Assembly (NCBI RefSeq): GCF_009925085.1
Contig: NZ_JAABNR010000013.1
Span: forward strand, 1-64,000
Direction of reading: 5' to 3'
DNA: 64,000 nt
DNA from: Stagnihabitans tardus
Lineage (GTDB): Bacteria > Pseudomonadota > Alphaproteobacteria > Rhodobacterales > Rhodobacteraceae
The position numbers and the translations under genes are program-made. This document shows positions 1 to 64,000 of the stretch, one piece after another (positions within the stretch are counted from its first letter, which is position 1; the number at the start of each line of letters is the position of its first letter). The notes under the pieces were generated by a model that worked only from the letters and a program-made list of their open reading frames with translations, did not search any database and was not told where the DNA came from.

Positions 1-22
1 TGCCGCCCCCCGAGCCCCCCGC

Positions 23-83
23 CTGGAGGAGCCCGCGGGGCCCCTCCAGACCTCCCGCGGGATATTTGCGCCAAGTTGAAAGG
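23..83 (+). repeat. 3' element: hairpin plus ATATTT-GCGCCAA box (copy 1)
   Basis: A 7-bp inverted repeat (CTGGAGG at 23-29 with CCTCCAG at 43-49) is followed by a short GC stem (CCCGCGGG) running straight into ATATTTGCGCCAAGTTGAAAGG, ending at 83. The same arrangement recurs at least eight more times in this window, mostly just after stop codons. It probably belongs to a plus-strand gene that ends left of the window. The rest of bases 1-197 holds no gene I can support. Confidence 0.7.
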
Positions 84-197
84 AAGGGTCGGTTTTGATC
101 GGTGGATATGTCGCTTTTGAGCCTTAAGCGCCGCATTTGCCGGGCGAAGGGGCGCGGTTTGGGCGCATAACGGCGGCAAACGGATCTGGAGGCTTTC

Positions 198-1742
198 ATG
201 AACGAACAAGTGGCAGGACGGCGGGCGCGCGGCGGTGGCGGGGCCTCGCGGCGGGCGGAACGGACGGCGGTTTCGTTCGAAACCGCGCGGTTCATCGAAC
301 GCAACATCCCGAACTTCGAGATCCTGAACGAAGAAGCGCTGCAGATCATCGAGCACAATGCCGAGACGATCCTGGAAGAGATCGGCGTCAACTTCGTCGA
401 GAACGAAGCGGCGCTGCAGCGCTGGCGCGATGCCGGGGCCGATGTGCGGGGCGAGCGGGTCCATATCCCCCGGGGCCTGGCGCGCAAGCTGTGTTCCACC
501 GCGCCTTCGAGCTTTACCCAGCATGCGCGCAACCCGGCGCGGAATGTGGAAATCGGCGGGCGGAACCTGGTCCTGGCCCCGGTCTATGGCCCTCCCTTCG
601 TGCGCGACATGGAGGGCGGGCGGCGTTATGCCACCATCGCCGACTTCCGGAATTTCGTGAAATTGGCCTATATGTCCAAGTGGCTGCACCATTCGGGCGG
701 CACGGTCTGCGAGCCGACCGATGTGCCGGTGAACAAGCGCCACCTGGACATGCTGCTCGCCCATATGACGCTGTCGGACAAGCCCTTCATGGGCTCGGTC
801 ACCGCGCCCGAGCGGGCGGCGGATTCGGTCGCCATGGCGAAGATCTTGTTTGGGTCGGATTTCGTCGATCAGAACACGGTGATGACCTCGCTCGTGAACA
901 TCAACTCGCCCATGACCTTCGACGGGATCATGATGGGCGCCTTGGAGACCTATGCGGCGGCCAACCAGGCCTCGATCGTCTCGCCCTTCATCGTGGGCGG
1001 GGCCATGGCGCCGGTGACGGTGGGCGGCACGCTGACCCAGGTGCTGGCGGAAGTGCTGGCGGGCGTTTCGTATTCCCAGCTGGTGCGGGCGGGCTCGCCG
1101 GTCATCGCCGGGGCCTTCGTGACCTCGATCGACATGAACTCGGGCGCGCCGACCTTCGGGACGCCGGAAGCCAGCCACATCACCTATGGCGTGGGGCAAC
1201 TGGTGCGGCGTCTGGGCCTGCCCTACCGCTCGGCGGGGGCCTTCTGCGGGTCGAAGCTGCCCGACGCCCAGGCGGCTTACGAATCGGCGAACAGCCTGAA
1301 CATGGGGCTTTTGTCGGGCGTGAACTTCATGCTCCATGCCTGCGGCTGGCTGGAGGGCGGGCTGGTCTCGTCTTACGAGAAGTTCGTCATGGATGCCGAT
1401 CAGCTCGGCACCCTGCACCACATGGCCAAGGGCATCCTGATGGATGAAAACGGCCAGGGTATGGATGCGATCCGCGAAGTGGGTCCGGGCGGCCATTACC
1501 TCGGCTGCGAACACACCCAGGCCAACTTCAAGACCGCCTTCTGGCGCACCGATCTCCTGGACTACAAGCCCTTCGAGACCTGGGCCGAAGAGGGCTCGCG
1601 CGACACGATGCAGCTGGCCAACGAGCGCTGGAAGAAGATGCTGAACGACTATGTCCAGCCCGAGCTGGATGTCGCCAAGACCGAGGCGCTGGAGGCTTTC
1701 GTGGCCGAGCGCAAGGCTTCGGAGCCTGACGCCTTCATCTAA
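198..1742 (+). CDS. Trimethylamine methyltransferase (MttB) family protein, non-pyrrolysine type
   Basis: A 514-residue cytoplasmic protein that matches the MttB/MtgB superfamily along its length, with the family's N-terminal segment (FEILNEEALQIIEHNAETIL, residues about 42-61) and the conserved GGAMAPVTVGGTLTQ stretch near residue 270. Family members transfer methyl groups from trimethylamine, glycine betaine or related quaternary amines to a corrinoid protein. The frame is open to a TAA stop with no internal TAG, so it is the pyrrolysine-free branch, whose best-studied members use glycine betaine-like substrates. The substrate here cannot be read from sequence. The start is supported by GGAGG at 188-192. 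No corrinoid protein or reactivase gene lies beside it, and a strong terminator follows. Confidence 0.85.
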   Translation: MNEQVAGRRARGGGGASRRAERTAVSFETARFIERNIPNFEILNEEALQIIEHNAETILEEIGVNFVENEAALQRWRDAGADVRGERVHIPRGLARKLCSTAPSSFTQHARNPARNVEIGGRNLVLAPVYGPPFVRDMEGGRRYATIADFRNFVKLAYMSKWLHHSGGTVCEPTDVPVNKRHLDMLLAHMTLSDKPFMGSVTAPERAADSVAMAKILFGSDFVDQNTVMTSLVNINSPMTFDGIMMGALETYAAANQASIVSPFIVGGAMAPVTVGGTLTQVLAEVLAGVSYSQLVRAGSPVIAGAFVTSIDMNSGAPTFGTPEASHITYGVGQLVRRLGLPYRSAGAFCGSKLPDAQAAYESANSLNMGLLSGVNFMLHACGWLEGGLVSSYEKFVMDADQLGTLHHMAKGILMDENGQGMDAIREVGPGGHYLGCEHTQANFKTAFWRTDLLDYKPFETWAEEGSRDTMQLANERWKKMLNDYVQPELDVAKTEALEAFVAERKASEPDAFI

Positions 1743-1762
1743 GCGATGTTTGAAAATGAAAA

Positions 1763-1800
1763 GGCCCGCCGGTTCCCCAAACCGGCGGGCCTTTGCTTTT
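1763..1800 (+). terminator. Rho-independent terminator of the MttB-family gene
   Basis: A perfect 12-bp stem (GGCCCGCCGGTT at 1763-1774, AACCGGCGGGCC at 1780-1791) with a 5-nt loop is followed by TTTGCTTTTT. It begins 20 bp after the methyltransferase stop codon. Confidence 0.9.
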
Positions 1801-1808
1801 TCGAACCC

Positions 1809-1835
1809 GGATTGTCGCGAGGGTGGCGACAATCC
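1809..1835. repeat. Perfect hairpin between convergent genes
   Basis: GGATTGTCGC (1809-1818) and GCGACAATCC (1826-1835) form a 10-bp stem with a 7-nt loop. A third half-copy, GCGACAATC, follows at 1852-1860, where the minus-strand DUF6477 gene ends. It may add termination between the convergent genes, but it has no T-tract of its own. Confidence 0.6.
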
Positions 1836-1858
1836 GATTGTTGTGCGATCTGCGACAA

Positions 1859-2167
1859 TCAGACCAGGCGCAGGTCCGGCGGGTTGCGCGGCAGAAGGCT
1901 GACCTCGGCCATCAGGGCGATCATCACCTCGATATGGCGGGCGACCGAATAGCCGGCATCGCCGCGCTGACGGGTCTCTTCCATGCGCTCTTCCTCGGAC
2001 AAGAGCTTGGGAATCGAGCGGTCGGGCGCCGGTTGCCCGTCGATCAGCCGCTTCAGGTCGCGGTCGCGGCGGTATTCGGCCAGGCCCAGACGGGCGGCGC
2101 GAATCAGCAATTGCGGCCGGCGCAGGTCGGCCAAGAGGGTGCGGAAATCGGTGCGGTTCGCAGACAT
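1859..2167 (-). CDS. DUF6477 family protein
   Basis: A 102-residue basic, helical protein beginning MSANRTDFRTLLADLRRPQL. The LRRP-LLIRAARLGLAEYRR pattern is what I recall for DUF6477, a short Rhodobacterales family of unknown function. I chose the internal ATG at 2167, not the longer frame upstream, because the family motif starts there and a GGAG lies about 9 bp ahead. The longer upstream reading would run into the AT-rich intergenic segment. It is divergent from the DUF6456 gene across about 210 bp of relatively AT-rich DNA that must hold both promoters. I see no signal peptide or membrane segment. Confidence 0.75.
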   Translation of the reverse strand: MSANRTDFRTLLADLRRPQLLIRAARLGLAEYRRDRDLKRLIDGQPAPDRSIPKLLSEEERMEETRQRGDAGYSVARHIEVMIALMAEVSLLPRNPPDLRLV

Positions 2168-2377
2168 GGGCAGCACTCCGTTTCGAATCTGGATACAATC
2201 ACTCTGCCACAACTCAACCTGGCGTTGCGCAACCGCCGTTTCAACCGTGCGATGGTTACCAAGATGTTTAAGATTTCGAAACAATTATAGCGAAAGTCTC
2301 AGATTTTAACTCTTGGGTAACCAATGCCACTCACGGTTGCAGAAGTGCACAAATCGAACATGCGGTTGGAAGGGCCC

Positions 2378-3496
2378 ATGACGGAAATGACCCAGATGCA
2401 AAATCCGAGCCTCCGTCCTGACCTGCCTGCCTGGGTGCCGGGGGCCGTGCGCCTCTACCTGGACCACACCGAACAGGGCCTGTCGTTTCGTGCCATTGCG
2501 CGCCGCGACGGCTGCCATGCCTCGACGGTCCTGCGCCAGGTGCGCCGCTACGAAGGGCGACGCGACGATCCCTTGCTGGATGAGGCGTTGTCGGCCCTGG
2601 TCAGGGCGGATGGAGAAACCCCCTGTTCAGCCATGAAGGAAGACCCCATGTCCGCCCCGATCCGCCACCAGACCCTTGATGACAAGCAAATCGCCCGCGA
2701 GGGCCTGCGCGTCCTGCGCCGCCTGGCCGAACCGGGCTCGGTCCTGGCCGTGGCGCCCGACATGGAAAAGGCTGTGGCCATGCGCGAGTTTCCCGATGGG
2801 CGCAGCGCGCGGACCGGGGTCGTGGACCGTGCCTTCGCCCAGGCCTTCGCGCTGAAGGACTGGATCTCCATCCGCAAGGCGGGGCGGGTGACGAGCTATG
2901 AGCTTTCCGCCGTGGGGCGCATGGCCCTGAAGCGGATGCTGGAGACGGAGGAGGGCACCAAACAGGGCCTGGCCGAGGCGCCCATGGTCTTTGGCCACCA
3001 ACACCGCGAATGGGCCGAGCGCGAGATCGCGACCGAGGAGGGTCCGCGGCGGATGCGGTATAACCTGGCGGAAAGCCCGGTGGCGGTGCTGGGGCGGCGC
3101 CGCGACAAGGATGGCAAGGTCTTCCTGACGCCCGAGCTGGTCGATGCGGCCGAACGCCTGCGCGAGGACTACGAGCTGGCGCAGATGGGCCCCCGCGTCG
3201 CGCAGAACTGGGAGCGCTTCCTGACTGGCTCGGACCGGGGCGGCTTCCGCTCCGATGGCCTGGCCGAGGGGCCCCGCGCGGCACGCGACCGGGTGGCGGC
3301 AGCGCTGCGCGACCTTGGCCCCGGCCTTGGCGATGTGGCTTTGCGGGTCTGCTGCTTCCTCGAAGGCATCGAGGCGGCCGAGCGCCGGATGGGTTGGGCC
3401 GCGCGCTCGGGCAAGATCGTCCTGCGCATCGCGCTGATGCGCCTGCGCCGGCATTACGACGAGACCTATGGCCGCTCGGGCCCGCTGATCGGCTGA
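2378..3496 (+). CDS. DUF6456 domain protein with N-terminal helix-turn-helix
   Basis: A 372-residue protein. Residues about 15-60 contain a helix-turn-helix of the resolvase/Hin-like sort ([20 protein letters not shown], then [17 protein letters not shown]). The C-terminal half, with [20 protein letters not shown] and a final helical bundle ending [14 protein letters not shown], fits DUF6456 as I remember it. A DNA-binding regulatory role is likely, but the target is unknown. Two upstream ATGs are in frame; I prefer the ATG at 2378 because GGAAGG lies 7-12 bp ahead. It is divergent from the DUF6477 gene, and both families are essentially alphaproteobacterial. A repeat-rich convergent gap follows. 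Confidence 0.75.
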
Positions 3497-3500
3497 GGGT

Positions 3501-3564
3501 GAGGCCCCGGGTCAAGCCCGGGGCACCGCAGCACTCCGGCGCCCCGGGCTTGACCCGGGGCCTC
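3501..3564. repeat. Long inverted repeat with CCCGGGTCAAGCCCGGG core
   Basis: Two exact 24-bp inverted arms (3501-3524 and 3541-3564) flank a 16-bp spacer. Each arm is itself nearly palindromic around CCCCGGGTCAAGCCCGGGG. It sits between the convergent DUF6456 and coiled-coil genes. Related sequence occurs at 19941-20023 and three times in 60064-60368. Confidence 0.85.
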
Positions 3565-3615
3565 GGCGGCAGGGACGGGGGGGGGCAAGGACGGGGGGCT
3601 TTGCCCCCGTTTCAC

Positions 3616-4542
3616 TTACTTCGCCGACACCGCCTTTTTCAGCTCGGTGCCCACCTTCTTCAGCTCGGCATCGGCCTCGGTGACGATCTCGGGCAGGCCA
3701 TCGACCAGCTTCAGGATCTTCTTGGCGTCCTTCAAGAGCGCGATCTCTTTCTTGAACTTGTCGCGTTGCGCCTTGGCCTCGGCCAGGAGCTTGCGCATCC
3801 GGGTCACATCGGTGTTGGCTTCCTTCACCAGCTGGGCCGCATTGCGCAGGTCCTCCTTCAGCGCTTCACGGGCCCCGGCGAGGGCCTTGGCCACCTTCTT
3901 GCGCAGCGCCTCGAGCTCGGCCGCGCGGTCCTCGAAAGCCTCGGCGCTGAAGCCCTCCTTGTCGGCCTCCTTCTCGCGCTGCTTTTCCGCCTCGCCCGAG
4001 CCCTTCTCGAGCTCTTTCTCGACCACATGTTTCAGCCAGGCCGGGTATTGCTTGGGAAAGGCCACGAGGAACTTGTCGACTTTGAAGCGGAAGGTCGCGG
4101 CCTCGTGCAGCTCTTTGCGGGTGGCCTCGATCTTGTCCACCATCTTGGCCTTGGGCGCAGGCGCCTTGCCGCCGCTGGACTTCAAGAGCTTGGCCACGGC
4201 ATCCGAAAGCTTTTCGACCGTGTCGCCCAGGACCTCGCATTCCTTGCAAAAGGTGCTCAGCGTCTTGACCTCGGTCGTGATCTCGCGGCAATCGGCGTCC
4301 AGATCAGACTGGGCGGCCACGACGGGCTTGTGGACGGACAGCTCCTTCAGCGTGTCGCCCTTGACCCCCGCCTTGATCGCGCCCTGGATCGCGGCGCGGA
4401 AGGCTTTTTCGTGCTGGTCCAAGAGCTTGTCCCGGGCCGTCACGATGGCAAACAGCTTCTTGGCCTGGGCCAGGCCATAGACTTTGAGCTTCATTTCCAG
4501 CTTCGCCCAGTCGCGGTCGATCTTGCTCCAGTCCTCGGCCAT
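3616..4542 (-). CDS. Coiled-coil protein of unknown function
   Basis: A 308-residue, highly charged (Lys/Glu/Ala-rich) and predicted almost all-helical protein. It has no signal peptide or membrane segment, so it is probably cytoplasmic. Heptad-like patterns dominate residues about 165-290. A single CKECE motif lies near residue 98. I do not recognise a family. The start at 4542 (MAEDWSKID) is chosen because GGAGG lies 7 bp ahead; the upstream ATG at 4554 would include that ribosome-binding site in the coding sequence. It is divergent from lipA, separated by 123 bp. Codon use looks like its neighbours, so nothing suggests recent transfer. Confidence 0.8.
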
Positions 4543-4665
4543 GGTCACCTCCATCCTTGTCGATCATGCATGGCAGCCAGTCACTGCACGGAACACCTTT
4601 TCGTCTCATGGGTCAAAGGCTATGTAACGGGGAATTATCGCGGGCCTTTGGCCGGAGGAGTGGTG

Positions 4666-5613
4666 ATGCGTGACCTGACGAAGCCCGAAGAGCGCCACCC
4701 CGAAAAGGCGCATCGCGCCGACAATCCCCAGCCGAAGAAGCCGTCCTGGATCCGCGTCAAGGCGCCGACCTCGGAGGGCTACAAGCAGACCCGCGACATC
4801 CTGCGCGAGAAAAAGCTGGTCACGGTCTGCGAGGAAGCGGGCTGCCCGAACGTCGGCGAGTGCTGGAGCCAGGGTCACGCCACGATGATGATCATGGGCG
4901 AGATCTGCACCCGCGGCTGCACCTTCTGCAACATCGCGACCGGCAAGCCCTCGTCCCTGGACGCTTTCGAGCCCGGCCGCGTTGCCCATGCCGTGGCCGA
5001 ACTGGGGCTGAAGCATGTCGTTGTGACCTCTGTTGACCGCGATGACCTGGAGGACGGCGGGGCCGATCACTTCGCCCAGACGATCCGGGCGATCCGTCAC
5101 CGGTCTCCCAACACCACGATCGAGGTCCTGACCCCCGATTTCCTGAAATGCCCGCCCTCGGCGCTGGAGGCGGTCGTGGCCGCCCGTCCGGATGTCTTCA
5201 ATCACAACCTGGAAACCGTCCCCGGCCTTTACGCCGAGGTCCGCCCCGGCGCGCGCTATTTCCACTCCTTGCGGCTCTTGCAGCGGGTGAAGGAGTTGGA
5301 CCCCACGATTTTCACCAAATCCGGCATCATGGTGGGCCTGGGCGAGGATGCGCCTGCGGTGAAACAGGTCATGGACGACATGCGCTCGGCCGATGTCGAT
5401 TTCCTGACCGTGGGCCAGTATTTGCAACCGACGCCGAAACACCACGCGGTGGCGCGCTTTGTCACGCCCGAGGAGTTCAAATCCTATGAGACGGCGGCCT
5501 GGGGCAAGGGCTTCCTGATGGTCTCCGCCACGCCGCTCACGCGGTCAAGCTACCACGCGGGCGACGACTTCGCCCGGCTCAGGGCCAACCGGATGGCGGC
5601 GCTCGGGCGGTAA
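4666..5613 (+). CDS. lipA: Lipoyl synthase
   Basis: A 315-residue radical-SAM enzyme that inserts two sulfurs into protein-bound octanoyl chains to make the lipoyl cofactor of 2-oxoacid dehydrogenases and glycine cleavage. Both iron-sulfur motifs are present: the auxiliary-cluster cysteines C55, C60 and C66 ([12 protein letters not shown]) and the radical-SAM triad C81, C85 and C88 (CTRGCTFC). The C-terminal RSSYHAGD carries the serine ligand of the auxiliary cluster. The start at 4666 follows a strong GGAGGAG; the frame is open much further upstream, but that part is antisense to the coiled-coil gene. Length is normal. No lipB is adjacent. Confidence 0.97.
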
Positions 5614-5618
5614 GGGGT

Positions 5619-5718
5619 GGCGGGTTGAAACCCGCCCTGGACCAGCGCAACCCATGAAGACGAGGCGGAACGTTTTTGGCCGCCCGATGGATCGGGTAGG
5701 GCGGGTGTCAACCCGCCC
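5619..5718. repeat. Two GGCGGGTT-type palindromes after lipA
   Basis: The palindrome GGCGGGTTGAAACCCGCC lies at 5619-5636, just after the lipA stop. A related palindrome (GGGCGGGTGTCAACCCGCCC) lies at about 5699-5718, just before the end of the convergent GST gene. The first is repeated exactly at 61058-61075, over the ynjF stop codon. Confidence 0.8.
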
Positions 5719-5727
5719 CTCTGCTGG

Positions 5728-6330
5728 TCAACTGGGCGGCAGGAAGGGCTGCGAGATCTCGGCAAAGACGGGCAGCGCCTCGGCGCGGGCGGAAAAGGCG
5801 GCCAGGCGCGGGGGCAGGGACAGGCCATGGGCCTCGGTCACAAAGCGCAGGGCGCAGGCCACCGCGATATCGGCATGACCGAGCGCGCCGAACCACCATT
5901 CCTCCGGGCAATCCTCCTCCAGCGCCGCCAGGACCTGACCCAGCTGCGCCGCACAGCGCGCCTCCCAGACCGGGGAGGTCACCTCATGCAAGCGCCGCTC
6001 GTAGAACAGCGAGACGGCCTTTTCCGCCAGCCCCGTGCCCAGCGTTGCGACTTTCAGCGCCCGGTGCCTTGCGGGCTCGTGGCGGGGGAACATCACCAGG
6101 CGCTTGTTCACCCGGTGATCGAGGTAATCCAGGATCATGTGGCTGTCAGTCAGGACGAAACCGTCCTCAAGCACCAGGGTCGGCACCCGCATCAAGGGGT
6201 TGAGCCGCGCAATCTCGGGCCCGTCGCCAAAGACCGACAGGGGGCGGTGTTCGAACGCCATGCCGTAAAGCTTCAGCGCGATGCCGACGCGGCGCACGAA
6301 GGGGCTGTCATATTGGCCGATCAGGATCAT
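5728..6330 (-). CDS. Glutathione S-transferase family protein
   Basis: A 200-residue cytoplasmic protein with an N-terminal thioredoxin-like domain (residues 1-75: MILIGQYDSPFVRRVGIAL, conserved cis-Pro in MRVPTLVL, then the glutathione-contacting LTDSHMILDYLD) and an all-helical C-terminal domain. Ser9-Pro10 replaces a CPYC redox motif, so thiol transfer or conjugation with serine is more likely than glutaredoxin-like chemistry. The substrate is unknown. Its ATG overlaps the stop of the upstream cytochrome c gene (ATGA), which implies translational coupling and picks this start over the longer open frame. Confidence 0.85.
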   Translation of the reverse strand: MILIGQYDSPFVRRVGIALKLYGMAFEHRPLSVFGDGPEIARLNPLMRVPTLVLEDGFVLTDSHMILDYLDHRVNKRLVMFPRHEPARHRALKVATLGTGLAEKAVSLFYERRLHEVTSPVWEARCAAQLGQVLAALEEDCPEEWWFGALGHADIAVACALRFVTEAHGLSLPPRLAAFSARAEALPVFAEISQPFLPPS

Positions 6331-7214
6331 GGGCTGACCGCCGGAACGGCTTTCAGATAGGCGACCAGGGCCTTGACGTCGCTTTCCGCCAGATGGCCCA
6401 TATTGTCCACCACATGGGCCATGGCCCCGCCGACAAAGTCGAAATCGGGCGTGGCCCCGGTGGTCAGATAGGTCAGGATCTCGTCCTCGGACCAGTCGAG
6501 CCCGCCCGGGGTGATGTTGGGCACCTTGGCCCCGGCCTCGATCACCCCGCCGCCCAGCCATTTCGCGGTATCGAGCCCGCCAAGCCCGTTGCGCGGCGTA
6601 TGGCATTCGCCGCAATGGGCCATGGCCTCGGCGATATAGCGGCCGCGCTCGACCTCGGGGGTCAGGTTGCCGGTCAGCACATAGGAGGGGTTGCCGAACA
6701 GGAGCTTCCAGCCGCCCAAAGACCTGCGGATGTTGAAGGGAAAGCCCACCTCATGCGGCTGGCTCGCCACATCCGAGGCCGGAAGCGTGCCGATAAAGGC
6801 ATGGAGGTCGACGATGTCCTGTTCGGTCATCTTGGCATAGGCCACGTAGGGCATGGCCGGGTATTCGTGGCTGCCATCGGGCAGGACGCCATCCTGGACG
6901 GCATGGATGAACTGCGCCAGCGTCCAGTCGCCGATCCCCTCTTTCGAAGGAGAGATGTTCGGCGCAAGGAAAGTCCCGAAGGCCGTGGCGAATTTCTGCC
7001 CGCCGGACAGCAGCCTCACCGCCTCGCCCTTGGCCTCTGGCGCCGCATGGCACGAGGCGCAGCCCGAGGCCCAGAAGACCGTCTCGCCATGGGCGGGGTC
7101 GGGGGTCAGGGCCTCGGCCGTGGCGGTGGCGCGGGTCGTGGGGGCGGTCAGGAACCAGCCGATCGCGGCCCCCATCACGGCCAAGGCAAGCAGGCGGCGG
7201 AAAAGTCGACCCAT
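6327..7214 (-). CDS. Dihaem cytochrome c
   Basis: A 295-residue exported electron carrier. Residues 1-32 form a signal sequence or membrane anchor (RLFRRLLALAVMGAAIGWFL). Two haem-binding motifs are present, CASCH at 52-56 and CGECH at 201-205, each in its own c-type domain. The layout resembles the dihaem cytochrome subunits of periplasmic alcohol or aldehyde dehydrogenases, but no dehydrogenase gene is adjacent, so the partner is unknown. The start at 7214 is preceded by AGGAGA; the longer frame upstream lacks a comparable site. The downstream GST gene overlaps its stop by four bases. Confidence 0.9.
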   Translation of the reverse strand: MGRLFRRLLALAVMGAAIGWFLTAPTTRATATAEALTPDPAHGETVFWASGCASCHAAPEAKGEAVRLLSGGQKFATAFGTFLAPNISPSKEGIGDWTLAQFIHAVQDGVLPDGSHEYPAMPYVAYAKMTEQDIVDLHAFIGTLPASDVASQPHEVGFPFNIRRSLGGWKLLFGNPSYVLTGNLTPEVERGRYIAEAMAHCGECHTPRNGLGGLDTAKWLGGGVIEAGAKVPNITPGGLDWSEDEILTYLTTGATPDFDFVGGAMAHVVDNMGHLAESDVKALVAYLKAVPAVSP

Positions 7215-7289
7215 GGAAATCTCCTGTTTGCGCCAGCCTGACATGGGGCGCGGCTTCGGGCAAGCCATGCTCACGCGGGCGTGACGGCC

Positions 7290-7448
7290 TCAGGGCCCGG
7301 GCCTGCCGTTGACCCGCAGCGCCTCGGGCCAGAACCGGATCGTCTCGATCCCGACCAGCAAAAGGCAAAGGCCCACAGTCACCGGGACCACGGCCACGCG
7401 CCCGGGCGGGCGGCAGAGCCATGTGACCATGCGCCGAAAGACCGTCAT
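7290..7448 (-). CDS. Small single-pass membrane protein
   Basis: A 52-residue reading frame whose ATG overlaps the hpt stop codon (ATGA), so it is probably translated by coupling from hpt. Residues about 18-38 ([20 protein letters not shown]) form one hydrophobic helix preceded by arginines, giving an expected N-in orientation. The C-terminal tail is short and ends VNGRPGP. I recognise no family. The evidence is the overlap, the clear membrane helix and the absence of any competing gene on either strand. Confidence 0.5.
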
Positions 7449-7984
7449 TCCGAGAAGCGGACCTTGCCGATATGGGGCAGGTTGCGGTTCCTCTGGGCGA
7501 AGTCGATGCCATAGCCCACGACGAATTCGTCGGGGATCTCGAAGCCGGTCCAGTCGGCGCGGATCTCGACCTCGCGGCGCGAGGGCTTGTCCAGAAGCGC
7601 GCAGATCTTCAGCCGCCGGGGCTCCCGCGACATGAGGAGCCGCTTGACATGGGACAGGGTAAAGCCCGTGTCGATGATATCCTCGACCACCAGCACATCG
7701 CGCCCCGCGATTTCTCCGCGCAGGTCCTTCAGGATCTTGACCTCGCGCGAGGAATGCATGGCGTCGCCATAGGACGAGGCTTCCAGGAAATCGACCTCGC
7801 AGGGCAGGGGGATTTCGCGGATCAGGTCGGCGATGAAGATGAAGGAGCCGCGCAAGAGCCCCACGACGACCAGCTTTTCCGTGCCCTTGAAATGCTCGGT
7901 GATCTCGCGGGCCAGCTCTTCGACCCGGGCCGCGATGGCCTTGGCAGAGATCATCTGGTCGATCACATAGGGACGCTCTTGCAT
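7445..7984 (-). CDS. hpt: Hypoxanthine phosphoribosyltransferase
   Basis: A 179-residue purine-salvage enzyme that joins hypoxanthine or guanine to PRPP, giving IMP or GMP. The type I PRPP-binding loop is clear ([14 protein letters not shown]), as are the early [17 protein letters not shown] segment and the base-binding DKPSRRE region. Length fits bacterial Hpt (about 175-185). The start at 7984 (MQERPYVID) has AAGGAAAGA upstream; the longer frame runs into the divergent COQ10-like gene's leader. The small membrane ORF overlaps its stop. Confidence 0.93.
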
Positions 7985-8100
7985 CTGGGCTCTTTCCTTT
8001 GCACCGGGGGAAATTGCGCCCCCGCTTGCGGGAGGGCCTTGATTTCCGTCTGGGCACAAGACAAATCCCGCCTGACCCCGCCTTTGCAAGGGAAAAGAAC

Positions 8101-8541
8101 ATGCGCCACGCCGAGGAGAAGTTTCTCCCCCACACGCCTGCCCAGATGTTCGACCTGGTGGCCGATGTGGCGCAATATCCGCAGTTCCTGCCCTGGACCG
8201 CCGCCGCCCGCATCCGCTCGCAAAAGCCAGTCCCGGGCGGCGAGGTGATGGAGGCCGATCTCGTGATCTCCTTCAAGCTCTTCCGCGAGAAATTCGGCTC
8301 ACGCGTCACGCTCCTGCGCGAGGAGGGCCGCATCCTGACCGAGTATATCGACGGCCCCTTCCGGCATCTGAAATCCGAATGGCGTTTTGCCGAGGCTCCG
8401 GGCGGCTGCAAGGTCGCCTTCGAGGTGGATTTCGAGTTCCGCAACGCGATCCTGGCGGGCGTCATCGGCCTGGTCTTCAACGAGGCCATGACCCGCGTCG
8501 TCCGCGCCTTCGAGGCGCGCGCCAAGGCGCTTTACGGCTGA
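8101..8541 (+). CDS. COQ10/RatA-like START-domain protein
   Basis: A 146-residue single START-like (polyketide cyclase/dehydrase) domain: [20 protein letters not shown], then YPQFLPW, and the C-terminal helix [16 protein letters not shown]. In alphaproteobacteria these proteins are coenzyme Q-binding COQ10 homologues that help deliver ubiquinone to respiratory complexes. Some relatives are annotated as RatA toxins on weak grounds; there is no partner antitoxin here. It is probably cytoplasmic or membrane-associated and has no signal peptide. The ATG at 8101 is the family start; the open frame upstream lacks homology. It is divergent from hpt. Confidence 0.88.
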
Positions 8542-8740
8542 GGGGAGCGCGGGCGGAAAGCTGCGCCTCCGGCGGGAGGATTTCAGCCAATTTGAAAGGG
8601 CAGGGGGCGCCGATTGCGAGGCGACTGGGGTTGTCCTGGTCCGGCTGAGGGGAACGCTTGGGGGAAAGCTGCGCCTCCGGCGGGGATACTTGGGCCAAAT
8701 TGAAAGGGCAGGGCGCGGAACCCTTGCGACTGGGGGCCAA
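8536..8740 (+). repeat. Imperfect tandem duplication carrying two ATATTT-type boxes
   Basis: About 100 bp starting at GGCTGAGGGGA, including the upstream gene's own stop codon at 8539-8541, is repeated from 8643 at a spacing of 107 bp and roughly three-quarters identity. Each copy contains GCGCCTCCGGCGGG followed by a degenerate box and TTGAAAGGG (ending 8600 and 8708). Nothing else in 8542-8887 looks functional. Confidence 0.7.
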
Positions 8741-8887
8741 TCCGGCAAGCTGATCGCGTCGATCTCCCGGCGTCCTGGTTTCATTGGTCCAGAAATATCC
8801 CGGGGTGAGGCCGCAGGCCGAGGGGCAGCGCCCCTCTCTTCCCCGGGCGCCGCAAGCGCGCGGATTTGGGAAGCGGGCTCTCGTTTC

Positions 8888-8914
8888 GCTGCGTAGCCCG
8901 GGGTATACCCCGGG
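8888..8914. repeat. Palindromic repeat shared with the 60-kb tandem array
   Basis: A 27-bp sequence centred on the palindrome CCCGGGGTATACCCCGGG lies three bases beyond the anmK stop codon. The same 27 bases occur in both units of the tandem repeat, at 60152-60178 and 60295-60321. Confidence 0.85.
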
Positions 8915-8916
8915 GC

Positions 8917-10014
8917 CTAGTCCGGCCAGCTGATCTGCCCCCCGCCGACCGAGGCGCGGACCCCGGTGGTCATGGGACCCGAGGTCGGCAGGCCGCGCCG
9001 CACGCGGGCCGCCAGGTAGGCGAAGGCCTGGGCCTCGAGCATGTCGCCGTTCAGCCCGGTGGCGTCGATATCCTCGACGCCGGGAAGCTTTGCCCGGAGC
9101 GCCGCCATCAGGGCGGCGTTCAGGCGGCCCCCGCCCGCCACCAGAAGCCGCGAGATCGGGGCGGGGAAATGCTCGGCCCCGCGGGCCACGGCCTCGGCGG
9201 CGGCCTGGGTTAGGGTGGCGGCCGCATCGGCATCGGAGAGATGGGCCACCCAGGGCAATAGGTCGTGAAAGGCGTTGCGGTCCAGGGACTTGGGCGGCAC
9301 CTTGAAGAAATAGGGCGAGGCGAGGAACCGGGCGATCACCTCTGCGTCGGGCCTGCCCGAGAGGGCCAGCGCCCCGCCCTCGTCCAGGGCCTGACCGCGC
9401 CGCTCCTGCATCAGGTCATTGACCGGCGCATTGGCAGGCCCGGTGTCGAAGGCCAGGAGCGCGCCGGGCGCCTCGGGGGAAGTCAGGCGCGGATCGACCC
9501 AGGTCAGGTTGCCCACGCCCCCGAGGTTCAGGAAGGCCAGGGGTTCGGTCGCGCCCAGTCGGCGGCCAAGCGCATGGTGGAAAAACGGCACCAGGGGCGC
9601 GCCCTGGCCCCCCAGCGCCACATCTGCGCTGCGGAAATCCCAGACCACCGGCAGGCCGAGCGCACTGGCCAGGACCTGGCCATCCCCGGCCTGGTGCGTC
9701 CCCCGCCCGCCGGGATCATGGGCCAGTGTCTGGCCATGAAAGCCCACCAGCGCCACGTCCGCGAACCGGCTGGCCACCTCGACATGGGCGGCCTCGACCA
9801 CCTCGGCCGCCGCGCGGACCGGGGGATCGCCCGGCCAGGCCCCAAAGCCCGCCGCGATGGTCGCCCGCTCGGCCTCGGCATAGGGGCGAAAGGCATGGGG
9901 GCCGAAATCCAGCACCCTGATGCCGTCGGTCAGCACCATGGCCGCATCGACCCCGTCCAGCGAGGTCCCCGACATCATCCCCAGAACCCAGAGCGGTTCG
10001 TCCTTTTCCTTCAC
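8917..10014 (-). CDS. anmK: Anhydro-N-acetylmuramic acid kinase
   Basis: A peptidoglycan-recycling enzyme that opens the 1,6-anhydro ring of anhydroMurNAc while phosphorylating it to MurNAc-6-phosphate. The ATP-binding signature [14 protein letters not shown] and the motifs [11 protein letters not shown] and [10 protein letters not shown] are intact. Length is about 365 residues. I place the start at the GTG at 10014 because the upstream ATG at 10062 overlaps the divergent tyrS start; the ATG at 9981 is also possible. It is divergent from tyrS, an arrangement I recall from other Rhodobacterales. Confidence 0.9.
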
Positions 10015-10060
10015 CTGCGCCCCCGCTATACGACTTCGGTCAATAATGCATGGGGGAGCC

Positions 10061-11311
10061 ATGACCTACCACCCGAAATCCGACTTCCTGCGCGTGATGA
10101 TCGAGCGCGGCTACCTGGCCGATTGCACCGACTACCAGGCGCTGGACGAGGCCTTCAAGGCGGGGGTCGTGCCGGGCTATATCGGCTTCGACGCCACGGC
10201 CAAGTCGCTGCATGTGGGCTCGCTCATCCAGATCATGATGCTGCGCTGGCTGCAAAAGTGTGGCGGCAAGCCCATCGTCCTGATGGGCGGGGGGACGACG
10301 AAGATCGGCGACCCCTCCTTCCGCGCCGACGAGCGCCCGCTGCTGACCGATGACCAGATCGGCGACAATATCGCAGGCATCAAGCGCGCCTTCTCGCCCT
10401 ACGTCACCTTTGGCGAGGGGCCGAACGATGCGGTCATGGTCAACAATGCCGAATGGCTGGACGGGCTGAACTACATCGGCTTCCTGCGCGACATCGGGCG
10501 GTATTTCTCCGTCAACCGGATGCTGTCCTTCGAATCGGTGAAGTCCCGGCTGGATCGCGAGCAGTCGCTCTCTTTCCTCGAGTTCAACTACATGATCTTG
10601 CAGGCCTATGACTTCCTCGAGCTGAACCGCCGCTACGGCTGCCTGTTGCAGATGGGCGGCAGCGATCAATGGGGCAACATCGTCAATGGCGTGGACCTGA
10701 CGCGGCGGGTGGTCGAGCACGAGGTCTATGGCCTGACCTCTCCGCTTCTGACGACCAGCGACGGCAAGAAGATGGGCAAGTCGCAAAACGGCGCGGTCTG
10801 GTTGAATGCCGAGATGCTGAGCCCTTACGAGTTCTGGCAGTTCTGGCGCAACACGACCGATGCCGACGTGGGGCGTTTCCTGAAGCTTTACACCGAGCTG
10901 CCCCTGGACGAATGCAACCGCCTGGGCGCGCTTCAGGGCTCCGAGATCAACCAGGCCAAGATCGCTCTGGCCAATGCGGTCACGGGGCTCTTGCATGGGG
11001 CGGAGGCTGCGGCGGCGGCGGAGGCCACGGCGCGCGAGGTCTTCGAGAAGGGCGGCGTGGGCGATGACCTGCCCACCCTGCACCTGACGGTGGCCGAGGT
11101 GGCCGAGGGGATCACGCTCGCGCAGCTTTTCGTCCGGGCGGGCCTGGCGCCCACCGGGAAAGAGGCCAAGCGGCTGATCCTCGATGGTGGGGCGCGGGTC
11201 AATGACGAGATCGCGCTGGATGCGGGCCAGCGGTTCGGGGCAGGGGAGCTGGCCGATCCGGTCAAGCTGACCGCGGGCAAGAAGCGTCATGCCTTGGTGG
11301 TTCTGGGCTGA
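10061..11311 (+). CDS. tyrS: Tyrosyl-tRNA synthetase
   Basis: A 416-residue class I aminoacyl-tRNA synthetase that charges tRNA-Tyr. The HIGH-equivalent HVGS is at residues 51-54 and the KMSKS-equivalent KMGKS at 237-241, with the tyrosine-pocket signature GGSDQWGNI at about 199-207. A C-terminal S4 RNA-binding domain follows residue 350 ([17 protein letters not shown]). The ATG at 10061 follows GGGGGAG; the long open frame upstream is antisense to anmK. A good terminator follows 31 bp after the stop. Confidence 0.97.
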
Positions 11312-11342
11312 CCTGTCGAGAGAGACCTGCGCAAAGACATGG

Positions 11343-11372
11343 AACGCCAAGGGGGGACCCTTGGCGTTCTTG
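11343..11372 (+). terminator. Terminator of tyrS
   Basis: The inverted repeat AACGCCAAGGG / CCCTTGGCGTT (11343-11367) is followed by CTTGC and TTTCC. The T-run is short, but position and stem strength fit a tyrS terminator. Confidence 0.75.
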
Positions 11373-11405
11373 CTTTCCCGGTTGGCGTCGCCCTTGGGCC
11401 GACCC

Positions 11406-11470
11406 CCGGGGAGGGTTTCACACCCTCCCCGGACCCCTCCCGTGGGAGTATTTGAGCCAAGTTGAAAGGG
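11406..11470 (+). repeat. 3' element: TTCAC-loop hairpin plus TATTTGAGCCAA box
   Basis: An 11-bp perfect stem (CCGGGGAGGGT at 11406-11416, its complement at 11422-11432) has the loop TTCAC. It is followed by ACCCCTCCCGTGGGAG, then TATTTGAGCCAAGTTGAAAGGG. The loop and order are the same as in the copy at 23689-23747. Confidence 0.8.
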
Positions 11471-11496
11471 AAGTGGCGCCTGGTCTTGGGGGAGGT

Positions 11497-11872
11497 TCAG
11501 GGGCCGAAGAGGCGCGTGAGGTCGCGCGACAGGGCGGGCCAGGGTGAGAGGCGGGCGCGGAGTTCGGGCGAGGGGGTCAGGCTCTCGACGAAGCCCGCGC
11601 TGACGAGGCGCTGGAGGTTGTGGCCTTTGCCGGCCATGGCGGCGTCCAGCCTTCCGAGGAAGGCTTGCACCCCGGGCGGGAAGGGGGAAGCCGGGTTTAG
11701 GGACTGGGCAAAATCCCCAAGGAAGATATGGGGATAGAGGCCACCATTCCAGTTTTCGAATTGGGCGCGCTGGAGGTCAATGGGCGCGCAGGAGGTCCAT
11801 GGCGCGCTCTTCCGCCTCGGCGCTGGCCCCGATGAAGGCATGGGCCTCGGCCAGGAAGCGGGTCTCGATCAC
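11497..11872 (-). pseudogene. Frameshifted gene coupled to the IscU-like scaffold
   Basis: A GTG at 11872-11870 overlaps the stop of the upstream scaffold gene (GTGA). It opens a frame reading VIETRFLAEAHAFIGASAEA and on to DLLRAH, stopping at TGA (11779-11777) after 31 codons. The adjacent frame then carries protein-like sequence (DLQRAQFENWNGGLYPHIFL, then GDFAQSLNPASPFPPGVQAF) to a stop at 11497. Removing one base near 11779-11782 would join them into a protein of about 125 residues. The family is not recognised with confidence; the GGLYPHIFLGDF stretch vaguely resembles DUF7674. It is either a real frameshift or a sequencing error. Confidence 0.65.
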
Positions 11873-12309
11873 GCGGCTTCGGCGGCCTCGATGGCGGCGA
11901 TGGTGGCCTCCAGCGCCAGAAGGATCGAGGCGTGGCGGTTGCGATAGTCGCGCGCGGGCAGCAAGACCTCGTAGTCGTCGAAGGGGGCGGAGGGGGGCGG
12001 GCCGCCCTCTTTCAGCATGGAGGTCAGCTGGGTGCGGGCGGCTTCCAGCTCGGGCCGCGTGCGACCGAGGACCCTGGCCCCAAGGATCGCCGCAGAGGCC
12101 TGTCCCAGCGCGCAGGCCCGCACATCCTGGGCGAAGGCCGCGACCTTGCCCTCCTGGATCGTGACATCCACGGCGATGGTCGAGCCGCAGAGCGGCGAGC
12201 GCTTCTTGGCGCTGCCCTGGGGGCTGTCCAGCTTGCCCAGATACGGGATATCGGCCGCCAAAGCGAGGATACGGCCGGAATAGAGGGAGACGAGGTCGCT
12301 GTCGCTCAT
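11869..12309 (-). CDS. IscU/NifU-N-like iron-sulfur cluster scaffold homologue
   Basis: A 146-residue cytoplasmic protein of the IscU/SufU fold. Two of the three scaffold cysteines are recognisable (PLCGST and the cysteine in RACALGQAS), with the typical intervening DDYEVLLPARDYRNRHA region. At the third position, where canonical scaffolds have RxxC, the sequence reads RNRHAS, so the cysteine seems to be replaced by histidine. A role in iron-sulfur assembly is therefore inferred and may differ from classical scaffolding. I used the ATG at 12309 (MSDSDLVSLYS), with AGGA about 10 bp ahead; an ATG 36 bp upstream is possible. It is divergent from hisI. Confidence 0.8.
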   Translation of the reverse strand: MSDSDLVSLYSGRILALAADIPYLGKLDSPQGSAKKRSPLCGSTIAVDVTIQEGKVAAFAQDVRACALGQASAAILGARVLGRTRPELEAARTQLTSMLKEGGPPPSAPFDDYEVLLPARDYRNRHASILLALEATIAAIEAAEAA

Positions 12310-12405
12310 CTGGGGCGTCCTGAGGGGTTGATGATCGCTGGCCATGGTCAAGGCGGCGCTTTGACCTTAGATAGCCCCTGTTCCCGCCCGCGCCAAGGAG
12401 AGCCG

Positions 12406-12771
12406 ATGACCAAATCCTTCGATCCCGCCAGCCTGACCTATGACGCGAACGGCCTTTTGCCCTGCATTGCCCAGGACCATGCCACGGGCGAGGTCCTGAT
12501 GCTGGCCTGGATGAATGCGGCCTCGGTCGCGCGCACGCTGGAGACCGGCAAGGTCACCTATTGGTCACGCTCGCGTCAAAGCTTCTGGGTCAAGGGCGAA
12601 AGCTCGGGTCACCACCAGGCCCTGGTGGAACTGCGGCTCGATTGCGACCGCGATTGCCTTTTGGCGCTGGTCACCCAGGAGGGACCGGCCTGCCACACCA
12701 ACCGGCGGTCGTGCTTTTACACCGCCATAAGGCAGGGCGAAGAGGTCGAAATCCTGGCGCCGATGGTCTGA
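12406..12771 (+). CDS. hisI: Phosphoribosyl-AMP cyclohydrolase
   Basis: A 121-residue monofunctional HisI, catalysing the third step of histidine biosynthesis (opening the purine ring of phosphoribosyl-AMP). The metal-binding DCDRD (residues 79-83) and the zinc cysteines C80, C96 (ACHTNR) and C103 (RSCF) are all present. It lacks a HisE domain, as usual in alphaproteobacteria. The ATG at 12406 has AAGGAG six bases upstream. It is convergent with a small helical ORF only five bases after its stop. No other his genes lie nearby. Confidence 0.95.
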   Translation: MTKSFDPASLTYDANGLLPCIAQDHATGEVLMLAWMNAASVARTLETGKVTYWSRSRQSFWVKGESSGHHQALVELRLDCDRDCLLALVTQEGPACHTNRRSCFYTAIRQGEEVEILAPMV

Positions 12772-12776
12772 CGCCT

Positions 12777-12986
12777 TCAGCCCCGGTCCTGCCGCAGCCG
12801 CTGCATGGGCCAGCCGGGGCGCAGGGTCGCGACAGGCTCGCCCGACAAGAGCGCGGCCTCGCGCCGTTTGAGGCGGGCAATCTCGCGGCGGATGTCGGAA
12901 AGTTCGGTCGCGACGCGATGGGGAGAGAGGCTTTCGGCCCAAGGCGGGGCGGAGGGGGAGGGGCTGTGCGGGGTGACCTGGGTCAT
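12777..12986 (-). CDS. Small helical protein, unknown function
   Basis: A 69-residue frame starting MTQVTPHSPSPSAPPWAESL with a central amphipathic helix (TELSDIRREIARLKRREAAL) and a basic tail. No family is recognised. Support comes from a GGAG about 9 bp before the ATG at 12986, plausible protein composition, and a fit between hisI and the methyltransferase gene with no overlap. The much longer open frame upstream on this strand is antisense to the methyltransferase gene and was discarded. Confidence 0.5.
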   Translation of the reverse strand: MTQVTPHSPSPSAPPWAESLSPHRVATELSDIRREIARLKRREAALLSGEPVATLRPGWPMQRLRQDRG

Positions 12987-13229
12987 GGTGGGCTCCGTTC
13001 TGGACCAGGCAAGATTGGCACGCCAAGATTGGCACGCAGGGGTTAACCAAGTCTTTGCGCCCGCGCCCTGCCGAAAATTCGAACACTTTCCCGCAACTTG
13101 GCGCCCGAAGCCCGGCTTGCCCGCGCCAAGGCCTGTTGCCCCCTCGCGGCACTTGTGGCAAGACGCTGACAGCGGGTCGGGACCTTGTCCGGCCCTTCCC
13201 AGTTGTCGCAGAACATCCGGATGCCTCAG

Positions 13230-13865
13230 ATGACCGATTTTGCCTCCCGCCGCGTGACGATGGTCGACACCCAGGTCCGCCCGCAGGACGTGACGAAGTT
13301 CCCCATCATCGCCGCCATGCTCTCGGTCCCGCGTGAGGCCTTCGTGCCCGAAGCGGCGAAAGAGGCGGCCTATGTCGGGCAGAACCTCAACCTTGCGCCC
13401 GGCCGTGTCGTGCTGGAGCCGCGCAGCCTGGCCAAGCTTCTGGACGCGCTGGATGTCGAGCCCGGCGAGCGCGCGCTCGTCGTGGCGGCGGGCTATGGCT
13501 ATTCGGCTGCCGTGCTGGCCGAGATGGGGGCAAAGGTCACCGCGCTGGAAAGCGATGCCGCCATGGCCGAGGCTGCCAGCGCGCGGCTTGGCTCCGGGGT
13601 CCAGGTGGTCACCGGGCCGCTGGCCCAGGGCGTCAAGGGCTCTTACGACCTGATCCTGATCGAGGGCGGCATCGAAACCCTGCCCGAGGCTTTGGCCGCA
13701 CAATTGAACGAAGCGGGCCGCGTCGGCGCAATCTTCATGGAAGGTGCCCTTGGCATTGCGCGGATCGGGCTTAAGTTGGATGGCAAGATCGGCTGGCGCC
13801 AGGCTTTCAATGCGACGGCGCCTGTCCTGCCCGGGTTCGAAGCCCGTCGCGGGTTCGTGCTTTAA
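13230..13865 (+). CDS. Protein-L-isoaspartate O-methyltransferase family protein (degenerate)
   Basis: A 211-residue Rossmann-fold protein related to PCMT, which repairs isoaspartyl residues using SAM. The N-terminal [20 protein letters not shown] and [19 protein letters not shown] regions fit the family. The SAM motif I that normally reads GTGSGY here reads [18 protein letters not shown], so two glycines are lost and activity is uncertain. In my recollection this divergent version commonly precedes tolC in Rhodobacterales. The start at 13230 (MTDFASRR) is assumed; the ATG at 13221 is in frame and equally plausible, since neither has a strong ribosome-binding site. Confidence 0.8.
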
Positions 13866-13938
13866 ACAGGGTCGACCAAGACCCGGGCAGGTTGGCGCCG
13901 CGACGGGAAGCCGCCGGGTGCCTCAGATGAGGTGGATG

Positions 13939-15321
13939 ATGCGCAAGCTCGTGGCAAGATTGATGATGGGGGTCGCGCTGATGGCCCCCGCGATGGCCTG
14001 GTCCGAAAGCCTGAGCGATGCCTTGGTCGCGGCCTATCGCAACTCCCATCTCCTGGAGCAGAACCAGGCCGTGCTGCGCGCCGCCGATGAAGACGTGGCG
14101 ACCGCCGTGGGCTCGCTCTTGCCGGTGTTGAGCTTCCAGGCGAAATACGGGTTCTCGCGCAATTCGGACCCGAGCTTCTTTTCGGCAGCGGAATCGACCT
14201 CGGGCAGCCTGACCCTTGCGCTGAGCCAGACGCTCCTGGATTTCGGGCGCGGCAAGCTGGGCGTCGAGATCAAGGACGAACTGGTCCTCGCTGCCCGCGC
14301 CTCGCTGGTCAATGTCGAGCAACAGGTGCTGCTGGACGCCATTTCGGCCTATGTGAACATGTCCCTGCAGACCGACCTGGTCGCGGCGCAGCAATCCAAC
14401 GTCCGGCTGAACTCCGAAGACCTGAAGGCCGCGCAAGACAAGTTCGACGTGGGCGAGGTCACCAAGACCGACGTGGCCCTGGCAGAGGCGCAACTGGCCT
14501 CGGCCAAGGCGGCCCTGGCCTCGGCCCAGGGCAATTTCAACATCGCGCGTGAGCGTTACAAGGCCGCCATCGGCCATTACCCCGATGCGCTTTCCCCGGT
14601 GCCCAATGCCAAGATCGCGGTCCGCACCGTCGAAGAGGCGCGGGCCCTGGCGCTGCGCAATCATCCGGTGATCGAGCAGGCGGGCCACCAGGCCAAGGCG
14701 GCCGATCTGGGCATCGAACTGGCCAAGGCGCAGTTCCGGCCCGAGCTTTCGGGCACGGTCTCTATCTCGCGCAGCCTGGATGAAGAAGGGTTCTTCAACT
14801 CCAATGAGAATCAGTCGCTTGGCCTGACGCTGGACCAGACGATCTATGCCGGGGGGCGGCTCTCTTCGGGGCTGCGTTCGGCGGTGGCCTCGTCGCAGCA
14901 GGCCCATGCGGCGCAGTTGCAGACCGGGGTCCAGGTGTCCGAGGCCGTGGGCAAGGCCTGGTCGAACATCCTGGTGGCCAATGCCTCGCTGATCGCCAAC
15001 CGCGAGCAGATCCGTGCCGCCCAGGCCGCCTATGACGGGGTCAAGCAAGAGGCCGACCTTGGCAGCCGGACCACGTTGGACGTGCTGTCGGCCGAGCAGA
15101 CCCTCTTGTCGGCCAAGGCGGCCGCGCTGCAAGCCCAGGCGAATCTCTCGGTCAGCCAATATGCGCTTTTGTCGGCGATGGGGCTTCTGACCGCCGAAGA
15201 CCTGCGCCTTGGCGTGCCGACCTTCGACCCGGAGGCCTATTACAACGCGGTCAAGACGGCGCCTGCGACCTCGACCCGGGGTGCGAAACTTGACAGAATT
15301 TTGAAGACTCTCGGCAAATAA
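13939..15321 (+). CDS. tolC: TolC family outer membrane efflux protein
   Basis: A 460-residue outer-membrane channel subunit for type I secretion and drug efflux. A Sec signal peptide covers residues 1-22 (MRKLVARLMMGVALMAPAMA). The rest is two structural repeats of long helices and beta strands, with the family motifs LTLALSQTLLDFGRGK in the first and LGLTLDQTIYAGGRLSSG in the second. Three ATGs are close together (13927, 13936, 13939); I chose 13939 because GAGG lies six bases ahead. It lies 73 bp after the methyltransferase gene and ahead of the PopZ-like gene. No inner-membrane partner is adjacent. Confidence 0.93.
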   Translation: MRKLVARLMMGVALMAPAMAWSESLSDALVAAYRNSHLLEQNQAVLRAADEDVATAVGSLLPVLSFQAKYGFSRNSDPSFFSAAESTSGSLTLALSQTLLDFGRGKLGVEIKDELVLAARASLVNVEQQVLLDAISAYVNMSLQTDLVAAQQSNVRLNSEDLKAAQDKFDVGEVTKTDVALAEAQLASAKAALASAQGNFNIARERYKAAIGHYPDALSPVPNAKIAVRTVEEARALALRNHPVIEQAGHQAKAADLGIELAKAQFRPELSGTVSISRSLDEEGFFNSNENQSLGLTLDQTIYAGGRLSSGLRSAVASSQQAHAAQLQTGVQVSEAVGKAWSNILVANASLIANREQIRAAQAAYDGVKQEADLGSRTTLDVLSAEQTLLSAKAAALQAQANLSVSQYALLSAMGLLTAEDLRLGVPTFDPEAYYNAVKTAPATSTRGAKLDRILKTLGK

Positions 15322-15443
15322 AGCGCAATCTGCGTGGAAAATTAACCAAAGCCGGGCTTAGCTTGAAGGCGGGGTCCGGCTGTCCTATTCTGGCGGCAGG
15401 CTCCAGAGTGGGCGAATGAACAGGCGACGGGCGAGGCTAACCC

Positions 15444-16235
15444 ATGTCGGATGCAAAGACGGCGGCTGAGATCGAGGATATCCTTTCGTCGATCCGGCGA
15501 CTCGTCTCTCAAGACCGCAAGCAGGCGACAGCTCAGCGCCCGCAGATCCTGTCGCGGCTGGTGGTCGAGGATCGGTTGATCCTGACCCCCGCGCAACGGG
15601 TCAAGCCTGCGCCGAGCCGTCCGGTCGCCACCGTCACGCCGCTGAAACGGCCCGAGGCGCCCTTTTGGCCGGAAACCGCCGAATCGGTCGCTCCGCGCCC
15701 CGTGGACGAAGCGCGCGTGGTGAAGCCGGCCGAGGCACCGAAGCCGCAGGTGGCCCCGGTCGCAAGCCCCGAGCCCTTGGGTCGTCTGCATCTGAAGCCC
15801 GCCCCGGTCGAGGCGAAGCCCGCCGATGCCCTGGCCTGGGAGGCCGAGATGGGCGATGCCGCCCCCGACCTCGCCAGCCTCGACTGGTCCAGTTTCACCT
15901 TCGCGCGCCGCCCCATGGCCGAGACCTATGCCGCCCGCAGTCGCGCGGCCGAGCGCCTGGTCGCAAGTCAACCTGCGCGGAGCGCGCCCAAGGTGCAAGA
16001 GGTCCCGCCGACCGACCTCTCCGCCCCGCCCTCCGCCGCCGAAGAGGCAGAGCCGGTCGAGCCCATCCTTCAGGAAGAGGACAGCATCTTCTCCGAAGAG
16101 GTCTTGCGCGAACTGGTCCGCGACCTGATCCGCGAGCAGTTGCAAGGCGACCTGGGTGAGCGGATCACGCGCAACATCCGCAAGCTGGTCAAGGCCGAGA
16201 TCGCCCGTGCCATCTCGGTCCAGTCGCTGGAATAG
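15444..16235 (+). CDS. DUF2497/PopZ-like protein
   Basis: A 263-residue protein with the organisation of the polar organiser PopZ: an N-terminal helix (EIEDILSSIRRLVSQD, residues about 9-24), a long Pro/Ala/Glu-rich disordered middle (about 55-205), and C-terminal helices (EEVLRELVRDLIREQLQ, then RNIRKLVKAEIARA). In Caulobacter, PopZ is encoded near tolC and forms a condensate that anchors the chromosome origin at the pole. Here tolC is immediately upstream, supporting orthology. I infer the function from architecture and position, not from strong sequence identity. Its own terminator follows. Confidence 0.75.
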   Translation: MSDAKTAAEIEDILSSIRRLVSQDRKQATAQRPQILSRLVVEDRLILTPAQRVKPAPSRPVATVTPLKRPEAPFWPETAESVAPRPVDEARVVKPAEAPKPQVAPVASPEPLGRLHLKPAPVEAKPADALAWEAEMGDAAPDLASLDWSSFTFARRPMAETYAARSRAAERLVASQPARSAPKVQEVPPTDLSAPPSAAEEAEPVEPILQEEDSIFSEEVLRELVRDLIREQLQGDLGERITRNIRKLVKAEIARAISVQSLE

Positions 16236-16270
16236 GGGCAGGGTGCCCGCAAGCCCTGTTGCACCGCCCA

Positions 16271-16296
16271 AGGCGCCCGAGAGGGCGCCTTTTGTT
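16271..16296 (+). terminator. Terminator of the PopZ-like gene
   Basis: A perfect 8-bp stem (AGGCGCCC at 16271-16278, GGGCGCCT at 16283-16290) with loop GAGA is followed by TTTGTT. It lies 36 bp after the stop codon. Confidence 0.9.
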
Positions 16297-16485
16297 ATCC
16301 ATCAAGCCTTTGGATGCTTTCCTTCATGGTTTCTTTAGGCTGCGGGGTCCAAGCCACGGCTTGGCGCCATTGGACATGACCTGTCCGAGAGCGCTGCAAG
16401 GGATCTTCCGTTAGGCAAGGCGCGGCGTTCCGGCAGGGATCCCGCTCTCGGAACAGCCCCCGTTTTGCCCAAGCCCATTCGCCAC

Positions 16486-16515
16486 AATAAAAAACGCGCC
16501 CCAAGCGGGGCGCGT
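16486..16515 (-). terminator. Terminator of the DUF6280 gene
   Basis: On the minus strand, ACGCGCCCC / GGGGCGCGT (arms 16494-16502 and 16507-16515) with a 4-nt loop is followed by a run of six T (16493-16488) and ATTG. It lies 27 bp beyond the stop. The 190 bases between this and the preceding terminator (16297-16485) contain no gene I can support. Confidence 0.9.
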
Positions 16516-16542
16516 GAAACGGCAATCTCTGTGGCGCAGCCC

Positions 16543-16869
16543 TCAGGCGGCGTCGGCATGTTCCAACTCGGCGGCGTGACGACGCTCGCTCTCTTCGCGC
16601 GAGAGGGCGACCGAGGTGCGCACGCCCTTGGCCACGAATTCCATCAGACCCTTGACCACGCGCTCGTTCGGGTCGATCCCGGCGCAGGACAGCACTTCGC
16701 GCCCATCGCGCGAGCGCGCCCAACGGGCGATCTGGTCCGGGCCATTGCCATATTTTTTGTCATCCGCGATCGCATCGTCCAGGGCGGCAAGCACGACGGC
16801 GGCAAAAAGCTTGCGCGCGCGCTGACCCTGTTCGAAGTTGAATGCCGTGCTGTCGACGAAATCGGCCAT
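16543..16869 (-). CDS. DUF6280 family protein
   Basis: A 108-residue cytoplasmic, mostly helical protein that reads as the highly conserved Rhodobacterales DUF6280 family (AFNFEQGQRARKLFAAVVLA, then YGNGPDQIARWARSRDGREV, then VVKGLMEFVAKGVRTSV). Function is unknown. The start at 16869 (MADFVDS) is where the conserved region begins and has AGGAA ahead. It is divergent from the inositol-monophosphatase-like gene, and the 231-bp gap contains the promoters for both. Confidence 0.9.
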   Translation of the reverse strand: MADFVDSTAFNFEQGQRARKLFAAVVLAALDDAIADDKKYGNGPDQIARWARSRDGREVLSCAGIDPNERVVKGLMEFVAKGVRTSVALSREESERRHAAELEHADAA

Positions 16870-17100
16870 GGCGGTTCCTGTTCTTCCTTGCTCTTGTCTT
16901 TCCCGACGTTCCGCGCTTGTAACGGTTTGGCGACGATTCGTCATACCACTCAGGACAAGCCCGCCTTGCGTCTGGTGCATGGCTTCCGAGCGGTTAACCA
17001 CAATCTGGTTGCCAAGGTGGCGCGGAACCCACGATATATGGGGCTGCGCCCAAATCTTTCAAGATTGCGCCGCATTTTCGCCATTTTCCGGATTGTCCCC

Positions 17101-17940
17101 ATGACCCAAGCCCCCGCAGCCCCCTTGACGATTCCAAAGGAGGCGATCCGTGCCGCCGTCCAGGAGGCCGCGCGCAAGGCGATCCTGCCGCGCTTTCGCC
17201 AGCTGACCGCGGCCGAGGTCGCAACCAAGACCGGCCCGCAGGATATCGTGACGGCCGCCGACCTCGAAAGCGAGGCGCTGATCACCGAGGCCCTGGCCCG
17301 CGAATGGCCCGGCATGGCGCTTCTGGGCGAAGAGGGCGTGGCGCGGGATGCCTCTTTGCGCGAGAGGATGGGGCAGGAGACCTGCGTGATCCTCGATCCC
17401 GTTGACGGGACTTGGAATTTCGCGGCTGGCCTTGGGCTTTTCGCGGTGCTTCTGGCGGTGGTGCAAGAGGGCCGGGCGGTTTGGGGGATGAATTACGATC
17501 CCCTTCTCGGCGACTGGATCGAGGCCGATGCCGAGGGCGCCTTTTGGGTCACGGCTCAGGGGCGGCGGCGCCTGCAGACGGCGCCCGCAAAGGCGGCGTC
17601 CCAGCTGATCGGCTATGTGCCGCATGGGCTTTTCGCCGGGGCGCAACGGCGGGCCTCGCTCCTGGCGGGGGAGGGCTATGCGCGGGTGACCTCGCTGCGC
17701 TGTGCGGCGCATGAATACCGGATGCTGGTCTCGGGCCAGGTCGATTTCATGATCTCGGGCCCCGTGGCGCATCCTTGGGACCATGCGGCGGGGGTGCTGG
17801 CGGTGCAGGCTGCGGGCGGCGTGGCGCGCTTCCTGGACGGCTCCGACTATACGACCGCGCGGCGTGAGGGCGCGATCCTTGCGGCCAGCAGCCCCGAGGT
17901 CTGGGCGCAGGTGGCTAAGGACTTCGCCGCCCTGCGCTAG
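17101..17940 (+). CDS. Inositol monophosphatase family protein
   Basis: A 279-residue metal-dependent phosphatase. The metal-binding motifs are intact: EE at residues 77-78, DPVDGTWNF from D99 (D99 and D102), and C-terminal WDHAAG near residue 225. The family includes inositol monophosphatase, CysQ (3',5'-PAP phosphatase) and histidinol-phosphatase HisN; I cannot assign the substrate. The ATG at 17101 is the start of homology; the open frame upstream is antisense to the DUF6280 gene. Its last four bases overlap the end of the convergent amidotransferase-like gene. Confidence 0.9.
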   Translation: MTQAPAAPLTIPKEAIRAAVQEAARKAILPRFRQLTAAEVATKTGPQDIVTAADLESEALITEALAREWPGMALLGEEGVARDASLRERMGQETCVILDPVDGTWNFAAGLGLFAVLLAVVQEGRAVWGMNYDPLLGDWIEADAEGAFWVTAQGRRRLQTAPAKAASQLIGYVPHGLFAGAQRRASLLAGEGYARVTSLRCAAHEYRMLVSGQVDFMISGPVAHPWDHAAGVLAVQAAGGVARFLDGSDYTTARREGAILAASSPEVWAQVAKDFAALR

Positions 17941-18716
17941 GCGATGAGCCGCAGGGGCGCGCCCTGGGCCCAGGCCCGGGCCGCCTCGCCAAAGGCCTGG
18001 AACAGCGGGCGCGAGACCGGGTCATCGGCCGCGTTCCACTCCGGATGCCATTGCACGGCAAGCGTAAAGCCCTTGGCGTCGCGGACATGGATCGCCTCGG
18101 GCGTGCCATCCTCGGCCTGGCCCTCGATCACGATGCGGTTGCCGGGGCGCATGATGCCCTGGCCATGCAGCGTATTGGTCATCACCGAGGTCGCGCCGAA
18201 GAGCCGGTGGAAAATCCCGCCCTCGGTCAGCTGGACCACATGGCGCAGCGCGAATTGTTCGTGCAGCTGGCCATCGGGCGGCATGCGGTGGTTCATCCGC
18301 CCCGGAATCTCGCGGATTTCGGGGTGCAGGGTGCCGCCCATGGCGACGTTCAGCTCTTGAAAGCCCCGACAGATACCGAGGAAGGGCTGGCCGCGGTCGA
18401 CGCAGGCCCGGATCAGGGGGAGCGTGATGGCATCGCGGGCGCGGTCGAAGGCACCGTGGGCGGGGGTCTCTTCCTCGCCATATTCGGACGGGTGGACGTT
18501 GGGCCGCCCGCCGGTCAGAAGGAAGCCGTCGCAGGTCTCCAGGAGCTCCTCGACCGAGACGAAGGCGGGGTCGGAGGGGATGATCAGCGGCATGGCGCCC
18601 GAGACCTCTGCCACGGCGGCAGCGTTCATCGTGCCGCTCGAATGGATCGGGTAGCGGTCGTTGAACAGGCTGTAGTTGCCGATGATGCCGATGACGGGAC
18701 GTTTTTTGCGGTTCAT
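17937..18716 (-). CDS. Gamma-glutamyl-gamma-aminobutyrate hydrolase (PuuD-like) family protein
   Basis: A 259-residue class I glutamine amidotransferase-fold hydrolase. The nucleophile elbow GICRG places the catalytic Cys at 116, and QWHPEW near residue 220 supplies the catalytic histidine and glutamate. Stand-alone enzymes of this family cleave gamma-glutamyl compounds such as gamma-glutamyl-GABA in putrescine degradation. No other puu genes are near, so the substrate is uncertain. It is convergent with the phosphatase gene and divergent from the P1 peptidase gene. Confidence 0.88.
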   Translation of the reverse strand: MNRKKRPVIGIIGNYSLFNDRYPIHSSGTMNAAAVAEVSGAMPLIIPSDPAFVSVEELLETCDGFLLTGGRPNVHPSEYGEEETPAHGAFDRARDAITLPLIRACVDRGQPFLGICRGFQELNVAMGGTLHPEIREIPGRMNHRMPPDGQLHEQFALRHVVQLTEGGIFHRLFGATSVMTNTLHGQGIMRPGNRIVIEGQAEDGTPEAIHVRDAKGFTLAVQWHPEWNAADDPVSRPLFQAFGEAARAWAQGAPLRLIA

Positions 18717-18859
18717 GATGATTTCACGACGGTTTCAGCGAATCTAGGTCAGGAAGCCTGGAACGAAAAGCCTTGAAATTGCGCAAAGCGGCCCTGATGG
18801 CTTGATCATGGGCGCACAATGGCGCCAAATCGGGCGAAATCCCCGTGATGGAGCCCAAT

Positions 18860-19924
18860 ATGCCCAAACCCCGTGCGCGCGATCTTGGCCTGCCCTTCCC
18901 GGGCACGCCTGGGCCCTTCAACGCGATCACCGATGTGGCGGGGGTCGAGGTGGGTTTTTGCACCCTGACCGATCCGGCCAAGGCGATGCGGACCGGCGTG
19001 ACGGCGGTCTTGCCTCGGCGCGAGGTGGGGGCTCCGGGGCCGGTCTGGGCGGGGCAGTTCACGCTGAACGGGAACGGAGAGATGACGGGGACGCATTGGA
19101 TCAACGATGCGGGCTATTTCATCGGGCCGATCTGCATTTCGAACACCCATGCCATCGGCGCGGTGCATCATGGCGTGACGGAATGGATGATCGAGACCTA
19201 TGCCGACTGGTTCCAGACCGAGCATTCCTGGGCCATGCCCGTCGTGGCAGAGACCTATGACGGCATCCTCAACGACATCAACGCTTTGCATGTCGGGCCC
19301 GATCACGCCAAGGCGGCGATTGCAGCGGCGAAGGGGGGCTATGTCGAAGAGGGCTCCACCGGCGGCGGCAATGGGATGATCGCCTATGAGTGGAAGGCGG
19401 GGACGGGGACCTCGTCGCGCAAGATCACGCTGGGAGGGCAGGGGTTCACGGTGGGGGCCCTGGTGCAGGCCAACCATGGGCGGCGGCCCTGGTTCCAGGT
19501 GCTGGGCAAGCCTGTGGGCCAATTGATGCCCGAGGGGGCCTGGCGAGAGAAGGAGCAGGGCTCGATCATCGTGGTGATCGCCACCGATGCACCCCTGTCG
19601 CCCCTGACGCTGCGGCACCTGGCGCGGCGGGCAAGCATGGGGGTGGCGCGGGGGGGCACGCCTTCGGGCAATTCCTCGGGCGATATCTTCCTGGCCTTTT
19701 CGACGGCCAATGCCGGGCCCATGCCGCAAGCCGGCTGGCCTCTGATCAGCCGGACCGAGATCAACCAGGAGATCTGCGACCCGCTATACCTCGCCGCGAC
19801 CGAGGCGGTGGAGGAGGCCATCGTCAACGCCATCGTGGCGGGGGTCGATGTGGCGGCGGTCAAGCCCAAGGGGATGGTGGTCAAGGGCATCGACACCGCG
19901 CGGCTTGCGGCGCTGTTCAGCTGA
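18860..19924 (+). CDS. P1 family (DmpA-like) aminopeptidase
   Basis: A 354-residue Ntn-hydrolase-type peptidase of the DmpA/S58 family. The motif GNSSGD near residue 272 contains the serine that becomes the new N-terminal nucleophile after self-cleavage. GSTGGGNGMIAYEWKAGTGT and the N-terminal FNAITDVAGVEVG are also typical. Known relatives remove N-terminal D- or L-amino acids, or beta-alanine from beta-peptides. The ATG at 18860 has GGAG 8-11 bp upstream; the GTG and ATG at 18845 and 18848 would put that site inside the gene. No signal peptide, so cytoplasmic. Confidence 0.88.
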   Translation: MPKPRARDLGLPFPGTPGPFNAITDVAGVEVGFCTLTDPAKAMRTGVTAVLPRREVGAPGPVWAGQFTLNGNGEMTGTHWINDAGYFIGPICISNTHAIGAVHHGVTEWMIETYADWFQTEHSWAMPVVAETYDGILNDINALHVGPDHAKAAIAAAKGGYVEEGSTGGGNGMIAYEWKAGTGTSSRKITLGGQGFTVGALVQANHGRRPWFQVLGKPVGQLMPEGAWREKEQGSIIVVIATDAPLSPLTLRHLARRASMGVARGGTPSGNSSGDIFLAFSTANAGPMPQAGWPLISRTEINQEICDPLYLAATEAVEEAIVNAIVAGVDVAAVKPKGMVVKGIDTARLAALFS

Positions 19925-19940
19925 GCTCTTTGCAGGCTCT

Positions 19941-20023
19941 GCCGTCCCGGGCTTGAGCCCCTGGACCTCGACCCCAGGGGCGTGACCTTGCCGTCGAGGC
20001 CCCGGGGCTCAAGCCCGGGGCGG
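19941..20023. repeat. Inverted repeat with CCCGGGCTTGAGCCCC / GGGGCTCAAGCCCGGG arms
   Basis: Arms at about 19941-19961 and 20004-20023 pair across a spacer that itself contains CCCCTGG and CCAGGGG. It lies between the convergent peptidase and aminotransferase genes and belongs to the same family as the repeat at 3501-3564. Confidence 0.8.
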
Positions 20024-20047
20024 CGGGGAGTGGGGGATGCGGCAGCG

Positions 20048-21223
20048 TCAGATCACCTTGGCGGCAGCCTCCAGCGCGCCTTGGCCATGCGGGATGCCAA
20101 GCGCCTGCAAGCCCGCCTCGATCACCGCCAAGGCTCCCAGCGTCATATGTCCATTCACATGGCCCATATGGGCGATGCGCAGCCAGCCCGAGGCCTTGGG
20201 GTCTGCCTCGGTCCCCATGCCAAGCCCCACGCCCAGCGTCAGGCCATGGGCCGTCACCCAATCGCGCAAGGCGGCCGCATGGGGGGCGCCGAACTGCACC
20301 GAGGTGACCGAACGGCCCCGCGCCTCAGGATCGGCGACGTTCAGGCGGATCTCGGGATTGCCCCTTCCCCAGGCCTCGACCGCGGCCCAGACGGCCTGGG
20401 CCAGCCGCTCATGCCGGGCCCAGAGCGCGGGCAGGCCCTCTTCGCGCAGGATCATGGTCAGGCTCTCCCGCAAGCCGTAAAGGTGATGGGTCGGCGCGGT
20501 GCCGAACCAGTATTGCCAGAACTCGGCCGGATCGGCGCGGCGGGTCCAGTCCCAATAGGGCGTGCGCAGCCGCGCGCCCTCTCCTGCCGCCCTGGCCTTG
20601 TCGGAGAACCAGACAAAGCCCATGCCGGGCGGCGTCATCAGCCCCTTTTGACTGGCGCCGAGCAGGACATCGACGCCCCAATCATCCATCCGCACCTCGT
20701 CGCAGCCGAGAGAGGCCACGCAGTCCAGCGCCAGGAGCGCATCGGAGCCCGCCGCATCCATGGCCGCCCGGATCGCCGCCACATCGCTGCGGACCGAGGT
20801 CGCGGTATCGACATGGGTCACCAGCACGGCCCGGGTCGCGGGGGCCGCGCGCAGGGCCTTGGTCACCGCCTCTGGGTCGGCGGGGCTCCGCAGGCCGAAG
20901 TCGATGACCTGCGGGTCAAGCCCCAGGCCCCGCAGCACATTGGCCCAGCCATGGCCGAAGGTGCCGCAGGCCAGAAGCAGCACGGGATCCCCCGGCGAGA
21001 AGAGGTTGGTCGCCATGGCCTCCCAGGTGCCGTGGCCATTGCAGAGATACATGGCCAGGTTGCCCCTGGTCCCGGCCAGGGTCTTGAGATCAGTGGCGAT
21101 CCCGGCCGCCATGGCCTCGATCTCGGGCGCATAGATATCCGGCGCGGCGCGGTGCATGGCGGCCAGCACGCGGTCGGGCAGTACAGAGGGGCCGGGGATG
21201 GCGGTGTAATGGCGTCCGGTCAT
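20048..21223 (-). CDS. Class V PLP-dependent aminotransferase (alanine/serine-glyoxylate type)
   Basis: A 391-residue fold-type I aminotransferase. The PLP lysine lies in GASQKGLM, about residue 193, with the cofactor-binding aspartate in LALDCVAS shortly before. The N-terminal HYTAIPGPSVLPDRVL is the hallmark of the alanine- or serine-glyoxylate aminotransferase subgroup. Substrate preference cannot be told from sequence. The start at 21223 has AGGAAG upstream; the longer open frame is intergenic. It is divergent from the tyrosine phosphatase gene. Confidence 0.9.
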   Translation of the reverse strand: MTGRHYTAIPGPSVLPDRVLAAMHRAAPDIYAPEIEAMAAGIATDLKTLAGTRGNLAMYLCNGHGTWEAMATNLFSPGDPVLLLACGTFGHGWANVLRGLGLDPQVIDFGLRSPADPEAVTKALRAAPATRAVLVTHVDTATSVRSDVAAIRAAMDAAGSDALLALDCVASLGCDEVRMDDWGVDVLLGASQKGLMTPPGMGFVWFSDKARAAGEGARLRTPYWDWTRRADPAEFWQYWFGTAPTHHLYGLRESLTMILREEGLPALWARHERLAQAVWAAVEAWGRGNPEIRLNVADPEARGRSVTSVQFGAPHAAALRDWVTAHGLTLGVGLGMGTEADPKASGWLRIAHMGHVNGHMTLGALAVIEAGLQALGIPHGQGALEAAAKVI

Positions 21224-21344
21224 GGGGCTTCCTGCGCAACGGGGGATGGGCCAAGGGGTAGGGTCTGGCGCGGGCAAGGTCAACTGAGGTTGCGAGCCGG
21301 CGCAGAAGTGCCTAAGTCGGGGTCTGACCAAGGAAAGGGCTGCA

Positions 21345-22031
21345 ATGGGACTGCGCGAGAGGTTTCTGGACTGGCAAAGGCAGCTGACGGCGGCCTATGG
21401 CAGCGACATCTCGACGCCAGCGGCGCGGCGGGCGGCCTGGTGGCATTTCCAGCTGATGGACCATGCCTTCCTGCGGGTTCTCTGGAGCAATCTGCACCAG
21501 ATCGCGCCGGGGGTCTGGCGGTCGAACCAGCCCTCGCCGGGGCGGCTGGCGACCTGGGCGCGGCGGCTGGGATTGAAGACGGTGATCAATCTGCGCGGGC
21601 GGCCGCAGGAGGGGTTCTTCCTCTTCGAGCAAGAGGCGACCGAGCGGCTGGGTCTGACGCGGATCGACCTGAGTTTTTCGGCACGCCGCGCGCCCCATGG
21701 CTGGCAACTGGTCGAGCTGGTCGATCTCTTGACGGGGCTGCAGAAGCCTGTCCTGATCCATTGCAAGAGCGGGGCGGACCGGACGGGGCTTGCGGCGGCG
21801 ATCTATCTCCTGGCGGTCGAAGGCAAGAGCCTTCAGGAGGCCATGGGGCAATTGTCGCTGCGCTATCTGCATCTGCGGCGGTCCAAGACCGGGATCATGG
21901 ACGAGATCCTTCTGTGCTATGGCGAGGAGGCGCGGGGGCGCAGTTTCCGGCAATGGGCGGAAGAGGATTACGACCGGCTGCGGATCACCGAAAGTTTCAA
22001 GCGGCGGCTCGGTGGAGCGCCGCGGTTCTGA
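21345..22031 (+). CDS. Dual-specificity/tyrosine phosphatase family protein
   Basis: A 228-residue cytoplasmic protein with the CX5R phosphatase loop HCKSGADRTG (C140, R146) and, before it, the conserved NLRGRP strand. The N-terminal 45 residues are helical and Trp-rich (AWWHFQLMDHAFLRVLW). The likely activity is dephosphorylation of phosphotyrosine or a small phosphate ester. The YgfZ-like gene follows after nine bases, so the two are probably cotranscribed. A modest AAAGGG precedes the ATG. Confidence 0.88.
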   Translation: MGLRERFLDWQRQLTAAYGSDISTPAARRAAWWHFQLMDHAFLRVLWSNLHQIAPGVWRSNQPSPGRLATWARRLGLKTVINLRGRPQEGFFLFEQEATERLGLTRIDLSFSARRAPHGWQLVELVDLLTGLQKPVLIHCKSGADRTGLAAAIYLLAVEGKSLQEAMGQLSLRYLHLRRSKTGIMDEILLCYGEEARGRSFRQWAEEDYDRLRITESFKRRLGGAPRF

Positions 22032-22040
22032 GAGGGCAAG

Positions 22041-22778
22041 ATGGAACGGCGCATCGTGGGGCTGGAGGGGGCGGATGTCCTGCCCTTCCTGCAGGGTCTG
22101 GTGACGAATGACGTGCTGCCCCTGGCCAAGGGGAAGGGTCTGGTCTGGGCGGGGCTTCTGACGCCCCAGGGCAAGTACCTGGCGGATTTCTTCGTGGGAA
22201 ACGACGGGGGGGGGCTCTTCCTCGACCTGCCCGAGCCCATGGCCGATGGGGTTTTGCGGCGGCTGACGATGTATCGGCTGCGGGCGGATGTGCGCTTTGT
22301 GGCCCGCGAGACGGGCGTGGTGCGGGGCCTTGGGGCGGCGCCCGAAGGCGCGCTGGCCGATCCGCGCCATGAAGCCCTGGGCTGGCGGCTTTACGGCGCG
22401 GGGGCAGAGGCCCAGGTCGATTGGGACGCGATAAGGGTCGAGGCAATGGTGCCCGAAAGCGGCATCGAACTGGTGCCGGAGGAAAGCTATCCGCTGGAAC
22501 TGGGCTTCGAGCGCCTGCGCGGCGTCGATTTCCGCAAGGGCTGCTATGTGGGCCAGGAGGTCACCGCGCGGATGAAGCACAAGACCGAGCTGCGCAAGGG
22601 CCTGGTGCGGGTGGCGCTGGAGGCGCCTGTTCCCGTGGGGACGCCGGTCACCGCTGCGGGCAAGGAGGCGGGGGCGGTCTATACGCAATCGGGCGGGCGG
22701 GGCCTCGCTTGGCTGCGCTTTGACCGCACCGAGGGCGCGATGGAGGCTGCGGGGGGCGCTGTCCGGCTCGCGCCCTGA
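22041..22778 (+). CDS. YgfZ/GcvT-type folate-binding protein (iron-sulfur assembly factor)
   Basis: A 245-residue homologue of YgfZ (IBA57 in mitochondria), which uses tetrahydrofolate to support maturation or repair of certain 4Fe-4S enzymes. The diagnostic KGCYVGQE is present at about residues 173-180, after the FERLRGVDF segment. The early GADVLPFLQGLVTNDV stretch matches the N-terminal GcvT-like domain. It lies nine bases after the phosphatase gene. The first base of its TGA stop codon lies next to a TTTTTCTGCGAAAAA hairpin, and the other two bases form part of its stem. Confidence 0.92.
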   Translation: MERRIVGLEGADVLPFLQGLVTNDVLPLAKGKGLVWAGLLTPQGKYLADFFVGNDGGGLFLDLPEPMADGVLRRLTMYRLRADVRFVARETGVVRGLGAAPEGALADPRHEALGWRLYGAGAEAQVDWDAIRVEAMVPESGIELVPEESYPLELGFERLRGVDFRKGCYVGQEVTARMKHKTELRKGLVRVALEAPVPVGTPVTAAGKEAGAVYTQSGGRGLAWLRFDRTEGAMEAAGGAVRLAP

Positions 22779-22835
22779 TTTTTCTGCGAAAAATCGGGGC
22801 TCGCCGGAGGGGGGCGATTTTTCTGCGAAAAATCG
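22777..22835. repeat. Two TTTTTC-TGC-GAAAAA hairpins
   Basis: GATTTTTC-TGC-GAAAAATC at 22777-22795 overlaps the last two bases of the preceding stop codon, and CGATTTTTC-TGC-GAAAAATCG lies at 22815-22835. The 15-base core is repeated exactly at 63548-63562. They sit between convergent genes, where both strands would show a T-run, so bidirectional termination is plausible. Confidence 0.85.
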
Positions 22836-22850
22836 GCAGCTGAGCGGGGC

Positions 22851-23522
22851 TCAGCTGCGGGACAGGATCTCGTCCAGCAGGCGATTGGCCTCGGTGGCGG
22901 GGGCGACCAGCTTGCTGCGGTCCTCGCCGGGGAAGAAGCGGGCGCGGGTGGCCGTGGGCATCGGGCGCGGCGATGCGATGACCACGCGCGGACCGATCTT
23001 GACCGTTTCGGCCTGCCAGGAGCCGGCCAGCGCGATTTGCGCCGCCTTGGAGGCACCATAGGCGCCGAAGAACTTCTGCCCCGCGCGCGGGTCGTCGAAG
23101 AAGACTGCCGTGCCCTGACCGATCTTCAACAGCGGCTCGACCATCGGGATCAGTTGCCCCGTGGCGCGGATATTGGTGGCCAGCGCCTTCTCCCAGTCCT
23201 TCTGCGCCAGGGAGCCCGCCGGGGTCAGGGGGGTGGCATGGATCGCGGCATGGGCCCAGAGCTGGAGACCGCCCCAGCGCTGATGGATGGAGAGGCAAAG
23301 GTGGCGCATGGCGTCGTCACTGGTGATGTCCATCGGCGCCAGGGTCAGGGCACCCGCGCCGGGCAGTCCATGGGCCTTGACGCGGTCATCGAGTTCCTCG
23401 AGCCCGCCCACGGTGCGCGCCACCGCCACGACATGCCAGCCGCGCAGCGCCAGCGTCTCGGCGAGCGCCGCGCCCAGACCCCGCGAGGCGCCGGTGACGA
23501 GGGCGAGTTTGGTCTGGGTCAT
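22851..23522 (-). CDS. Short-chain dehydrogenase/reductase family protein with altered active site
   Basis: A 223-residue Rossmann protein. The NAD(P)-binding TGASRGLG (about residues 10-17) and the active-site YxxxK (YGASK) are intact, but the catalytic serine expected 13 residues before the Tyr is missing: that strand reads AVFFDDPRAGQKFFGAYG. It may be a weak oxidoreductase or a non-catalytic nucleotide binder. Of two adjacent ATGs I chose the second (23522), six bases after GGAG. It is convergent with the YgfZ-like gene. Confidence 0.85.
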   Translation of the reverse strand: MTQTKLALVTGASRGLGAALAETLALRGWHVVAVARTVGGLEELDDRVKAHGLPGAGALTLAPMDITSDDAMRHLCLSIHQRWGGLQLWAHAAIHATPLTPAGSLAQKDWEKALATNIRATGQLIPMVEPLLKIGQGTAVFFDDPRAGQKFFGAYGASKAAQIALAGSWQAETVKIGPRVVIASPRPMPTATRARFFPGEDRSKLVAPATEANRLLDEILSRS

Positions 23523-23657
23523 CATGCGCTCCGTCTGACGGCAGGCCCCGGGGGATCGCACCCCCGGATCCAAGTGGGATCTTTGGGAAAAGGTGAGAGG
23601 GAATTAGGCCGGGGGCGCGGAAAGCGCAAGGGCGGGTGGAGGGCCCCACAGCGGGAA

Positions 23658-23747
23658 GCGGGGGACTGCCGTCCCCCGCACCCCCTGCCTCGGGGGCTTT
23701 CACAGCCCCCGAGACCCCCGTGGGATATTTGGGCCAATGTGAAAGGG
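23658..23747 (+). repeat. 3' element: two hairpins plus ATATTTGGGCCAA box
   Basis: The hairpin GCGGGGGAC / GTCCCCCGC (23658-23679) is followed by CTCGGGGGCT-TTCAC-AGCCCCCGAG (23689-23713), then ACCCCCGTGGGATATTTGGG and CCAATGTGAAAGGG to 23747. The TTCAC loop matches the copy at 11406. Here the element lies between two minus-strand genes but points the other way. Confidence 0.8.
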
Positions 23748-23751
23748 GGGG

Positions 23752-24114
23752 CTACTTGCCGGTCTGGGCGATCTCGGCCAGGCGGGCCTCGACCAGGGCC
23801 AGGACGAGGGGCTCGGGCAGGGGATGGGATGGGGTGAAAGAGATGGCTCCGGGCGTGGTCTTGAAGGCGGCGGTCAGGTCTGGGAACTGGGGGATGACGG
23901 TGCCGGAATGGGGGTAGTAGCCGCAATTCCGCGCGAAGGCGGCATAGCCTGCGACCATGCGGCCCTTGGGGCCGGGCTGGCGGAAGCCGGGCATCTTGTA
24001 GGAGATCACCTCCAGGTGGTCGGGCAGCCGCGCCTTCAGGATGGCGCGCAGGCGGGTCAGAGCCTGGGTCTGATCCTCGGGCAGGGCGGAGATATAGGCA
24101 TCGACGTCGGACAC
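23752..24114 (-). CDS. DUF1801/YdhG-like protein
   Basis: A 120-residue cytoplasmic protein of the DUF1801 fold (frataxin-like alpha/beta), with the family pattern of an N-terminal helix (DAYISALPEDQTQALTRLRA), then EVISYKMPGF and a C-terminal ISFTPSHPLPEPLV. One Bacillus relative is described as an iron chaperone; the role here is unknown. I chose the GTG at 24114 because AGGGAGA lies just upstream; a TTG seven codons earlier is less likely. Confidence 0.85.
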   Translation of the reverse strand: MSDVDAYISALPEDQTQALTRLRAILKARLPDHLEVISYKMPGFRQPGPKGRMVAGYAAFARNCGYYPHSGTVIPQFPDLTAAFKTTPGAISFTPSHPLPEPLVLALVEARLAEIAQTGK

Positions 24115-24250
24115 GGGGCTCTCCCTTTGCGCCAAGGATCGGCGCCAAGGGGGGGCGGGTCAAGCCGGGATGAGGGCGCCCTTGGGCCGATCAGGGCGGG
24201 CCCCTGGAGCCTGGCGAAGCTGCGCCCGCGCAGGCGGGCGCCTCCTTGGC

Positions 24251-25717
24251 CTACTCGGCCGCCTTCATCTCGAAACCCTCTTCGACCTTGTCCGAGGGCA
24301 CTATCGGGTAATCGCCCGAGAAACAGGCGTCGCAGAACTTGGGCGCCTTGGGGTCGCGGCCACCCGCCTCCCCGGCGGCGCGGTAAAGCCCATCCAGCGA
24401 GATGAACTTCAGCGAGTTGACCCCGATCCAGTCGCGCATCTCGTCCTCGGACATGGTGGCGGCGAGGAGTTTCGAGCGTTCGGGCGTGTCGACGCCGTAG
24501 AAGCAGGGCCAGGCCGTGGGGGGCGAGGCGATGCGGAAGTGGACCTCTGCCGCGCCGGCATCGAGGATCATGTCCTTGATCTTGCGGGACGTCGTGCCGC
24601 GCACGACCGAATCGTCCACCAGGATAACCCTTTTGCCCTTGATCAGCGCGCGGTTGACGTTGAGCTTCAGCCGCACCCCCATGTTGCGGATCGACTCGGT
24701 CGGTTCGATGAAGGTCCGGCCCATGTATTGGTTGCGGATGATGCCCATGCCGAAGGGGATGCCGCTTTCATGCGCATAGCCGATGGCCGCAGGCGTGCCC
24801 GAATCGGGGACCGGGCAGACGAGATCGGCCTCGACCGGCGCCTCGCGCGCCAGCTCCACGCCGATCTGGCGGCGGGTCTCATAGACCGAACGTCCGCCGA
24901 TGATCGAATCGGGGCGCGAGAAATAGACCTGCTCGAAGATGCAGAACCGGCTGGCAGGCGCGCCGAAGGGCCGGGTCGAGGTGATCTTGCCATCCTCGAT
25001 CACCACCATCTCGCCCGGCTCGATTTCGCGGACGAATTCGGCGCCGACGATATCCAGCGCGCAGGTCTCCGACGACAGCGCCCAGGCCTGGTCGCCCAGA
25101 CGGCCCAGCACCAGGGGCCGCACGCCCAGGGGGTCGCGCACGCCGATGAGCTTGGTGCGGGTCATGGCGACGACCGAGAAGGCGCCTTCGACGCGGCGCA
25201 GCGCGTCTTTCATGCGTTCGGGAATCGTCTTCTGGATCGAGCGCGCCATCAGGTGGATGATGCATTCCGAATCCGAAGAGGACTGGAAGATCGAGCCGCG
25301 CTCGATCAGCTCGCGCCGCAGCGCCGCCGCATTGGTCAGGTTGCCGTTATGCGCAATCGCCGCCCCGCCCATCGAGAACTCGCCGAAGAAGGGCTGGACG
25401 TCGCGGATCGCGGTGGCGCCCTTGGAGCCTGCGGTCGAATAGCGCACATGGCCGATGGCCAAGGGCCCCGGCAGGGTCGACATCACATCGGCCTTGGTGA
25501 AATTGTCGCGGACATAGCCGAAGCGGCGGGCCGAGTTGAAACCGCTGTTCGGATCATGGGAGACGATCCCGCCCGCCTCTTGCCCCCGATGTTGCAGCGC
25601 GTGAAGCCCCAGGGCCACGAAGTTGGCGGCATCGCCAACCCCGATCACGCCGAAAATCCCGCACTCTTCCTTCAGCTTGTCATCATCGAACGGATGGGCG
25701 AGGGGGGGGCGCTTCAT
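24251..25717 (-). CDS. purF: Amidophosphoribosyltransferase
   Basis: A 488-residue enzyme that commits PRPP to purine synthesis by transferring glutamine nitrogen to it. The propeptide ends before C19 (KEECGIFGVIG), which becomes the N-terminal nucleophile of the glutaminase domain. The phosphoribosyltransferase domain carries the PRPP loop VILVDDSVVRGTTS near residue 370. It is the last gene of a same-strand run radA-cvpA-purF, and the cvpA-purF pairing is common in bacteria. No PUR-box-like operator was identified. Confidence 0.97.
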   Translation of the reverse strand: MKRPPLAHPFDDDKLKEECGIFGVIGVGDAANFVALGLHALQHRGQEAGGIVSHDPNSGFNSARRFGYVRDNFTKADVMSTLPGPLAIGHVRYSTAGSKGATAIRDVQPFFGEFSMGGAAIAHNGNLTNAAALRRELIERGSIFQSSSDSECIIHLMARSIQKTIPERMKDALRRVEGAFSVVAMTRTKLIGVRDPLGVRPLVLGRLGDQAWALSSETCALDIVGAEFVREIEPGEMVVIEDGKITSTRPFGAPASRFCIFEQVYFSRPDSIIGGRSVYETRRQIGVELAREAPVEADLVCPVPDSGTPAAIGYAHESGIPFGMGIIRNQYMGRTFIEPTESIRNMGVRLKLNVNRALIKGKRVILVDDSVVRGTTSRKIKDMILDAGAAEVHFRIASPPTAWPCFYGVDTPERSKLLAATMSEDEMRDWIGVNSLKFISLDGLYRAAGEAGGRDPKAPKFCDACFSGDYPIVPSDKVEEGFEMKAAE

Positions 25718-25782
25718 GGGACCTCCAAGGCTGACTTGGGGTTCCTTTAGGCTTTTGCGGGGGCAGTGTCACCCCCGAAACG

Positions 25783-26364
25783 TCAGCCGCCGGTGGTGGG
25801 GGTCGTCGAGCCAGCGGGGGCTGCACAAACCGCGGTCAGGCTGTCGTATTGCGCGGTGACCTGGGCCATCAGGTTTTCCGGGATCATGTCCTGGACATCG
25901 CCCGTGACCCCCGCAAAGACCGAGGCCGAGCGGGACTTGGCGACCATGTCGATGGTCTGGCCGGCCATGTCATAGACGACGAAGGCGGCGGCGACCAAGA
26001 GGATGCCACGTGCGGCGCCGAAGAAGAAGCCAAGCGCCTGGTCGAGCCCGCCCAGGACCGAACGCTGGACGACGGAAGAGAACAGCGGCGTGAAGAGCGA
26101 GGCCAGGATCAGGCCCACGGCAAACACGGCGAGGAAGGCCGCGATCATCGACAGCTCGCAATTGTCGCCGATCATCCCGCTCAGCACCGGGATCTCCTTG
26201 ACCAGCGGTTGGGCCGTGCCCGCGAAGAGAAATGCCAGCACTGCCGCGCCGACCCAACCCGCGATGGCCATGATCTCGCGCACGACGCCCCGCGAATAGG
26301 CGAGGATCGCCGACAGAAGGATCACACCGGCCACGACGCCGTCGATGATGGTAAAGCTGTCCAT
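25783..26364 (-). CDS. cvpA: CvpA family inner membrane protein
   Basis: A 193-residue protein with four hydrophobic helices (about residues 8-25, 30-50, 72-95 and 112-135) in the CvpA/colicin V production family. In enteric bacteria it supports envelope homeostasis and is linked genetically to purF. The conserved GLDQALGFFFGAARG lies at the start of the last helix. The C-terminal tail is short and Thr-rich. It lies 11 bases after radA and 65 before purF, so the three are probably cotranscribed. Confidence 0.92.
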   Translation of the reverse strand: MDSFTIIDGVVAGVILLSAILAYSRGVVREIMAIAGWVGAAVLAFLFAGTAQPLVKEIPVLSGMIGDNCELSMIAAFLAVFAVGLILASLFTPLFSSVVQRSVLGGLDQALGFFFGAARGILLVAAAFVVYDMAGQTIDMVAKSRSASVFAGVTGDVQDMIPENLMAQVTAQYDSLTAVCAAPAGSTTPTTGG

Positions 26365-26375
26365 AACTCTCTCCG

Positions 26376-27731
26376 TCAGCCTGCGCCGAACATTTCCCCC
26401 ACGAAAGCCGTGAGGTCCGCCATCTCGCGCAGGGTTATTCCCGCCTGAGACTGAACCTTGGCCGCACGTGGCGCGACGGCTTGGTTGAAACCAAGTTTCG
26501 CCGCTTCTTTCAACCGGTTTTCCATCTGACTGACCGGTCGCAGGGCGCCGGAGAGAGAGATTTCGCCGAAAAGCACCATGTCTGGCGGAATTGCCACATC
26601 CTCGCGGGCCGAAAGAATCGCCCCCGCGATGGCGAGATCGGCGGCGGGTTCATTGACGCGCATCCCGCCCGCCACGTTCAAAAACACGTCGAGACCTGCG
26701 AAGGTGATGCCAACCCGGGCCTCCAGGACGGCGAGGATCGTGGAAAGCCGCGCCCCGTCGATGCCCACGACGGTGCGGCGGGGCGAGGCCAGGGTCGAGG
26801 GCGCGACCAGGGCCTGGATCTCCATGAGCATGGGCCTGGTGCCCTCGATCCCGGCAAAGACTGCGCTTCCGGGCGTGGCGCGCTCGCGGTCTGACAGGAA
26901 AAGCGCCGAGGGGTTGGTGACCTCCGAGAGGCCGCCGCCGGTCATTTCAAACACGCCGATCTCGTCGGCGGCGCCGAAGCGGTTCTTGACCGCGCGCAGG
27001 ATGCGGAACTGGTGGCCGCGCTCGCCCTCGAAATAGAGGACCGTGTCGACCATGTGCTCGACCACGCGGGGGCCTGCGATCTGGCCCTCCTTGGTCACAT
27101 GGCCCACGAGGATGACCGAGACGCCCTTCTTCTTGGCAAAGGTCACCAGCTCATGCGCCGCCGCGCGGACCTGGGAGACCGAGCCCGGCGCGGCCTCGAT
27201 CGTATCGAGCCACATGGTCTGGATCGAATCGATCACCGCGAGGTCGGGCTTTTCGCGGTCCAAGGTGGTCAGGATGTCGCGCAGGTTGGTCTCGGCCCCA
27301 AGACCCACCGGGGCCTTGGTCAGGCCAAGCCGCTCGGCCCGCATCTGGACCTGGGCCGCCGCCTCTTCGCCCGAGATGTAAAGACATTTCAGCCCCTTGT
27401 TGGCAAAGGCCGAAACCGCCTGCAACAGAAGCGTGGATTTCCCGATCCCCGGATCGCCGCCCACCAATATGGCCGAGGCGGCCACAAGGCCCCCGCCCAG
27501 CACCCGGTCGAGCTCTGAAATCCCCGAGGAGGCCCGGGGCGGCGCCGCGCCTTGGGTGGCCAGGTCGGTCAGGGGAATGCTTCGCCCCTTGGCCAGCGAT
27601 CCCTTGGGGCCGGTCGAAAGCGCCCCGTCTTCGACGATGGTGTTCCAGGCCCCGCAGGCCTCGCATTGGCCGTTCCATTTGCGGTGGGCGGCACCGCAGG
27701 CGGTGCAGGTGAAGGCGGGTGCTTTGCTCAT
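26376..27731 (-). CDS. radA: DNA repair protein RadA
   Basis: A 451-residue RecA-like ATPase that drives branch migration in recombination. Domains in order: a zinc finger with cysteines 9, 12, 23 and 26; an ATPase core with Walker A GGDPGIGKST (91-100); the RadA-specific KNRFG motif near residue 251; and a C-terminal Lon-protease-like domain ending near residue 445. All key motifs are intact. It is divergent from the first RTX gene. Confidence 0.97.
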   Translation of the reverse strand: MSKAPAFTCTACGAAHRKWNGQCEACGAWNTIVEDGALSTGPKGSLAKGRSIPLTDLATQGAAPPRASSGISELDRVLGGGLVAASAILVGGDPGIGKSTLLLQAVSAFANKGLKCLYISGEEAAAQVQMRAERLGLTKAPVGLGAETNLRDILTTLDREKPDLAVIDSIQTMWLDTIEAAPGSVSQVRAAAHELVTFAKKKGVSVILVGHVTKEGQIAGPRVVEHMVDTVLYFEGERGHQFRILRAVKNRFGAADEIGVFEMTGGGLSEVTNPSALFLSDRERATPGSAVFAGIEGTRPMLMEIQALVAPSTLASPRRTVVGIDGARLSTILAVLEARVGITFAGLDVFLNVAGGMRVNEPAADLAIAGAILSAREDVAIPPDMVLFGEISLSGALRPVSQMENRLKEAAKLGFNQAVAPRAAKVQSQAGITLREMADLTAFVGEMFGAG

Positions 27732-27858
27732 GGCCCCTTGATGGCGCTTTGGGACAGGCCACGCAAGGGGCCCGCGCGGGGAAGCCCCGACGGCAATTCC
27801 CCGCGCGGTCCGGCACCGACCATGCTATAACCGTGCCATTCGGATTCGAGGTGCTTTC

Positions 27859-29031
27859 ATGGTCACGCTGACGCTTTCCTTCTCTGCCGATTTCTCCCAG
27901 ACGGTCCTGGCAGATGTGAACTGGATCACCTTCCTCAATCTGCGGGCCACGACGCTGACGGCGACCTTCGGCGGCCACCAGATCGACGGGGTCCAGATCA
28001 ACCGTTTCGCCACGATCGAGGGCTCGGTCGGGATCAACCACTTTCAGATCGTGGGAAGCCTGATCCATGCGGAAACCCTGTCCTATATCAACTGGACCTC
28101 GGTGGACGAGGCGCTTTACCTCGGCACCACGGGAGACGACCAGATCTATGGGTCCTTCACCTCCGAGGTCCTGTCAGGGCTGGAGGGTGCCGATTCCCTG
28201 GTGGGCAATGGCGGCGAGAACACGCTTTATGGCGGGGCGGGGGATGACCGGCTGATCACCGACAGGGGGGTGATCGACGGCGGCACCGGGCGCGATGTGG
28301 CGATCTTCGACGTCTCGGCCAGCCTTGCGGCCGTCACGGTGGATATCACCCAGGGCGGGGCGGGCAGGGACATCGGCGCGGGGCTGACGCTGACCGGGGT
28401 CGAGGGGCTGAGCGCGACGCTCACCAGCCTGGGCGATCTGGTGCGGGGCGGGACCCTGGGGGATGTGGTCTTTGCAAAGGCGGGCCATGACCTTGTGGAC
28501 GGGCGGGCCGGGGCGGACACGCTTCTGGGCGAGGACGGCAACGACACGCTTCTGGGCGGCGCGGGCAATGACTTTCTGGATGGCGGCTTGCTGAACGACC
28601 TCCTCCGGGCCGGGGTCGGGGATGACACGCTCAAGGGCGGTGCGGGCGCCGACACGCTGATCGGCGACGACGGGGCGGATCTCTTGCTGGGCGGCGTCGA
28701 GGGCGACCGCATGACCGGGGGCGCGGGGGCCGACCGTTTCATCTTTACCGCCATGACCGAAAGCGTCCTGATCCCGGGCTCGACCCAGCCCGACACGATC
28801 ACCGATTTCCAGCAGGGTCTGGACCTGATCGACCTCAGCCGGATCGAGGCCGTGGGCGGCATTCACTTCATCGGCCAGACGGCGTTTTTCGACGGCAACG
28901 AGGTCCGGTGGCGGCAGACGGCGACCGATACCTGGATCGACATCCATGTCAGCGCGGGCATCTTTGGCCAGGTGGCGACGATCAAGCTTTCGGGCCTGAT
29001 CACCCTGACGGCTGCGGATTTCGTGCTGTAA
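27859..29031 (+). CDS. RTX calcium-binding protein 1, unknown N-terminal domain
   Basis: A 390-residue acidic protein. Residues 1-85 form a beta-rich domain (VTLTLSFSADFSQTVLADVN) of no family I know. Two blocks of GGxGxDxLx nonapeptides follow at about 91-150 and 200-296, and a 95-residue C-terminal segment ends LSGLITLTAADFVL, typical of type I secretion targeting. It should fold on binding calcium outside the cell. There is no N-terminal signal peptide and no type I transporter in the window, although tolC is present elsewhere in it. A paralogue lies 520 bp downstream. Its 3' end overlaps the convergent pqiA-like gene by 32 bases. Confidence 0.88.
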   Translation: MVTLTLSFSADFSQTVLADVNWITFLNLRATTLTATFGGHQIDGVQINRFATIEGSVGINHFQIVGSLIHAETLSYINWTSVDEALYLGTTGDDQIYGSFTSEVLSGLEGADSLVGNGGENTLYGGAGDDRLITDRGVIDGGTGRDVAIFDVSASLAAVTVDITQGGAGRDIGAGLTLTGVEGLSATLTSLGDLVRGGTLGDVVFAKAGHDLVDGRAGADTLLGEDGNDTLLGGAGNDFLDGGLLNDLLRAGVGDDTLKGGAGADTLIGDDGADLLLGGVEGDRMTGGAGADRFIFTAMTESVLIPGSTQPDTITDFQQGLDLIDLSRIEAVGGIHFIGQTAFFDGNEVRWRQTATDTWIDIHVSAGIFGQVATIKLSGLITLTAADFVL

Positions 29032-29422
29032 GCCCCGCCAGCACGCAGGCGGTGAAAAGCCAGAGCCCCCAGGCGGTTTCCACCGTCACCCCGCCCGCGC
29101 CCTTGGCCAGCACGATATAGAGGGCCACGAGGAAGACATCGGCCATGGCAAGGCGGCCGAGGTGGTGCAGCACGGGCGCCACCTGCGGCGCCATCAGGCC
29201 GCGGTCCACCATCACCAGGCCGATGACCTTGGCATAGGGCACGAAGATCGCCAGCGACGTGACCACCAGCGCAAGCCCCGGGTCCGTGCCCCAAAGCGAG
29301 GCGAGGCCCGAGACGACGCTGATCTCCTCCATCCCGAAGATCGGCAGCAAGGCCGCCCGCATCAGGGGGGCGAACCAGGCCACGGGGTAGAGGATCAAGA
29401 GGGCATAGGGGATCAGGCGCAT
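29000..29422 (-). CDS. PqiA-like inner membrane protein
   Basis: A 140-residue protein resembling one half of paraquat-inducible protein A. It has the family phrases ISVVSGLASLW, LAIFVPYAKVIGLV and LGRLAMADVFLVALYIVLAK and four hydrophobic helices. In enteric bacteria PqiA works with MCE proteins in lipid transport across the envelope, consistent with mlaF and mlaE nearby on the same strand. The start at 29422 (MRLIPYAL) is favoured; an ATG six codons upstream is possible. Both flanking genes are plus-strand RTX genes. Confidence 0.85.
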   Translation of the reverse strand: MRLIPYALLILYPVAWFAPLMRAALLPIFGMEEISVVSGLASLWGTDPGLALVVTSLAIFVPYAKVIGLVMVDRGLMAPQVAPVLHHLGRLAMADVFLVALYIVLAKGAGGVTVETAWGLWLFTACVLAGLTARNPQPSG

Positions 29423-29550
29423 GGGGCCAAGATCGGCCAATCCCGGCCGGGTTCAAGGGGAAAAAGGGGCAAAGCTTGCCGCATGGGCCGGTCGGGCGTA
29501 GGTTTGTGCCATTCCCCTGTCCCGGCCTCTCCTCCTTGAAGGATTTGCGC

Positions 29551-30690
29551 ATGACCAACCTGACGCTTTCGACCACGACCGATTATTCCCTTGCCGCGGT
29601 CACCGACGTGACGCTGATCACCTTTGCCAACCCGACCCGCAGCCTGGTCACGGCGACGATCAACGCCTCGCAACTGCATTTCACCGGGGTGTTCTCCAAG
29701 TATGACACCGCCGTGACCGGCAGCGCCGGAACCAATGTCCTGATCGTCAAGGTCGATACGACCATGCGGCTGGCGGGGGACGCCTTCGTCTTCACCTCGT
29801 GGTCCGGCGCCGACCGCATCCGGTTCCTGGGCGACGGCCAGAACAACTACATCACCGGCACGATCCTCAACGACAGCATCTCGGGCGGAGATGGCAACGA
29901 CACGATGTTCGGCGGCGCGTCCGGGGTCGACCTCTTGTTCGGCGATGCCGGGGACGACGAATTCTCGATCCGCGACGGAAGGGTCGATGGCGGCGCCGGC
30001 AACGACTTTCTGCACCTTTCACTGGAAAGCCTTGGCGCCTTCACCCTGGACCTGCGCGACGGCGGAGGGGGGCGGCAGGTCGGCGCGGTCACGATCACCA
30101 GCATCGAAGGCATGGACCTCCTGGCGGGCAACGAGGCCGACACGCTTTTTGGCGGGCTGCGGAACGACTGGATCCGGGCGGCGAATGGAGACGACCTGGT
30201 CTCCGGGGGCGTCGGGCGCGACCTGCTGGAGGGCGGTGAGGGCAACGACACCCTCTTGGGCGGGGCGGATGCCGACACGGTGAAGGGTGGCGCGGGGGCC
30301 GATCTGCTGACGGGCGCGGGCGGGGGCGATTACCTGGCAGGCGGCGAGGGAGCCGACACGCTGACCGGCGGCGCGGGCGCCGACCGCTTTGTCTTTGCCT
30401 CGGCGGGCGACTCCTACATCACCCTTGGCATCGACACGATCACCGACTTCAAGGCCAAGGTCGACAAGATCGACCTGATCGGGTTGGAATATGGCGCCCC
30501 GCCGAACTTCGCGGCCTTCTTCTACATCGGCCAGGCCGAGTTCGGCCCCGGCTCGGGCACTTATGGCGAGGTGCGGTGGTTCAAGGACGCCACCACGACC
30601 CATATCGAGGTGCGCAACCCTGGCGGTGCGGTGATGCAGATCGACCTGACGGGCCTGATCACCCTGACCCGCGAGGACTTCATCCTTTAG
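29551..30690 (+). CDS. RTX calcium-binding protein 2, paralogue of RTX protein 1
   Basis: A 379-residue paralogue of the preceding RTX protein. It shares the N-terminal pattern (TLTLS, then DVxxITFxN within 30 residues), nonapeptide blocks at about 107-152 and 195-281, and the same ending, LTGLITLTREDFIL. Sequence between the repeats has diverged. Extracellular, secreted by a type I system encoded elsewhere, is the likely fate. The ATG at 29551 has GAAGGA eight bases upstream. It overlaps the end of the convergent membrane-protein gene by four bases. Confidence 0.88.
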   Translation: MTNLTLSTTTDYSLAAVTDVTLITFANPTRSLVTATINASQLHFTGVFSKYDTAVTGSAGTNVLIVKVDTTMRLAGDAFVFTSWSGADRIRFLGDGQNNYITGTILNDSISGGDGNDTMFGGASGVDLLFGDAGDDEFSIRDGRVDGGAGNDFLHLSLESLGAFTLDLRDGGGGRQVGAVTITSIEGMDLLAGNEADTLFGGLRNDWIRAANGDDLVSGGVGRDLLEGGEGNDTLLGGADADTVKGGAGADLLTGAGGGDYLAGGEGADTLTGGAGADRFVFASAGDSYITLGIDTITDFKAKVDKIDLIGLEYGAPPNFAAFFYIGQAEFGPGSGTYGEVRWFKDATTTHIEVRNPGGAVMQIDLTGLITLTREDFIL

Positions 30691-31454
30691 GGTTGCTTGA
30701 CCGGCAGGCTGACCACGTTGTCCGGCACCGGCTCGTCATGGTCGAGCATATAGCCGATCTCGGGCAGGACCTCGCGCAGGTCGGCCTCGAGCCTGGCGAT
30801 CTGCGCCTCGGCCTGGCGTTCCTCGGCCTCGACATCCGAAAGCCAGCGCTTCAGGTCGGCGCAGACCCGCCGCGCCGTGGCGATGCGCTCTGACACCATG
30901 TGGACCTCCTCCTGCCGCTGCGCCAGGAAGCCCTGGGCGCGGGCGACCTTGTCGGCCGCATAGGTGCGCGCCAGGTCGCGGGAGATATGGGACATCTTGG
31001 CGGCAAGCTCCAGAAGCTCGGGCTCCAGCTCGGCCAGGTCGGGATGGGTCTTGAGGTGGTCGAAGCGGGTCTTGACCGATTCGAACTCGCCCGAAAGCGC
31101 AAAGGCACCCTTGCGGTCGGCGGCATGGGCGCGGACATAGGCTGCCGCCACGTCATCCATCCCGATGGAGAAACTGCGGTGGCTGGCCTCCAGCCGCGCC
31201 ATCCGGCGATTGGCGGGCAGGTGGAAACACAGCGCGACGAAAAGCGCGGTTACCCCCAGTTGCAGCCAGACCCCCGCCTGCGGCACCGGGGCGCCGCCCC
31301 AGGAAAGCGCCAGTTCCGGCCAGGGCAGGGCGCCCAGACACGCCGCCACGCTTGCCGCCACCAGGCCCAAAGCCGTCAGAAGAATCAGCCCCTCGGTGAC
31401 CCTGCGCCAGCCATCGGCCAGGGACCGCAGGGTCTCTGCCATCGAAATCGCCAT
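30687..31454 (-). CDS. Membrane-anchored coiled-coil protein
   Basis: A 255-residue protein with two transmembrane helices (about 19-43 and 60-80) followed by a long charged helical region, with strong coiled-coil character at about 165-235 (HMVSERIATARRVCADLKRW and onward). I recall homologues in Rhodobacterales labelled 'DNA repair protein' with no support visible here, and I assign no function. It lies between mlaF and the pqiA-like gene on the same strand, which hints at an envelope role. The 129 bp separating it from mlaF probably hold its mRNA boundary. Confidence 0.8.
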   Translation of the reverse strand: MAISMAETLRSLADGWRRVTEGLILLTALGLVAASVAACLGALPWPELALSWGGAPVPQAGVWLQLGVTALFVALCFHLPANRRMARLEASHRSFSIGMDDVAAAYVRAHAADRKGAFALSGEFESVKTRFDHLKTHPDLAELEPELLELAAKMSHISRDLARTYAADKVARAQGFLAQRQEEVHMVSERIATARRVCADLKRWLSDVEAEERQAEAQIARLEADLREVLPEIGYMLDHDEPVPDNVVSLPVKQP

Positions 31455-31583
31455 TCACACCCCCGTGTCAATCATGGCGATTTCATGGCATCCGGCGAAG
31501 ATTGCAACGTTTTTCGGGTCTTGGCCCGCGATGGCCGCGAAATCTGCCGGGGATAAGGTTTACTGTTTCCCGGGGCGAACCAA

Positions 31584-32330
31584 TCAGCGGACAGATTCGA
31601 TGGGCCCCTCGGCGCGGCCATGGATGAACTGCTGCAGATAGGGGTCGACGGCCTGATCCATCTCGGCCACCGGGCCGGTCCAGCGGATGAGCCCGTCATG
31701 CAGCATGGCCACCCGGTCGGCAATCGCGCGGACCGAGGTCATGTCATGGGTGATCGTCATGGCGGTCACCCCAAGCTCCACCACGATCTCGCGGATAAGC
31801 TGGTTGATGACGCCCGACATGATCGGGTCGAGGCCCGTGGTGGGCTCGTCAAAAAAGATGATCTCGGGATTGGCGGCGATGGCGCGGGCCAGGCCCACGC
31901 GCTTTTGCATGCCGCCCGAAAGCTCGGCGGGGAAGAGGTCGGCGACCTGGGGTTTCAGCCCGACGCGGCGGATCTTCTCGATGGCGATCTCGCGCGCCTC
32001 GGCCTTCGGCAGCCGCCCCGGGCCACGCAGGAGGCGGAAGGCCACGTTCTCCCAGACACGCATGGAGTCAAAGAGCGCCGCGCCCTGGAAGAGCATCCCG
32101 AAGCGCGCCAAAAAGGCATCTCGGTCGCCCTGGGTCACGTCCTGGCCGCCCACGGTGATCTGCCCCTGGTCGGGCCGCACCAGGCCCAGGACGCATTTCA
32201 ACAGCACCGACTTGCCGGTGCCCGAGCCGCCGATGATGACCATGGACTGGCCCTTGGGCAAGCTCAGGTCCACGCCCCGCAAGACCCGGTTGGCCCCGAA
32301 GGCCTTATGCACGCCGGAAAGCTGGATCAT
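31584..32330 (-). CDS. mlaF: Phospholipid-transport ABC ATPase MlaF
   Basis: A 248-residue ATPase of the Mla/MCE lipid-trafficking importer. Walker A GGSGTGKS is at 34-41, the signature LSGGMQKR near 141-148, and Walker B IIFFDEPTTGLDP follows; LSGGMQKRVGLARA is typical of MlaF. Its ATG overlaps the mlaE stop (ATGA), fixing the start and implying coupling. No mlaD, mlaC or mlaB gene follows, so the MCE subunit must be encoded elsewhere. Confidence 0.93.
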   Translation of the reverse strand: MIQLSGVHKAFGANRVLRGVDLSLPKGQSMVIIGGSGTGKSVLLKCVLGLVRPDQGQITVGGQDVTQGDRDAFLARFGMLFQGAALFDSMRVWENVAFRLLRGPGRLPKAEAREIAIEKIRRVGLKPQVADLFPAELSGGMQKRVGLARAIAANPEIIFFDEPTTGLDPIMSGVINQLIREIVVELGVTAMTITHDMTSVRAIADRVAMLHDGLIRWTGPVAEMDQAVDPYLQQFIHGRAEGPIESVR

Positions 32331-33103
32331 GATGTGAAGAAGACCGCCGTCAGCAGGTAATTCGCCGCCAGGATCAGGACCGAGGCCGAGACGACCGCCG
32401 CCTTGGTGGCAGCCCCAACCCCCTGCGCCCCGCGCCCCGAGTTCATCCCGAAATAGCAGCCCATCGTAGCGACGATAAACCCAAAGACCGCGCCCTTCAC
32501 CAGGCCCGAGCCCACGTCCCAAGCCTCGAGGAAGTCACGGGTATTGGCGAGGTAAGTGGCCGAGTTGAAGTCGAGCTTCGTCACCCCCACCAGCCAGCCG
32601 CCCGCGATGCCGATCGAGTCGCCTACCGCCACCAGCACCGGAACGGCCAGGGTCGCGGCCAAGACGCGCGGCACGGTCAGGTATTTCATCGGGTTGGTGG
32701 AAAGCGTCACCAGGGCGTCGATCTGCTCGGTCACTTTCATCGTCCCGATCTCGGCGGCAATCGACGATGCCACCCGCGCCGCGACCATGAGGCCTCCCAG
32801 CACCGGCCCCAGTTCCCGCGCCATGCCGATGGCCACGATCTGCGGCACCACGGCCTCGGCGTTGAAACGGCTCCCGCCGGAATAGATCTGCAAAGCCAGG
32901 GCGCCGCCGGTGAAGAAGGCCGTCATCGCCACCATGGGCAAGGAGAACCAGCCGATCTGCAAGACCGCCACGCCGAATTCGCGCAGGTAAAACGGCGGCG
33001 TCACCAAGTGGCGCAGGGTTTGCAGCGCAAAGAGCGTCACCCGGCCAAAGGCGGCCAGAACCGCCAGGACCGGACGCCCCAGGCTTGCGAGGAACCGGGT
33101 CAT
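32327..33103 (-). CDS. mlaE: Phospholipid-transport ABC permease MlaE
   Basis: A 258-residue integral membrane permease. The family core [20 protein letters not shown], with [14 protein letters not shown] just after, is the diagnostic MlaE region that contacts MlaF. About five or six hydrophobic helices are visible. It overlaps alr upstream and mlaF downstream by four bases each, forming a tightly coupled alr-mlaE-mlaF operon. The complex moves phospholipids between inner membrane and periplasmic carriers. Confidence 0.94.
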
Positions 33104-34146
33104 TTCGCCCCCAGAAGCACGCGGTTCAGGCGCGGCGCCATGCGGGTCAGAAGCTCATACCCGATCGTGCCGGCCACATCGGCCAGCCGGTCCACCGATT
33201 GATGCGGGCCGATCAGGTCCAGGGCCTCGGGCACCTCGTCCAGATGCGAGACATCCACCGTGATCAGGTCCATCGAGACGCGACCCACCAGCGGGCAGGG
33301 CACATCCCCCGCCCAAAGCGTGGCGCGGCCCGAGAGCGAGCGGATGATCCCATCCGCATAGCCGCCCTGGACGGTGGCAATCAGAGCAGGCTTGTCCGCG
33401 ACCCAGGCGCAGGAATAGCCCACCGCCTCTCCCGCTGCCACGGAACGGGTCTGGATGACCGGCAACGAGAGCCGCACGACGGGCGCCGCGCCCTCATAAG
33501 GACGGCCGCCGTAAAGACCGATCCCGGGGCGGGTCAGGTCGAAGTGATAGTTGGGCCCGAGGAGGATTCCCCCGGTGGCCGCCAGCGAGCGCGGCACTTC
33601 CGTCCCATCGGTCATGGCGCGGAAATTCGCGAGCTGCACCTCGTTCAACCCATGGTCCGGGTCATCGGCACAGGCCAGGTGCGACATCAAGAGCACCGGG
33701 GAGGCTTCCAGCACGAAGGGCGCGGCGGCCTCCCATTCGGCCTCTTCCATGCCCAGCCGGTTCATGCCGGTGTCGAGCTGGATGCCGAAAGCATGGCCGG
33801 GCAGGGTCTCGAGGTGCCGCGTCACCTGGTCGAGGCTGTTCAGCATCGGCGTCAGGTCGTGGTCGCGGATCAGTGGCGCGTCGCCCGTCATGTGACCGGA
33901 GAGGATATTGATCTGCGGCCCGGGGCCCAGGGCGCGGCGGACAGCCACGCCCTCTTCGGCGGCGGCGACGAAGAAGCGGCGCGCGCCGGCCTCGGCCAGG
34001 CGGCGGACGACGGGGGCCACGCCCAGGCCGTAAGCGTCGGCCTTGACCACGGCGGCGGTCTGCACGCCCGAGGCAGAGGCACGGTCCAAGGCGCGCCAAT
34101 TGGCGGCGATTGCGTCAAGGTCGATGGTGAGGATTGCGGTAGCCAT
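33100..34146 (-). CDS. alr: Alanine racemase
   Basis: A 348-residue fold-type III PLP enzyme that makes D-alanine for peptidoglycan. The PLP lysine is K35 ([10 protein letters not shown]), and the second catalytic tyrosine lies in VGYSCAW near residue 240. [20 protein letters not shown] and [11 protein letters not shown] are typical. The ATG at 34146 ([10 protein letters not shown]) is the family start; the frame upstream is not conserved. It is the first gene of the alr-mlaE-mlaF operon. Confidence 0.96.
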
Positions 34147-34248
34147 GGCGGGGGTTTTGACAGGCGCGCGGGCGGGGTCAAGCAAAAAGAGCGGGGCGCC
34201 CGGCGAGGGGCGCCCCTTTGGGCTTTCATGGGCAGAGTTGCGCCAAGG

Positions 34249-36351
34249 TCACTTCTGCAAAAGCGGCGTGATGATGCGCACCGAGACGCGGCGGTTGGCG
34301 CGCTCATCCCCCGCGGTCGGGATCAGGAGCTCGCTTTCGCCATAGCCCTGGACGACCATGTTTTCCGGCGGCACGCCGAAATACTGGGTCAGGGCCTTGG
34401 CGACGGTCTCGGCGCGGCGGTCCGACAGGGTCAGGTTCGAGGCGGCAGAGCCCACGGCATCGGTATGGCCCTCGATCAGGAAGACCTCGCCGGGGTTTTG
34501 CGCGATCATCTCGCCGATGAACTTGCCCAGACCATTCAGCGACCTGGCCTCGGTCGCATCCAGCGCGGCAGAGCCCGACTTGAAGGTGATCTCCTTGACA
34601 TCCACCGTCGGCGCCAGGTGGCGAACCTCGGGGATGGAGCGGATCTGGCGCAGCGAGAACTTGGCGCCGTAATCCTCGACCTGGGCGGCCAGGAGGGCGG
34701 CTTGCAGGGCGGCATCGGGATTGGCCACGTCGATGCGCTGGGGCTTGGGCTTGGGCAACTGGCTGACCACGATGGGCTGTTCCGGCCGCAGGTCGTCGAT
34801 CAGCACCGTGGCACGGCCCTTGGTGTCATAGGCCACGCGTTGCAGCACCCGGCCCGAGGCATCGCGGATCGTGGCGATCTGGCTGCCGTCCTTGCGGGCG
34901 ACGATGGTGCGGGTCGAGCCGTCCTGGAAGGTCTGGGTCGTGACTTTCGATCCCGGCTCGCGCAGAAGCGCATTGTCGTCCTTGTAGATCTGGTAAGAGC
35001 CATCGGGCTGGCGCACGACGACGCGGTCCCCGGTGTTCTGGACGACCTGCTTGACGCCTTCGGTATTCCCGCCGTTCTGCGCGCCATGGATGATCGTGCC
35101 GATGGCCAGGGCGCCCAGGGCGACGAGGCCGGCCTTTTCCAGGTTCGAAAGGCCGGATTTCTTGCCCGGAGCCACCTGGACGGGGGCAGCGGCGAATTCC
35201 TGGTCGGCCGAGCGGGTCTCGGTCTCCGTCACGGTCTCGGTTGTGACAGTGGCGGTTTCCGGGACGGGCTGGTCAGCCGGGGGCGTGGTCGGGTCGATGG
35301 CGGCGGCGGTGGCCGCCTCGGTGACCGGGGGAGCGGCTGCGGGCGCGGTGCCCTCGGCGGCGGGCTCGGAGGTCGCAGCGGTCACGGGGGCATCGAGGAC
35401 GGCGCCGAGGGCTTCGGCCGCCTGTTCCTCGACGACGGGGGCCTCGACCGGTTGCAGGTTCGGATCGGCCAGCGCGGCGGCCGCGGCTTCTTCCTGCGCC
35501 TTCTGCGCGGCCTCGATGGCGGCCTGGTCCTGGGCGACCTGCTCGGTCACCTGCTCTTCGGTGAGGGTGACGGTCTCGGGCTCGGCCAGGGGAGCGTCGG
35601 GGGTGGTCTCTTCGGCGACCGGCTCTTCCGTTGCAGGCTCTTCCGTTGCGGTTTCGTCGGCCGCAGGCTCTTCGGCGGCAGGCTCTTCCGTTGCGGTTTC
35701 ATCGGTCGCAGGCTCTTCGGCGGCAGGCTCTTCGGCGACGGTGTCTTCGGCGGCAGGCTCTGCCGACTGATCCGTGGCGCCCTCTTCCGTGGCGGGCTCC
35801 GCCGACTGATCCTCGGTCGCGGTGTCCTCGGTCGCCTGCTCTTCGGCGATGGGCTCTTCGGGAGCGGCTTCCTCGGGGGCAGCTTCCTCGGCGGTCATTT
35901 CCTCGGGAGCAACCTCTTCGGGGGCGACTTCCTCGGGAGCAGTTTCTTCGGGGGCAACCTCTTCGGGGGCAACCTCTTCGGGAGCGACCTCCTCGGGAGC
36001 GACCTCTTCGGGGGCGGCTTCTTCGGGAGCGACCTCCTCAGCGGCGGGCTCCTCTGCCACGGGCTCCTCGGCCACGGGTTCTTCCGCGACGGGCTCTTCG
36101 GCCACCGGTTCCTCAACCACGGGTTCCTCGACCGGGACGCCATAGGTCGCCTCGGCGGCGGCCTGGCACTCCTCGGCCCCCGCGATCACGCAGGCCGTGC
36201 CATCGGGGCAGGCGGTCTGGTCGTCTGGCAGGCAGATCACCTGCTGGCCGCCGACATCGGCCATGGGCAGGTCTTGCGCCTGAACGGCAAAGGGCGGGAC
36301 GATATAGAGTGTCAGCGACAGGATCGCCGTGGAATTGATGAGAACCTTCAT
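34249..36351 (-). CDS. Large OmpA-family protein with acidic low-complexity repeats
   Basis: A 700-residue envelope protein. Order: a Sec signal peptide (1-26, ending VQAQ); a short Cys-bearing region (about 36-65); an extremely acidic repeat region at about 73-260 built from EEPVA and PEEVA units; a Pro/Ala/Thr-rich linker; a hydrophobic stretch (AGLVALGALAIGTIIHG, about 408-424); and a C-terminal OmpA/MotB peptidoglycan-binding domain (about 590-695, with IEGHTDAVGSAASN and RRAETVAKAL). It probably anchors to the cell wall with a long flexible spacer. The ATG at 36351 follows AAAGG. Confidence 0.88.
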   Translation of the reverse strand: MKVLINSTAILSLTLYIVPPFAVQAQDLPMADVGGQQVICLPDDQTACPDGTACVIAGAEECQAAAEATYGVPVEEPVVEEPVAEEPVAEEPVAEEPVAEEPAAEEVAPEEAAPEEVAPEEVAPEEVAPEEVAPEETAPEEVAPEEVAPEEMTAEEAAPEEAAPEEPIAEEQATEDTATEDQSAEPATEEGATDQSAEPAAEDTVAEEPAAEEPATDETATEEPAAEEPAADETATEEPATEEPVAEETTPDAPLAEPETVTLTEEQVTEQVAQDQAAIEAAQKAQEEAAAAALADPNLQPVEAPVVEEQAAEALGAVLDAPVTAATSEPAAEGTAPAAAPPVTEAATAAAIDPTTPPADQPVPETATVTTETVTETETRSADQEFAAAPVQVAPGKKSGLSNLEKAGLVALGALAIGTIIHGAQNGGNTEGVKQVVQNTGDRVVVRQPDGSYQIYKDDNALLREPGSKVTTQTFQDGSTRTIVARKDGSQIATIRDASGRVLQRVAYDTKGRATVLIDDLRPEQPIVVSQLPKPKPQRIDVANPDAALQAALLAAQVEDYGAKFSLRQIRSIPEVRHLAPTVDVKEITFKSGSAALDATEARSLNGLGKFIGEMIAQNPGEVFLIEGHTDAVGSAASNLTLSDRRAETVAKALTQYFGVPPENMVVQGYGESELLIPTAGDERANRRVSVRIITPLLQK

Positions 36352-36523
36352 GCCTGGCCTTTCGATCTTCGACAGGGGCGTCGACGGGGGCGTTTGCGGG
36401 GGCCTCGACGCCCCTCTGGTCATTCCTTACCCCGAATGGCCCCGGATATGCGATAGCAAGCGCGTGTCAGGTGGCAACAAGGTGCCGGTTGCCCTTGGGC
36501 GCGCCAGGGGCTAGCACTTCTCC

Positions 36524-37519
36524 ATGCGCGCCACCTTGATCACAACGCTCAAGAACGAGGCTTCGTTCCTTCTGGAATGGGTGGCCCATCACCGGGCCCT
36601 GGGCTTCACCGACCTGGTGATCTTCACCAATGATTGCGAGGACGGGACGGATGCCATGGCCGAGCGGCTCCAGGCCCTGGGGCTGGCGCGGCATCTGCCC
36701 AATCCGGGCCCCTGGCCCGAGGGGCCGCAATGGGCGGCCTTGAAGCGGGCCGAGAAGCTGCCCGAGGTCACCGGGGCCGATTGGGCGCTGGTCGCCGATG
36801 TCGACGAATTCGTGAACATCCATGCGGGCGAGGGGCGGCTTGCCGATCTTGTCGCCGCCGTCCCTGGGGCGGATGCCGTGGCGCTGACCTGGCGGATGTT
36901 CGGCAATGCGGGGATTGCTTCCCATGCGCCGGGGCTGGTGACGCGGACCTTCCTGCGGGCCGCGCCTGCGACCCTCGCCTGGCCCTGGCGGGCCCAGATG
37001 ATCAAGACGCTTTTTCGCCCCCAGGCCTTCGGCAAGCTGGGGGTGCATCGGCCGAAACAGCCCAAGGGCGAGCCGCGCTGGTTCGACGGCTCGGGCCGCG
37101 CGGTGGACCTGGGCGGGCGGCTCTTCAGCGACTACCGGCAGGACAATTACCGGCTGGTGCAGATGAACCATTATGCGCTCGGCTCGGCGGAGGGCTTTGT
37201 CGTGAAATGCGACCGGGGGCGGGCCAACCGCGAAGCCGGGGCCTTCGACATGGGCTATTGGGTCGAGCGCAACCTGAACCAGGTCGAGGACCGCTCGATC
37301 CTGCGCCATGACATCGCGGGGCCCTTGGCAGCGCTTTTGGCTGATGCGGAACTGGCGCGGCTCCAGGCCGCGGCCGAGGCCTGGCGCCAGGCGCGAATCG
37401 CCACGCTTCTGGCGCAGGAGGACTGGCGGCAGTTCTTCGGACGGCTTCTGATGGCGGGGCCCTCGCGGCTGCCCTCTCTGCCAGAGGTTGCGCTGATCCA
37501 GAGGCGCCGCAACCCCTGA
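36524..37519 (+). CDS. Glycosyltransferase family 2/92-like protein
   Basis: A 331-residue cytoplasmic protein. The N-terminal TLKNEASFLLEWVAHHRALG is the nucleotide-sugar-binding start seen in GT2/GT92-type enzymes of surface polysaccharide synthesis, and DVDEF (about residues 90-94) is the metal-binding DxD motif. The central LTWRMFGNAG and the histidine-bearing VQMNHYALGS near residue 215 also fit. Acceptor and sugar are unknown. It stands alone, without a polysaccharide cluster. It is divergent from the OmpA-like gene. Confidence 0.82.
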   Translation: MRATLITTLKNEASFLLEWVAHHRALGFTDLVIFTNDCEDGTDAMAERLQALGLARHLPNPGPWPEGPQWAALKRAEKLPEVTGADWALVADVDEFVNIHAGEGRLADLVAAVPGADAVALTWRMFGNAGIASHAPGLVTRTFLRAAPATLAWPWRAQMIKTLFRPQAFGKLGVHRPKQPKGEPRWFDGSGRAVDLGGRLFSDYRQDNYRLVQMNHYALGSAEGFVVKCDRGRANREAGAFDMGYWVERNLNQVEDRSILRHDIAGPLAALLADAELARLQAAAEAWRQARIATLLAQEDWRQFFGRLLMAGPSRLPSLPEVALIQRRRNP

Positions 37520-37716
37520 GTGCGGACGAAAAGCGGCCCATCGGCCCCTTGCGCCCTGGGCGAAAAGCGGCCCAGGGCAACAATCGCCCCGGATTGTCCC
37601 TTTTGGCGCCTTAATTTTAACCCTCTTTCGCTTGATCCCTTGGGCACCGGGGCGATAATGGCCCCAAAGGTCTGGCCTCGGCCGAGGCCTGCTTTGCGCA
37701 CCACGGATGGCCCTTG

Positions 37717-38703
37717 ATGGATGACCTCGACGACGACCTGCTCGATGCCTCCGCCGCCGCCTCGCCCGAGGCCTGGGCCGAGCGCATGGCCGAGATCGGC
37801 AGGTCGGGCGGCTGGTTCCGCAGCCTCGCGCATGACCACCAGGCGCTGTTTCTCGACAATGGCCGCAGCCTTTTGGTGACCTTCGACACCCATCGCGCGG
37901 CCTTTGAACGTCCGCGCAAGCTGCCCGTGGGCATGGACCTGGCCGATGAATGCGACTGGTCGCATCTCTGCGTCCTGGCGCGGAAACATCCCTGGTTCCG
38001 CTCGGAAGGGGTCTATGCCTTTTTCGACAGCCTGATCGACGAGGGCTTCTTCGAGGGCTTCGACCGTGTCCTGTTTTACGGCGCGGGGCCCTTGGGCTAT
38101 GCGGCGGCCGCCTATTCCGTGGCCTCTCCGGGGGCAGAGGTTCTGCTTCTGAACCCGATCGCCAGCCAGTCCCCCGCCGTGGCAGGTTGGGACGACCGCC
38201 ACCGCGAGGCCAAGCGGATGGACTTTACCTCGCGCTATGGCTTTGCCCCCGACATGGTCGATGGGGCGGCTGCGGTCACCGTGATCTCGGACCCCTGCCA
38301 GAAGATCGACGCTATGCATGCGGCGCTGTTCCTCGGGCCCCATGTCCGGCATTTCGCGGCCCGGCGCGGGGGAGGCGACCTCGAGGCGCAGTTCAGCCGC
38401 ATGGGGAACCTGAACCACCTCTTGGCCGCCGCGATGGAGCGCGGCCTTGGCCTGCAACGCTTCGCCCAGCTCTGGCGGCGGCGGCGCAGCGACGGGACCT
38501 ATCTGCGCCACCTGCAACTGGCTTGCGCCACCCATCCGGCGCGCGAAATCGCCGTCTGCCGCAATGTCGTCGCGCGGCTGGACCAGAAGCGCTTCCGCAG
38601 GCGCCTGGCCGAGCTGGTCCCGGGCGAGGTGCCCGCGGCTCCCTCGGCCCTGGCCCAGGCCGCGGCGCAAGAGATCGCCGCCACGGGCCCCGAGGCGAGC
38701 TGA
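37717..38703 (+). CDS. Conserved protein of unknown function, Rossmann-like segment
   Basis: A 328-residue soluble protein. The central stretch VLFYGAGPLGYAAAAYSVAS followed by EVLLLNPIASQSP looks like a dinucleotide-type or alpha/beta-hydrolase strand-loop-helix. The C-terminus is basic and helical (RRRRSDGTYLRHLQL). Homologues that I recall from Rhodobacterales carry the label phosphoadenosine phosphosulfate reductase, but I see no PAPS-reductase motif and do not adopt it. The start is the ATG at 37717, next to a weak Shine-Dalgarno-like CGGATGG. Confidence 0.75.
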   Translation: MDDLDDDLLDASAAASPEAWAERMAEIGRSGGWFRSLAHDHQALFLDNGRSLLVTFDTHRAAFERPRKLPVGMDLADECDWSHLCVLARKHPWFRSEGVYAFFDSLIDEGFFEGFDRVLFYGAGPLGYAAAAYSVASPGAEVLLLNPIASQSPAVAGWDDRHREAKRMDFTSRYGFAPDMVDGAAAVTVISDPCQKIDAMHAALFLGPHVRHFAARRGGGDLEAQFSRMGNLNHLLAAAMERGLGLQRFAQLWRRRRSDGTYLRHLQLACATHPAREIAVCRNVVARLDQKRFRRRLAELVPGEVPAAPSALAQAAAQEIAATGPEAS

Positions 38704-38706
38704 GCC

Positions 38707-39090
38707 CTATTCCCCCTCGGCCATGGCGCGCAGCTCTTCGGCGCGTTGGCGGGTCAGGCGTTCAAGACAGGCGAGCCCCACCAGGGGCGCAATCGAGCCG
38801 TCCTTGTAGAAGAAGACCTCGTTTTCGCAGACGGCATCGCGATAGGGCAGCCAGGCGCGTTGGGCTTTGCGCAGGGCCTCTTCGGCGCCGCGCTGGTCCT
38901 TGGGCAGGTCGGCATCCCAGGCCTTCATCGCCGCCATGGCCAGCTTGTAGGTCGCGTTCAGGTCCTCGTCCGCCGCCTGATAAGCCTGGCCCGCGCATTC
39001 GGTCATCTCGACCTGGTCGACAGGGTCGGCGCAATTGGCCAGGGCGGGCAGGGGAAGGATCAGGGCAAGGGCCAGAAGGGGGGCGCGCAT
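38707..39090 (-). CDS. LprI/DUF1311-family periplasmic protein
   Basis: A 127-residue exported protein with a Sec signal peptide (MRAPLLALALILPLPALA, cleavage before NCAD). It has four cysteines that could form two disulfides (NCADP, TECAG, VCENE, ACLER) and the family pattern NATYKLAMAAMK, then LRKAQRAWLPYRDAVC. Relatives such as LprI of mycobacteria inhibit lysozyme, but most members have no known function. It is convergent with the preceding gene after a three-base gap and divergent from pyrC. Confidence 0.88.
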   Translation of the reverse strand: MRAPLLALALILPLPALANCADPVDQVEMTECAGQAYQAADEDLNATYKLAMAAMKAWDADLPKDQRGAEEALRKAQRAWLPYRDAVCENEVFFYKDGSIAPLVGLACLERLTRQRAEELRAMAEGE

Positions 39091-39191
39091 CGGGGTCTCC
39101 GGGGTTTTGCCGCAGGGTGGCGGGGCGCGGGGGGCCTGTCCAGCGGGAAATGGGCTGGAATTGAGCGGGCTTTTCGGCTAGGGCGGCGGGC

Positions 39192-40217
39192 ATGACCCAG
39201 ATCACGATCCGCCGCCCCGACGACATGCACCTGCACCTGCGCGATGGCGCGATGCTGCAGGCCGTGGCCCCCGAAAGCGCCCGCGACTTCGCCCGGGCCA
39301 TCATCATGCCAAACCTCGTGCCGCCCGTGGTGACGGGCGCCCAGGCGGCCGCCTATCGCGACCGCATCCTGGCCGCCGCGCCAGGCTTTACGCCCCTGAT
39401 GACGCTCTATCTGACCGAGACGACCGACCCCGCCGATGTGGCGGCTGCGGCGGTCTCGGGTCTGGTGAAGGCGGTCAAGCTCTATCCGGCCGGCGCCACG
39501 ACCAATTCCCATGGCGGGGTGCGGGATTTCGACAAGGTCATGCCGGTGCTGGAGAAGATGGCCGAGATCGGCCTTCCCCTCTGCACGCATGGCGAGGTCA
39601 CGACGCCCGAGGTCGATATCTTCGACCGCGAGGCGGTCTTCATCGACACGGTGCTCGACCCGCTGCGCCGCCGGATCCCGGAGCTTCGCGTGGTGATGGA
39701 GCATATCACGACCGAAGAGGGCGTGGCCTACGCCGGGCAGGGCGGCAACCTCGCCGCCACGATCACCACCCATCACCTGATCATCAACCGCAACCATATC
39801 CTGGTGGGCGGCATCAAGCCGCATTACTACTGCCTGCCGGTCGCCAAGCGCGAGAAGCACCGCCTGGCCCTGCGCCGCGCGGCCACCAGCGGAAGCCCCG
39901 CCTATTTCCTCGGCACCGACAGCGCCCCCCATGTCGATGCGCTGAAGGAACACGCCTGCGGCTGCGCGGGCTGCTTCACGGCGACCAACACCATGCCCCT
40001 CCTCGCCCATGTCTTCGAGGAGGAAGGCGCGCTCGACCGGCTCGAGGCCTTTACCTCCCTGAACGGCGCCGCCTTCTACGGCCTGGCCCCCAACGAGGCG
40101 ACCCTGACCCTGGTCAAGGAGCCCGCCCCCGTGACCTTCCCCGCCAAGATCGAAACGGGCGCCGGCCCGGTCACCGTCTTCGACCCCGGCTTCCCGCTCC
40201 ACTGGCGCTGCGCCTGA
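39192..40217 (+). CDS. pyrC: Dihydroorotase
   Basis: A 341-residue class II dihydroorotase, third step of pyrimidine synthesis (carbamoyl-aspartate to dihydroorotate). The metal histidines in DMHLHLRDG (residues 11-19), the carboxylated lysine in [13 protein letters not shown] near residue 98, further histidines in THGEV and MEHITT, and the catalytic Asp in GTDSAPH are all present. Length matches E. coli PyrC (348). pyrE follows on the same strand after a 70-bp gap holding an inverted copy of the ATATTT box. Confidence 0.97.
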
Positions 40218-40249
40218 TTTCACCTTTGCACAAATATCCCCGCCGGAGG
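40218..40249 (-). repeat. ATATTT box, reverse orientation, inside the pyrC-pyrE gap
   Basis: Read on the minus strand this is CCTCCGGCGGGGATATTTGT followed by GCAAAGGTGAAA. It is a diverged copy of the dispersed box, with no larger hairpin in front. It points against transcription of pyrC and pyrE. Confidence 0.6.
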
Positions 40250-40287
40250 CCCCGCTGTCCTCCCGCGTGCCCCTCGCAGGAGTTGCC

Positions 40288-40968
40288 ATGATCCCCTCGT
40301 CCTTCCCCCCCCGTGAGGAAATCGCCCGCCTGACCGCCCGCGCGCTCCTGGAAATCAAGGCGGTGCATTTCAACGCCGAGACGCCCTTTACCCTGGCCTC
40401 GGGCCTGCCCTCCCCCACCTATATCGACTGCCGCAAGCTGATCTCTTACCCCCGCATCCGCTCTGTCCTGATGGATTTCCTGACCGTGACGGTCCTGCGC
40501 GATGCCGGCCTCGAGGCCTTCGACAATATCGCGGGCGGTGAGACGGCGGGCATCCCCTTCGCGGCCCTCGTGGCCGAGCGCATGGCGCTGCCCATGACCT
40601 ATGTCCGCAAAAAGCCCAAGGGCTATGGCCGCAACGCCCGCATCGAGGGCGCGATGACCGAGGGCCAGCGCGTCCTCCTGGTCGAGGACCTGACGACGGA
40701 TGGCGGCTCCAAGCTCTCCTTCGTCGATGCGATCCGCGAGACGGGGGCCACCTGCGCCCATACGGCGGTGATCTTCTACTACGGCATCTTCCCCGAGACG
40801 ACCCAGCGCCTGGCCGATCACGGCGTGGCTTTGCACCACCTCTGCACCTGGTGGGATGTCCTGGCCGAGGCAAGGGCGCAGGGCGCTTTCGATGCCGCGA
40901 CCCTGGCGGAGGTGGAAAGCTTCCTCCAGGACCCGCGCGCCTGGCAGGCAGCGCGCACGAAGGGTTAA
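40288..40968 (+). CDS. pyrE: Orotate phosphoribosyltransferase
   Basis: A 226-residue enzyme that joins orotate to PRPP, giving OMP. The PRPP loop [14 protein letters not shown] lies at about residues 131-144, and the catalytic lysine region [17 protein letters not shown] precedes it. The start at 40288 has GCAGGAG six bases upstream. It is the partner of pyrC. A hairpin plus ATATTT element and a T-rich terminator follow the stop. Confidence 0.96.
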
Positions 40969-40994
40969 GGCTGGGGGAGCCTCGGCCCCCCCCC

Positions 40995-41065
40995 GCGTCC
41001 ATCGGTGCTCGAACCGATGGCGCATCGCTGGACGCACCCCGAGGATATTTGGGCCAGTATGAAAG
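40995..41065 (+). repeat. 3' element after pyrE: hairpin plus ATATTTGGGCCAG box
   Basis: GCGTCCA (40995-41001) pairs with TGGACGC (41029-41035), with an inner stem ATCGGT / ACCGAT. ACCCCGAGGATATTTGGGCC and AGTATGAAAG follow to 41065. Confidence 0.75.
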
Positions 41066-41068
41066 ACC

Positions 41069-41106
41069 AAGGGGCGCAGCCGGGAATGGCGCGCCCCTTT
41101 GTTTTT
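41069..41106 (+). terminator. Rho-independent terminator after pyrE
   Basis: AAGGGGCGC (41069-41077) pairs with GCGCCCCTT (41091-41099) across a 13-nt loop, followed by TGTTTTTG. It comes after the ATATTT element. Confidence 0.8.
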
Positions 41107-41146
41107 GCCTGGCGTGATTTTCGCTTCTGCCAGCCCTCTTCCCGGG

Positions 41147-41283
41147 CCTTCACACTGGCCGAAATACTCCCTTCCCCTTGTCAATCTCGGCCGCTTTCAA
41201 TTTGGCCCAAATACTCACGGGGTTTCTCAAGGGGAGCGTGCTCCCCTTGAGGCAGGGGGTGCGGGGGGCTTGCGGCCCCCCGC
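41147..41283 (-). repeat. 3' region of valS: two hairpins and two ATATTT-type boxes
   Basis: Reading away from valS on the minus strand: a hairpin with 9-bp arms (41261-41283) two bases after the stop; a perfect 11-bp hairpin TCAAGGGGAGC / GCTCCCCTTGA (41227-41250); a box ACCCCGTGAGTATTTGGGCC plus AAATTGAAAG (41194-41223); and a second box GGGAGTATTTCGGCCAGTGT (41147-41171). Together with the pyrE side they fill the 317-bp convergent gap, which contains no gene. Confidence 0.8.
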
Positions 41284-41285
41284 TT

Positions 41286-44200
41286 TTACCCGAGTTCGGC
41301 CAAGCGCTTCATGGCGGCTTCAAGCTTGCCGGCCTCGTCTTCGCGGGCGGCGAGGTTGGCCTTGGCTTCTTCCACCACGTCCTCGGGCGCAGAGGCTGCG
41401 AAGTTCGGGTTGTTCAGGCGGCCTTTGAGGCCCCCGATCTCTTTCGCCAGCTTTTCCAAGGACTTCTTCAACCGCGCCTTCTCCTCGGCGATGTCGATGA
41501 GGCCCGCGAGCGGGATGGCGAAGCTGGCTCCGGGGGCGCCCAGCGTGATGGAGCCCTTGGGGGCCGCGCCCTCGGTGAAACCCTCGACCCGGGCGAGGCG
41601 CTTGATCAGGGCCTCGTTGCGGGTCCAGGCGGCGCGGGCCTCATCGGAGAGGCTCATGGCCACCAGGTCGATCTTGAGGCCAGCAGGCACATGGACCTGG
41701 GCGCGGGCCGAGCGGATTTCGTCGATGAGGTCGGTGACGAAGCCCATCTCGGCATCGGCCTTGGCATCCGAGAGGTCGCCCAAGACCGGCCAGTCGGTGT
41801 GGACCAGTAGTTTGGCGCGGCTTCCGGTGTTGCCCCAGAGGTCTTCGGTGAGGAAGGGCATGAAGGGGTGCAGGAGGATCATCGACTGATCCAGCACCCA
41901 GGCCATGGTTTGCCGCGTCTCGGCGGCGTCTTCCCCGTCGAAGAGCGGCTTGGCGAATTCGACATACCAGTCGCAGACCTTGCCCCAGACGAATTTGTAA
42001 AGCGTGTCGGCGGCGAAGTCGAAGCGGAACTCGCTCAGCGCTTGCTGGACCTCGGCGGCCGCGCGGGCGGTCTCGCCGATGATCCAGCGGTTGGCGGTGG
42101 CCTTGGCCGTTGGGGGCGCGCTTTGGGTCGCGTGACCCTCCCAGACCTGGTTCATCTCGGCAAAGCGGCAGGCATTCCAGAGCTTGGTGCCGAAATTGCG
42201 ATAGCCCGCAATGCGTTGCGGGTCGAACTTGAGGACGCCCCCCAAAGAGGCCATGGCCGCATTGGCAAAGCGCAAGGCATCGGCGCCGTATTCGTCGATG
42301 ACCTCCAGCGGGTCGACGACATTGCCGAGCGACTTGGACATCTTCTTGCCCTTGGCGTCTCGGACGAGGCCATGCAGGTAAACCGTGTGGAAGGGGATAT
42401 CCTCGACCACGGCCAGCTGCATCATCATCATCCGTGCGACCCAGAAGAAGATGATATCGGCCCCGGTCACCAGGACCGAGGTGGGGAAGTATTTCTGTAG
42501 CTCCGGCGTCTGCTCGGGCCAGCCGAGGGTGCCAATGGGCCAAAGGCCGGAGGAGAACCAGGTGTCGAGCACGTCGGGGTCGCGGTAGAGCGCAAATGTC
42601 CCGCGATGGTCCGCGATACGGCTATTGAAATCCAGAGCTTCCTGTTTGTCATTGCATTCGAAGAAGAACGGACCGTATTCCGCGTCACATTCCTCGTAGT
42701 AGTTCGCGGCTTGTTCGAATGCTTCTTCTGCAGTCGCTGCGCAGAATGCCTTTGAAAGGTTCGAAAGGTCGAACTTCTTGTCTATCACGTCCGGCCCGTA
42801 CCAAACCGGGATCTGGTGGCCCCACCAGAGCTGGCGCGAGATGCACCAGGGTTCGATATTCTCCAGCCAGTGGAAATAGGTCTTTTCGCCGCTCTCCGGC
42901 ATGATCCGGGTGCGACCCGACCGGACGGCCTCCAGGGCGGGCTCCACGATCTTGGCGGTGTCCACGAACCACTGGTCGGTCAGCATGGGTTCGATGACGA
43001 CCTTGGAGCGGTCGCCATGGGGCTGCATGATCAGCTTGTCCTCGACCACCGGCACAAGGCGCAGGTGCTCGGAATGGGTCTCTTCGTCGATCTCCGAGAC
43101 CATGACGGTCACCGCCAGCCCCGCCGCGTTGATATCGGCGATGACCAGCTTGCGGGCCTCAAACCGGTCCAGCCCACGGTATTTCTCGGGCACGAGGTTC
43201 AGCGCATCGACCTCGTTCTCGTCGGTCGGCGAGCCCGCCGCGATCTCCCGCGCCCGCGCCACGCAGACGTCATAGGCGGCCCCATCGGCGCGCATCTTCC
43301 CTTGCGTGTCCATCAGGCGATACATCGGCAGGCCCGCCCGCTTGGCGACCTGGTAGTCGTTGAAGTCATGCGCGCCGGTGATCTTGACCGCGCCCGAGCC
43401 GAAGGTCGGATCCGGGTATTCGTCGGTGATGATCGGGATCAGGCGGTCACACAGAGGCAGGTGGACCATCTTGCCGACGATGGGCGCATAGCGCTCATCG
43501 GAGGGATGCACCGCGACCGCGCCATCGCCCAGCATCGTCTCGGGGCGCGTGGTGGCGATGGAGATATAGTCGCGGGTCTCGCGGAAGGTCACCGCGCCCT
43601 CGGCGTCCTTTTCGACGTATTCATAGGTCTCGCCGCCCGCGAGGCGGTATTTGAAGTGCCACATATGGCCCTTGACCTCGATGTTCTCGACCTCAAGGTC
43701 GGAGATCGCGGTCTCGAAATGCGGGTCCCAGTTCACGAGGCGCTTGCCGCGATAGATCAGGCCCTTGTTATACATATCCACGAAGACCTTGATGACGGCG
43801 TCGTGGAAGTTGCCCTCTTCCCCCGCCGGAGCCCCAGGCGCCCCCGACATGGTGAAGGCCTCGCGGTCCCAGTCGCAGGACGCGCCGAGCCGCTGCAACT
43901 GGCCGATGATCGTGCCGCGGCTGGCCTTCTTCTGCTCCCAGACCTTCAGCGTGAAGGCCTCGCGGCCCATCTCGCGGCGGGTCATGTTGCCCGCCTTGGC
44001 CATCTCGCGCTCGGTCACCATCTGGGTCGCGATCCCCGCATGGTCGGTCCCCGGCTGCCAGAGCGTGTCATGGCCCTGCATGCGGTGCCAGCGGATCAGG
44101 ATATCCTGCAGCGTGTTGTTGAAGGCATGGCCCATGTGCAGGGAGCCCGTGACATTGGGCGGCGGGATCATGATCGAAAAAGCTTCCGCCCCGGGCTTGG

Positions 44201-44294
44201 CATTGGCCCCCGCCGCCCCCACCTTGGCATCCAGCCAGAGCTTCGAAATCCGGGCCTCGGCCTCGGCCGGGTTGAAGGTCTTTTCCATGGGCAT
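41286..44294 (-). CDS. valS: Valyl-tRNA synthetase
   Basis: A 1002-residue class I synthetase that charges tRNA-Val and edits misactivated threonine. The HIGH motif is HMGH at residues 53-56 within [19 protein letters not shown] is near residue 650; an editing domain lies between; and a C-terminal coiled-coil tRNA-binding arm ([20 protein letters not shown]) ends the protein. I chose the ATG at 44294 (MPMEKTF), with AGGA upstream; the next ATG two codons on is possible. It is larger than typical but normal for alphaproteobacterial ValS. Confidence 0.97.
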
Positions 44295-44543
44295 GGGCGT
44301 GATCCTGCGTTGCGTCGCAAGCCTCTTACCGAAGTGTGGCGGCTTGGAAAAGCCCAATGCAGGCCTTGGGGCCAAAGCGGCCCGCAAGTCACGTTGTGCA
44401 ACAAGGCTTGCTCTTTCGCCAGCCTGCCCCCAGATTACCAGCTATACGAATGGAAAGTTTCGCCCGCCTCGCCAAAGGGATAGTCTAGTTCCTCGCCGTG
44501 CCGAAAGCCTCCGCCTCACCTCATTGACCCAAATGGTTTGCAG

Positions 44544-45230
44544 ATGTCCCAGATTTCCGCCTCCCAAGACCTTGGCCGCCGCCGCTATGACATGGCCTGT
44601 CCCATCGCGAGCGCCCTTGACCAGGTGGGCGAACGCTGGACACTCTTGATCCTGCGCGAGCTTCTGCCCGGGCCCCTGCGCTTCAGCACGCTGAAGTCGA
44701 CCATCTTGGGGATCAATGCCACGATCCTGTCGCGCCGCCTCGACCAGATGGCGACCGAAGGCCTGGTCCGGCTGGCCGATGGCGGCGATCAAACCGGCTA
44801 TGCGGCCACGGCGCGGGCGGCCACGCTCTGGCCGATCCTCGTGGCGCTGGCGGGCTGGGGCTTGACGAAAAGCCTGGGCGGGGCACCGGGGCTCGAGGGC
44901 GCGACGGTCGAGACCGGGCTGACCCCCGCCGCCGCCGTCACGGCCTTTGTCGCCCTGCGCCCCCCCTCCGCCCCGCGCCGCCCCATCGGCTTCACGCTTC
45001 AGGGCCCAAGGCTGGAATGGAGCCCCGAGCAGCCCATGCCCCTGGTCCGCTGCCCCGGCCGTTCCGCGCTCGAGGTCACCGCCAGCCCCGAGACACTGCT
45101 GTCCCTCGTCGCGGGGCGGCTCTCCCTGGCCGAGGCCCGGGCCCGCGACCTCATCGCGCTCGAGGGCGAGGCGGGGCTTCTGACCGACCACCTGCCCGAG
45201 CCGGTTGGCCGCAGGCCAGAGGCGAGATGA
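44544..45230 (+). CDS. HxlR-family transcriptional regulator with C-terminal extension
   Basis: A 228-residue protein. Residues 10-105 are a winged helix of the HxlR type (CPIASALDQVGERWTLLILR, with FSTLKSTILGINATILSRRL next), the MarR-like family that often senses electrophiles. The usual family length is about 110-120, so a further 110 residues of unknown fold are attached. The last 11 codons and stop region (45196-45227) coincide with a 32-bp sequence repeated outside any gene at 53684-53715. Target genes are unknown. It is divergent from valS. Confidence 0.85.
   Translation: MSQISASQDLGRRRYDMACPIASALDQVGERWTLLILRELLPGPLRFSTLKSTILGINATILSRRLDQMATEGLVRLADGGDQTGYAATARAATLWPILVALAGWGLTKSLGGAPGLEGATVETGLTPAAAVTAFVALRPPSAPRRPIGFTLQGPRLEWSPEQPMPLVRCPGRSALEVTASPETLLSLVAGRLSLAEARARDLIALEGEAGLLTDHLPEPVGRRPEAR
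45196..45227 (+). repeat. 32-bp repeat inside the HxlR C-terminus
   Basis: An exact 32-base match to 53684-53715. It contains the small hairpin TGGCC-GCA-GGCCA and here encodes the last residues PEPVGRRPEAR. Confidence 0.85.
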
Positions 45231-45260
45231 AAGACTTGCGGCGCCAGCCGCTCCTTTGGG

Positions 45261-45692
45261 TCAGACGGCGCGGTCGATGCGGGTGGAGAGATGGATCAGG
45301 CTCTCCGAACTCTTGACCCCGGTCAAGGCGCCGATCTGATCGAGCACGCCGTCCAGCACCGTCGTATTGGTCGCTGCCACCTGCAACAAAAGATCGAATC
45401 GCCCCGAGGTGGAATGCACCCGCTCGACCTCCGGTATGGCCTTGAGCCGGCTGAGGATCCCGGCCTGCGCCCGCGGCTCGATCGTCAGAAGCACCGAGGC
45501 CCGCAAACGCCCCTCCCGCGCGGCCTCGCCGAGCTTCAACGTGTATCCGGCGATGATTCCGCCGGTCTCCAGGCGCTCCAACCGGGCCTGTATGGTGGAC
45601 CTCGCAACCTTCAGCCTTCGGGCCAATGTGGCCACCGACATCCTCGCATCGGCCCCCAGAAGCCCCAGAATGTTCCGATCCAGCTCATCCAT
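45261..45692 (-). CDS. Lrp/AsnC-family transcriptional regulator
   Basis: A 143-residue regulator. An N-terminal AsnC-type helix-turn-helix (residues 4-50: DELDRNILGLLGADARMSVA, then RSTIQARLERLE) is joined to a RAM ligand-binding domain (about 65-140) that usually senses an amino acid. It is divergent from the PLP decarboxylase gene across 222 bp, so it probably regulates that gene and itself. A 13-bp palindrome lies 20 bp upstream of its ATG. Confidence 0.9.
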   Translation of the reverse strand: MDELDRNILGLLGADARMSVATLARRLKVARSTIQARLERLETGGIIAGYTLKLGEAAREGRLRASVLLTIEPRAQAGILSRLKAIPEVERVHSTSGRFDLLLQVAATNTTVLDGVLDQIGALTGVKSSESLIHLSTRIDRAV

Positions 45693-45711
45693 GCAGTTTG
45701 CCTTCCTTTTT

Positions 45712-45724
45712 CGTCATTATGACG
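45712..45724. promoter_or_regulatory. Palindrome CGTCAT-T-ATGACG, possible AsnC-family operator
   Basis: A perfect 6-bp inverted repeat around one base lies in the AT-rich part of the divergent gap, 20 bp from the regulator's start codon. A looser pair, TTCAC (45734-45738) and GTGAA (45756-45760), lies beside it. Operator function is inferred from position only. Confidence 0.4.
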
Positions 45725-45764
45725 ACCGATTGCTTCACTTATATAGTTTTGTTCGGTGAAGTTG

Positions 45765-45908
45765 TCACCCATATGCAGCATCCTCAGTTGCAGGAAAAGG
45801 GCGGCTCATACGCACCTGGCCTGGTTGGAAAAACCGCGCGGGTGCCAAGGCCGATTGACCCATTTCGGGCAACGGGGAGGGACACGCATCTTGTTGGCAG
45901 AAAGGACT
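45765..45908 (+). ncRNA. Structured 5' leader of the decarboxylase mRNA, candidate speF-type element
   Basis: The decarboxylase has about 150 bp of leader with no supported ORF. GCACC (45812-45816) pairs with GGTGC (45841-45845), enclosing GGTT / AACC (45823-45826, 45832-45835). A segment reading CGGGCAACGGGGAGGGACAC and then GCATCTTGTT follows close to the gene. The Rfam speF motif is a conserved leader upstream of this decarboxylase class in alphaproteobacteria, and this region fits it in position. The match is from memory and untested. Confidence 0.4.
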
Positions 45909-45914
45909 ATGCTG

Positions 45915-47060
45915 ATGGGACTGTCCAAGACGATCTGGACCAATCCGACCGAATTCCTCCGCAAAGAGCAGCCGGAAAACCCGGTCCTGTTTTTCGCGCC
46001 CCAGGTCGTGCAGGCCACCGCCCGCCGCTTTCTCGCCGGTTTCCCCGGCCTCGTGACCTATGCGGTCAAGTCGAATCCTTCGGAAGAAGTGGTCGAGAAC
46101 CTGATGGCCGCGGGCATCAAGGGTTTCGACTGCGCCTCTCCGTTTGAGATCGACATGATCCGCCGGCTCGACCCCGATGCGGCGATCCATTACCACAACC
46201 CGGTCCGTTCGCGCGCCGAGATCGCCTATGCGGTCGAGCGCAACGTCAAGACCTGGTCGGTGGACAGCAAGTCCGAGATGGCCAAGCTGATCGAGATGGT
46301 CCCGACCGAAGGCTGCGAGATCTCCGTCCGCTTCAAGCTGCCGGTGAATGGCGCGGCCTATAACTTCGGCGCCAAGTTCGGCGCAACCTCCGAGCTGGCT
46401 TCGGAAATCCTGGTGATGGCGGCCGAGGCCGGTTACATCCCCTCGATCACCTTCCACCCGGGCACGCAATGCACCGACCCCGAGGCCTGGGCGTCGTACA
46501 TCCGCGAAGCCGCCGTCATCGCGGCCCGCGCGGGCGTCAAGATCCACCGGCTGAACGTCGGCGGCGGCTTCCCGAACACGCGGCAAAAGGGCCAGGTCGT
46601 CGACCTGGAAGCGATCTTCGACACGATCGACCGCGTGACGGGCGAGAGCTTCGGCGCTGACCGCCCCGCCCTGGTCTGCGAGCCCGGCCGTGGCCTGTGC
46701 GGCGATGCCTTCGCCGTGGCGGCGCGCGTCAAGGGCGTGCGGGATGACAACCACATCTTCCTGAACGACGGGCTTTACGGGTCGATGTTCGAATTCGGCC
46801 AGATCGGCTTCATCGACCGCGTCGAGGTCCTGGACCCCGCCTGCAACCGCCGCATGGGCGCCATCCGCCCGCGCGTCTGCTTTGGTCCGACCTGCGATTC
46901 GGTCGACCGCATCCCGGGTGAAGTGCCGCTGGCCGCCGACATCGCCGAGGGCGATTTCGTCGTCTTCCAGGGCATGGGCGCCTATTCGACCGTGACCAAC
47001 ACCAAGTTCAACGGCTTTGGCGAGCTGGGTCTCTGCACGGTCCTGTCGCTGAAGCTCTAA
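45915..47060 (+). CDS. Ornithine/diaminopimelate-type PLP decarboxylase
   Basis: A 381-residue fold-type III PLP decarboxylase, most likely ornithine decarboxylase (putrescine synthesis). The PLP lysine is K52 (TYAVKSNP), the phosphate-binding GGGFP is at 216-220 and EPGRG at 256-260, and the catalytic cysteine is C327 (GPTCDSVD), as in eukaryotic-type ODCs. Lysine or diaminopimelate as substrate cannot be excluded. I chose the second ATG (45915), eight bases after AAAGGA; the ATG at 45909 is in frame. It is divergent from an AsnC-type regulator and followed by a strong terminator. Confidence 0.9.
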   Translation: MGLSKTIWTNPTEFLRKEQPENPVLFFAPQVVQATARRFLAGFPGLVTYAVKSNPSEEVVENLMAAGIKGFDCASPFEIDMIRRLDPDAAIHYHNPVRSRAEIAYAVERNVKTWSVDSKSEMAKLIEMVPTEGCEISVRFKLPVNGAAYNFGAKFGATSELASEILVMAAEAGYIPSITFHPGTQCTDPEAWASYIREAAVIAARAGVKIHRLNVGGGFPNTRQKGQVVDLEAIFDTIDRVTGESFGADRPALVCEPGRGLCGDAFAVAARVKGVRDDNHIFLNDGLYGSMFEFGQIGFIDRVEVLDPACNRRMGAIRPRVCFGPTCDSVDRIPGEVPLAADIAEGDFVVFQGMGAYSTVTNTKFNGFGELGLCTVLSLKL

Positions 47061-47075
47061 GCCCCTGGCTTGCGG

Positions 47076-47106
47076 CCCCGGAGCCATGCTCCGGGGTCGT
47101 TTTCAT
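47076..47106 (+). terminator. Terminator of the decarboxylase gene
   Basis: A perfect 9-bp stem CCCCGGAGC / GCTCCGGGG (47076-47084, 47088-47096) with loop CAT is followed by TCGTTTTCATT. The T-run overlaps the stop codon of the convergent sulfotransferase gene. Confidence 0.9.
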
Positions 47107-48290
47107 TCGTCCTCGCCGTCGGGGCCATCGCTCAGGTCCATGTGCTGTCCCGAGGCGATATTGGCCTGCAACTCGGCCTGCATGGCCAGGAGCGCGCGGC
47201 CCGAGGGGCGTTGCAACAGCGCCAGTTCGACCAGCCGCAGCGCCCGCACCGGAGCCGTGGCGGCCAGGGCACGGGCCGCTGCGCTGAGGTCATCGAGCCG
47301 AGGCGGGGCGCTGGCATCGATCAGGCGCTTGACCACCGTGACGGCCGAGCGCATGGCGCGGTTGAACTCTTCGTCCGACCAGGTCTGCATCGGTTCATCG
47401 GGCAGGTCGTCGAAATCGTCGTCGAAGAGCTCTGGGATTTGGGAGATGCCAAGCCGCGCATTCAGCGCCCGGTTGCCTGCGACGTAGCGCGCCAGGAAGC
47501 CCTTGGCCACCAGCCGCCCCGGCCTTGCGGGGGTCTTGGAATTGGGCGTCGCGCGCAAGAGGGCCTTGGTCACCTCCTCGTTCCCGGTCATGGCATTGGC
47601 CATGTGCCCGATCCGCGCCTTGACCCGGTCGAGCGAGGTGTTGACCGTTTCCGGCGTCGAGCAGCCCTCGGCGTCGATGCCCAAGGTGGTGAGGAAATCG
47701 GTGACGATATCGCCCCCTTCCAGACGCGCCCGGTCAAAGACCCTGACCCGCAAAGCCTTGCGACCAAAAGCCTTTTCCCATTTCGCCAGCCGCTTGTCAT
47801 AGTCGAGGTAAAGCGCTTGCAGCGGGTTGACCTGGGGCAGGGCGCCGAAGCCATGGCCCCAAAGCTCCCATTCCGGCGGACGGGCGGGACGCGCGCCTTC
47901 CATGTGATGGGAGACCGCATGGCGGTCCTGGCGGCGCAGGTAGCACAGGACCACGACCTCGTCGAAGAGCGGCTTGACCAGCCGCGCCAACTGGCCGATG
48001 GCCTTCTGCTCGAAGAAGAACGAGAAGTTCTCCGAGCTGACGATGACCCGCTCGGCCTGAACCGCCGCCAGCGCCTCGGCGAATTCGGCCGGCTTGTCCA
48101 GCCGGAAGCCCCGGGGGAAGATGGGTCCCGGCTCGTCCCAGGTCAGGAAGCCATGGGCATTGGGCTCTTCGCCGAAGGACAGGTCGGCGATGCCGCGCCG
48201 GGCCAGGACATCGCGGTTGGCCGCGATCCAGTGCTGGATCGCCGTGGTTCCGGTCTTGTGAGAGCCGATGTGAAGGATCAGTTGCCGCAT
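47103..48290 (-). CDS. Sulfotransferase family protein
   Basis: A 395-residue protein whose first 20 residues (MRQLILHIGSHKTGTTAIQH) contain the PAPS 5'-phosphosulfate loop GSHKTGTT. VIVSSENFSFFF and VVLCYLRRQDRHAVS supply the 3'-phosphate-binding region. It therefore probably transfers sulfate from PAPS to a sugar or other acceptor, perhaps a surface glycan. The C-terminal 100 residues are helical and unassigned. It follows gltA on the same strand, but a strong terminator separates them. Confidence 0.85.
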   Translation of the reverse strand: MRQLILHIGSHKTGTTAIQHWIAANRDVLARRGIADLSFGEEPNAHGFLTWDEPGPIFPRGFRLDKPAEFAEALAAVQAERVIVSSENFSFFFEQKAIGQLARLVKPLFDEVVVLCYLRRQDRHAVSHHMEGARPARPPEWELWGHGFGALPQVNPLQALYLDYDKRLAKWEKAFGRKALRVRVFDRARLEGGDIVTDFLTTLGIDAEGCSTPETVNTSLDRVKARIGHMANAMTGNEEVTKALLRATPNSKTPARPGRLVAKGFLARYVAGNRALNARLGISQIPELFDDDFDDLPDEPMQTWSDEEFNRAMRSAVTVVKRLIDASAPPRLDDLSAAARALAATAPVRALRLVELALLQRPSGRALLAMQAELQANIASGQHMDLSDGPDGEDE

Positions 48291-48300
48291 GGTTCGTCCG

Positions 48301-48336
48301 AAAATCAGACAGCCGAACCCTGAAAGGGTTCGGCTG
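48301..48336 (-). terminator. Terminator of gltA
   Basis: A perfect 11-bp hairpin (48310-48320 with 48326-48336) is followed on the minus strand by TCTGATTTT. It lies 21 bp after the gltA stop and 20 bp before the sulfotransferase start. Confidence 0.88.
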
Positions 48337-48357
48337 CGCTTGCGATGGGTGAAGGCC

Positions 48358-49644
48358 TCAGCGGTGCTTCACATCGACATAATCGCGCCGCGCGGGCCCG
48401 ACGTAAAGCTGGCGCGGACGGCCGATCTTGCCATTCTCGGCGATCATTTCCTTCCACTGCGAGATCCAGCCCACGGTCCGCGAGATCGCGAAGATCGGCG
48501 TGAACATCGAAGTGGGGAAGCCCATGGCCTCGAGGATGATGCCGGAATAGAAATCGACGTTCGGATAGAGCTTCTTCGAGATGAAGTATTCATCCGAGAG
48601 CGCGATCCGCTCCAGCTCCTTGGCGACCTGCAGAAGCGGGTTGTCATGGACGCCCAGAAGCTCCAGCACCTCGTCGGCCGATTCCTTCATCACCGTCGCG
48701 CGGGGGTCGAAGTTCTTGTAGACGCGGTGGCCGAAGCCCATCAGGCGGAAGCCCGAATTCTTGTCCTTGGCCTTGGCGATGAACTCGGGGATGCGGTCGA
48801 CGGTGCCGATTTCCTTCAGCATCTCCAGGCAGGCCTGGTTGGCGCCGCCATGGGCCGGGCCCCAGAGGCAGGCGATGCCCGCCGCGATGCAGGCGAAGGG
48901 ATTGGCCCCCGAAGAGCCCGCCAGGCGCACGGTCGAGGTCGAGGCGTTCTGCTCGTGATCGGCATGGAGCATCATGATGCGGTCCATGGCCTTTTCGAGG
49001 ATCGGGTTGACCTCGTAATCCTCGGCCGGGACGGCAAAGCACATGCGCAGGAAATTGCCCGCATAGGACAGCGAGTTCTTCGGGTAAACGAAGGGCTGGC
49101 CGACGGAATACTTGTAGGCCATCGCCGCAATCGTGGGCAGCTTGGCGATCATCCGGATCGCCGAGACCTCGCGGTGCCAGGGGTCGGTGATGTCCAGGGA
49201 GTCGTGGTAAAAGGCCGACAGCGCGCCCACGACGCCCACCATGGTCGCCATCGGATGCGCGTCGCGGCGGAAGCCCCGGAAGAAGTTGTGCATCTGCTCG
49301 TGCACCATCGTGTGCTTCGTCACACGCGTGGTGAAATCGGCCAGTTGCCCCTTGGTCGGCAATTCGCCGTAAAGCAGCAGGTAGCAGGTCTCGAGGTGGC
49401 TCGATTCCTTGGCCAATTGCTCGATCGGGTAGCCGCGATAGAGAAGCTCGCCCTTGTCGCCATCGATATAGGTGATGGCCGACTTGCAGGACGCCGTCGA
49501 GGTGAAGCCCGGGTCGAAGGTGAAGACATCGGCCTCGTCATAGAGCTTGCGGATGTCCAGCACGTCGGGGCCTGCGACGGGGGACATGACGGGGAGGTTG
49601 AATTCCTTCCCGTCGAGATGGAGCGTGGCTTTGCGTTCGGTCAT
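48358..49644 (-). CDS. gltA: Citrate synthase
   Basis: A 428-residue type II (hexameric, NADH-sensitive) citrate synthase, entry step of the TCA cycle. Active-site motifs [24 protein letters not shown] and the later aspartate in NVDFYSG are present. The N-terminal beta-rich part ([13 protein letters not shown], residues 7-19) is typical of Gram-negative enzymes. Start ATG at 49644. It lies downstream of gltX on the same strand with a 96-bp gap. Confidence 0.97.
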
Positions 49645-49740
49645 TTCATTACCCCCGTTGGGCCCCCCGGTCCCGCATGGGCGGCCCGAAGGGTGGTTCG
49701 CCGCTGTCCGCGGCAGGCAGCTTAGGGGGCCGAGTGGGCG

Positions 49741-51129
49741 TCAGTCCGCCGCCTCGCTCAGCCTCGCAATCGTCTCGTCCCGGCCGATGACAAGCATCAT
49801 GTCATAGACGCTGGGGGTCGCAGTCCGCCCGGCAAGCGCGGCCCGCAGGGGCTGCGCCAGCTTGCCGAATCCAATCCCCGCCTCGGTCGCGGCGGCGGTC
49901 AGGATAGACTCCAGTTCCGCCTTTTCCCAAGTAGCATTTTGCAGCTGCAGCGTCAACGATTTCAGTATACCACGGGATACCGTATCCAGCGCGGCCGCGC
50001 TGGCCTCATCGCGCTGCACGGGCCGCGAGACCAGGGCAAACCGTGCCTTTTCAAGCAGTTCCGGCAAGGTCTTCGCGCGTTCCTTCAGGCAATACATGCC
50101 CTTCAGCATCAGCGCATGCTGGGTCTGCGTCAGCGCAGGCTCCCCCTTGGCCTCCAGATAGGCTTCGATCTCCTGCAGCAGTGCGGCATCTTGTGCCATG
50201 GCGATATGCTGGCCGCAGACATGTTCCAGCTTCTTGAAATCGAGTCGCGCCGGGGCCCGGCCGATGCCAGAGAGGTCGAACATCCCCTTGGCCTCGTCGC
50301 TCGTGAAGATCTCGGCATCGCCATGCGCCCAGCCCAGACGGGTCAGGTAGTTGCGCATTCCCGCCGCCGGATAGCCCATGGCCTGGTATTCCTCGACCCC
50401 AAGCGCGCCATGGCGCTTGGAGAGCTTCTTGCCGTCCGGCCCATGGATCAAGGGGATATGCGCCCAGACCGGAACCGCCCAATCCATCGCCTGGTAGACC
50501 ATGGTCTGGCGTGCCGCATTGGCCAGGTGGTCATCCCCCCGGATCACATGGGTCACCCCCATGTCGTGGTCATCCACAACGACAGCCAGCATGTAAGTCG
50601 GGGTCCCATCCGAACGGAGAACGATCATGTCGTCCAATTGATCGTTCTGAAAGGTAACGATTCCCTGAACCTGATCCTCGATCACGGTCGCCCCCTCACG
50701 CGGGGCCTTCATGCGGATCACGTAAGGCGCATCGGGATAGGTCGAAGGGTCGGCATCGCGCCAGGGGCTTTGAAAGACCGCATAGCCGTCATGGGCGGCG
50801 CGGAAGGCCTCGATCTCTTCCTTGGTCGAGAAGCATTTATAGGCCGTGCCACGCGTCAGCATTTCATGGGCGACCTCGGCATGGCGGTCCTTGCGGTCGA
50901 ACTGGCTGACCACCTCGCCGTCCCAGTCCAGTCCCAGCCAGGTCAGGCCCCTCAGGATGGCTGCCGTGGCCTCGGGGGTCGAGCGTTCGCGGTCGGTATC
51001 CTCGATCCGCAGAAGGAACTTGCCGCCCCGGCCCCGCGCGTAAAGCCAGTTGAACAGCGCCGTCCGCCCGCCGCCGATATGCAGGTAGCCGGTGGGCGAG
51101 GGGGCGAAGCGGGTGACGACCTGGGACAT
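49741..51129 (-). CDS. gltX: Glutamyl-tRNA synthetase
   Basis: A 462-residue class I synthetase. The HIGH-equivalent HIGGGR follows APSPTGYL near residues 9-20, and the KMSKS-equivalent KLSKRHG lies near residue 238. The C-terminal anticodon-binding domain extends to the end. The start at 51129 ([12 protein letters not shown]) is the family start. It is divergent from comEC with only 37 bp between start codons. Confidence 0.96.
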
Positions 51130-51166
51130 CGGCGGACCTTTCGGAGGCGTTAACCTTTGGGAAACC

Positions 51167-53347
51167 ATGTTCGGCCAGGATGAGGCCGGACTTCAGGGGC
51201 AGGGTTTAGACTTGGACACGGGGGCTGGCAAGGTGGCGCCGTTCTGGGCGCGGGGGCTCGGGGGGCTTTGGCTCGGGCCTCAGCGCCTGGCCGAGGCCGT
51301 GGCTGCGGCGCCGGTCGACCTGTTTCTCTTCCTGCCGATCTTCATGGCAACAGGCATCGGTCTCTGGTTTCGCCTGGTGCTGGAGCCGGGGCCGGGCTTC
51401 TATGCGGCGCTTGGCCTTGGGGTGGCGGTGCTTGGGGGCCTGGCCTGGCGCGGGCCCTATCTCTTGCGGGCCCCGGCCCTGGCGCTGGCCTTCGTGGCCC
51501 TGGGGGCCCTGGCCTGCGGGGTCCGGGTCTGGCTCGTGGCCTCGCCCATGCTGGCCGCGCCCTATTACGGCCCGATCCAGGGCCGCATCATCGAGATCGA
51601 CCGCAGCCAGACCGATGCGGTGCGGCTGACCCTGGACCGGGTGGTTCTCTTGGAGCTTCCGCCCGACCAGACCCCGCTGACCGTGCGGGTCAGCCTGAAG
51701 GGAGAGGTCAAGACCTATGACCCCGGCGCGACGGTCCTGGTCACCGCGCGCATCGCGGCCCCCGAGGCGGCGGTGGAGCCCTCGGGCTTCGATTTCCGCC
51801 GCATGGCCTGGTTCCAGCAATTGGGGGCGGTGGGCTATACGGCGAGCCCCGTGGTGATCTGGGCCGAGCCCGGGCCCTGGGAGGCCTGGATCAACCGCAT
51901 CCGGTCAAGCCTGTCGCGGGCCATCACCGACCGCGTGCCGGGCGATGCCGGGGCCTTTGCCTCGGGCGCGCTGACCGGGGATCGGGCGGGGATTTCGGCC
52001 CAGGTGGTGCAGGATCTGCGCGATTCCTCGCTGGCGCATCTGCTGGCCATCTCGGGCATGAACATGGCCTTCATCGTGGGCTTCGTCTTCGGCCTGATCC
52101 GCTATGGCCTCGCCCTGGTGCCGGTCGTCGCCCTGCGGGTCGAGGCGAAGAAGGTTGCCGCCGTGGTGGCCTTTGGCGTGGCGGCGTTTTACCTGGCGCT
52201 GTCGGGGGCCAATGTGGCGACGACGCGGGCCTTTCTGATGGTGACGATCATGCTGGGGGCCGTGCTTCTGGACCGCCGCGCCATCACTTTGCGCTCGGTG
52301 GCCTTGGCGGCCCTGGCTCTGATGACCTATGAGCCCGAGAGCCTGTTGAACCCTGGCTTTCAGCTGAGCTTCGCGGCCACCGTGGCGCTGATCGCGGGCT
52401 TCGGCCCGGTGGAGCGCTGGATGAAGGGCCATCACTGGCCAAGGCCGGCGGAGTGGTTCGGGCTCTTGGTGGCGACCTCGGTCCTGGCGGGGCTGGCCAC
52501 GACGCCCTTTGCGGCGGCGACCTTCAACCGGACGGCGCCCTGGGGGCTGGTGGCCAACCTGATGACCGTGCCGGTGATGAGCGTGGTGATGGGGGCAGGG
52601 GCCATGGCGCTCTTGCTGGCGCCCTTCGGGCTGTCGGGACCGGCGCTTTGGGTCATGGGCAAGGCCGCGGAGTGGATCTTGTTCGTGGCGCATTGGGTCT
52701 CGGGCTGGGGCGGGGCGGTGACACCGGTGCCGCAGCCCGGGCCCTGGGTCATCCCGCTGATCACGCTGGGGGGGCTTTGGCTGGTGATCTGGAGGGGGCG
52801 GGCGCGGCTTTGGGGCCTGGCTCCGGTGGCCCTGGCGCTGGGGCTATGGGTCATGGTCGAGCGGCCGGTGCTCTTGATCTCGTCGGACGGCGTTCTGGCG
52901 GGGGTCCTGGGGCCAGAGGGCCGGGCGCTGAGCACCTCACGCGGGGCGGGCTTCGCGGCGGAGGCATGGCTGGCCGATGATGGCGACCTGACGCCTCCGA
53001 AAGAGGCGGCTTTGCGGGCGGGGATGGAGGGGGAAAAGGGCAAGGACAGGCGGTTCCAGGTCGGGGAGTTGCGCGGGGTTGTGTTGGCGGGGAAGGGGGC
53101 CCTGGGCCGGGTCGAGGCGCTTTGCCAGGCCATGGACCTGGTGATCCTGCCCATGGATTTCGGCGAGGCAGGGGTCTCGGGCCCCTGCACGGTGGTGGAC
53201 AAGAGGCTTTTGTCGCGGAGCGGGGCCCTGGCGGGTCACCTGGTCGAGGGCGGGTTGGTCCTGGTGCCGGTGCGGGCCCAGGCGCGGCCCTGGACGGGGA
53301 ATGCCGAGCCGGTGGAGACTGTCTTCGTGGCGAAAGTGACGCGCTGA
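51167..53347 (+). CDS. comEC: ComEC/Rec2-family competence channel protein
   Basis: A 726-residue multi-pass inner-membrane protein. The ComEC competence core is clear: [20 protein letters not shown] (about residues 292-311), [12 protein letters not shown], and [15 protein letters not shown]. An N-terminal DUF4131-like region precedes it. The C-terminal 130 residues correspond to the beta-lactamase-like domain but are short and lack an HxHxDH metal motif, as is common in alphaproteobacteria. It would pass single-stranded DNA into the cytoplasm. In Rhodobacterales competence may relate to gene transfer agent uptake. The ATG at 51167 lacks a strong ribosome-binding site. Confidence 0.92.
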
Positions 53348-53432
53348 GGTCTCGGGCTTGTCCAGCCGGGCTGAAGCCCGTCAGGATGCGCCCGACCAAG
53401 GCAGGGAGGCTGCCGCCCCCCTGACCCCCCGC

Positions 53433-53647
53433 CCAGGGGAGGCGCGCCTCCCCTGGAACCCCAGCAACCTGGGGGGGGTATGCTGGGGGCATGGGCGCTG
53501 ATTTGCAGGCATCGATCCTCGGGAGCAGCGGTCTGCCGAGAGGCGCGATTGTGTTTTGGGGGACTTCTGAGGGGTTTCCCTTGGCTTCCCAAGGGGCAAT
53601 GCCCCTTGGGAAGCCAAGGGACCCATGCGGGGGGCTTTGCCCCCCGC
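53433..53647. repeat. Cluster of three perfect hairpins between comEC and lexA
   Basis: A 24-base perfect palindrome (53433-53456); a 20-bp perfect stem with loop AAT (arms 53578-53597 and 53601-53620); and GCGGGGGGC-TTT-GCCCCCCGC (53627-53647). None has a clear T-run. The whole 53348-53819 gap contains hairpins and repeats but no gene I can support. Confidence 0.85.
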
Positions 53648-53683
53648 ACCCCCCCATCCGCTTCCCGGAGGGCTCCCCTGGCG

Positions 53684-53715
53684 CCGAGCCGGTTGGCCGC
53701 AGGCCAGAGGCGAGA
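53684..53715 (+). repeat. 32-bp repeat, intergenic copy
   Basis: An exact copy of the 32 bases that end the HxlR gene at 45196-45227. Here it lies just beyond the lexA terminator, outside any supported gene. Confidence 0.85.
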
Positions 53716-53743
53716 CAAAAAGAATGCGCGCCCTTGGGCGCGC
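53716..53743 (-). terminator. Terminator of lexA
   Basis: The 18-base palindrome GCGCGCCCTTGGGCGCGC (53726-53743) is followed on the minus strand by ATTCTTTTTG. It lies 77 bp after the lexA stop. Confidence 0.85.
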
Positions 53744-53819
53744 TCCATTGGATCAGGGTTGGCTTGCGGCGATGGCCTTCGGGCGGGGGAGAGTGACCCT
53801 GCTGCCAGGCAGATCTGCC

Positions 53820-54524
53820 TCAATAGGTGCGGATCAGCCCCACGAGCTTGCCCTGGACCTTCACCATGTGATCGGGGAAGACCCGCGTCTCATAGGCCGG
53901 GTTCGCGGCCTCAAGCGCAATCATGTTCCCCCGGCGACGGAAGCGCTTCAGCGTCGCCTCCAGATCCTCGACCAGCGCCACGACGATGTCGCCATTCTCC
54001 GCCGAGACCTGCTCGCGGATCACCACGACATCGCCATCGTTGATCCCGGCCTCGATCATCGAATCCCCTTTGACCTCAAGCGCATAATGCGCCCCGCGCC
54101 CGGAGACCATGGCATTGGGCACGGTGATGTGGTCGCTGACATGGGCGATGGCCTCGATCGGCACGCCGGCCGCGATCCGCCCCATCAAGGGGATCGCCAT
54201 GGCATTGGCCGCGCTCTCGACCTCGACCGGGAGGGCCGTTGAGGGGCGCGGCGCCGGGTCGACGCGCGAGCCTTCGACCACACGCGGCTTGAAGCCGCTG
54301 CGCTCCGTCGTCTCGGGGAATTTCACGATCTCCAGCGCCCGGGCGCGGTGGGCCAGGCGACGGATGAAGCCGCGTTCTTCCAGCGCCGTGATCAGGCGGT
54401 GGATGCCCGATTTCGACTTCAGGTCCAGCGCATCCTTCATCTCGTCGAAGGAGGGCGGCACGCCCTCGGCCTCGACCCTCGTGCGGATGAAGTCCAAAAG
54501 CTCCAACTGCTTGCGTGTCAGCAT
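53820..54524 (-). CDS. lexA: SOS repressor LexA
   Basis: A 234-residue repressor of DNA-damage genes. The N-terminal winged helix (residues 1-65) is followed by a longer linker than in E. coli, usual in alphaproteobacteria. The self-cleavage site is A119-G120 ([10 protein letters not shown]), and the catalytic pair is S155 (KGDSM) and K193 (EATLKRF). RecA-stimulated autocleavage should therefore be intact. A GTTC-N7-GTTC operator lies 51-65 bp upstream, indicating autoregulation. It follows moeA on the same strand. Confidence 0.97.
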
Positions 54525-54574
54525 CTGCCTACCCCAAGTTATAGGCAGGCCCCCGCCCGCCCTGTTTGAGGAAT

Positions 54575-54589
54575 GTTCTGCCCGCGTTC
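54575..54589. promoter_or_regulatory. LexA box (alphaproteobacterial SOS box)
   Basis: GTTC at 54575-54578 and GTTC at 54586-54589 are separated by seven bases (TGCCCGC). This exactly fits the GTTC-N7-GTTC direct-repeat operator of alphaproteobacterial LexA. It lies between moeA and lexA, so lexA should have its own SOS-inducible promoter. Confidence 0.88.
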
Positions 54590-54616
54590 CCGGTTTGTGT
54601 CAAGAGTTTTAGGGAA

Positions 54617-55798
54617 TTACAACGGCAGGTAGAAAACCCTGTCGCCTTTCTGCCGCGCCACATCCTCCTTGGGGCGGATCAGAAGTGCATTGGCCTCGGT
54701 GAGGACCTGGATGAGCGCGCTGTCTTGCCGGGCGAAGGGGGTGATGACGCCGCCCGCGACCCGCGCCCGCATGTAAAGGGTGCGAGGGCCGGTCGGGGCC
54801 ACGTCCTCGGCCAAGACGGCCTCGACAGCCTCGGGGGCGACATCGGGGCGGCCCTGCATCGCGCGCAGCATGGGCAGAAGGAAGAGATGGGCGCAGACGA
54901 TGGAGGAGACCGGGTTGCCGGGCAGGCCCAGCATCGGGCGGCCCAGGACGCGGCCCGCCATCAGGGGCTTGCCGGGGCGCATGGCGATCTTCCAGAAGGC
55001 GCGTTCCAGTCCCAGGCTCTGGGCGACCGGCCCCACGAGGTCATGATCCCCCACCGAGGCGCCGCCGATGGTCAGGATCAGGTCGGCCCCCTCGCCCTGA
55101 ACCCCTGCTGCGAGGTGGAAGGCGGCGGTCAGTTCTTCGACCCGGTCGCGGGCGATGGGCAGGATGCGGGCCGTGGCGCCTTCGGCCTCGGCCAGGGCTG
55201 CGAGGGCAAAGGCGTTGGAGCAGATGATCTGGTCGGGGCCGGGACTGTCGCCGGGCATCACCAGCTCGTCCCCGGTGGCGAGGATGGCCACCGAGGGTTT
55301 CCGCGTGACCGAGACGCGGGGGATGTTCATCGCGGCCAAAAGCGCCAGGTCATGGGGGGAGAGGCGGCGGGGGGAGAGCGCATCGCCTGCGCGGAAATCC
55401 TGGCCCCGGGGGCGGATGTGGCGGGCGGCATCGGGTTTGGGGCCGATGGTGATCGTGTCGCCTTCGCGGGTCACGTCTTCCTGGATCACGACGCGGGTGG
55501 CGCCCTGGGGGATGGGGGCGCCGGTGAAGATGCGGATGGCCTCTCCCGGCCCCAGCGCCAGTGCCGCCGCATGTCCGGCCTGGGCCTCGGCGATGACGGT
55601 GAAGCGGGCGCCGGGCTCGGGGTCGCCGCCCAAGGCATAGCCATCCATGGCGGAAGCGTCGAAGGGCGGCTGGTCGCGGGTCGCAAGGGCGGGGGCGGCC
55701 ATCATCCGGCCTGCGGCCTCGCGCAGGGGGACCTCTTCGGCGGGCAGGGGGGAGACGAGGGCCAGGCAGCGGGCCAGGGCCTCTTCGACGGAAATCAT
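54617..55798 (-). CDS. moeA: Molybdopterin molybdotransferase
   Basis: A 393-residue enzyme that inserts molybdate into adenylated molybdopterin in the last step of molybdenum cofactor synthesis. Motifs include the substrate-binding PPFDASAMDGYAL (residues 44-56), VAILATGDELV, LTIGGASVGDHDLV and GLPGNPVSS. The C-terminal beta-barrel is complete. It follows moaC with an 80-bp gap on the same strand. Confidence 0.95.
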   Translation of the reverse strand: MISVEEALARCLALVSPLPAEEVPLREAAGRMMAAPALATRDQPPFDASAMDGYALGGDPEPGARFTVIAEAQAGHAAALALGPGEAIRIFTGAPIPQGATRVVIQEDVTREGDTITIGPKPDAARHIRPRGQDFRAGDALSPRRLSPHDLALLAAMNIPRVSVTRKPSVAILATGDELVMPGDSPGPDQIICSNAFALAALAEAEGATARILPIARDRVEELTAAFHLAAGVQGEGADLILTIGGASVGDHDLVGPVAQSLGLERAFWKIAMRPGKPLMAGRVLGRPMLGLPGNPVSSIVCAHLFLLPMLRAMQGRPDVAPEAVEAVLAEDVAPTGPRTLYMRARVAGGVITPFARQDSALIQVLTEANALLIRPKEDVARQKGDRVFYLPL

Positions 55799-55878
55799 GG
55801 GGGCAACCTTTGTCAGACCTGAATTTGCGGGGGAAATCCGGCCCCAACTTCCGGGCGGAGCGGATTCCCTGCGAAAAC

Positions 55879-56355
55879 TCAGGGTTGCGCGTCGTAGACC
55901 CCGGATTTGCCGCCCTCTTTGTGGAGAAGCCTGATCCCCTCGATCCGCATGCCCTTTTCGGCCGCTTTCAGCATGTCATAGATCGTGAGGCAAGCGACGG
56001 AGACCGCCGTCAGCGCCTCCATCTCGACCCCGGTCTGGCCGGAGGTCTTGACGGTCGCCGTCACCCGCACGCCGGGCAGGGTCTCATCGGGCACAAGGTC
56101 CAAGGACACCTTGGTCAGCGCCAGGGGGTGACAGAGGGGGATCAGGTCGGCGGTTTTCTTGGCGCCCATGATCCCCGCAAGCCGCGCGATCCCCAGGACA
56201 TCGCCCTTCTTGGCCGTGCCTGCCATGACGAGCGCCAGGGTCGCAGGCTCCATCACCACGGCGCCCGCGGCCACGGCCATGCGGGACGTATGGGCCTTGT
56301 CGCCCACATCGACCATATGGGCCTGACCCTGGGCGTCGAAATGCGTCAGGCTCAT
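55879..56355 (-). CDS. moaC: Cyclic pyranopterin monophosphate synthase
   Basis: A 158-residue enzyme that converts the MoaA product into cyclic pyranopterin monophosphate, an early molybdenum cofactor step. The conserved [35 protein letters not shown] and KEGGKSG segments are intact. Its ATG overlaps the trpC stop by four bases (ATGA), implying translational coupling. Confidence 0.96.
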
Positions 56356-57158
56356 GCGCCCCCCCGCAGGGGATTGGCGAGAATCGCCTTGGTGGCCGCC
56401 GTCACATCCGCCTGCCGCATCAGGCTTTCACCGATCAGGAAGCAGCGGGCACCGTAGCGGGCCATCTCGGCCAGGTCCTCGGGCGTGAAGAGCCCGGATT
56501 CCGACACGATCATCCGCCCCTCGGGCACATGACGCGCCAAGGCCTTCGTGGTCTCCAGGGTGACCTCGAAGGAGTGCAGGTTGCGGTTGTTGATCCCGAT
56601 GAGGGGCGATTTCAACAGGACGGCGCGGTCAAGCTCTTCGCGGTCATGGACCTCGATCAGCACATCCATGCCATGGGCGAAGGCGGCGGCCTCGAGCTCG
56701 GCCGCCTGGGCGTCAGAGACCGAGGCCATGATGATCAGGATCGCATCGGCATGCAGCGCCCGCGCTTCGGCCACCTGGTAGGTGTCGTAAAGGAAATCCT
56801 TGCGGATGCAGGGCAGTTTCACGGCCTGATGCGCGGCGGTCAGATAGGCATCGTCGCCCTGGAAGGAGGGCCCATCGGTCAGAACCGAGAGGCAGGTCGC
56901 CCCCCCGGCCTCATAGGCGCGGGCAAGCTGGGGAGGGTCGAAATCGGCGCGGATCAGGCCCTTGGAGGGCGATGCCTTCTTGATTTCGGCAATCAGCCCA
57001 TAGCCTTGCTGGGCGGCCTCGGAGAGGGCCCTGGCAAAGCCGCGCGGGGCGGGGGCGGCGAGGGCGGCCTCTTCGACGGCAGAAAGGGGGCGCGCGGCCT
57101 TGCGGGCGGCGACCTCTTCCAGCTTGTAGGCCTTGATCGTGTCGAGAATGGTGGTCAT
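56352..57158 (-). CDS. trpC: Indole-3-glycerol phosphate synthase
   Basis: A 268-residue TIM-barrel enzyme of tryptophan synthesis that closes the indole ring of Cd[21 protein letters not shown] carries the first catalytic lysine and the phosphate-binding turn; [16 protein letters not shown] carries the second lysine; [14 protein letters not shown] and VSESGLFT complete the active site. trpG and trpD, which normally precede it in this order, are absent: its ATG overlaps the stop of an ABC permease gene (ATGA). moaC overlaps its own stop. Confidence 0.96.
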
Positions 57159-58750
57159 GGCCTCTCTTTAGGACCTTGGGGGCGGGAAGGGAAGAGTTTG
57201 ACGCGTGCGGCCAGTGCAAAGGCCACAAGCGGCAGGGCGGCCTGGGCCAGGGCCAGAGCCGCCACAAGCGCGCGGTCGGGGCCGGTGGAGAGCGCCACGG
57301 CCTCGGTCGTGAGCGTGGGCAGGCGTCCGCCCGACATCAGAAGCGTCGCCAGGTATTGCCCGGTCGAGACCGCGATGCCGATGGCTGTGGCAGCGGCAAG
57401 GCTCGGGGCCAGCATCGGCAGGCGCAGGCGCCACAGGATGCGGGCGGGGCTGGCGCCGAGGGTGGCCGCGACCTGCGCCAGGCGCGGGTTCCAGGCGCGC
57501 CAGGGGCCGGCGAGGCTCAGCCAGAGATAGGGCAGGGCAAAGGTCACATGGGCGGCAAGCGTCGCGCTCCAGGGCTCGACCCCGATCATCAGCCGGGCGA
57601 TGCCGGGCAGGAAGACGACCTGGGGCAGGATCAGGGGCAGCCAGATCAGCGCCTCCAGGCGGGAGCGGCCCTGCAGGGCGATCAAGGCCAGGGCCAGCGC
57701 CAGGGCGGTGGAGGCGAGGGCCAGGGCCAGGCTGTTGGCGGCCAGGGGCGGCAGGGCGGGCAGGGTCTGGCCCAGGGGCCGCAGCGAGAGCAGGGGCACA
57801 AGGTCGGGAAAGGGCCAGCGCAGGGTCACGACCCGCAGCGCCAGAAGGCTCAGGGCGGCCAGGGGCAGGGCGATCAGGCTCCAGGCGGCCAGGGTGGCCA
57901 GGGCGCGCAGGGGTGCGTCCCAACCGACCCCGCGCGCGCCCCGGGCGACCAGGGCGCGGGCCAGGGCGGCGGCCAGGGCCTCGACCCCGCGCCACAGGGC
58001 CAGCGCCAGGGCCACAAGGGCCAGCTGCATCAGCGCAAGCGCCGCAGCCAGTCCCTCTCCGCCCAGGTCGGCGCGGGTGGCGGCCCTTGTGACTTCGACC
58101 GAAAGGGGGGCGGGCAGACCCGGGCCCAGGATCGCCCCCATGTCCACTGTCGTCATGCCATAGGCCAGGACCGCCAGGACCGGCAGGCGCAGGCGGCGAT
58201 AGAGCAATGGCGCCTCGATCAGGGCAAAGCGCAGGGCGCGGCCATGGCCGAAGGTCGAGGCCACGAGGTCGAGCCGTCGCAGGTCAGGCCCGCGCGCGGC
58301 CAGGGCCAGAAGCAAAAGGAAGGGCGTCTCTTTCAGGATCAGCCCAAGGGTCAGGCCAAGGCCGTTCGGGTCCCCGACCGTCAAGAGGTCGGGCGGGGCC
58401 TGCCAGCCCATCAGCGGCGCGACCAGCCGGGCAATGGGCCCCGAAGGCGCGGCGAGGAAGGCCAGGCCCAGGGCCAGCGCCGCATGGGGCAGGGCGAGGA
58501 AGGCCGCCAGGAGCCGAAAGAGCGTCCTTGTGCCAGGCGGCTCCAGCGCGAGGATCAGCCCGGTCAAGGTCAGGGCCACCAGGGTTGCGGCCAGCCCGGG
58601 GACGAGAGAGAGCCTTGCTGCCCGCATCAGCCCCGGCAGGGCCCAGGCCTCGCCCCAGGCGCCCTGTGACTGGATCACGGCCACAAGAAGCCCCGCCGCC
58701 ACGGGCAGGGCCAAAAGCACCAAGGGCAGCCGCGTCAGGACCGCGCGCAT
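57155..58750 (-). CDS. ynjC: ABC transporter permease, YnjC-like (two fused permease domains)
   Basis: A 531-residue, very hydrophobic protein with about a dozen membrane helices. It is arranged as two ABC permease domains in tandem, as in YnjC and iron-type importers. The second domain carries an EAA-like loop ([20 protein letters not shown], about residues 435-454); the first has the weaker [20 protein letters not shown]. It lies 12 bases after the substrate-binding protein gene and overlaps trpC. No ATPase gene follows. Confidence 0.85.
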
Positions 58751-58762
58751 GGGCCGATGCGG

Positions 58763-59932
58763 TCATCCCGCGCCATAACGCCGCGTCCAGGCCCCGGAAA
58801 CCGCCGCCATCCAGGAGGCATGGGGCTCCAGGAGCACCGGCCCGAGGTCGGCGGGCGACAGGGTCGCGGGGCCAAGGGGCAGGGCCTCGAAAAGCGCGCG
58901 GTCGGCCTCGGGCAGAGAGGCCACATCCAGCACGGTCTGAAAGCCCAGGACCGTGGCATCCTGCGCCCGGGCCTGGACCTTGGGGGACAGGATCAGGTTG
59001 GCCACCACCTGCGCGCCCTCGGGCGCCGAGGCGTTGAAGGGGATGGCCACGAAAGAGGCATTGCCGATCGTGCCGCCCTCAAGGACAAAGGTCCGCACCG
59101 TCTCGGCCAGGCGCCCGGCCGCGATTTCCGCGCTCGCCCGGCCCGGGTTGAAGGCGAAGGAGATCAGGGTCTCGCCCTCGGCCAGGAGCTGGCCCAGGGC
59201 GGGCTCGTCCCTGGGGAAGGCGCGGCCCTGGCGCCAGAGATGGGGGTGGAGCGCGTCGAGGAAGGGCCAGAGCGGGGCCTCGGCGCCTTCGACCCAGGGG
59301 GATTGCAGGATCGCGGGATCGGGAAGCAGGGCGTAAAGCACCTGTTTCAGGAAGGTGAGGCCAAGGTAATCGGGCGGCTGGGGATAGGTGAAGCGCCCCG
59401 GGTTGGCCTTTGCCCAATCGGCCAGGGCCAGGATCGAGCGCGGCGCCTCGGTCTGGGCGCTGTCATGTTCGAAGACCAGTTGCGCCATGGCCCAGGGGCT
59501 CTCGTAGCCCTCGGTGGGCAGGGTGAAATCGGTGACGGTGGCGGGCTTGCCCCTGGTGTCGACCAGGGGCCAGTTGGGCAGGCTTTCCGCGAAGGGGCCG
59601 AACAGGAGCCCTTCGGCCTTCATCGCGGCAAAGTTCTCGCCGTTGATCCAGATGAGATCGACGGCGCCCTTTGTCGCTCCGGCGGCCTTTTCGGCGCGGA
59701 CCCGGGCCACGGCATCGGCGGTGGCGGCAAGCTTCACATGGGTGAGGGTGATGCCCAAGGCGGCGGCCTCTTCCCCCAGCCAGGCGATGAAATCGTTGAT
59801 CTTGGGATCGCCGCCCCAGGCGTGGAAGAAGACCTCTTGCCCCCGGGCCCGGTCGAGGAGGTCCCAGGTCTGGGCGAAAGCGCGCGCAGGCAGGAGGGCG
59901 GCAAGGAGGGCGAGGGTCTGGCGGCGGTTCAT
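58763..59932 (-). CDS. ynjB: ABC transporter substrate-binding protein, YnjB-like
   Basis: A 389-residue periplasmic binding protein. The N-terminus MNRRQTLALLAALLPARAFA is a signal peptide with a twin arginine that could be Tat-dependent. HAWGGDPKINDFIAWL and LIWINGENFAAMK are typical of the YnjB group of the extracellular solute-binding superfamily. The ligand is unknown. The ATG at 59932 is chosen; the open frame upstream runs into repeats. ynjF-like sequence lies divergently upstream, echoing the E. coli ynj gene set. Confidence 0.85.
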   Translation of the reverse strand: MNRRQTLALLAALLPARAFAQTWDLLDRARGQEVFFHAWGGDPKINDFIAWLGEEAAALGITLTHVKLAATADAVARVRAEKAAGATKGAVDLIWINGENFAAMKAEGLLFGPFAESLPNWPLVDTRGKPATVTDFTLPTEGYESPWAMAQLVFEHDSAQTEAPRSILALADWAKANPGRFTYPQPPDYLGLTFLKQVLYALLPDPAILQSPWVEGAEAPLWPFLDALHPHLWRQGRAFPRDEPALGQLLAEGETLISFAFNPGRASAEIAAGRLAETVRTFVLEGGTIGNASFVAIPFNASAPEGAQVVANLILSPKVQARAQDATVLGFQTVLDVASLPEADRALFEALPLGPATLSPADLGPVLLEPHASWMAAVSGAWTRRYGAG

Positions 59933-60063
59933 GAAGGCTCCGGGCTTTTGGGGGAAGCTGGGGCAAAGGGGGGGCGGTTGCAAGGGGGGCTTTGGGGGCG
60001 GGGCCGGGGCGGCTGCGGGGGGAGGGGCGGGGGCGTTTGCGGCGCTTGGTCCTTTGGGGGCGA

Positions 60064-60378
60064 GGCCCCGGGTCAGGCCCGGGACGCGGCGGAGCGGCAC
60101 TGCGCGGCCTTGCCGGAAGCCTCCGCGCCTTGGTGGGAGGGCTTCGCTCGGGCTGCGTAGCCCGGGGTATACCCCGGGTCTTGGGAGCTTTGCCCTATGG
60201 GGTCGGGGCCCCGGGTCAGGCCCGGGACGCGGCGGAGCGGCACTGCGCGGCCTTGCCGGAAGCCTCCGCGCCGTGAAAGGAGGGCTTCGCTCGGGCTGCG
60301 TAGCCCGGGGTATACCCCGGGTCTTGGGAGCTTTGCCCTATGGGGTCGAGGCCCCGGGTCAGGCCCGGGGCGCGGCGG
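60064..60378 (+). repeat. 143-bp tandem repeat, 2.2 units
   Basis: GGCCCCGGGTCAGGCCCGGG begins near-identical units at 60064 and 60207 and a truncated third at 60350, so the period is exactly 143 bp. Units 1 and 2 differ at only a few positions, mostly around 60128-60136 and its counterpart. Each unit contains the CCCGGGTCAGGCCCGGG inverted repeat and the palindrome CCCGGGGTATACCCCGGG that also ends anmK. The array fills the gap between ynjB and ynjF, and the remainder of 59933-60443 holds no gene. Confidence 0.93.
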
Positions 60379-60443
60379 GGCGTGGGTGGGGGGGCTTGCC
60401 CCCGCCCCCGGTCCGCGCCACCTATGGCGAAAGCGGAGGCGAG

Positions 60444-61067
60444 ATGCTGGACACATGGATCAGGCCCAAGATCGACCCCGGGCTGAACCGGGCGGGGCTT
60501 TGGCTGGCCGCGCGCGGGGTGACGGCCAACCAGGTCACGGCGCTCGGCCTCGGGATCGGGCTGGCTGCGGGGCTTGCGGTGGCGCTCGGGGCCCATGGGC
60601 TGGCCGCGGGGCTGATCATCCTGGGGCGGCTGGCCGATGGGCTCGACGGGGCCATCGCGCGTGCGGCTCAGCGCCGGGGGCTGCCCAAGTCCGACCTTGG
60701 CGGCTATTACGACATCGTGGCCGATTTCGCCTTTTACGCGGCGCTGCCCCTGGGATTCGCCTGGGGCGGCGATGCGCTGCCTGCGGCCTTTCTTCTCGCG
60801 GCCTTCTACATCAACGGCGCGAGCTTCCTGGCCTTTGCCATCCTGGCCGAAAAGCGCGGGATCCAGACCAGGGCCCAGGGCGAGAAGTCGCTTTACTACT
60901 CGGCCGGGCTGATGGAGGGGACCGAGACCATCGGCTTTTTCCTGGCCATGTGCCTCTGGCCCGGGGCCTTTGCGGCCCTTGCCCTGATCTTCGGCACCTT
61001 GTGCCTGGTGACGGCGGCGGGGCGGGTCGCGCTGGCGGCGCGGGTCTTTCGCGAAACGGCGGGTTGA
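60444..61067 (+). CDS. ynjF: CDP-alcohol phosphatidyltransferase family protein, YnjF-like
   Basis: A 207-residue membrane enzyme that swaps CMP of a CDP-alcohol for another alcohol in phospholipid synthesis. The signature DG-AR-G-D-D is seen as DGLDGAIARA followed by GGYYDIVADF (about residues 75-105). About six hydrophobic helices surround it. The C-terminal FLAFAILAEKRGI, KSLYYSAGLMEGTETIGFF and FGTLCLVTA match E. coli YnjF closely in my recollection, and length is nearly the same. Its own substrate is unknown. A GGAGG precedes the ATG at 60444. Confidence 0.85.
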   Translation: MLDTWIRPKIDPGLNRAGLWLAARGVTANQVTALGLGIGLAAGLAVALGAHGLAAGLIILGRLADGLDGAIARAAQRRGLPKSDLGGYYDIVADFAFYAALPLGFAWGGDALPAAFLLAAFYINGASFLAFAILAEKRGIQTRAQGEKSLYYSAGLMEGTETIGFFLAMCLWPGAFAALALIFGTLCLVTAAGRVALAARVFRETAG

Positions 61068-61075
61068 AACCCGCC
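61058..61075. repeat. GGCGGGTTGAAACCCGCC palindrome over the ynjF stop
   Basis: An exact copy of the palindrome at 5619-5636. Its centre contains the TGA stop codon of ynjF (61065-61067), so the last two codons of the gene lie inside the repeat. Confidence 0.9.
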
Positions 61076-61198
61076 CCGCGCCTCGCCCGGCCGTTGCAGT
61101 CACATTTTTCCCGCGCCCTTGCGGCTCCCGGCGCGGCTCACTAAGACTCTGCTAATACTCCGTGGATAAAGCTCGGGCGACAGAAGGCAGGATTGCAC

Positions 61199-61831
61199 AT
61201 GCGTGACCCCATCGACACCTATATGAATACCCTCGTCCCCATGGTGGTCGAACAGACCTCCCGGGGCGAGCGCGCCTATGACATCTACTCGCGCCTCTTG
61301 AAGGAGCGGATCATTTTCCTGGCGGGCCCCGTCCATGACGGCATGTCCTCGCTGATCTGCGCGCAGTTGCTGTTCCTCGAGGCGGAAAACCCCTCGAAAG
61401 AGATCTCGATGTATATCAACTCGCCCGGTGGCGTGGTGACCTCGGGTCTCTCGATCTATGACACGATGCAGTATATCCGGCCCAAGGTGTCGACCATCGT
61501 CATGGGGCAGGCGGCCTCGATGGGCTCGCTGCTCCTGTGCGCGGGCGAAAAGGGGATGCGCTATTCGCTGCCCAATTCCCGCGTTATGGTCCACCAGCCC
61601 TCGGGCGGCTACCAGGGCCAGGCCACGGATATCATGATCCATGCGCAAGAGACGCAGAAGCTGAAGGATCGGCTGAACGGGATCTATGTCAAGCACACCG
61701 GCCAGACGATGGAGAATGTCGTGGCCGCGCTGGAGCGCGACAATTTCATGTCGGCCGAGGATGCCAAGGCCTGGGGCCTGATCGACGAGATCGTGCAGGC
61801 CCGCGGCAAGGCGGATGACACCGCCAAGTGA
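61199..61831 (+). CDS. clpP: ATP-dependent Clp protease proteolytic subunit
   Basis: A 210-residue serine protease that forms the two-ring chamber of ClpXP and ClpAP. The catalytic triad is S107 (GQAASMGS), H132 (VMVHQPSGG) and D181 ([11 protein letters not shown]). The start at 61199 ([10 protein letters not shown]) has AAGGCAGG upstream; a TTG two codons earlier is unlikely. clpX follows 114 bp later on the same strand with an attenuator-like hairpin between. In Caulobacter relatives ClpXP controls the cell cycle. Confidence 0.97.
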
Positions 61832-61838
61832 GGCCTTG

Positions 61839-61869
61839 CGCCCCGACCGACCAGGCCGGGGCGTGTTTT
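61839..61869 (+). terminator. Weak terminator or attenuator between clpP and clpX
   Basis: CGCCCCG (61839-61845) pairs with CGGGGCG (61857-61863) across an 11-nt loop, followed by TGTTTTG. It may reduce read-through into clpX. Confidence 0.6.
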
Positions 61870-61945
61870 GAGATTGTGGCGGCTTGGGTCCTGTCCTAAG
61901 CTGCCCCCCATGCGCCCGAAACGGCGCGGAAGGCAGAGGACCACG

Positions 61946-63211
61946 ATGGCGACCAATTCGGGAAGTGACAGCAAGAACACCCTCTATTGCTCGTTCTGCG
62001 GCAAGAGCCAGCATGAGGTGCGCAAGCTGATCGCGGGTCCGACCGTGTTCATCTGCGATGAATGCGTCGAACTGTGCATGGACATCATCCGCGAGGAGAC
62101 CAAGACCTCGGGCCTGAAATCGTCCGAAGGTGTGCCGACGCCGCGCGACATATGCAAGGTGCTGGATGATTACGTCATCGGCCAGATGCATGCCAAGCGG
62201 GTCCTGTCCGTGGCGGTCCACAACCACTACAAGCGGTTGAACAATGCGACCAAGCAGGACGTGGAGCTGGCGAAGAGCAACATCCTGCTGATCGGGCCGA
62301 CCGGTTGCGGCAAGACTTTGCTGGCCCAGACGCTCGCGCGGATCCTGGACGTGCCGTTTACCATGGCCGATGCGACGACGCTGACCGAGGCCGGTTACGT
62401 CGGCGAGGACGTGGAAAACATCATCCTGAAGCTGTTGCAGGCATCGGAGTATAACGTCGAGCGGGCACAGCGCGGCATCGTCTATATCGACGAGGTCGAC
62501 AAGATCACCCGCAAGAGCGACAATCCCTCGATCACCCGGGACGTCTCCGGTGAGGGCGTGCAGCAGGCGCTTCTGAAGATCATGGAGGGCACGATCGCCT
62601 CCGTGCCGCCGCAGGGCGGGCGCAAGCATCCGCAGCAGGAATTCCTGCAGGTGGATACGACGAATATCCTCTTCATCTGCGGCGGGGCTTTCGCGGGGCT
62701 GGAAAAGATCATCGCGCAGCGCAACAAGGGCACGGCCATGGGCTTTGGCGCCGATGTGAAGGACCCGGAATCGCGCGGTGCGGGGGAGCTCTTCAAGGAG
62801 CTCGAGCCCGAGGATCTCTTGAAGTTCGGCCTGATCCCGGAATTCGTCGGCCGTCTGCCGGTCCTGGCGACGCTGGAGGACTTGGACGAGGCGGCCCTGG
62901 TCACGATCCTGACCGAACCGAAGAATGCCCTGGTCAAGCAGTATCAGCGGCTTTTCGACATCGAGGGCGTGAAGCTGACTTTCACCACGGATGCGCTGTC
63001 GGCGATTGCCAAGCGGGCGATCAAGCGCAAGACGGGGGCCCGGGGCCTGCGGTCGATCATGGAGGATATCCTCCTCGACACGATGTTCGAGCTGCCGGGG
63101 ATGGATGGCATCCAGGAGGTCGTGGTGAACGAGGAATCGGTGGGCGCCAAGGGCCAGCCGCTGATCGTTCATTCCGACAAGAAGGAAAAGAAGCCGGCCT
63201 CGGCGGGCTGA
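61946..63211 (+). CDS. clpX: ATP-dependent Clp protease ATP-binding subunit ClpX
   Basis: A 421-residue AAA+ unfoldase that feeds substrates to ClpP. The N-terminal zinc-binding domain has cysteines 15, 18, 37 and 40. Walker A GPTGCGKT is at 117-124, Walker B IDEVDK at 181-186, and the arginine-finger/sensor region [11 protein letters not shown] lies near 365. The ClpP-contacting IGF-type loop is degenerate but present. The ATG at 61946 (MATNSGSD) follows AGAGGA. It is followed by the six-hairpin array. Confidence 0.97.
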
Positions 63212-63301
63212 TCGGATCGCCGGGGCCGGATGCCGCATCCTTGATGGGGGTGGCCCAAGACCTGGCCTCGGGGCGGTCTCGACAGACACCCCGAATGGGG
63301 T

Positions 63302-63566
63302 CCAAGAGAAAAGGGCGCGCCGCAGGCGCGCCCTTTTCTCTTGGAGGTGGCGCCATTTTCCGCAGGAAAATGGCGCCACCCCTCCCGGGGAGCGCGGCGG
63401 CTTTGCGGCTTGCCGCAAAGCCGCCGCGCCCTGCCTTCCCTAGGCGGGATGGTGGCGCGGGGCGAAAGCCCCGCGCCACCATCCCGCCGGGGTCCCACGG
63501 GAAACGGCGCCCCCAAGGGGGGCGCCGTTTCCCGTGGGAGGGGGCCGTTTTTCTGCGAAAAACGGC
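63302..63566. repeat. Array of six perfect hairpins after clpX
   Basis: Six consecutive inverted repeats: 63302-63344 (20-bp arms, loop GCA); 63346-63380 (16-bp arms, loop GCA); 63392-63429 (18-bp arms, loop TT); 63443-63488 (21-bp arms, loop GAAA); 63493-63539 (22-bp arms, loop AAG); and 63544-63566 (10-bp arms, loop TGC). All stems are perfect. The first ends in a run of four T on both strands and may terminate clpX. The gap 63212-63620 holds no gene. Confidence 0.95.
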
Positions 63567-63620
63567 TGGGTCTCCGACTTTCAGAAGCCTTGCCCCCAAG
63601 CGCAGCCCGGGATCATGGTG

Positions 63621-64000
63621 TCACAGCCGGCCGAGGCGCTCGGTCAAGAGGTCGAAGAAGCCCTGCGCATCGACATCGCCCACGAAATAGGCATTGGCCT
63701 TGCGATCCGTCACGCCCCACCAATCGGCCACCGTCATGCCAAGCGTCAGCTCCGAGAGGGTCTCGATCTCGACATTGATCAGCCGCCCCGAGAAAAGCTC
63801 GGGCTTCAGAAGATAGGCCACGACGCAGGGGTCATGCAGCGGCCCGCCCTCGGAGCCGTATTTCGCAACGTCGAAGCGCTCGAAGAAATCCGCCCAGGCG
63901 GCTGCGACCCGCCCCACCTCGCTCCCGAGGTTGCGGATCTTCTCGACCCGGGCGCGCGTCGTCAGAACCTTGTGCGTCACGTCCAGGGGCATCACGACCA
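63621..64000 (-). CDS. Nucleoside hydrolase, C-terminal part (cut by window edge)
   Basis: The last 126 codons of an inosine/uridine-preferring nucleoside hydrolase, which cleaves the ribosyl bond of nucleosides for salvage. MPLDVTHKVLTT and the family's metal- and substrate-binding HDPCVVAYLLKPELF are clear. The N-terminal DxDxxxDD calcium site would lie beyond base 64000. The frame continues upstream through the window edge, so the internal ATG at 63992 is not the start. Confidence 0.88.
   Translation of the reverse strand, partial: VVMPLDVTHKVLTTRARVEKIRNLGSEVGRVAAAWADFFERFDVAKYGSEGGPLHDPCVVAYLLKPELFSGRLINVEIETLSELTLGMTVADWWGVTDRKANAYFVGDVDAQGFFDLLTERLGRL

Follow-up and report, generated by a model that had tools for sequence, protein, structure and literature searches.

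The window analysed here is a 64,000-nt stretch of the Stagnihabitans tardus genome that carries tyrS, pyrC, pyrE, valS and a gene for anhydro-N-acetylmuramic acid kinase. Near the ends of these genes lies a dispersed element with a hairpin, a short TATTT tract and a 15-base box (GGGCCAA-NN-TGAAAG). The first-pass annotation had listed nine copies in the window, and all nine are present. Searching the window for the pattern with up to 3 mismatches gave 38 matches, where 19.8 were expected and the largest of 100 shuffles gave 30; taken alone, this is only moderately significant. We trained a position weight matrix on 464 kb (the window and contig C1:1-400000) and used the same sequence, reversed but not complemented, as the control. 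The matrix detected 92 copies and none in the control. The window contains eleven of these copies: the nine listed earlier and elements 4 and 6 (Table 1). Across the whole genome, a strict pattern had 187 matches when up to 2 mismatches were allowed (4 in the control), and another pattern with up to 1 mismatch gave 226 against 0. A second box class, NTGAAAAGATGAA, overlapped the first at a few sites and gave 86 matches with up to 2 mismatches and 0 in the control. These results confirm that the repeat is real. The window had no match to the 4227 Rfam models at the gathering score, and positions 41000-41290 had none at E ≤1.

Table 1. Positions and parts of the eleven elements found in the window.
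Element	Positions	Strand	Hairpin	Third run	TATTT	Box	Type and surroundings
1	23..82	+	about 23-49	CCTCCC 51-56	63-67	GCGCCAAGTTGAAAG 68-82	
2	8568..8603	+					GCCTCCGGCGG type; 27 nt past the stop of the gene at 8101-8541
3	8676..8711	+	hairpin part resembles that of element 2				
4	8773..8808	-				variant CTGGACCAATGAAAC	absent from the first-pass list; 3' of 8917-10014 (anhydro-N-acetylmuramic acid kinase)
5	11406..11468	+	purine arm CCGGGGAGGG 11406-11415; arm CCCTCCCCGG 11423-11432	CCCCTCCC 11434-11441 (parallel)	11449-11453	11454-11468	TTTCAC-loop type; after tyrS
6	23569..23604	+					absent from the first-pass list; opposes both flanking genes
7	23689..23745	+	arms 23689-23698 and 23704-23713	CCCCC 23715-23719	23726-23730	23731-23745	TTTCAC-loop type; opposes both flanking genes
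8	40212..40247	-					between pyrC and pyrE (both +), opposing both; motif overlaps the pyrC end by a few bases
9	40999..41065	+	40999-41020		41046-41050	41051-41065	motif starts 67 nt past pyrE; a GC hairpin with a T tract comes next downstream
10	41142..41177	-	own hairpin not found				second, weaker copy 3' of valS; score 18
11	41189..41251	-	41226-41251		41209-41213	41194-41208	CACG-loop type; after valS

Six of the eight copies with a visible upstream gene had been described as following a stop codon and pointing the same way as that gene. This is true for the copies at 8566, 8674, 11434, 41036, 41147 and 41194; the two exceptions, at 23715 and at 40218 in the pyrC/pyrE gap, oppose both flanking genes. 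In regards to the larger hairpin assigned to five copies, we found it at all five, but the distance of a few bases does not hold for the copy at 41036, whose stem ends 25 nt before TATTT. The TTCAC loop reported for two copies was confirmed at 11434 and 23715.

We determined the placement of the 92 copies relative to genes. Ninety were intergenic, and the two inside genes were both weak (scores 15 and 18). At least one element was present in 27 of the 53 convergent gaps in the 464 kb, in 24 of the 125 tandem gaps and in 2 of the 65 divergent gaps, and the proposal of a dispersed 3'-end element is thus borne out by the difference between convergent and divergent gaps. An orientation bias had also been proposed. 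Counted by element it was absent from tandem gaps, where 18 of 33 elements were co-directional with the genes and 15 opposed both (p = 0.73), although 17 of the 24 element-bearing tandem gaps had a same-direction copy. The 15 opposed elements are not explained by a plain terminator.

The upstream hairpin was examined by comparison with 1000 random positions, for which the stem limits were slightly narrower than for the copies. A stem of at least 6 preceded the tract in 80/92 copies and at 403/1000 random positions, and a stem of at least 8 in 66/92 and at 162/1000, an excess that bears out the hairpin noted earlier. The tail, TATTT, is short and mixed, and is conserved in this genome together with TGAAAG. 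Among 100 unique family-like arm/region pairs, the median distance from the end of the large hairpin to TATTT was 12 nt, which is beyond the reach of a canonical terminator stem. As remarked earlier, the conserved downstream half is not accounted for by a simple intrinsic terminator, which has no need of one. A pseudoknot between the box and the TTTCAC loop was considered because the loop TTTCA complements TGAAA, and was set aside because the loop is present in only 11/92 copies.

Three features had escaped the first-pass annotation: the second box class, lineage-specific box forms and a third run. Many hairpins are followed by this third run, which complements the purine arm in the parallel (mirror-type) sense and covaries with it across copies; the order of runs is R-Y-Y on the gene-sense strand and R-R-Y on the other. 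G and C runs are directionless, and discrimination between parallel and antiparallel matching therefore comes only from purine runs with an internal A. Among 60 such runs, a 6-base parallel match was found in 25 (shuffled mean 10.2, maximum 19 of 1000) and a 6-base antiparallel match in 9 (shuffled 9.5). The mean parallel matched run, scored with G to C and A to A or T, was 5.96 against 4.63 in shuffles (maximum 5.06 of 300, n = 47), and the mean antiparallel run with A to T was 2.79 against 2.85. When each distinct purine run was counted once (20 runs), the parallel value was 4.05 against 3.38 (maximum 3.85 of 2000) and the antiparallel value 3.35 against 3.21. In all three comparisons the parallel match of internal-A runs, in the triplex register, lay above every shuffle and the antiparallel match did not. 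The longest G run equalled the longest C run in 59 of 100 pairs (27 expected). When all 100 pairs were used, with or without A, the antiparallel rule also exceeded the shuffles (4.71 against 4.24, maximum 4.43), as follows from the lack of direction in G and C runs. None of the shuffles preserved the relatedness of copies. A small parallel excess was also present in 110 other GC-rich hairpins (3.58 against 3.30, maximum 3.52).

The site after mfd gives the covariation directly in three genomes: the purine arms GGGAGGG (this genome, G000), GGAGGGG (G534) and GGGGAGG (G539) are accompanied by the third runs CCCTCCC, CCTCCCC and CCCCTCC, respectively. Parallel covariation is the mark that an intrastrand triplex, and not Watson-Crick pairing, would leave.

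High copy numbers were found only in the window's own family, the Rhodobacteraceae, among the samples searched, and the named matches include Paracoccus, Rhodobacter, Gemmobacter and Tabrizicola. We collected box forms in other genomes from the hairpin and tract without using the box, a set that still includes coding false positives. The forms are lineage-specific and visibly distinct in G000, G530, G534, G536, G094, G119, G147, G175 and G255, and box similarity was 0.483 within and 0.397 between genomes (largest shuffled difference 0.032 of 500). The idea that each genome has a single box dialect was weakened, as several forms coexist in one genome. Orthologous sites were located by protein searches; a tblastx comparison with sampled parts of five members of the genus yielded 15 matches, too few to be useful. 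The tyrS and mfd sites carry the TTTCAC type, and the serS site the CACG type, in G000, G534 and G539, and the hemB site carries the GCCTCCGGCGG type in G000 and G534. Plasmid and phage similarity searches with one element gave no match. A 31-base query gave weak matches in 24 plasmid records, with a best E of 0.2 among the matches listed. The exact box pattern was present in 15 viral stretches, of which 4 were GC-rich with a hairpin; the 11 without a hairpin look like chance matches.

We consider it somewhat more likely than not, with a probability of about 0.55, that the element is a Rhodobacterales type of intrinsic terminator. It would combine a hairpin capable of triplex formation with a short A/U tract and, in the DNA downstream, a conserved box. 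The nascent RNA would fold into a G-rich/C-rich hairpin (R1-loop-Y1), and the C-rich third run (Y2), which lies beyond a linker of about 3 nt and matches R1 in parallel, could occupy the major groove of the hairpin; alternatively, the template DNA strand might form a mirror-image G.G-C triplex. Either folding would extend the ordered region as far as the margin of the G(N)GG-AUAUUU tract, and RNA polymerase would pause there and release the RNA. A point against this reading is that C+.G-C triple runs are weak at neutral pH. The box would then be downstream DNA, from about +2 to +17 relative to the RNA 3' end, and may retain the polymerase or be bound by a factor that changes its specificity from lineage to lineage. 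Termination at AUAUUU, the triplex itself and the action of the box or of a box-binding factor are what we infer from these sequence patterns. More tentatively, and with appreciable doubt, this could be a new terminator architecture, in which a triple helix of the nascent RNA or the template strand replaces a longer paired stem and pulls the transcript from the polymerase, while the downstream box, read by a putative co-evolving factor, holds the polymerase.

If the elements were ordinary intrinsic terminators, which we regard as conceivable though rather unlikely, the short C-run/G-run stem at AUAUUU would act, the third run would be its 5' arm, and the box would be kept by descent or polymerase preference. 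A stem of at least 3 bp abuts the tract in 45 of the 100 pairs (shuffled mean 19, maximum 32), and the predicted RNA fold of three mfd elements places part of the third run in a small stem; this stem and the triplex compete for the same run. However, 55 pairs lack the stem, the post-mfd T of G534 is unpaired in the predicted fold, and the single T (or A) of the third run tracks the position of the A in the purine arm, which a small stem does not need. The downstream box is also left unexplained. We judge it unlikely that the element is an RNA processing or protection site, at which the transcript runs through the box to a later terminator, the single-stranded AUAUUU region is cleaved by RNase E or another endonuclease, and the triplex-capable hairpin provides a stable mRNA 3' end. 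RNase E prefers RN/WUU, which AUAUUU fits. A hairpin with a T tract lies within 120 nt downstream on the same strand in 20/92 copies (2/92 on the opposite strand, 9/92 upstream). A second hairpin of at least 8 bp lies right past the box in 14/92 copies (1.6 in shuffles, maximum 4 of 20; 12/184 in segments further downstream), and a conventional terminator lies within 330 nt at 26 of 56 gene ends bearing a same-direction element. Because of these counts, which also tell against the main reading, some RNA may end at later terminators. By the criteria used, however, 72/92 copies have no second terminator, and RNase E does not need a fixed 15-base box.

A sequence-specific DNA-binding protein on the box, acting as a polymerase roadblock or a chromosome organiser, is similarly doubtful. 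It would account for the greater similarity of boxes within than between genomes and for the box forms of the nine genomes, which would track the protein; box polarity and hairpin spacing are fixed, and a roadblock would make opposed copies natural. On the other hand, multiple box forms occur within one genome, and facing copies share no box form: their boxes were no more alike than those of random partners (0.702 and 0.702, 21 pairs), by which a palindrome between facing copies was also rejected. Spread as a REP-like mobile repeat by a RAYT (Y1) transposase is highly improbable. The copies are numerous, palindromic and intergenic, and two similar ones lie near each other at 8568 and 8676, but a search of this genome for Y1_Tnp (PF01797) gave 0 matches at E ≤0.001, while 5 of 14 control genomes contained it. 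Moreover, the stem sequence varies among copies, and orthologous sites in the closest relatives carry elements of the same type; we rejected this reading. There is equally little to recommend a DNA uptake (or GTA-related) signal that shares its place with terminators, since uptake signals are common inside genes too, where only the two weak copies were found, and the box sits outside the hairpin. Such signals are described at terminators in Neisseria and Pasteurellaceae (PMC1852404), and dialects are described in Neisseriaceae (PMC3630211).

If the triplex forms, many gene ends in Rhodobacter, Paracoccus and their relatives, members of an order important ecologically and in biotechnology, would use a triple helix in transcription, and intrastrand triplex repeats would gain a testable function. 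The conserved downstream box would offer a way to study how DNA in front of the polymerase influences termination. Predictors that rely on a stem and a T run may overlook such sites. For R. sphaeroides, a genome-wide map of RNA 3' ends is available (PMC7866481), and deposited reads are mentioned in PMC8625941; the reported lack of a motif in the 15 nt preceding PNPase-dependent ends does not bear on this element.

The element resembles several known systems in part. REP/BIME repeats are likewise high-copy extragenic palindromes, whereas here no Y1 transposase was found in the genome, the stems vary and covary, and only the tract and box are constant. The uptake-signal terminators of Neisseria and Pasteurellaceae also link a high-copy conserved word to gene ends, but the word described there forms the hairpin arms (PMC1852404), whereas the word studied here sits outside the hairpin and hardly occurs within genes. 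The intrastrand triplex elements of E. coli and other bacteria (PIT, BoxC, TM-ECO; PMC4666352) are described as many dispersed copies with three same-strand runs able to form a triplex. Their runs are ordered Y-R-R (CCCTCNCCC..GGGNGAGGG..GGGNGAGGG), a pattern that the present elements (R-Y-Y / R-R-Y) do not follow, and earlier work cited within PMC4666352 found no terminator activity for the E. coli element; here R-Y-Y on the gene-sense strand stands at gene ends and is followed by TATTT and the conserved box. With Rho-independent terminators the element shares a GC-rich hairpin, a short T-rich tract, a position 3' of genes and enrichment in convergent gaps. It differs from them in having TATTT in place of a T run, a large stem that ends a median of 12 nt before the tract, a third run parallel-matched to the purine arm, and a 15-base conserved box past the tract.

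The nine sites listed in the first-pass annotation were all present in the window. The element consists of a hairpin (purine arm, loop, and second run), in many copies a C-rich third run, a TATTT tract, and the downstream box GGGCCAA-NN-TGAAAG. Pattern matching with mismatches allowed gave 38 matches in the window against 19.8 by chance, and because this excess was only moderate, a weight matrix with 36 columns was trained on 464 kb of DNA (the window and 400 kb of contig C1 of the same genome). The matrix detected 92 copies, 11 of them inside the window, whereas the reversed, uncomplemented sequence gave none. The motif information was concentrated in GG-(A)-TATTT, G-(GG)-CCAA, and TGAAAG; just ahead of TGAAAG, two bases were variable. 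Extrapolation from 92 copies per 464 kb suggests approximately 900 copies in the 4.59 Mb genome. Whole-genome pattern matching gave 187 matches (control, 4) with one pattern and 226 (control, 0) with another. A second box class, TGAAAAGATGAA, gave 86 whole-genome matches against 0 in the control, a few of which coincided with the first class.

Genes were assigned using a simple codon-usage caller made for this analysis (395 genes, 89% coding). Ninety of the 92 copies were intergenic, and both intragenic copies were weak (scores 15 and 18). Among gaps of at least 40 bp, a copy was present in 27 of 53 between convergent genes, 24 of 125 between tandem genes, and 2 of 65 between divergent genes (divergent against all others, Fisher p = 3e-6), and 16 of the 27 occupied convergent gaps contained facing copies. 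The proposal of a special 3′ element was thus borne out in the placement at gene ends, but not in the direction bias within tandem gaps, where 18 elements lay along the genes and 15 against them. By gap, a same-direction copy was found in 17 of the 24 occupied tandem gaps and opposed copies alone in 7. The opposed copies are hard to reconcile with a plain terminator; they could stop read-through or antisense transcripts. In the 70 bp pyrC-pyrE gap, the element at 40212-40247 (-) opposes both genes, and its motif overlaps the pyrC end by a few bases. Conventional hairpin and T-run terminators were also present in 19 of the 53 convergent gaps, 8 of these jointly with the element. A second hairpin, often AAAGGGCGCC...GGCGCCCTTT, lay a few bases downstream of approximately 15–20% of the copies (several on C1, and at ~41070-41105 in the window) and was common to two facing copies in some convergent gaps.

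In TTTCAC-loop copies such as GGGGAGG-TTTCACA-CCTCCCC-GGA-CCCCTCC-GTGGGA-TATTT, the final C-rich run mirrors the second run and complements the purine arm in the parallel sense. Such a match is made by no copying mechanism and is not required by Watson-Crick pairing, whereas an intrastrand triplex would require it. The predicted topology also fits a triplex: the second run ends at the hairpin base, and after a linker of ~3 bases the third run starts there, parallel to the purine arm. The fetched DNA yielded 212 unique elements, coding false positives among them, and 60 of the purine runs contained an A at an internal position. Of these 60, 25 showed a parallel match of 6 bases against 10.2 after shuffling (maximum 19 of 1000 shuffles), and 9 an antiparallel one against 9.5. 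Restriction to the 116 family-like elements left 100 unique arm/region pairs, in 47 of which the purine arm contained A. For these 47, the mean parallel matched length was 5.96 against 4.63 in shuffles when G was matched to C and A to A or T, 3.87 against 3.08 when A was matched to T only, and 4.64 against 4.57 under the control rule (A to C or G); the antiparallel length was 2.79 against 2.85. Over all 100 pairs the antiparallel rule also exceeded the shuffles (4.71 against 4.24), as expected because runs of G or C lack direction. In 59 of the 100 pairs (27 expected), the longest G run was as long as the longest C run. When each distinct purine run was represented by a single copy (20 runs), which lessens relatedness among copies, the parallel value (4.05 against 3.38) exceeded all 2000 shuffles and the antiparallel value (3.35 against 3.21) did not. 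The parallel excess was much smaller, and non-zero, in 110 other GC-rich hairpins (3.58 against 3.30). A third run was not evident in the GCCTCCGGCGG type (15 of the 92 copies). At five loci from Pseudorhodobacter, Gemmobacter, Paracoccus, and the window's genome (L161, L165, L184, L214, and L033), the linker between the second and third runs is a small hairpin in its own right, yet the third run still shows a full or near match to the purine arm.

Between the end of the large stem and TATTT lies a median of 12 nt, so this stem alone cannot be a canonical terminator stem. The gap may be filled either by the triplex or by a small stem that pairs the third run with the G(N)GG(G) preceding the tract and that reached at least 3 bp in 45 of 100 pairs against 19 shuffled; the two would compete because both use the third run. 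We favour a terminator in which a triplex-capable structure would close behind the polymerase at an AUAUUU pause, with the box situated in the downstream duplex. A triplex at the RNA level requires protonated C, and the complementary DNA strand could form a neutral G.G-C, A.A-T type. The third-run bases facing the internal A (T 22, A 7, G 8, and C 3 in an unanchored alignment) do not decide between them. The main rival is a role in RNA processing, because approximately one-fifth of the copies have a second hairpin, often with GGCGCC arms, or a T-tract terminator shortly after the box: a hairpin of at least 8 bp followed in 14 of 92 (1.6 shuffled), and a T-tract hairpin within 120 nt beyond the box in 20 of 92. 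We rate the element as a variant of the intrinsic terminator, of which the triplex and a box-reading factor are bold, putative parts.

Orthologous gene ends were compared among the window's genome (G000) and its closest relatives (G534 and G539). After mfd, the element lay at +43 to +45 from the stop in all three, and the triples differed between genomes, each being internally consistent. The tyrS copies were of the TTTCAC type with unlike stems; in another genome, G531, tyrS was followed by GGGGAGG..CCCCTCC with another loop, the element pointing in the reverse direction. The serS copies were of the CACG type in all three genomes, and the hemB copies of the GCCTCCGGCGG type in G000 and G534, the hemB gene not being found in G539. 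A same-direction valS copy was present in G539, and none was detected in G534 by the criteria used. Outside these three genomes a same-direction copy was uncommon at the sites examined; a permissive search, false positives and the three genomes included, gave 3 of 22 at mfd, 7 of 25 at serS, and 4 of 23 at hemB. These comparisons indicate locus-by-locus inheritance of the element type among close relatives, with turnover at greater distance.

Box forms and mfd triples by genome (box forms from elements chosen by hairpin and tract alone, the box not being used; triples as purine arm/second run/third run)
Feature	Genome	Sequence	Selection
Box form	G534	GGGTCAGTATGAAAG	hairpin and tract
Box form	G530	TTGAACAGATGAA	hairpin and tract
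Box form	G536	GTGCACGTATGAAAG	hairpin and tract
Box form	G094	GGGCAGAGTGAAAG	hairpin and tract
Box form	G119	CGACCAATGGAAG	hairpin and tract
Box form	G147	TTGGCGAAAAGAAA	hairpin and tract
Box form	G175	GTGGACAGAAAATG	hairpin and tract
Box form	G255	GTGCCAAGATGAAAG	hairpin and tract
mfd triple	G000	GGGAGGG/CCCTCCC/CCCTCCC	
mfd triple	G534	GGAGGGG/CCCCTCC/CCTCCCC	
mfd triple	G539	GGGGAGG/CCTCCCC/CCCCTCC	

Other genomes had box forms of their own, of which the table gives examples. Sampled stretches of five further genomes (G010, G079, G012, G533, and G177) contained few or no clear elements. Box identity was 0.483 within genomes and 0.397 between them, the largest difference in 500 label shuffles being 0.032; the comparison covered 136 of 139 elements, false positives included, from the 13 genomes that had 3 or more. 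'One dialect per genome' is too strong a description, because several box forms coexist within one genome. Within the order, a moderately strict pattern matched 90 of 292 genomes, which all carry one family label and include the window's genome; 20 of the 90 matched at least 10 times. All 16 genomes of the window's genus matched. Across the class, 20 of 241 sampled genomes matched: the window's genome and 19 others with just 1–2 hits, comparable to the control columns. The pattern closely resembles the box of the window's genome, so a low count in another genome does not equal absence of related elements, as G147 illustrates. Of at least 106 named matches, the 80 listed included Paracoccus, Rhodobacter, Gemmobacter, Tabrizicola, Pseudorhodobacter, Cypionkella, Phaeovulum, Roseinatronobacter, and Natronohydrobacter, and assemblies named only Rhodobacteraceae, Paracoccaceae, Proteobacteria, or Pseudomonadota. 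Four GC-rich viral contigs (L122, L123, L126, and L135), putatively phage sequence or host flanks, have the hairpin and box. Genome G099 carries a different dispersed repeat, GAATTCGAACTTATTTCGTTCGAATTCTGATACTT..., at several places (L061-L065 and L304-L307; after valS, serS, and hemB), and another palindrome, GATTTTTCGCAGAAAAATC or near it, recurs in several genomes (locus L033 near 46 and 182; G536; G062), sometimes repeated nearby.

Word searches of the open-licence PMC literature (box strings, Rhodobacteraceae repeats, Rhodobacter terminators/Term-seq, uptake signals, downstream sequence, and triplex termination), a scope outside which most subscription papers lie, gave no account of the element among the papers listed. 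Rho-independent terminators were predicted by program in R. sphaeroides (PMC8625941) and Paracoccus denitrificans (PMC5107571), and no motif was reported upstream of PNPase-dependent 3′ ends in R. sphaeroides (PMC7866481); the passages of these three papers bearing on those points mention no such element. Bacterial intrastrand triplex repeats are already known, according to the corresponding passages of PMC4666352, which cites earlier work in which the E. coli triplex element did not act as a terminator. In E. coli the common motif is ordered Y-R-R (PMC4666352), whereas the present element reads R-Y-Y on the gene-sense strand.
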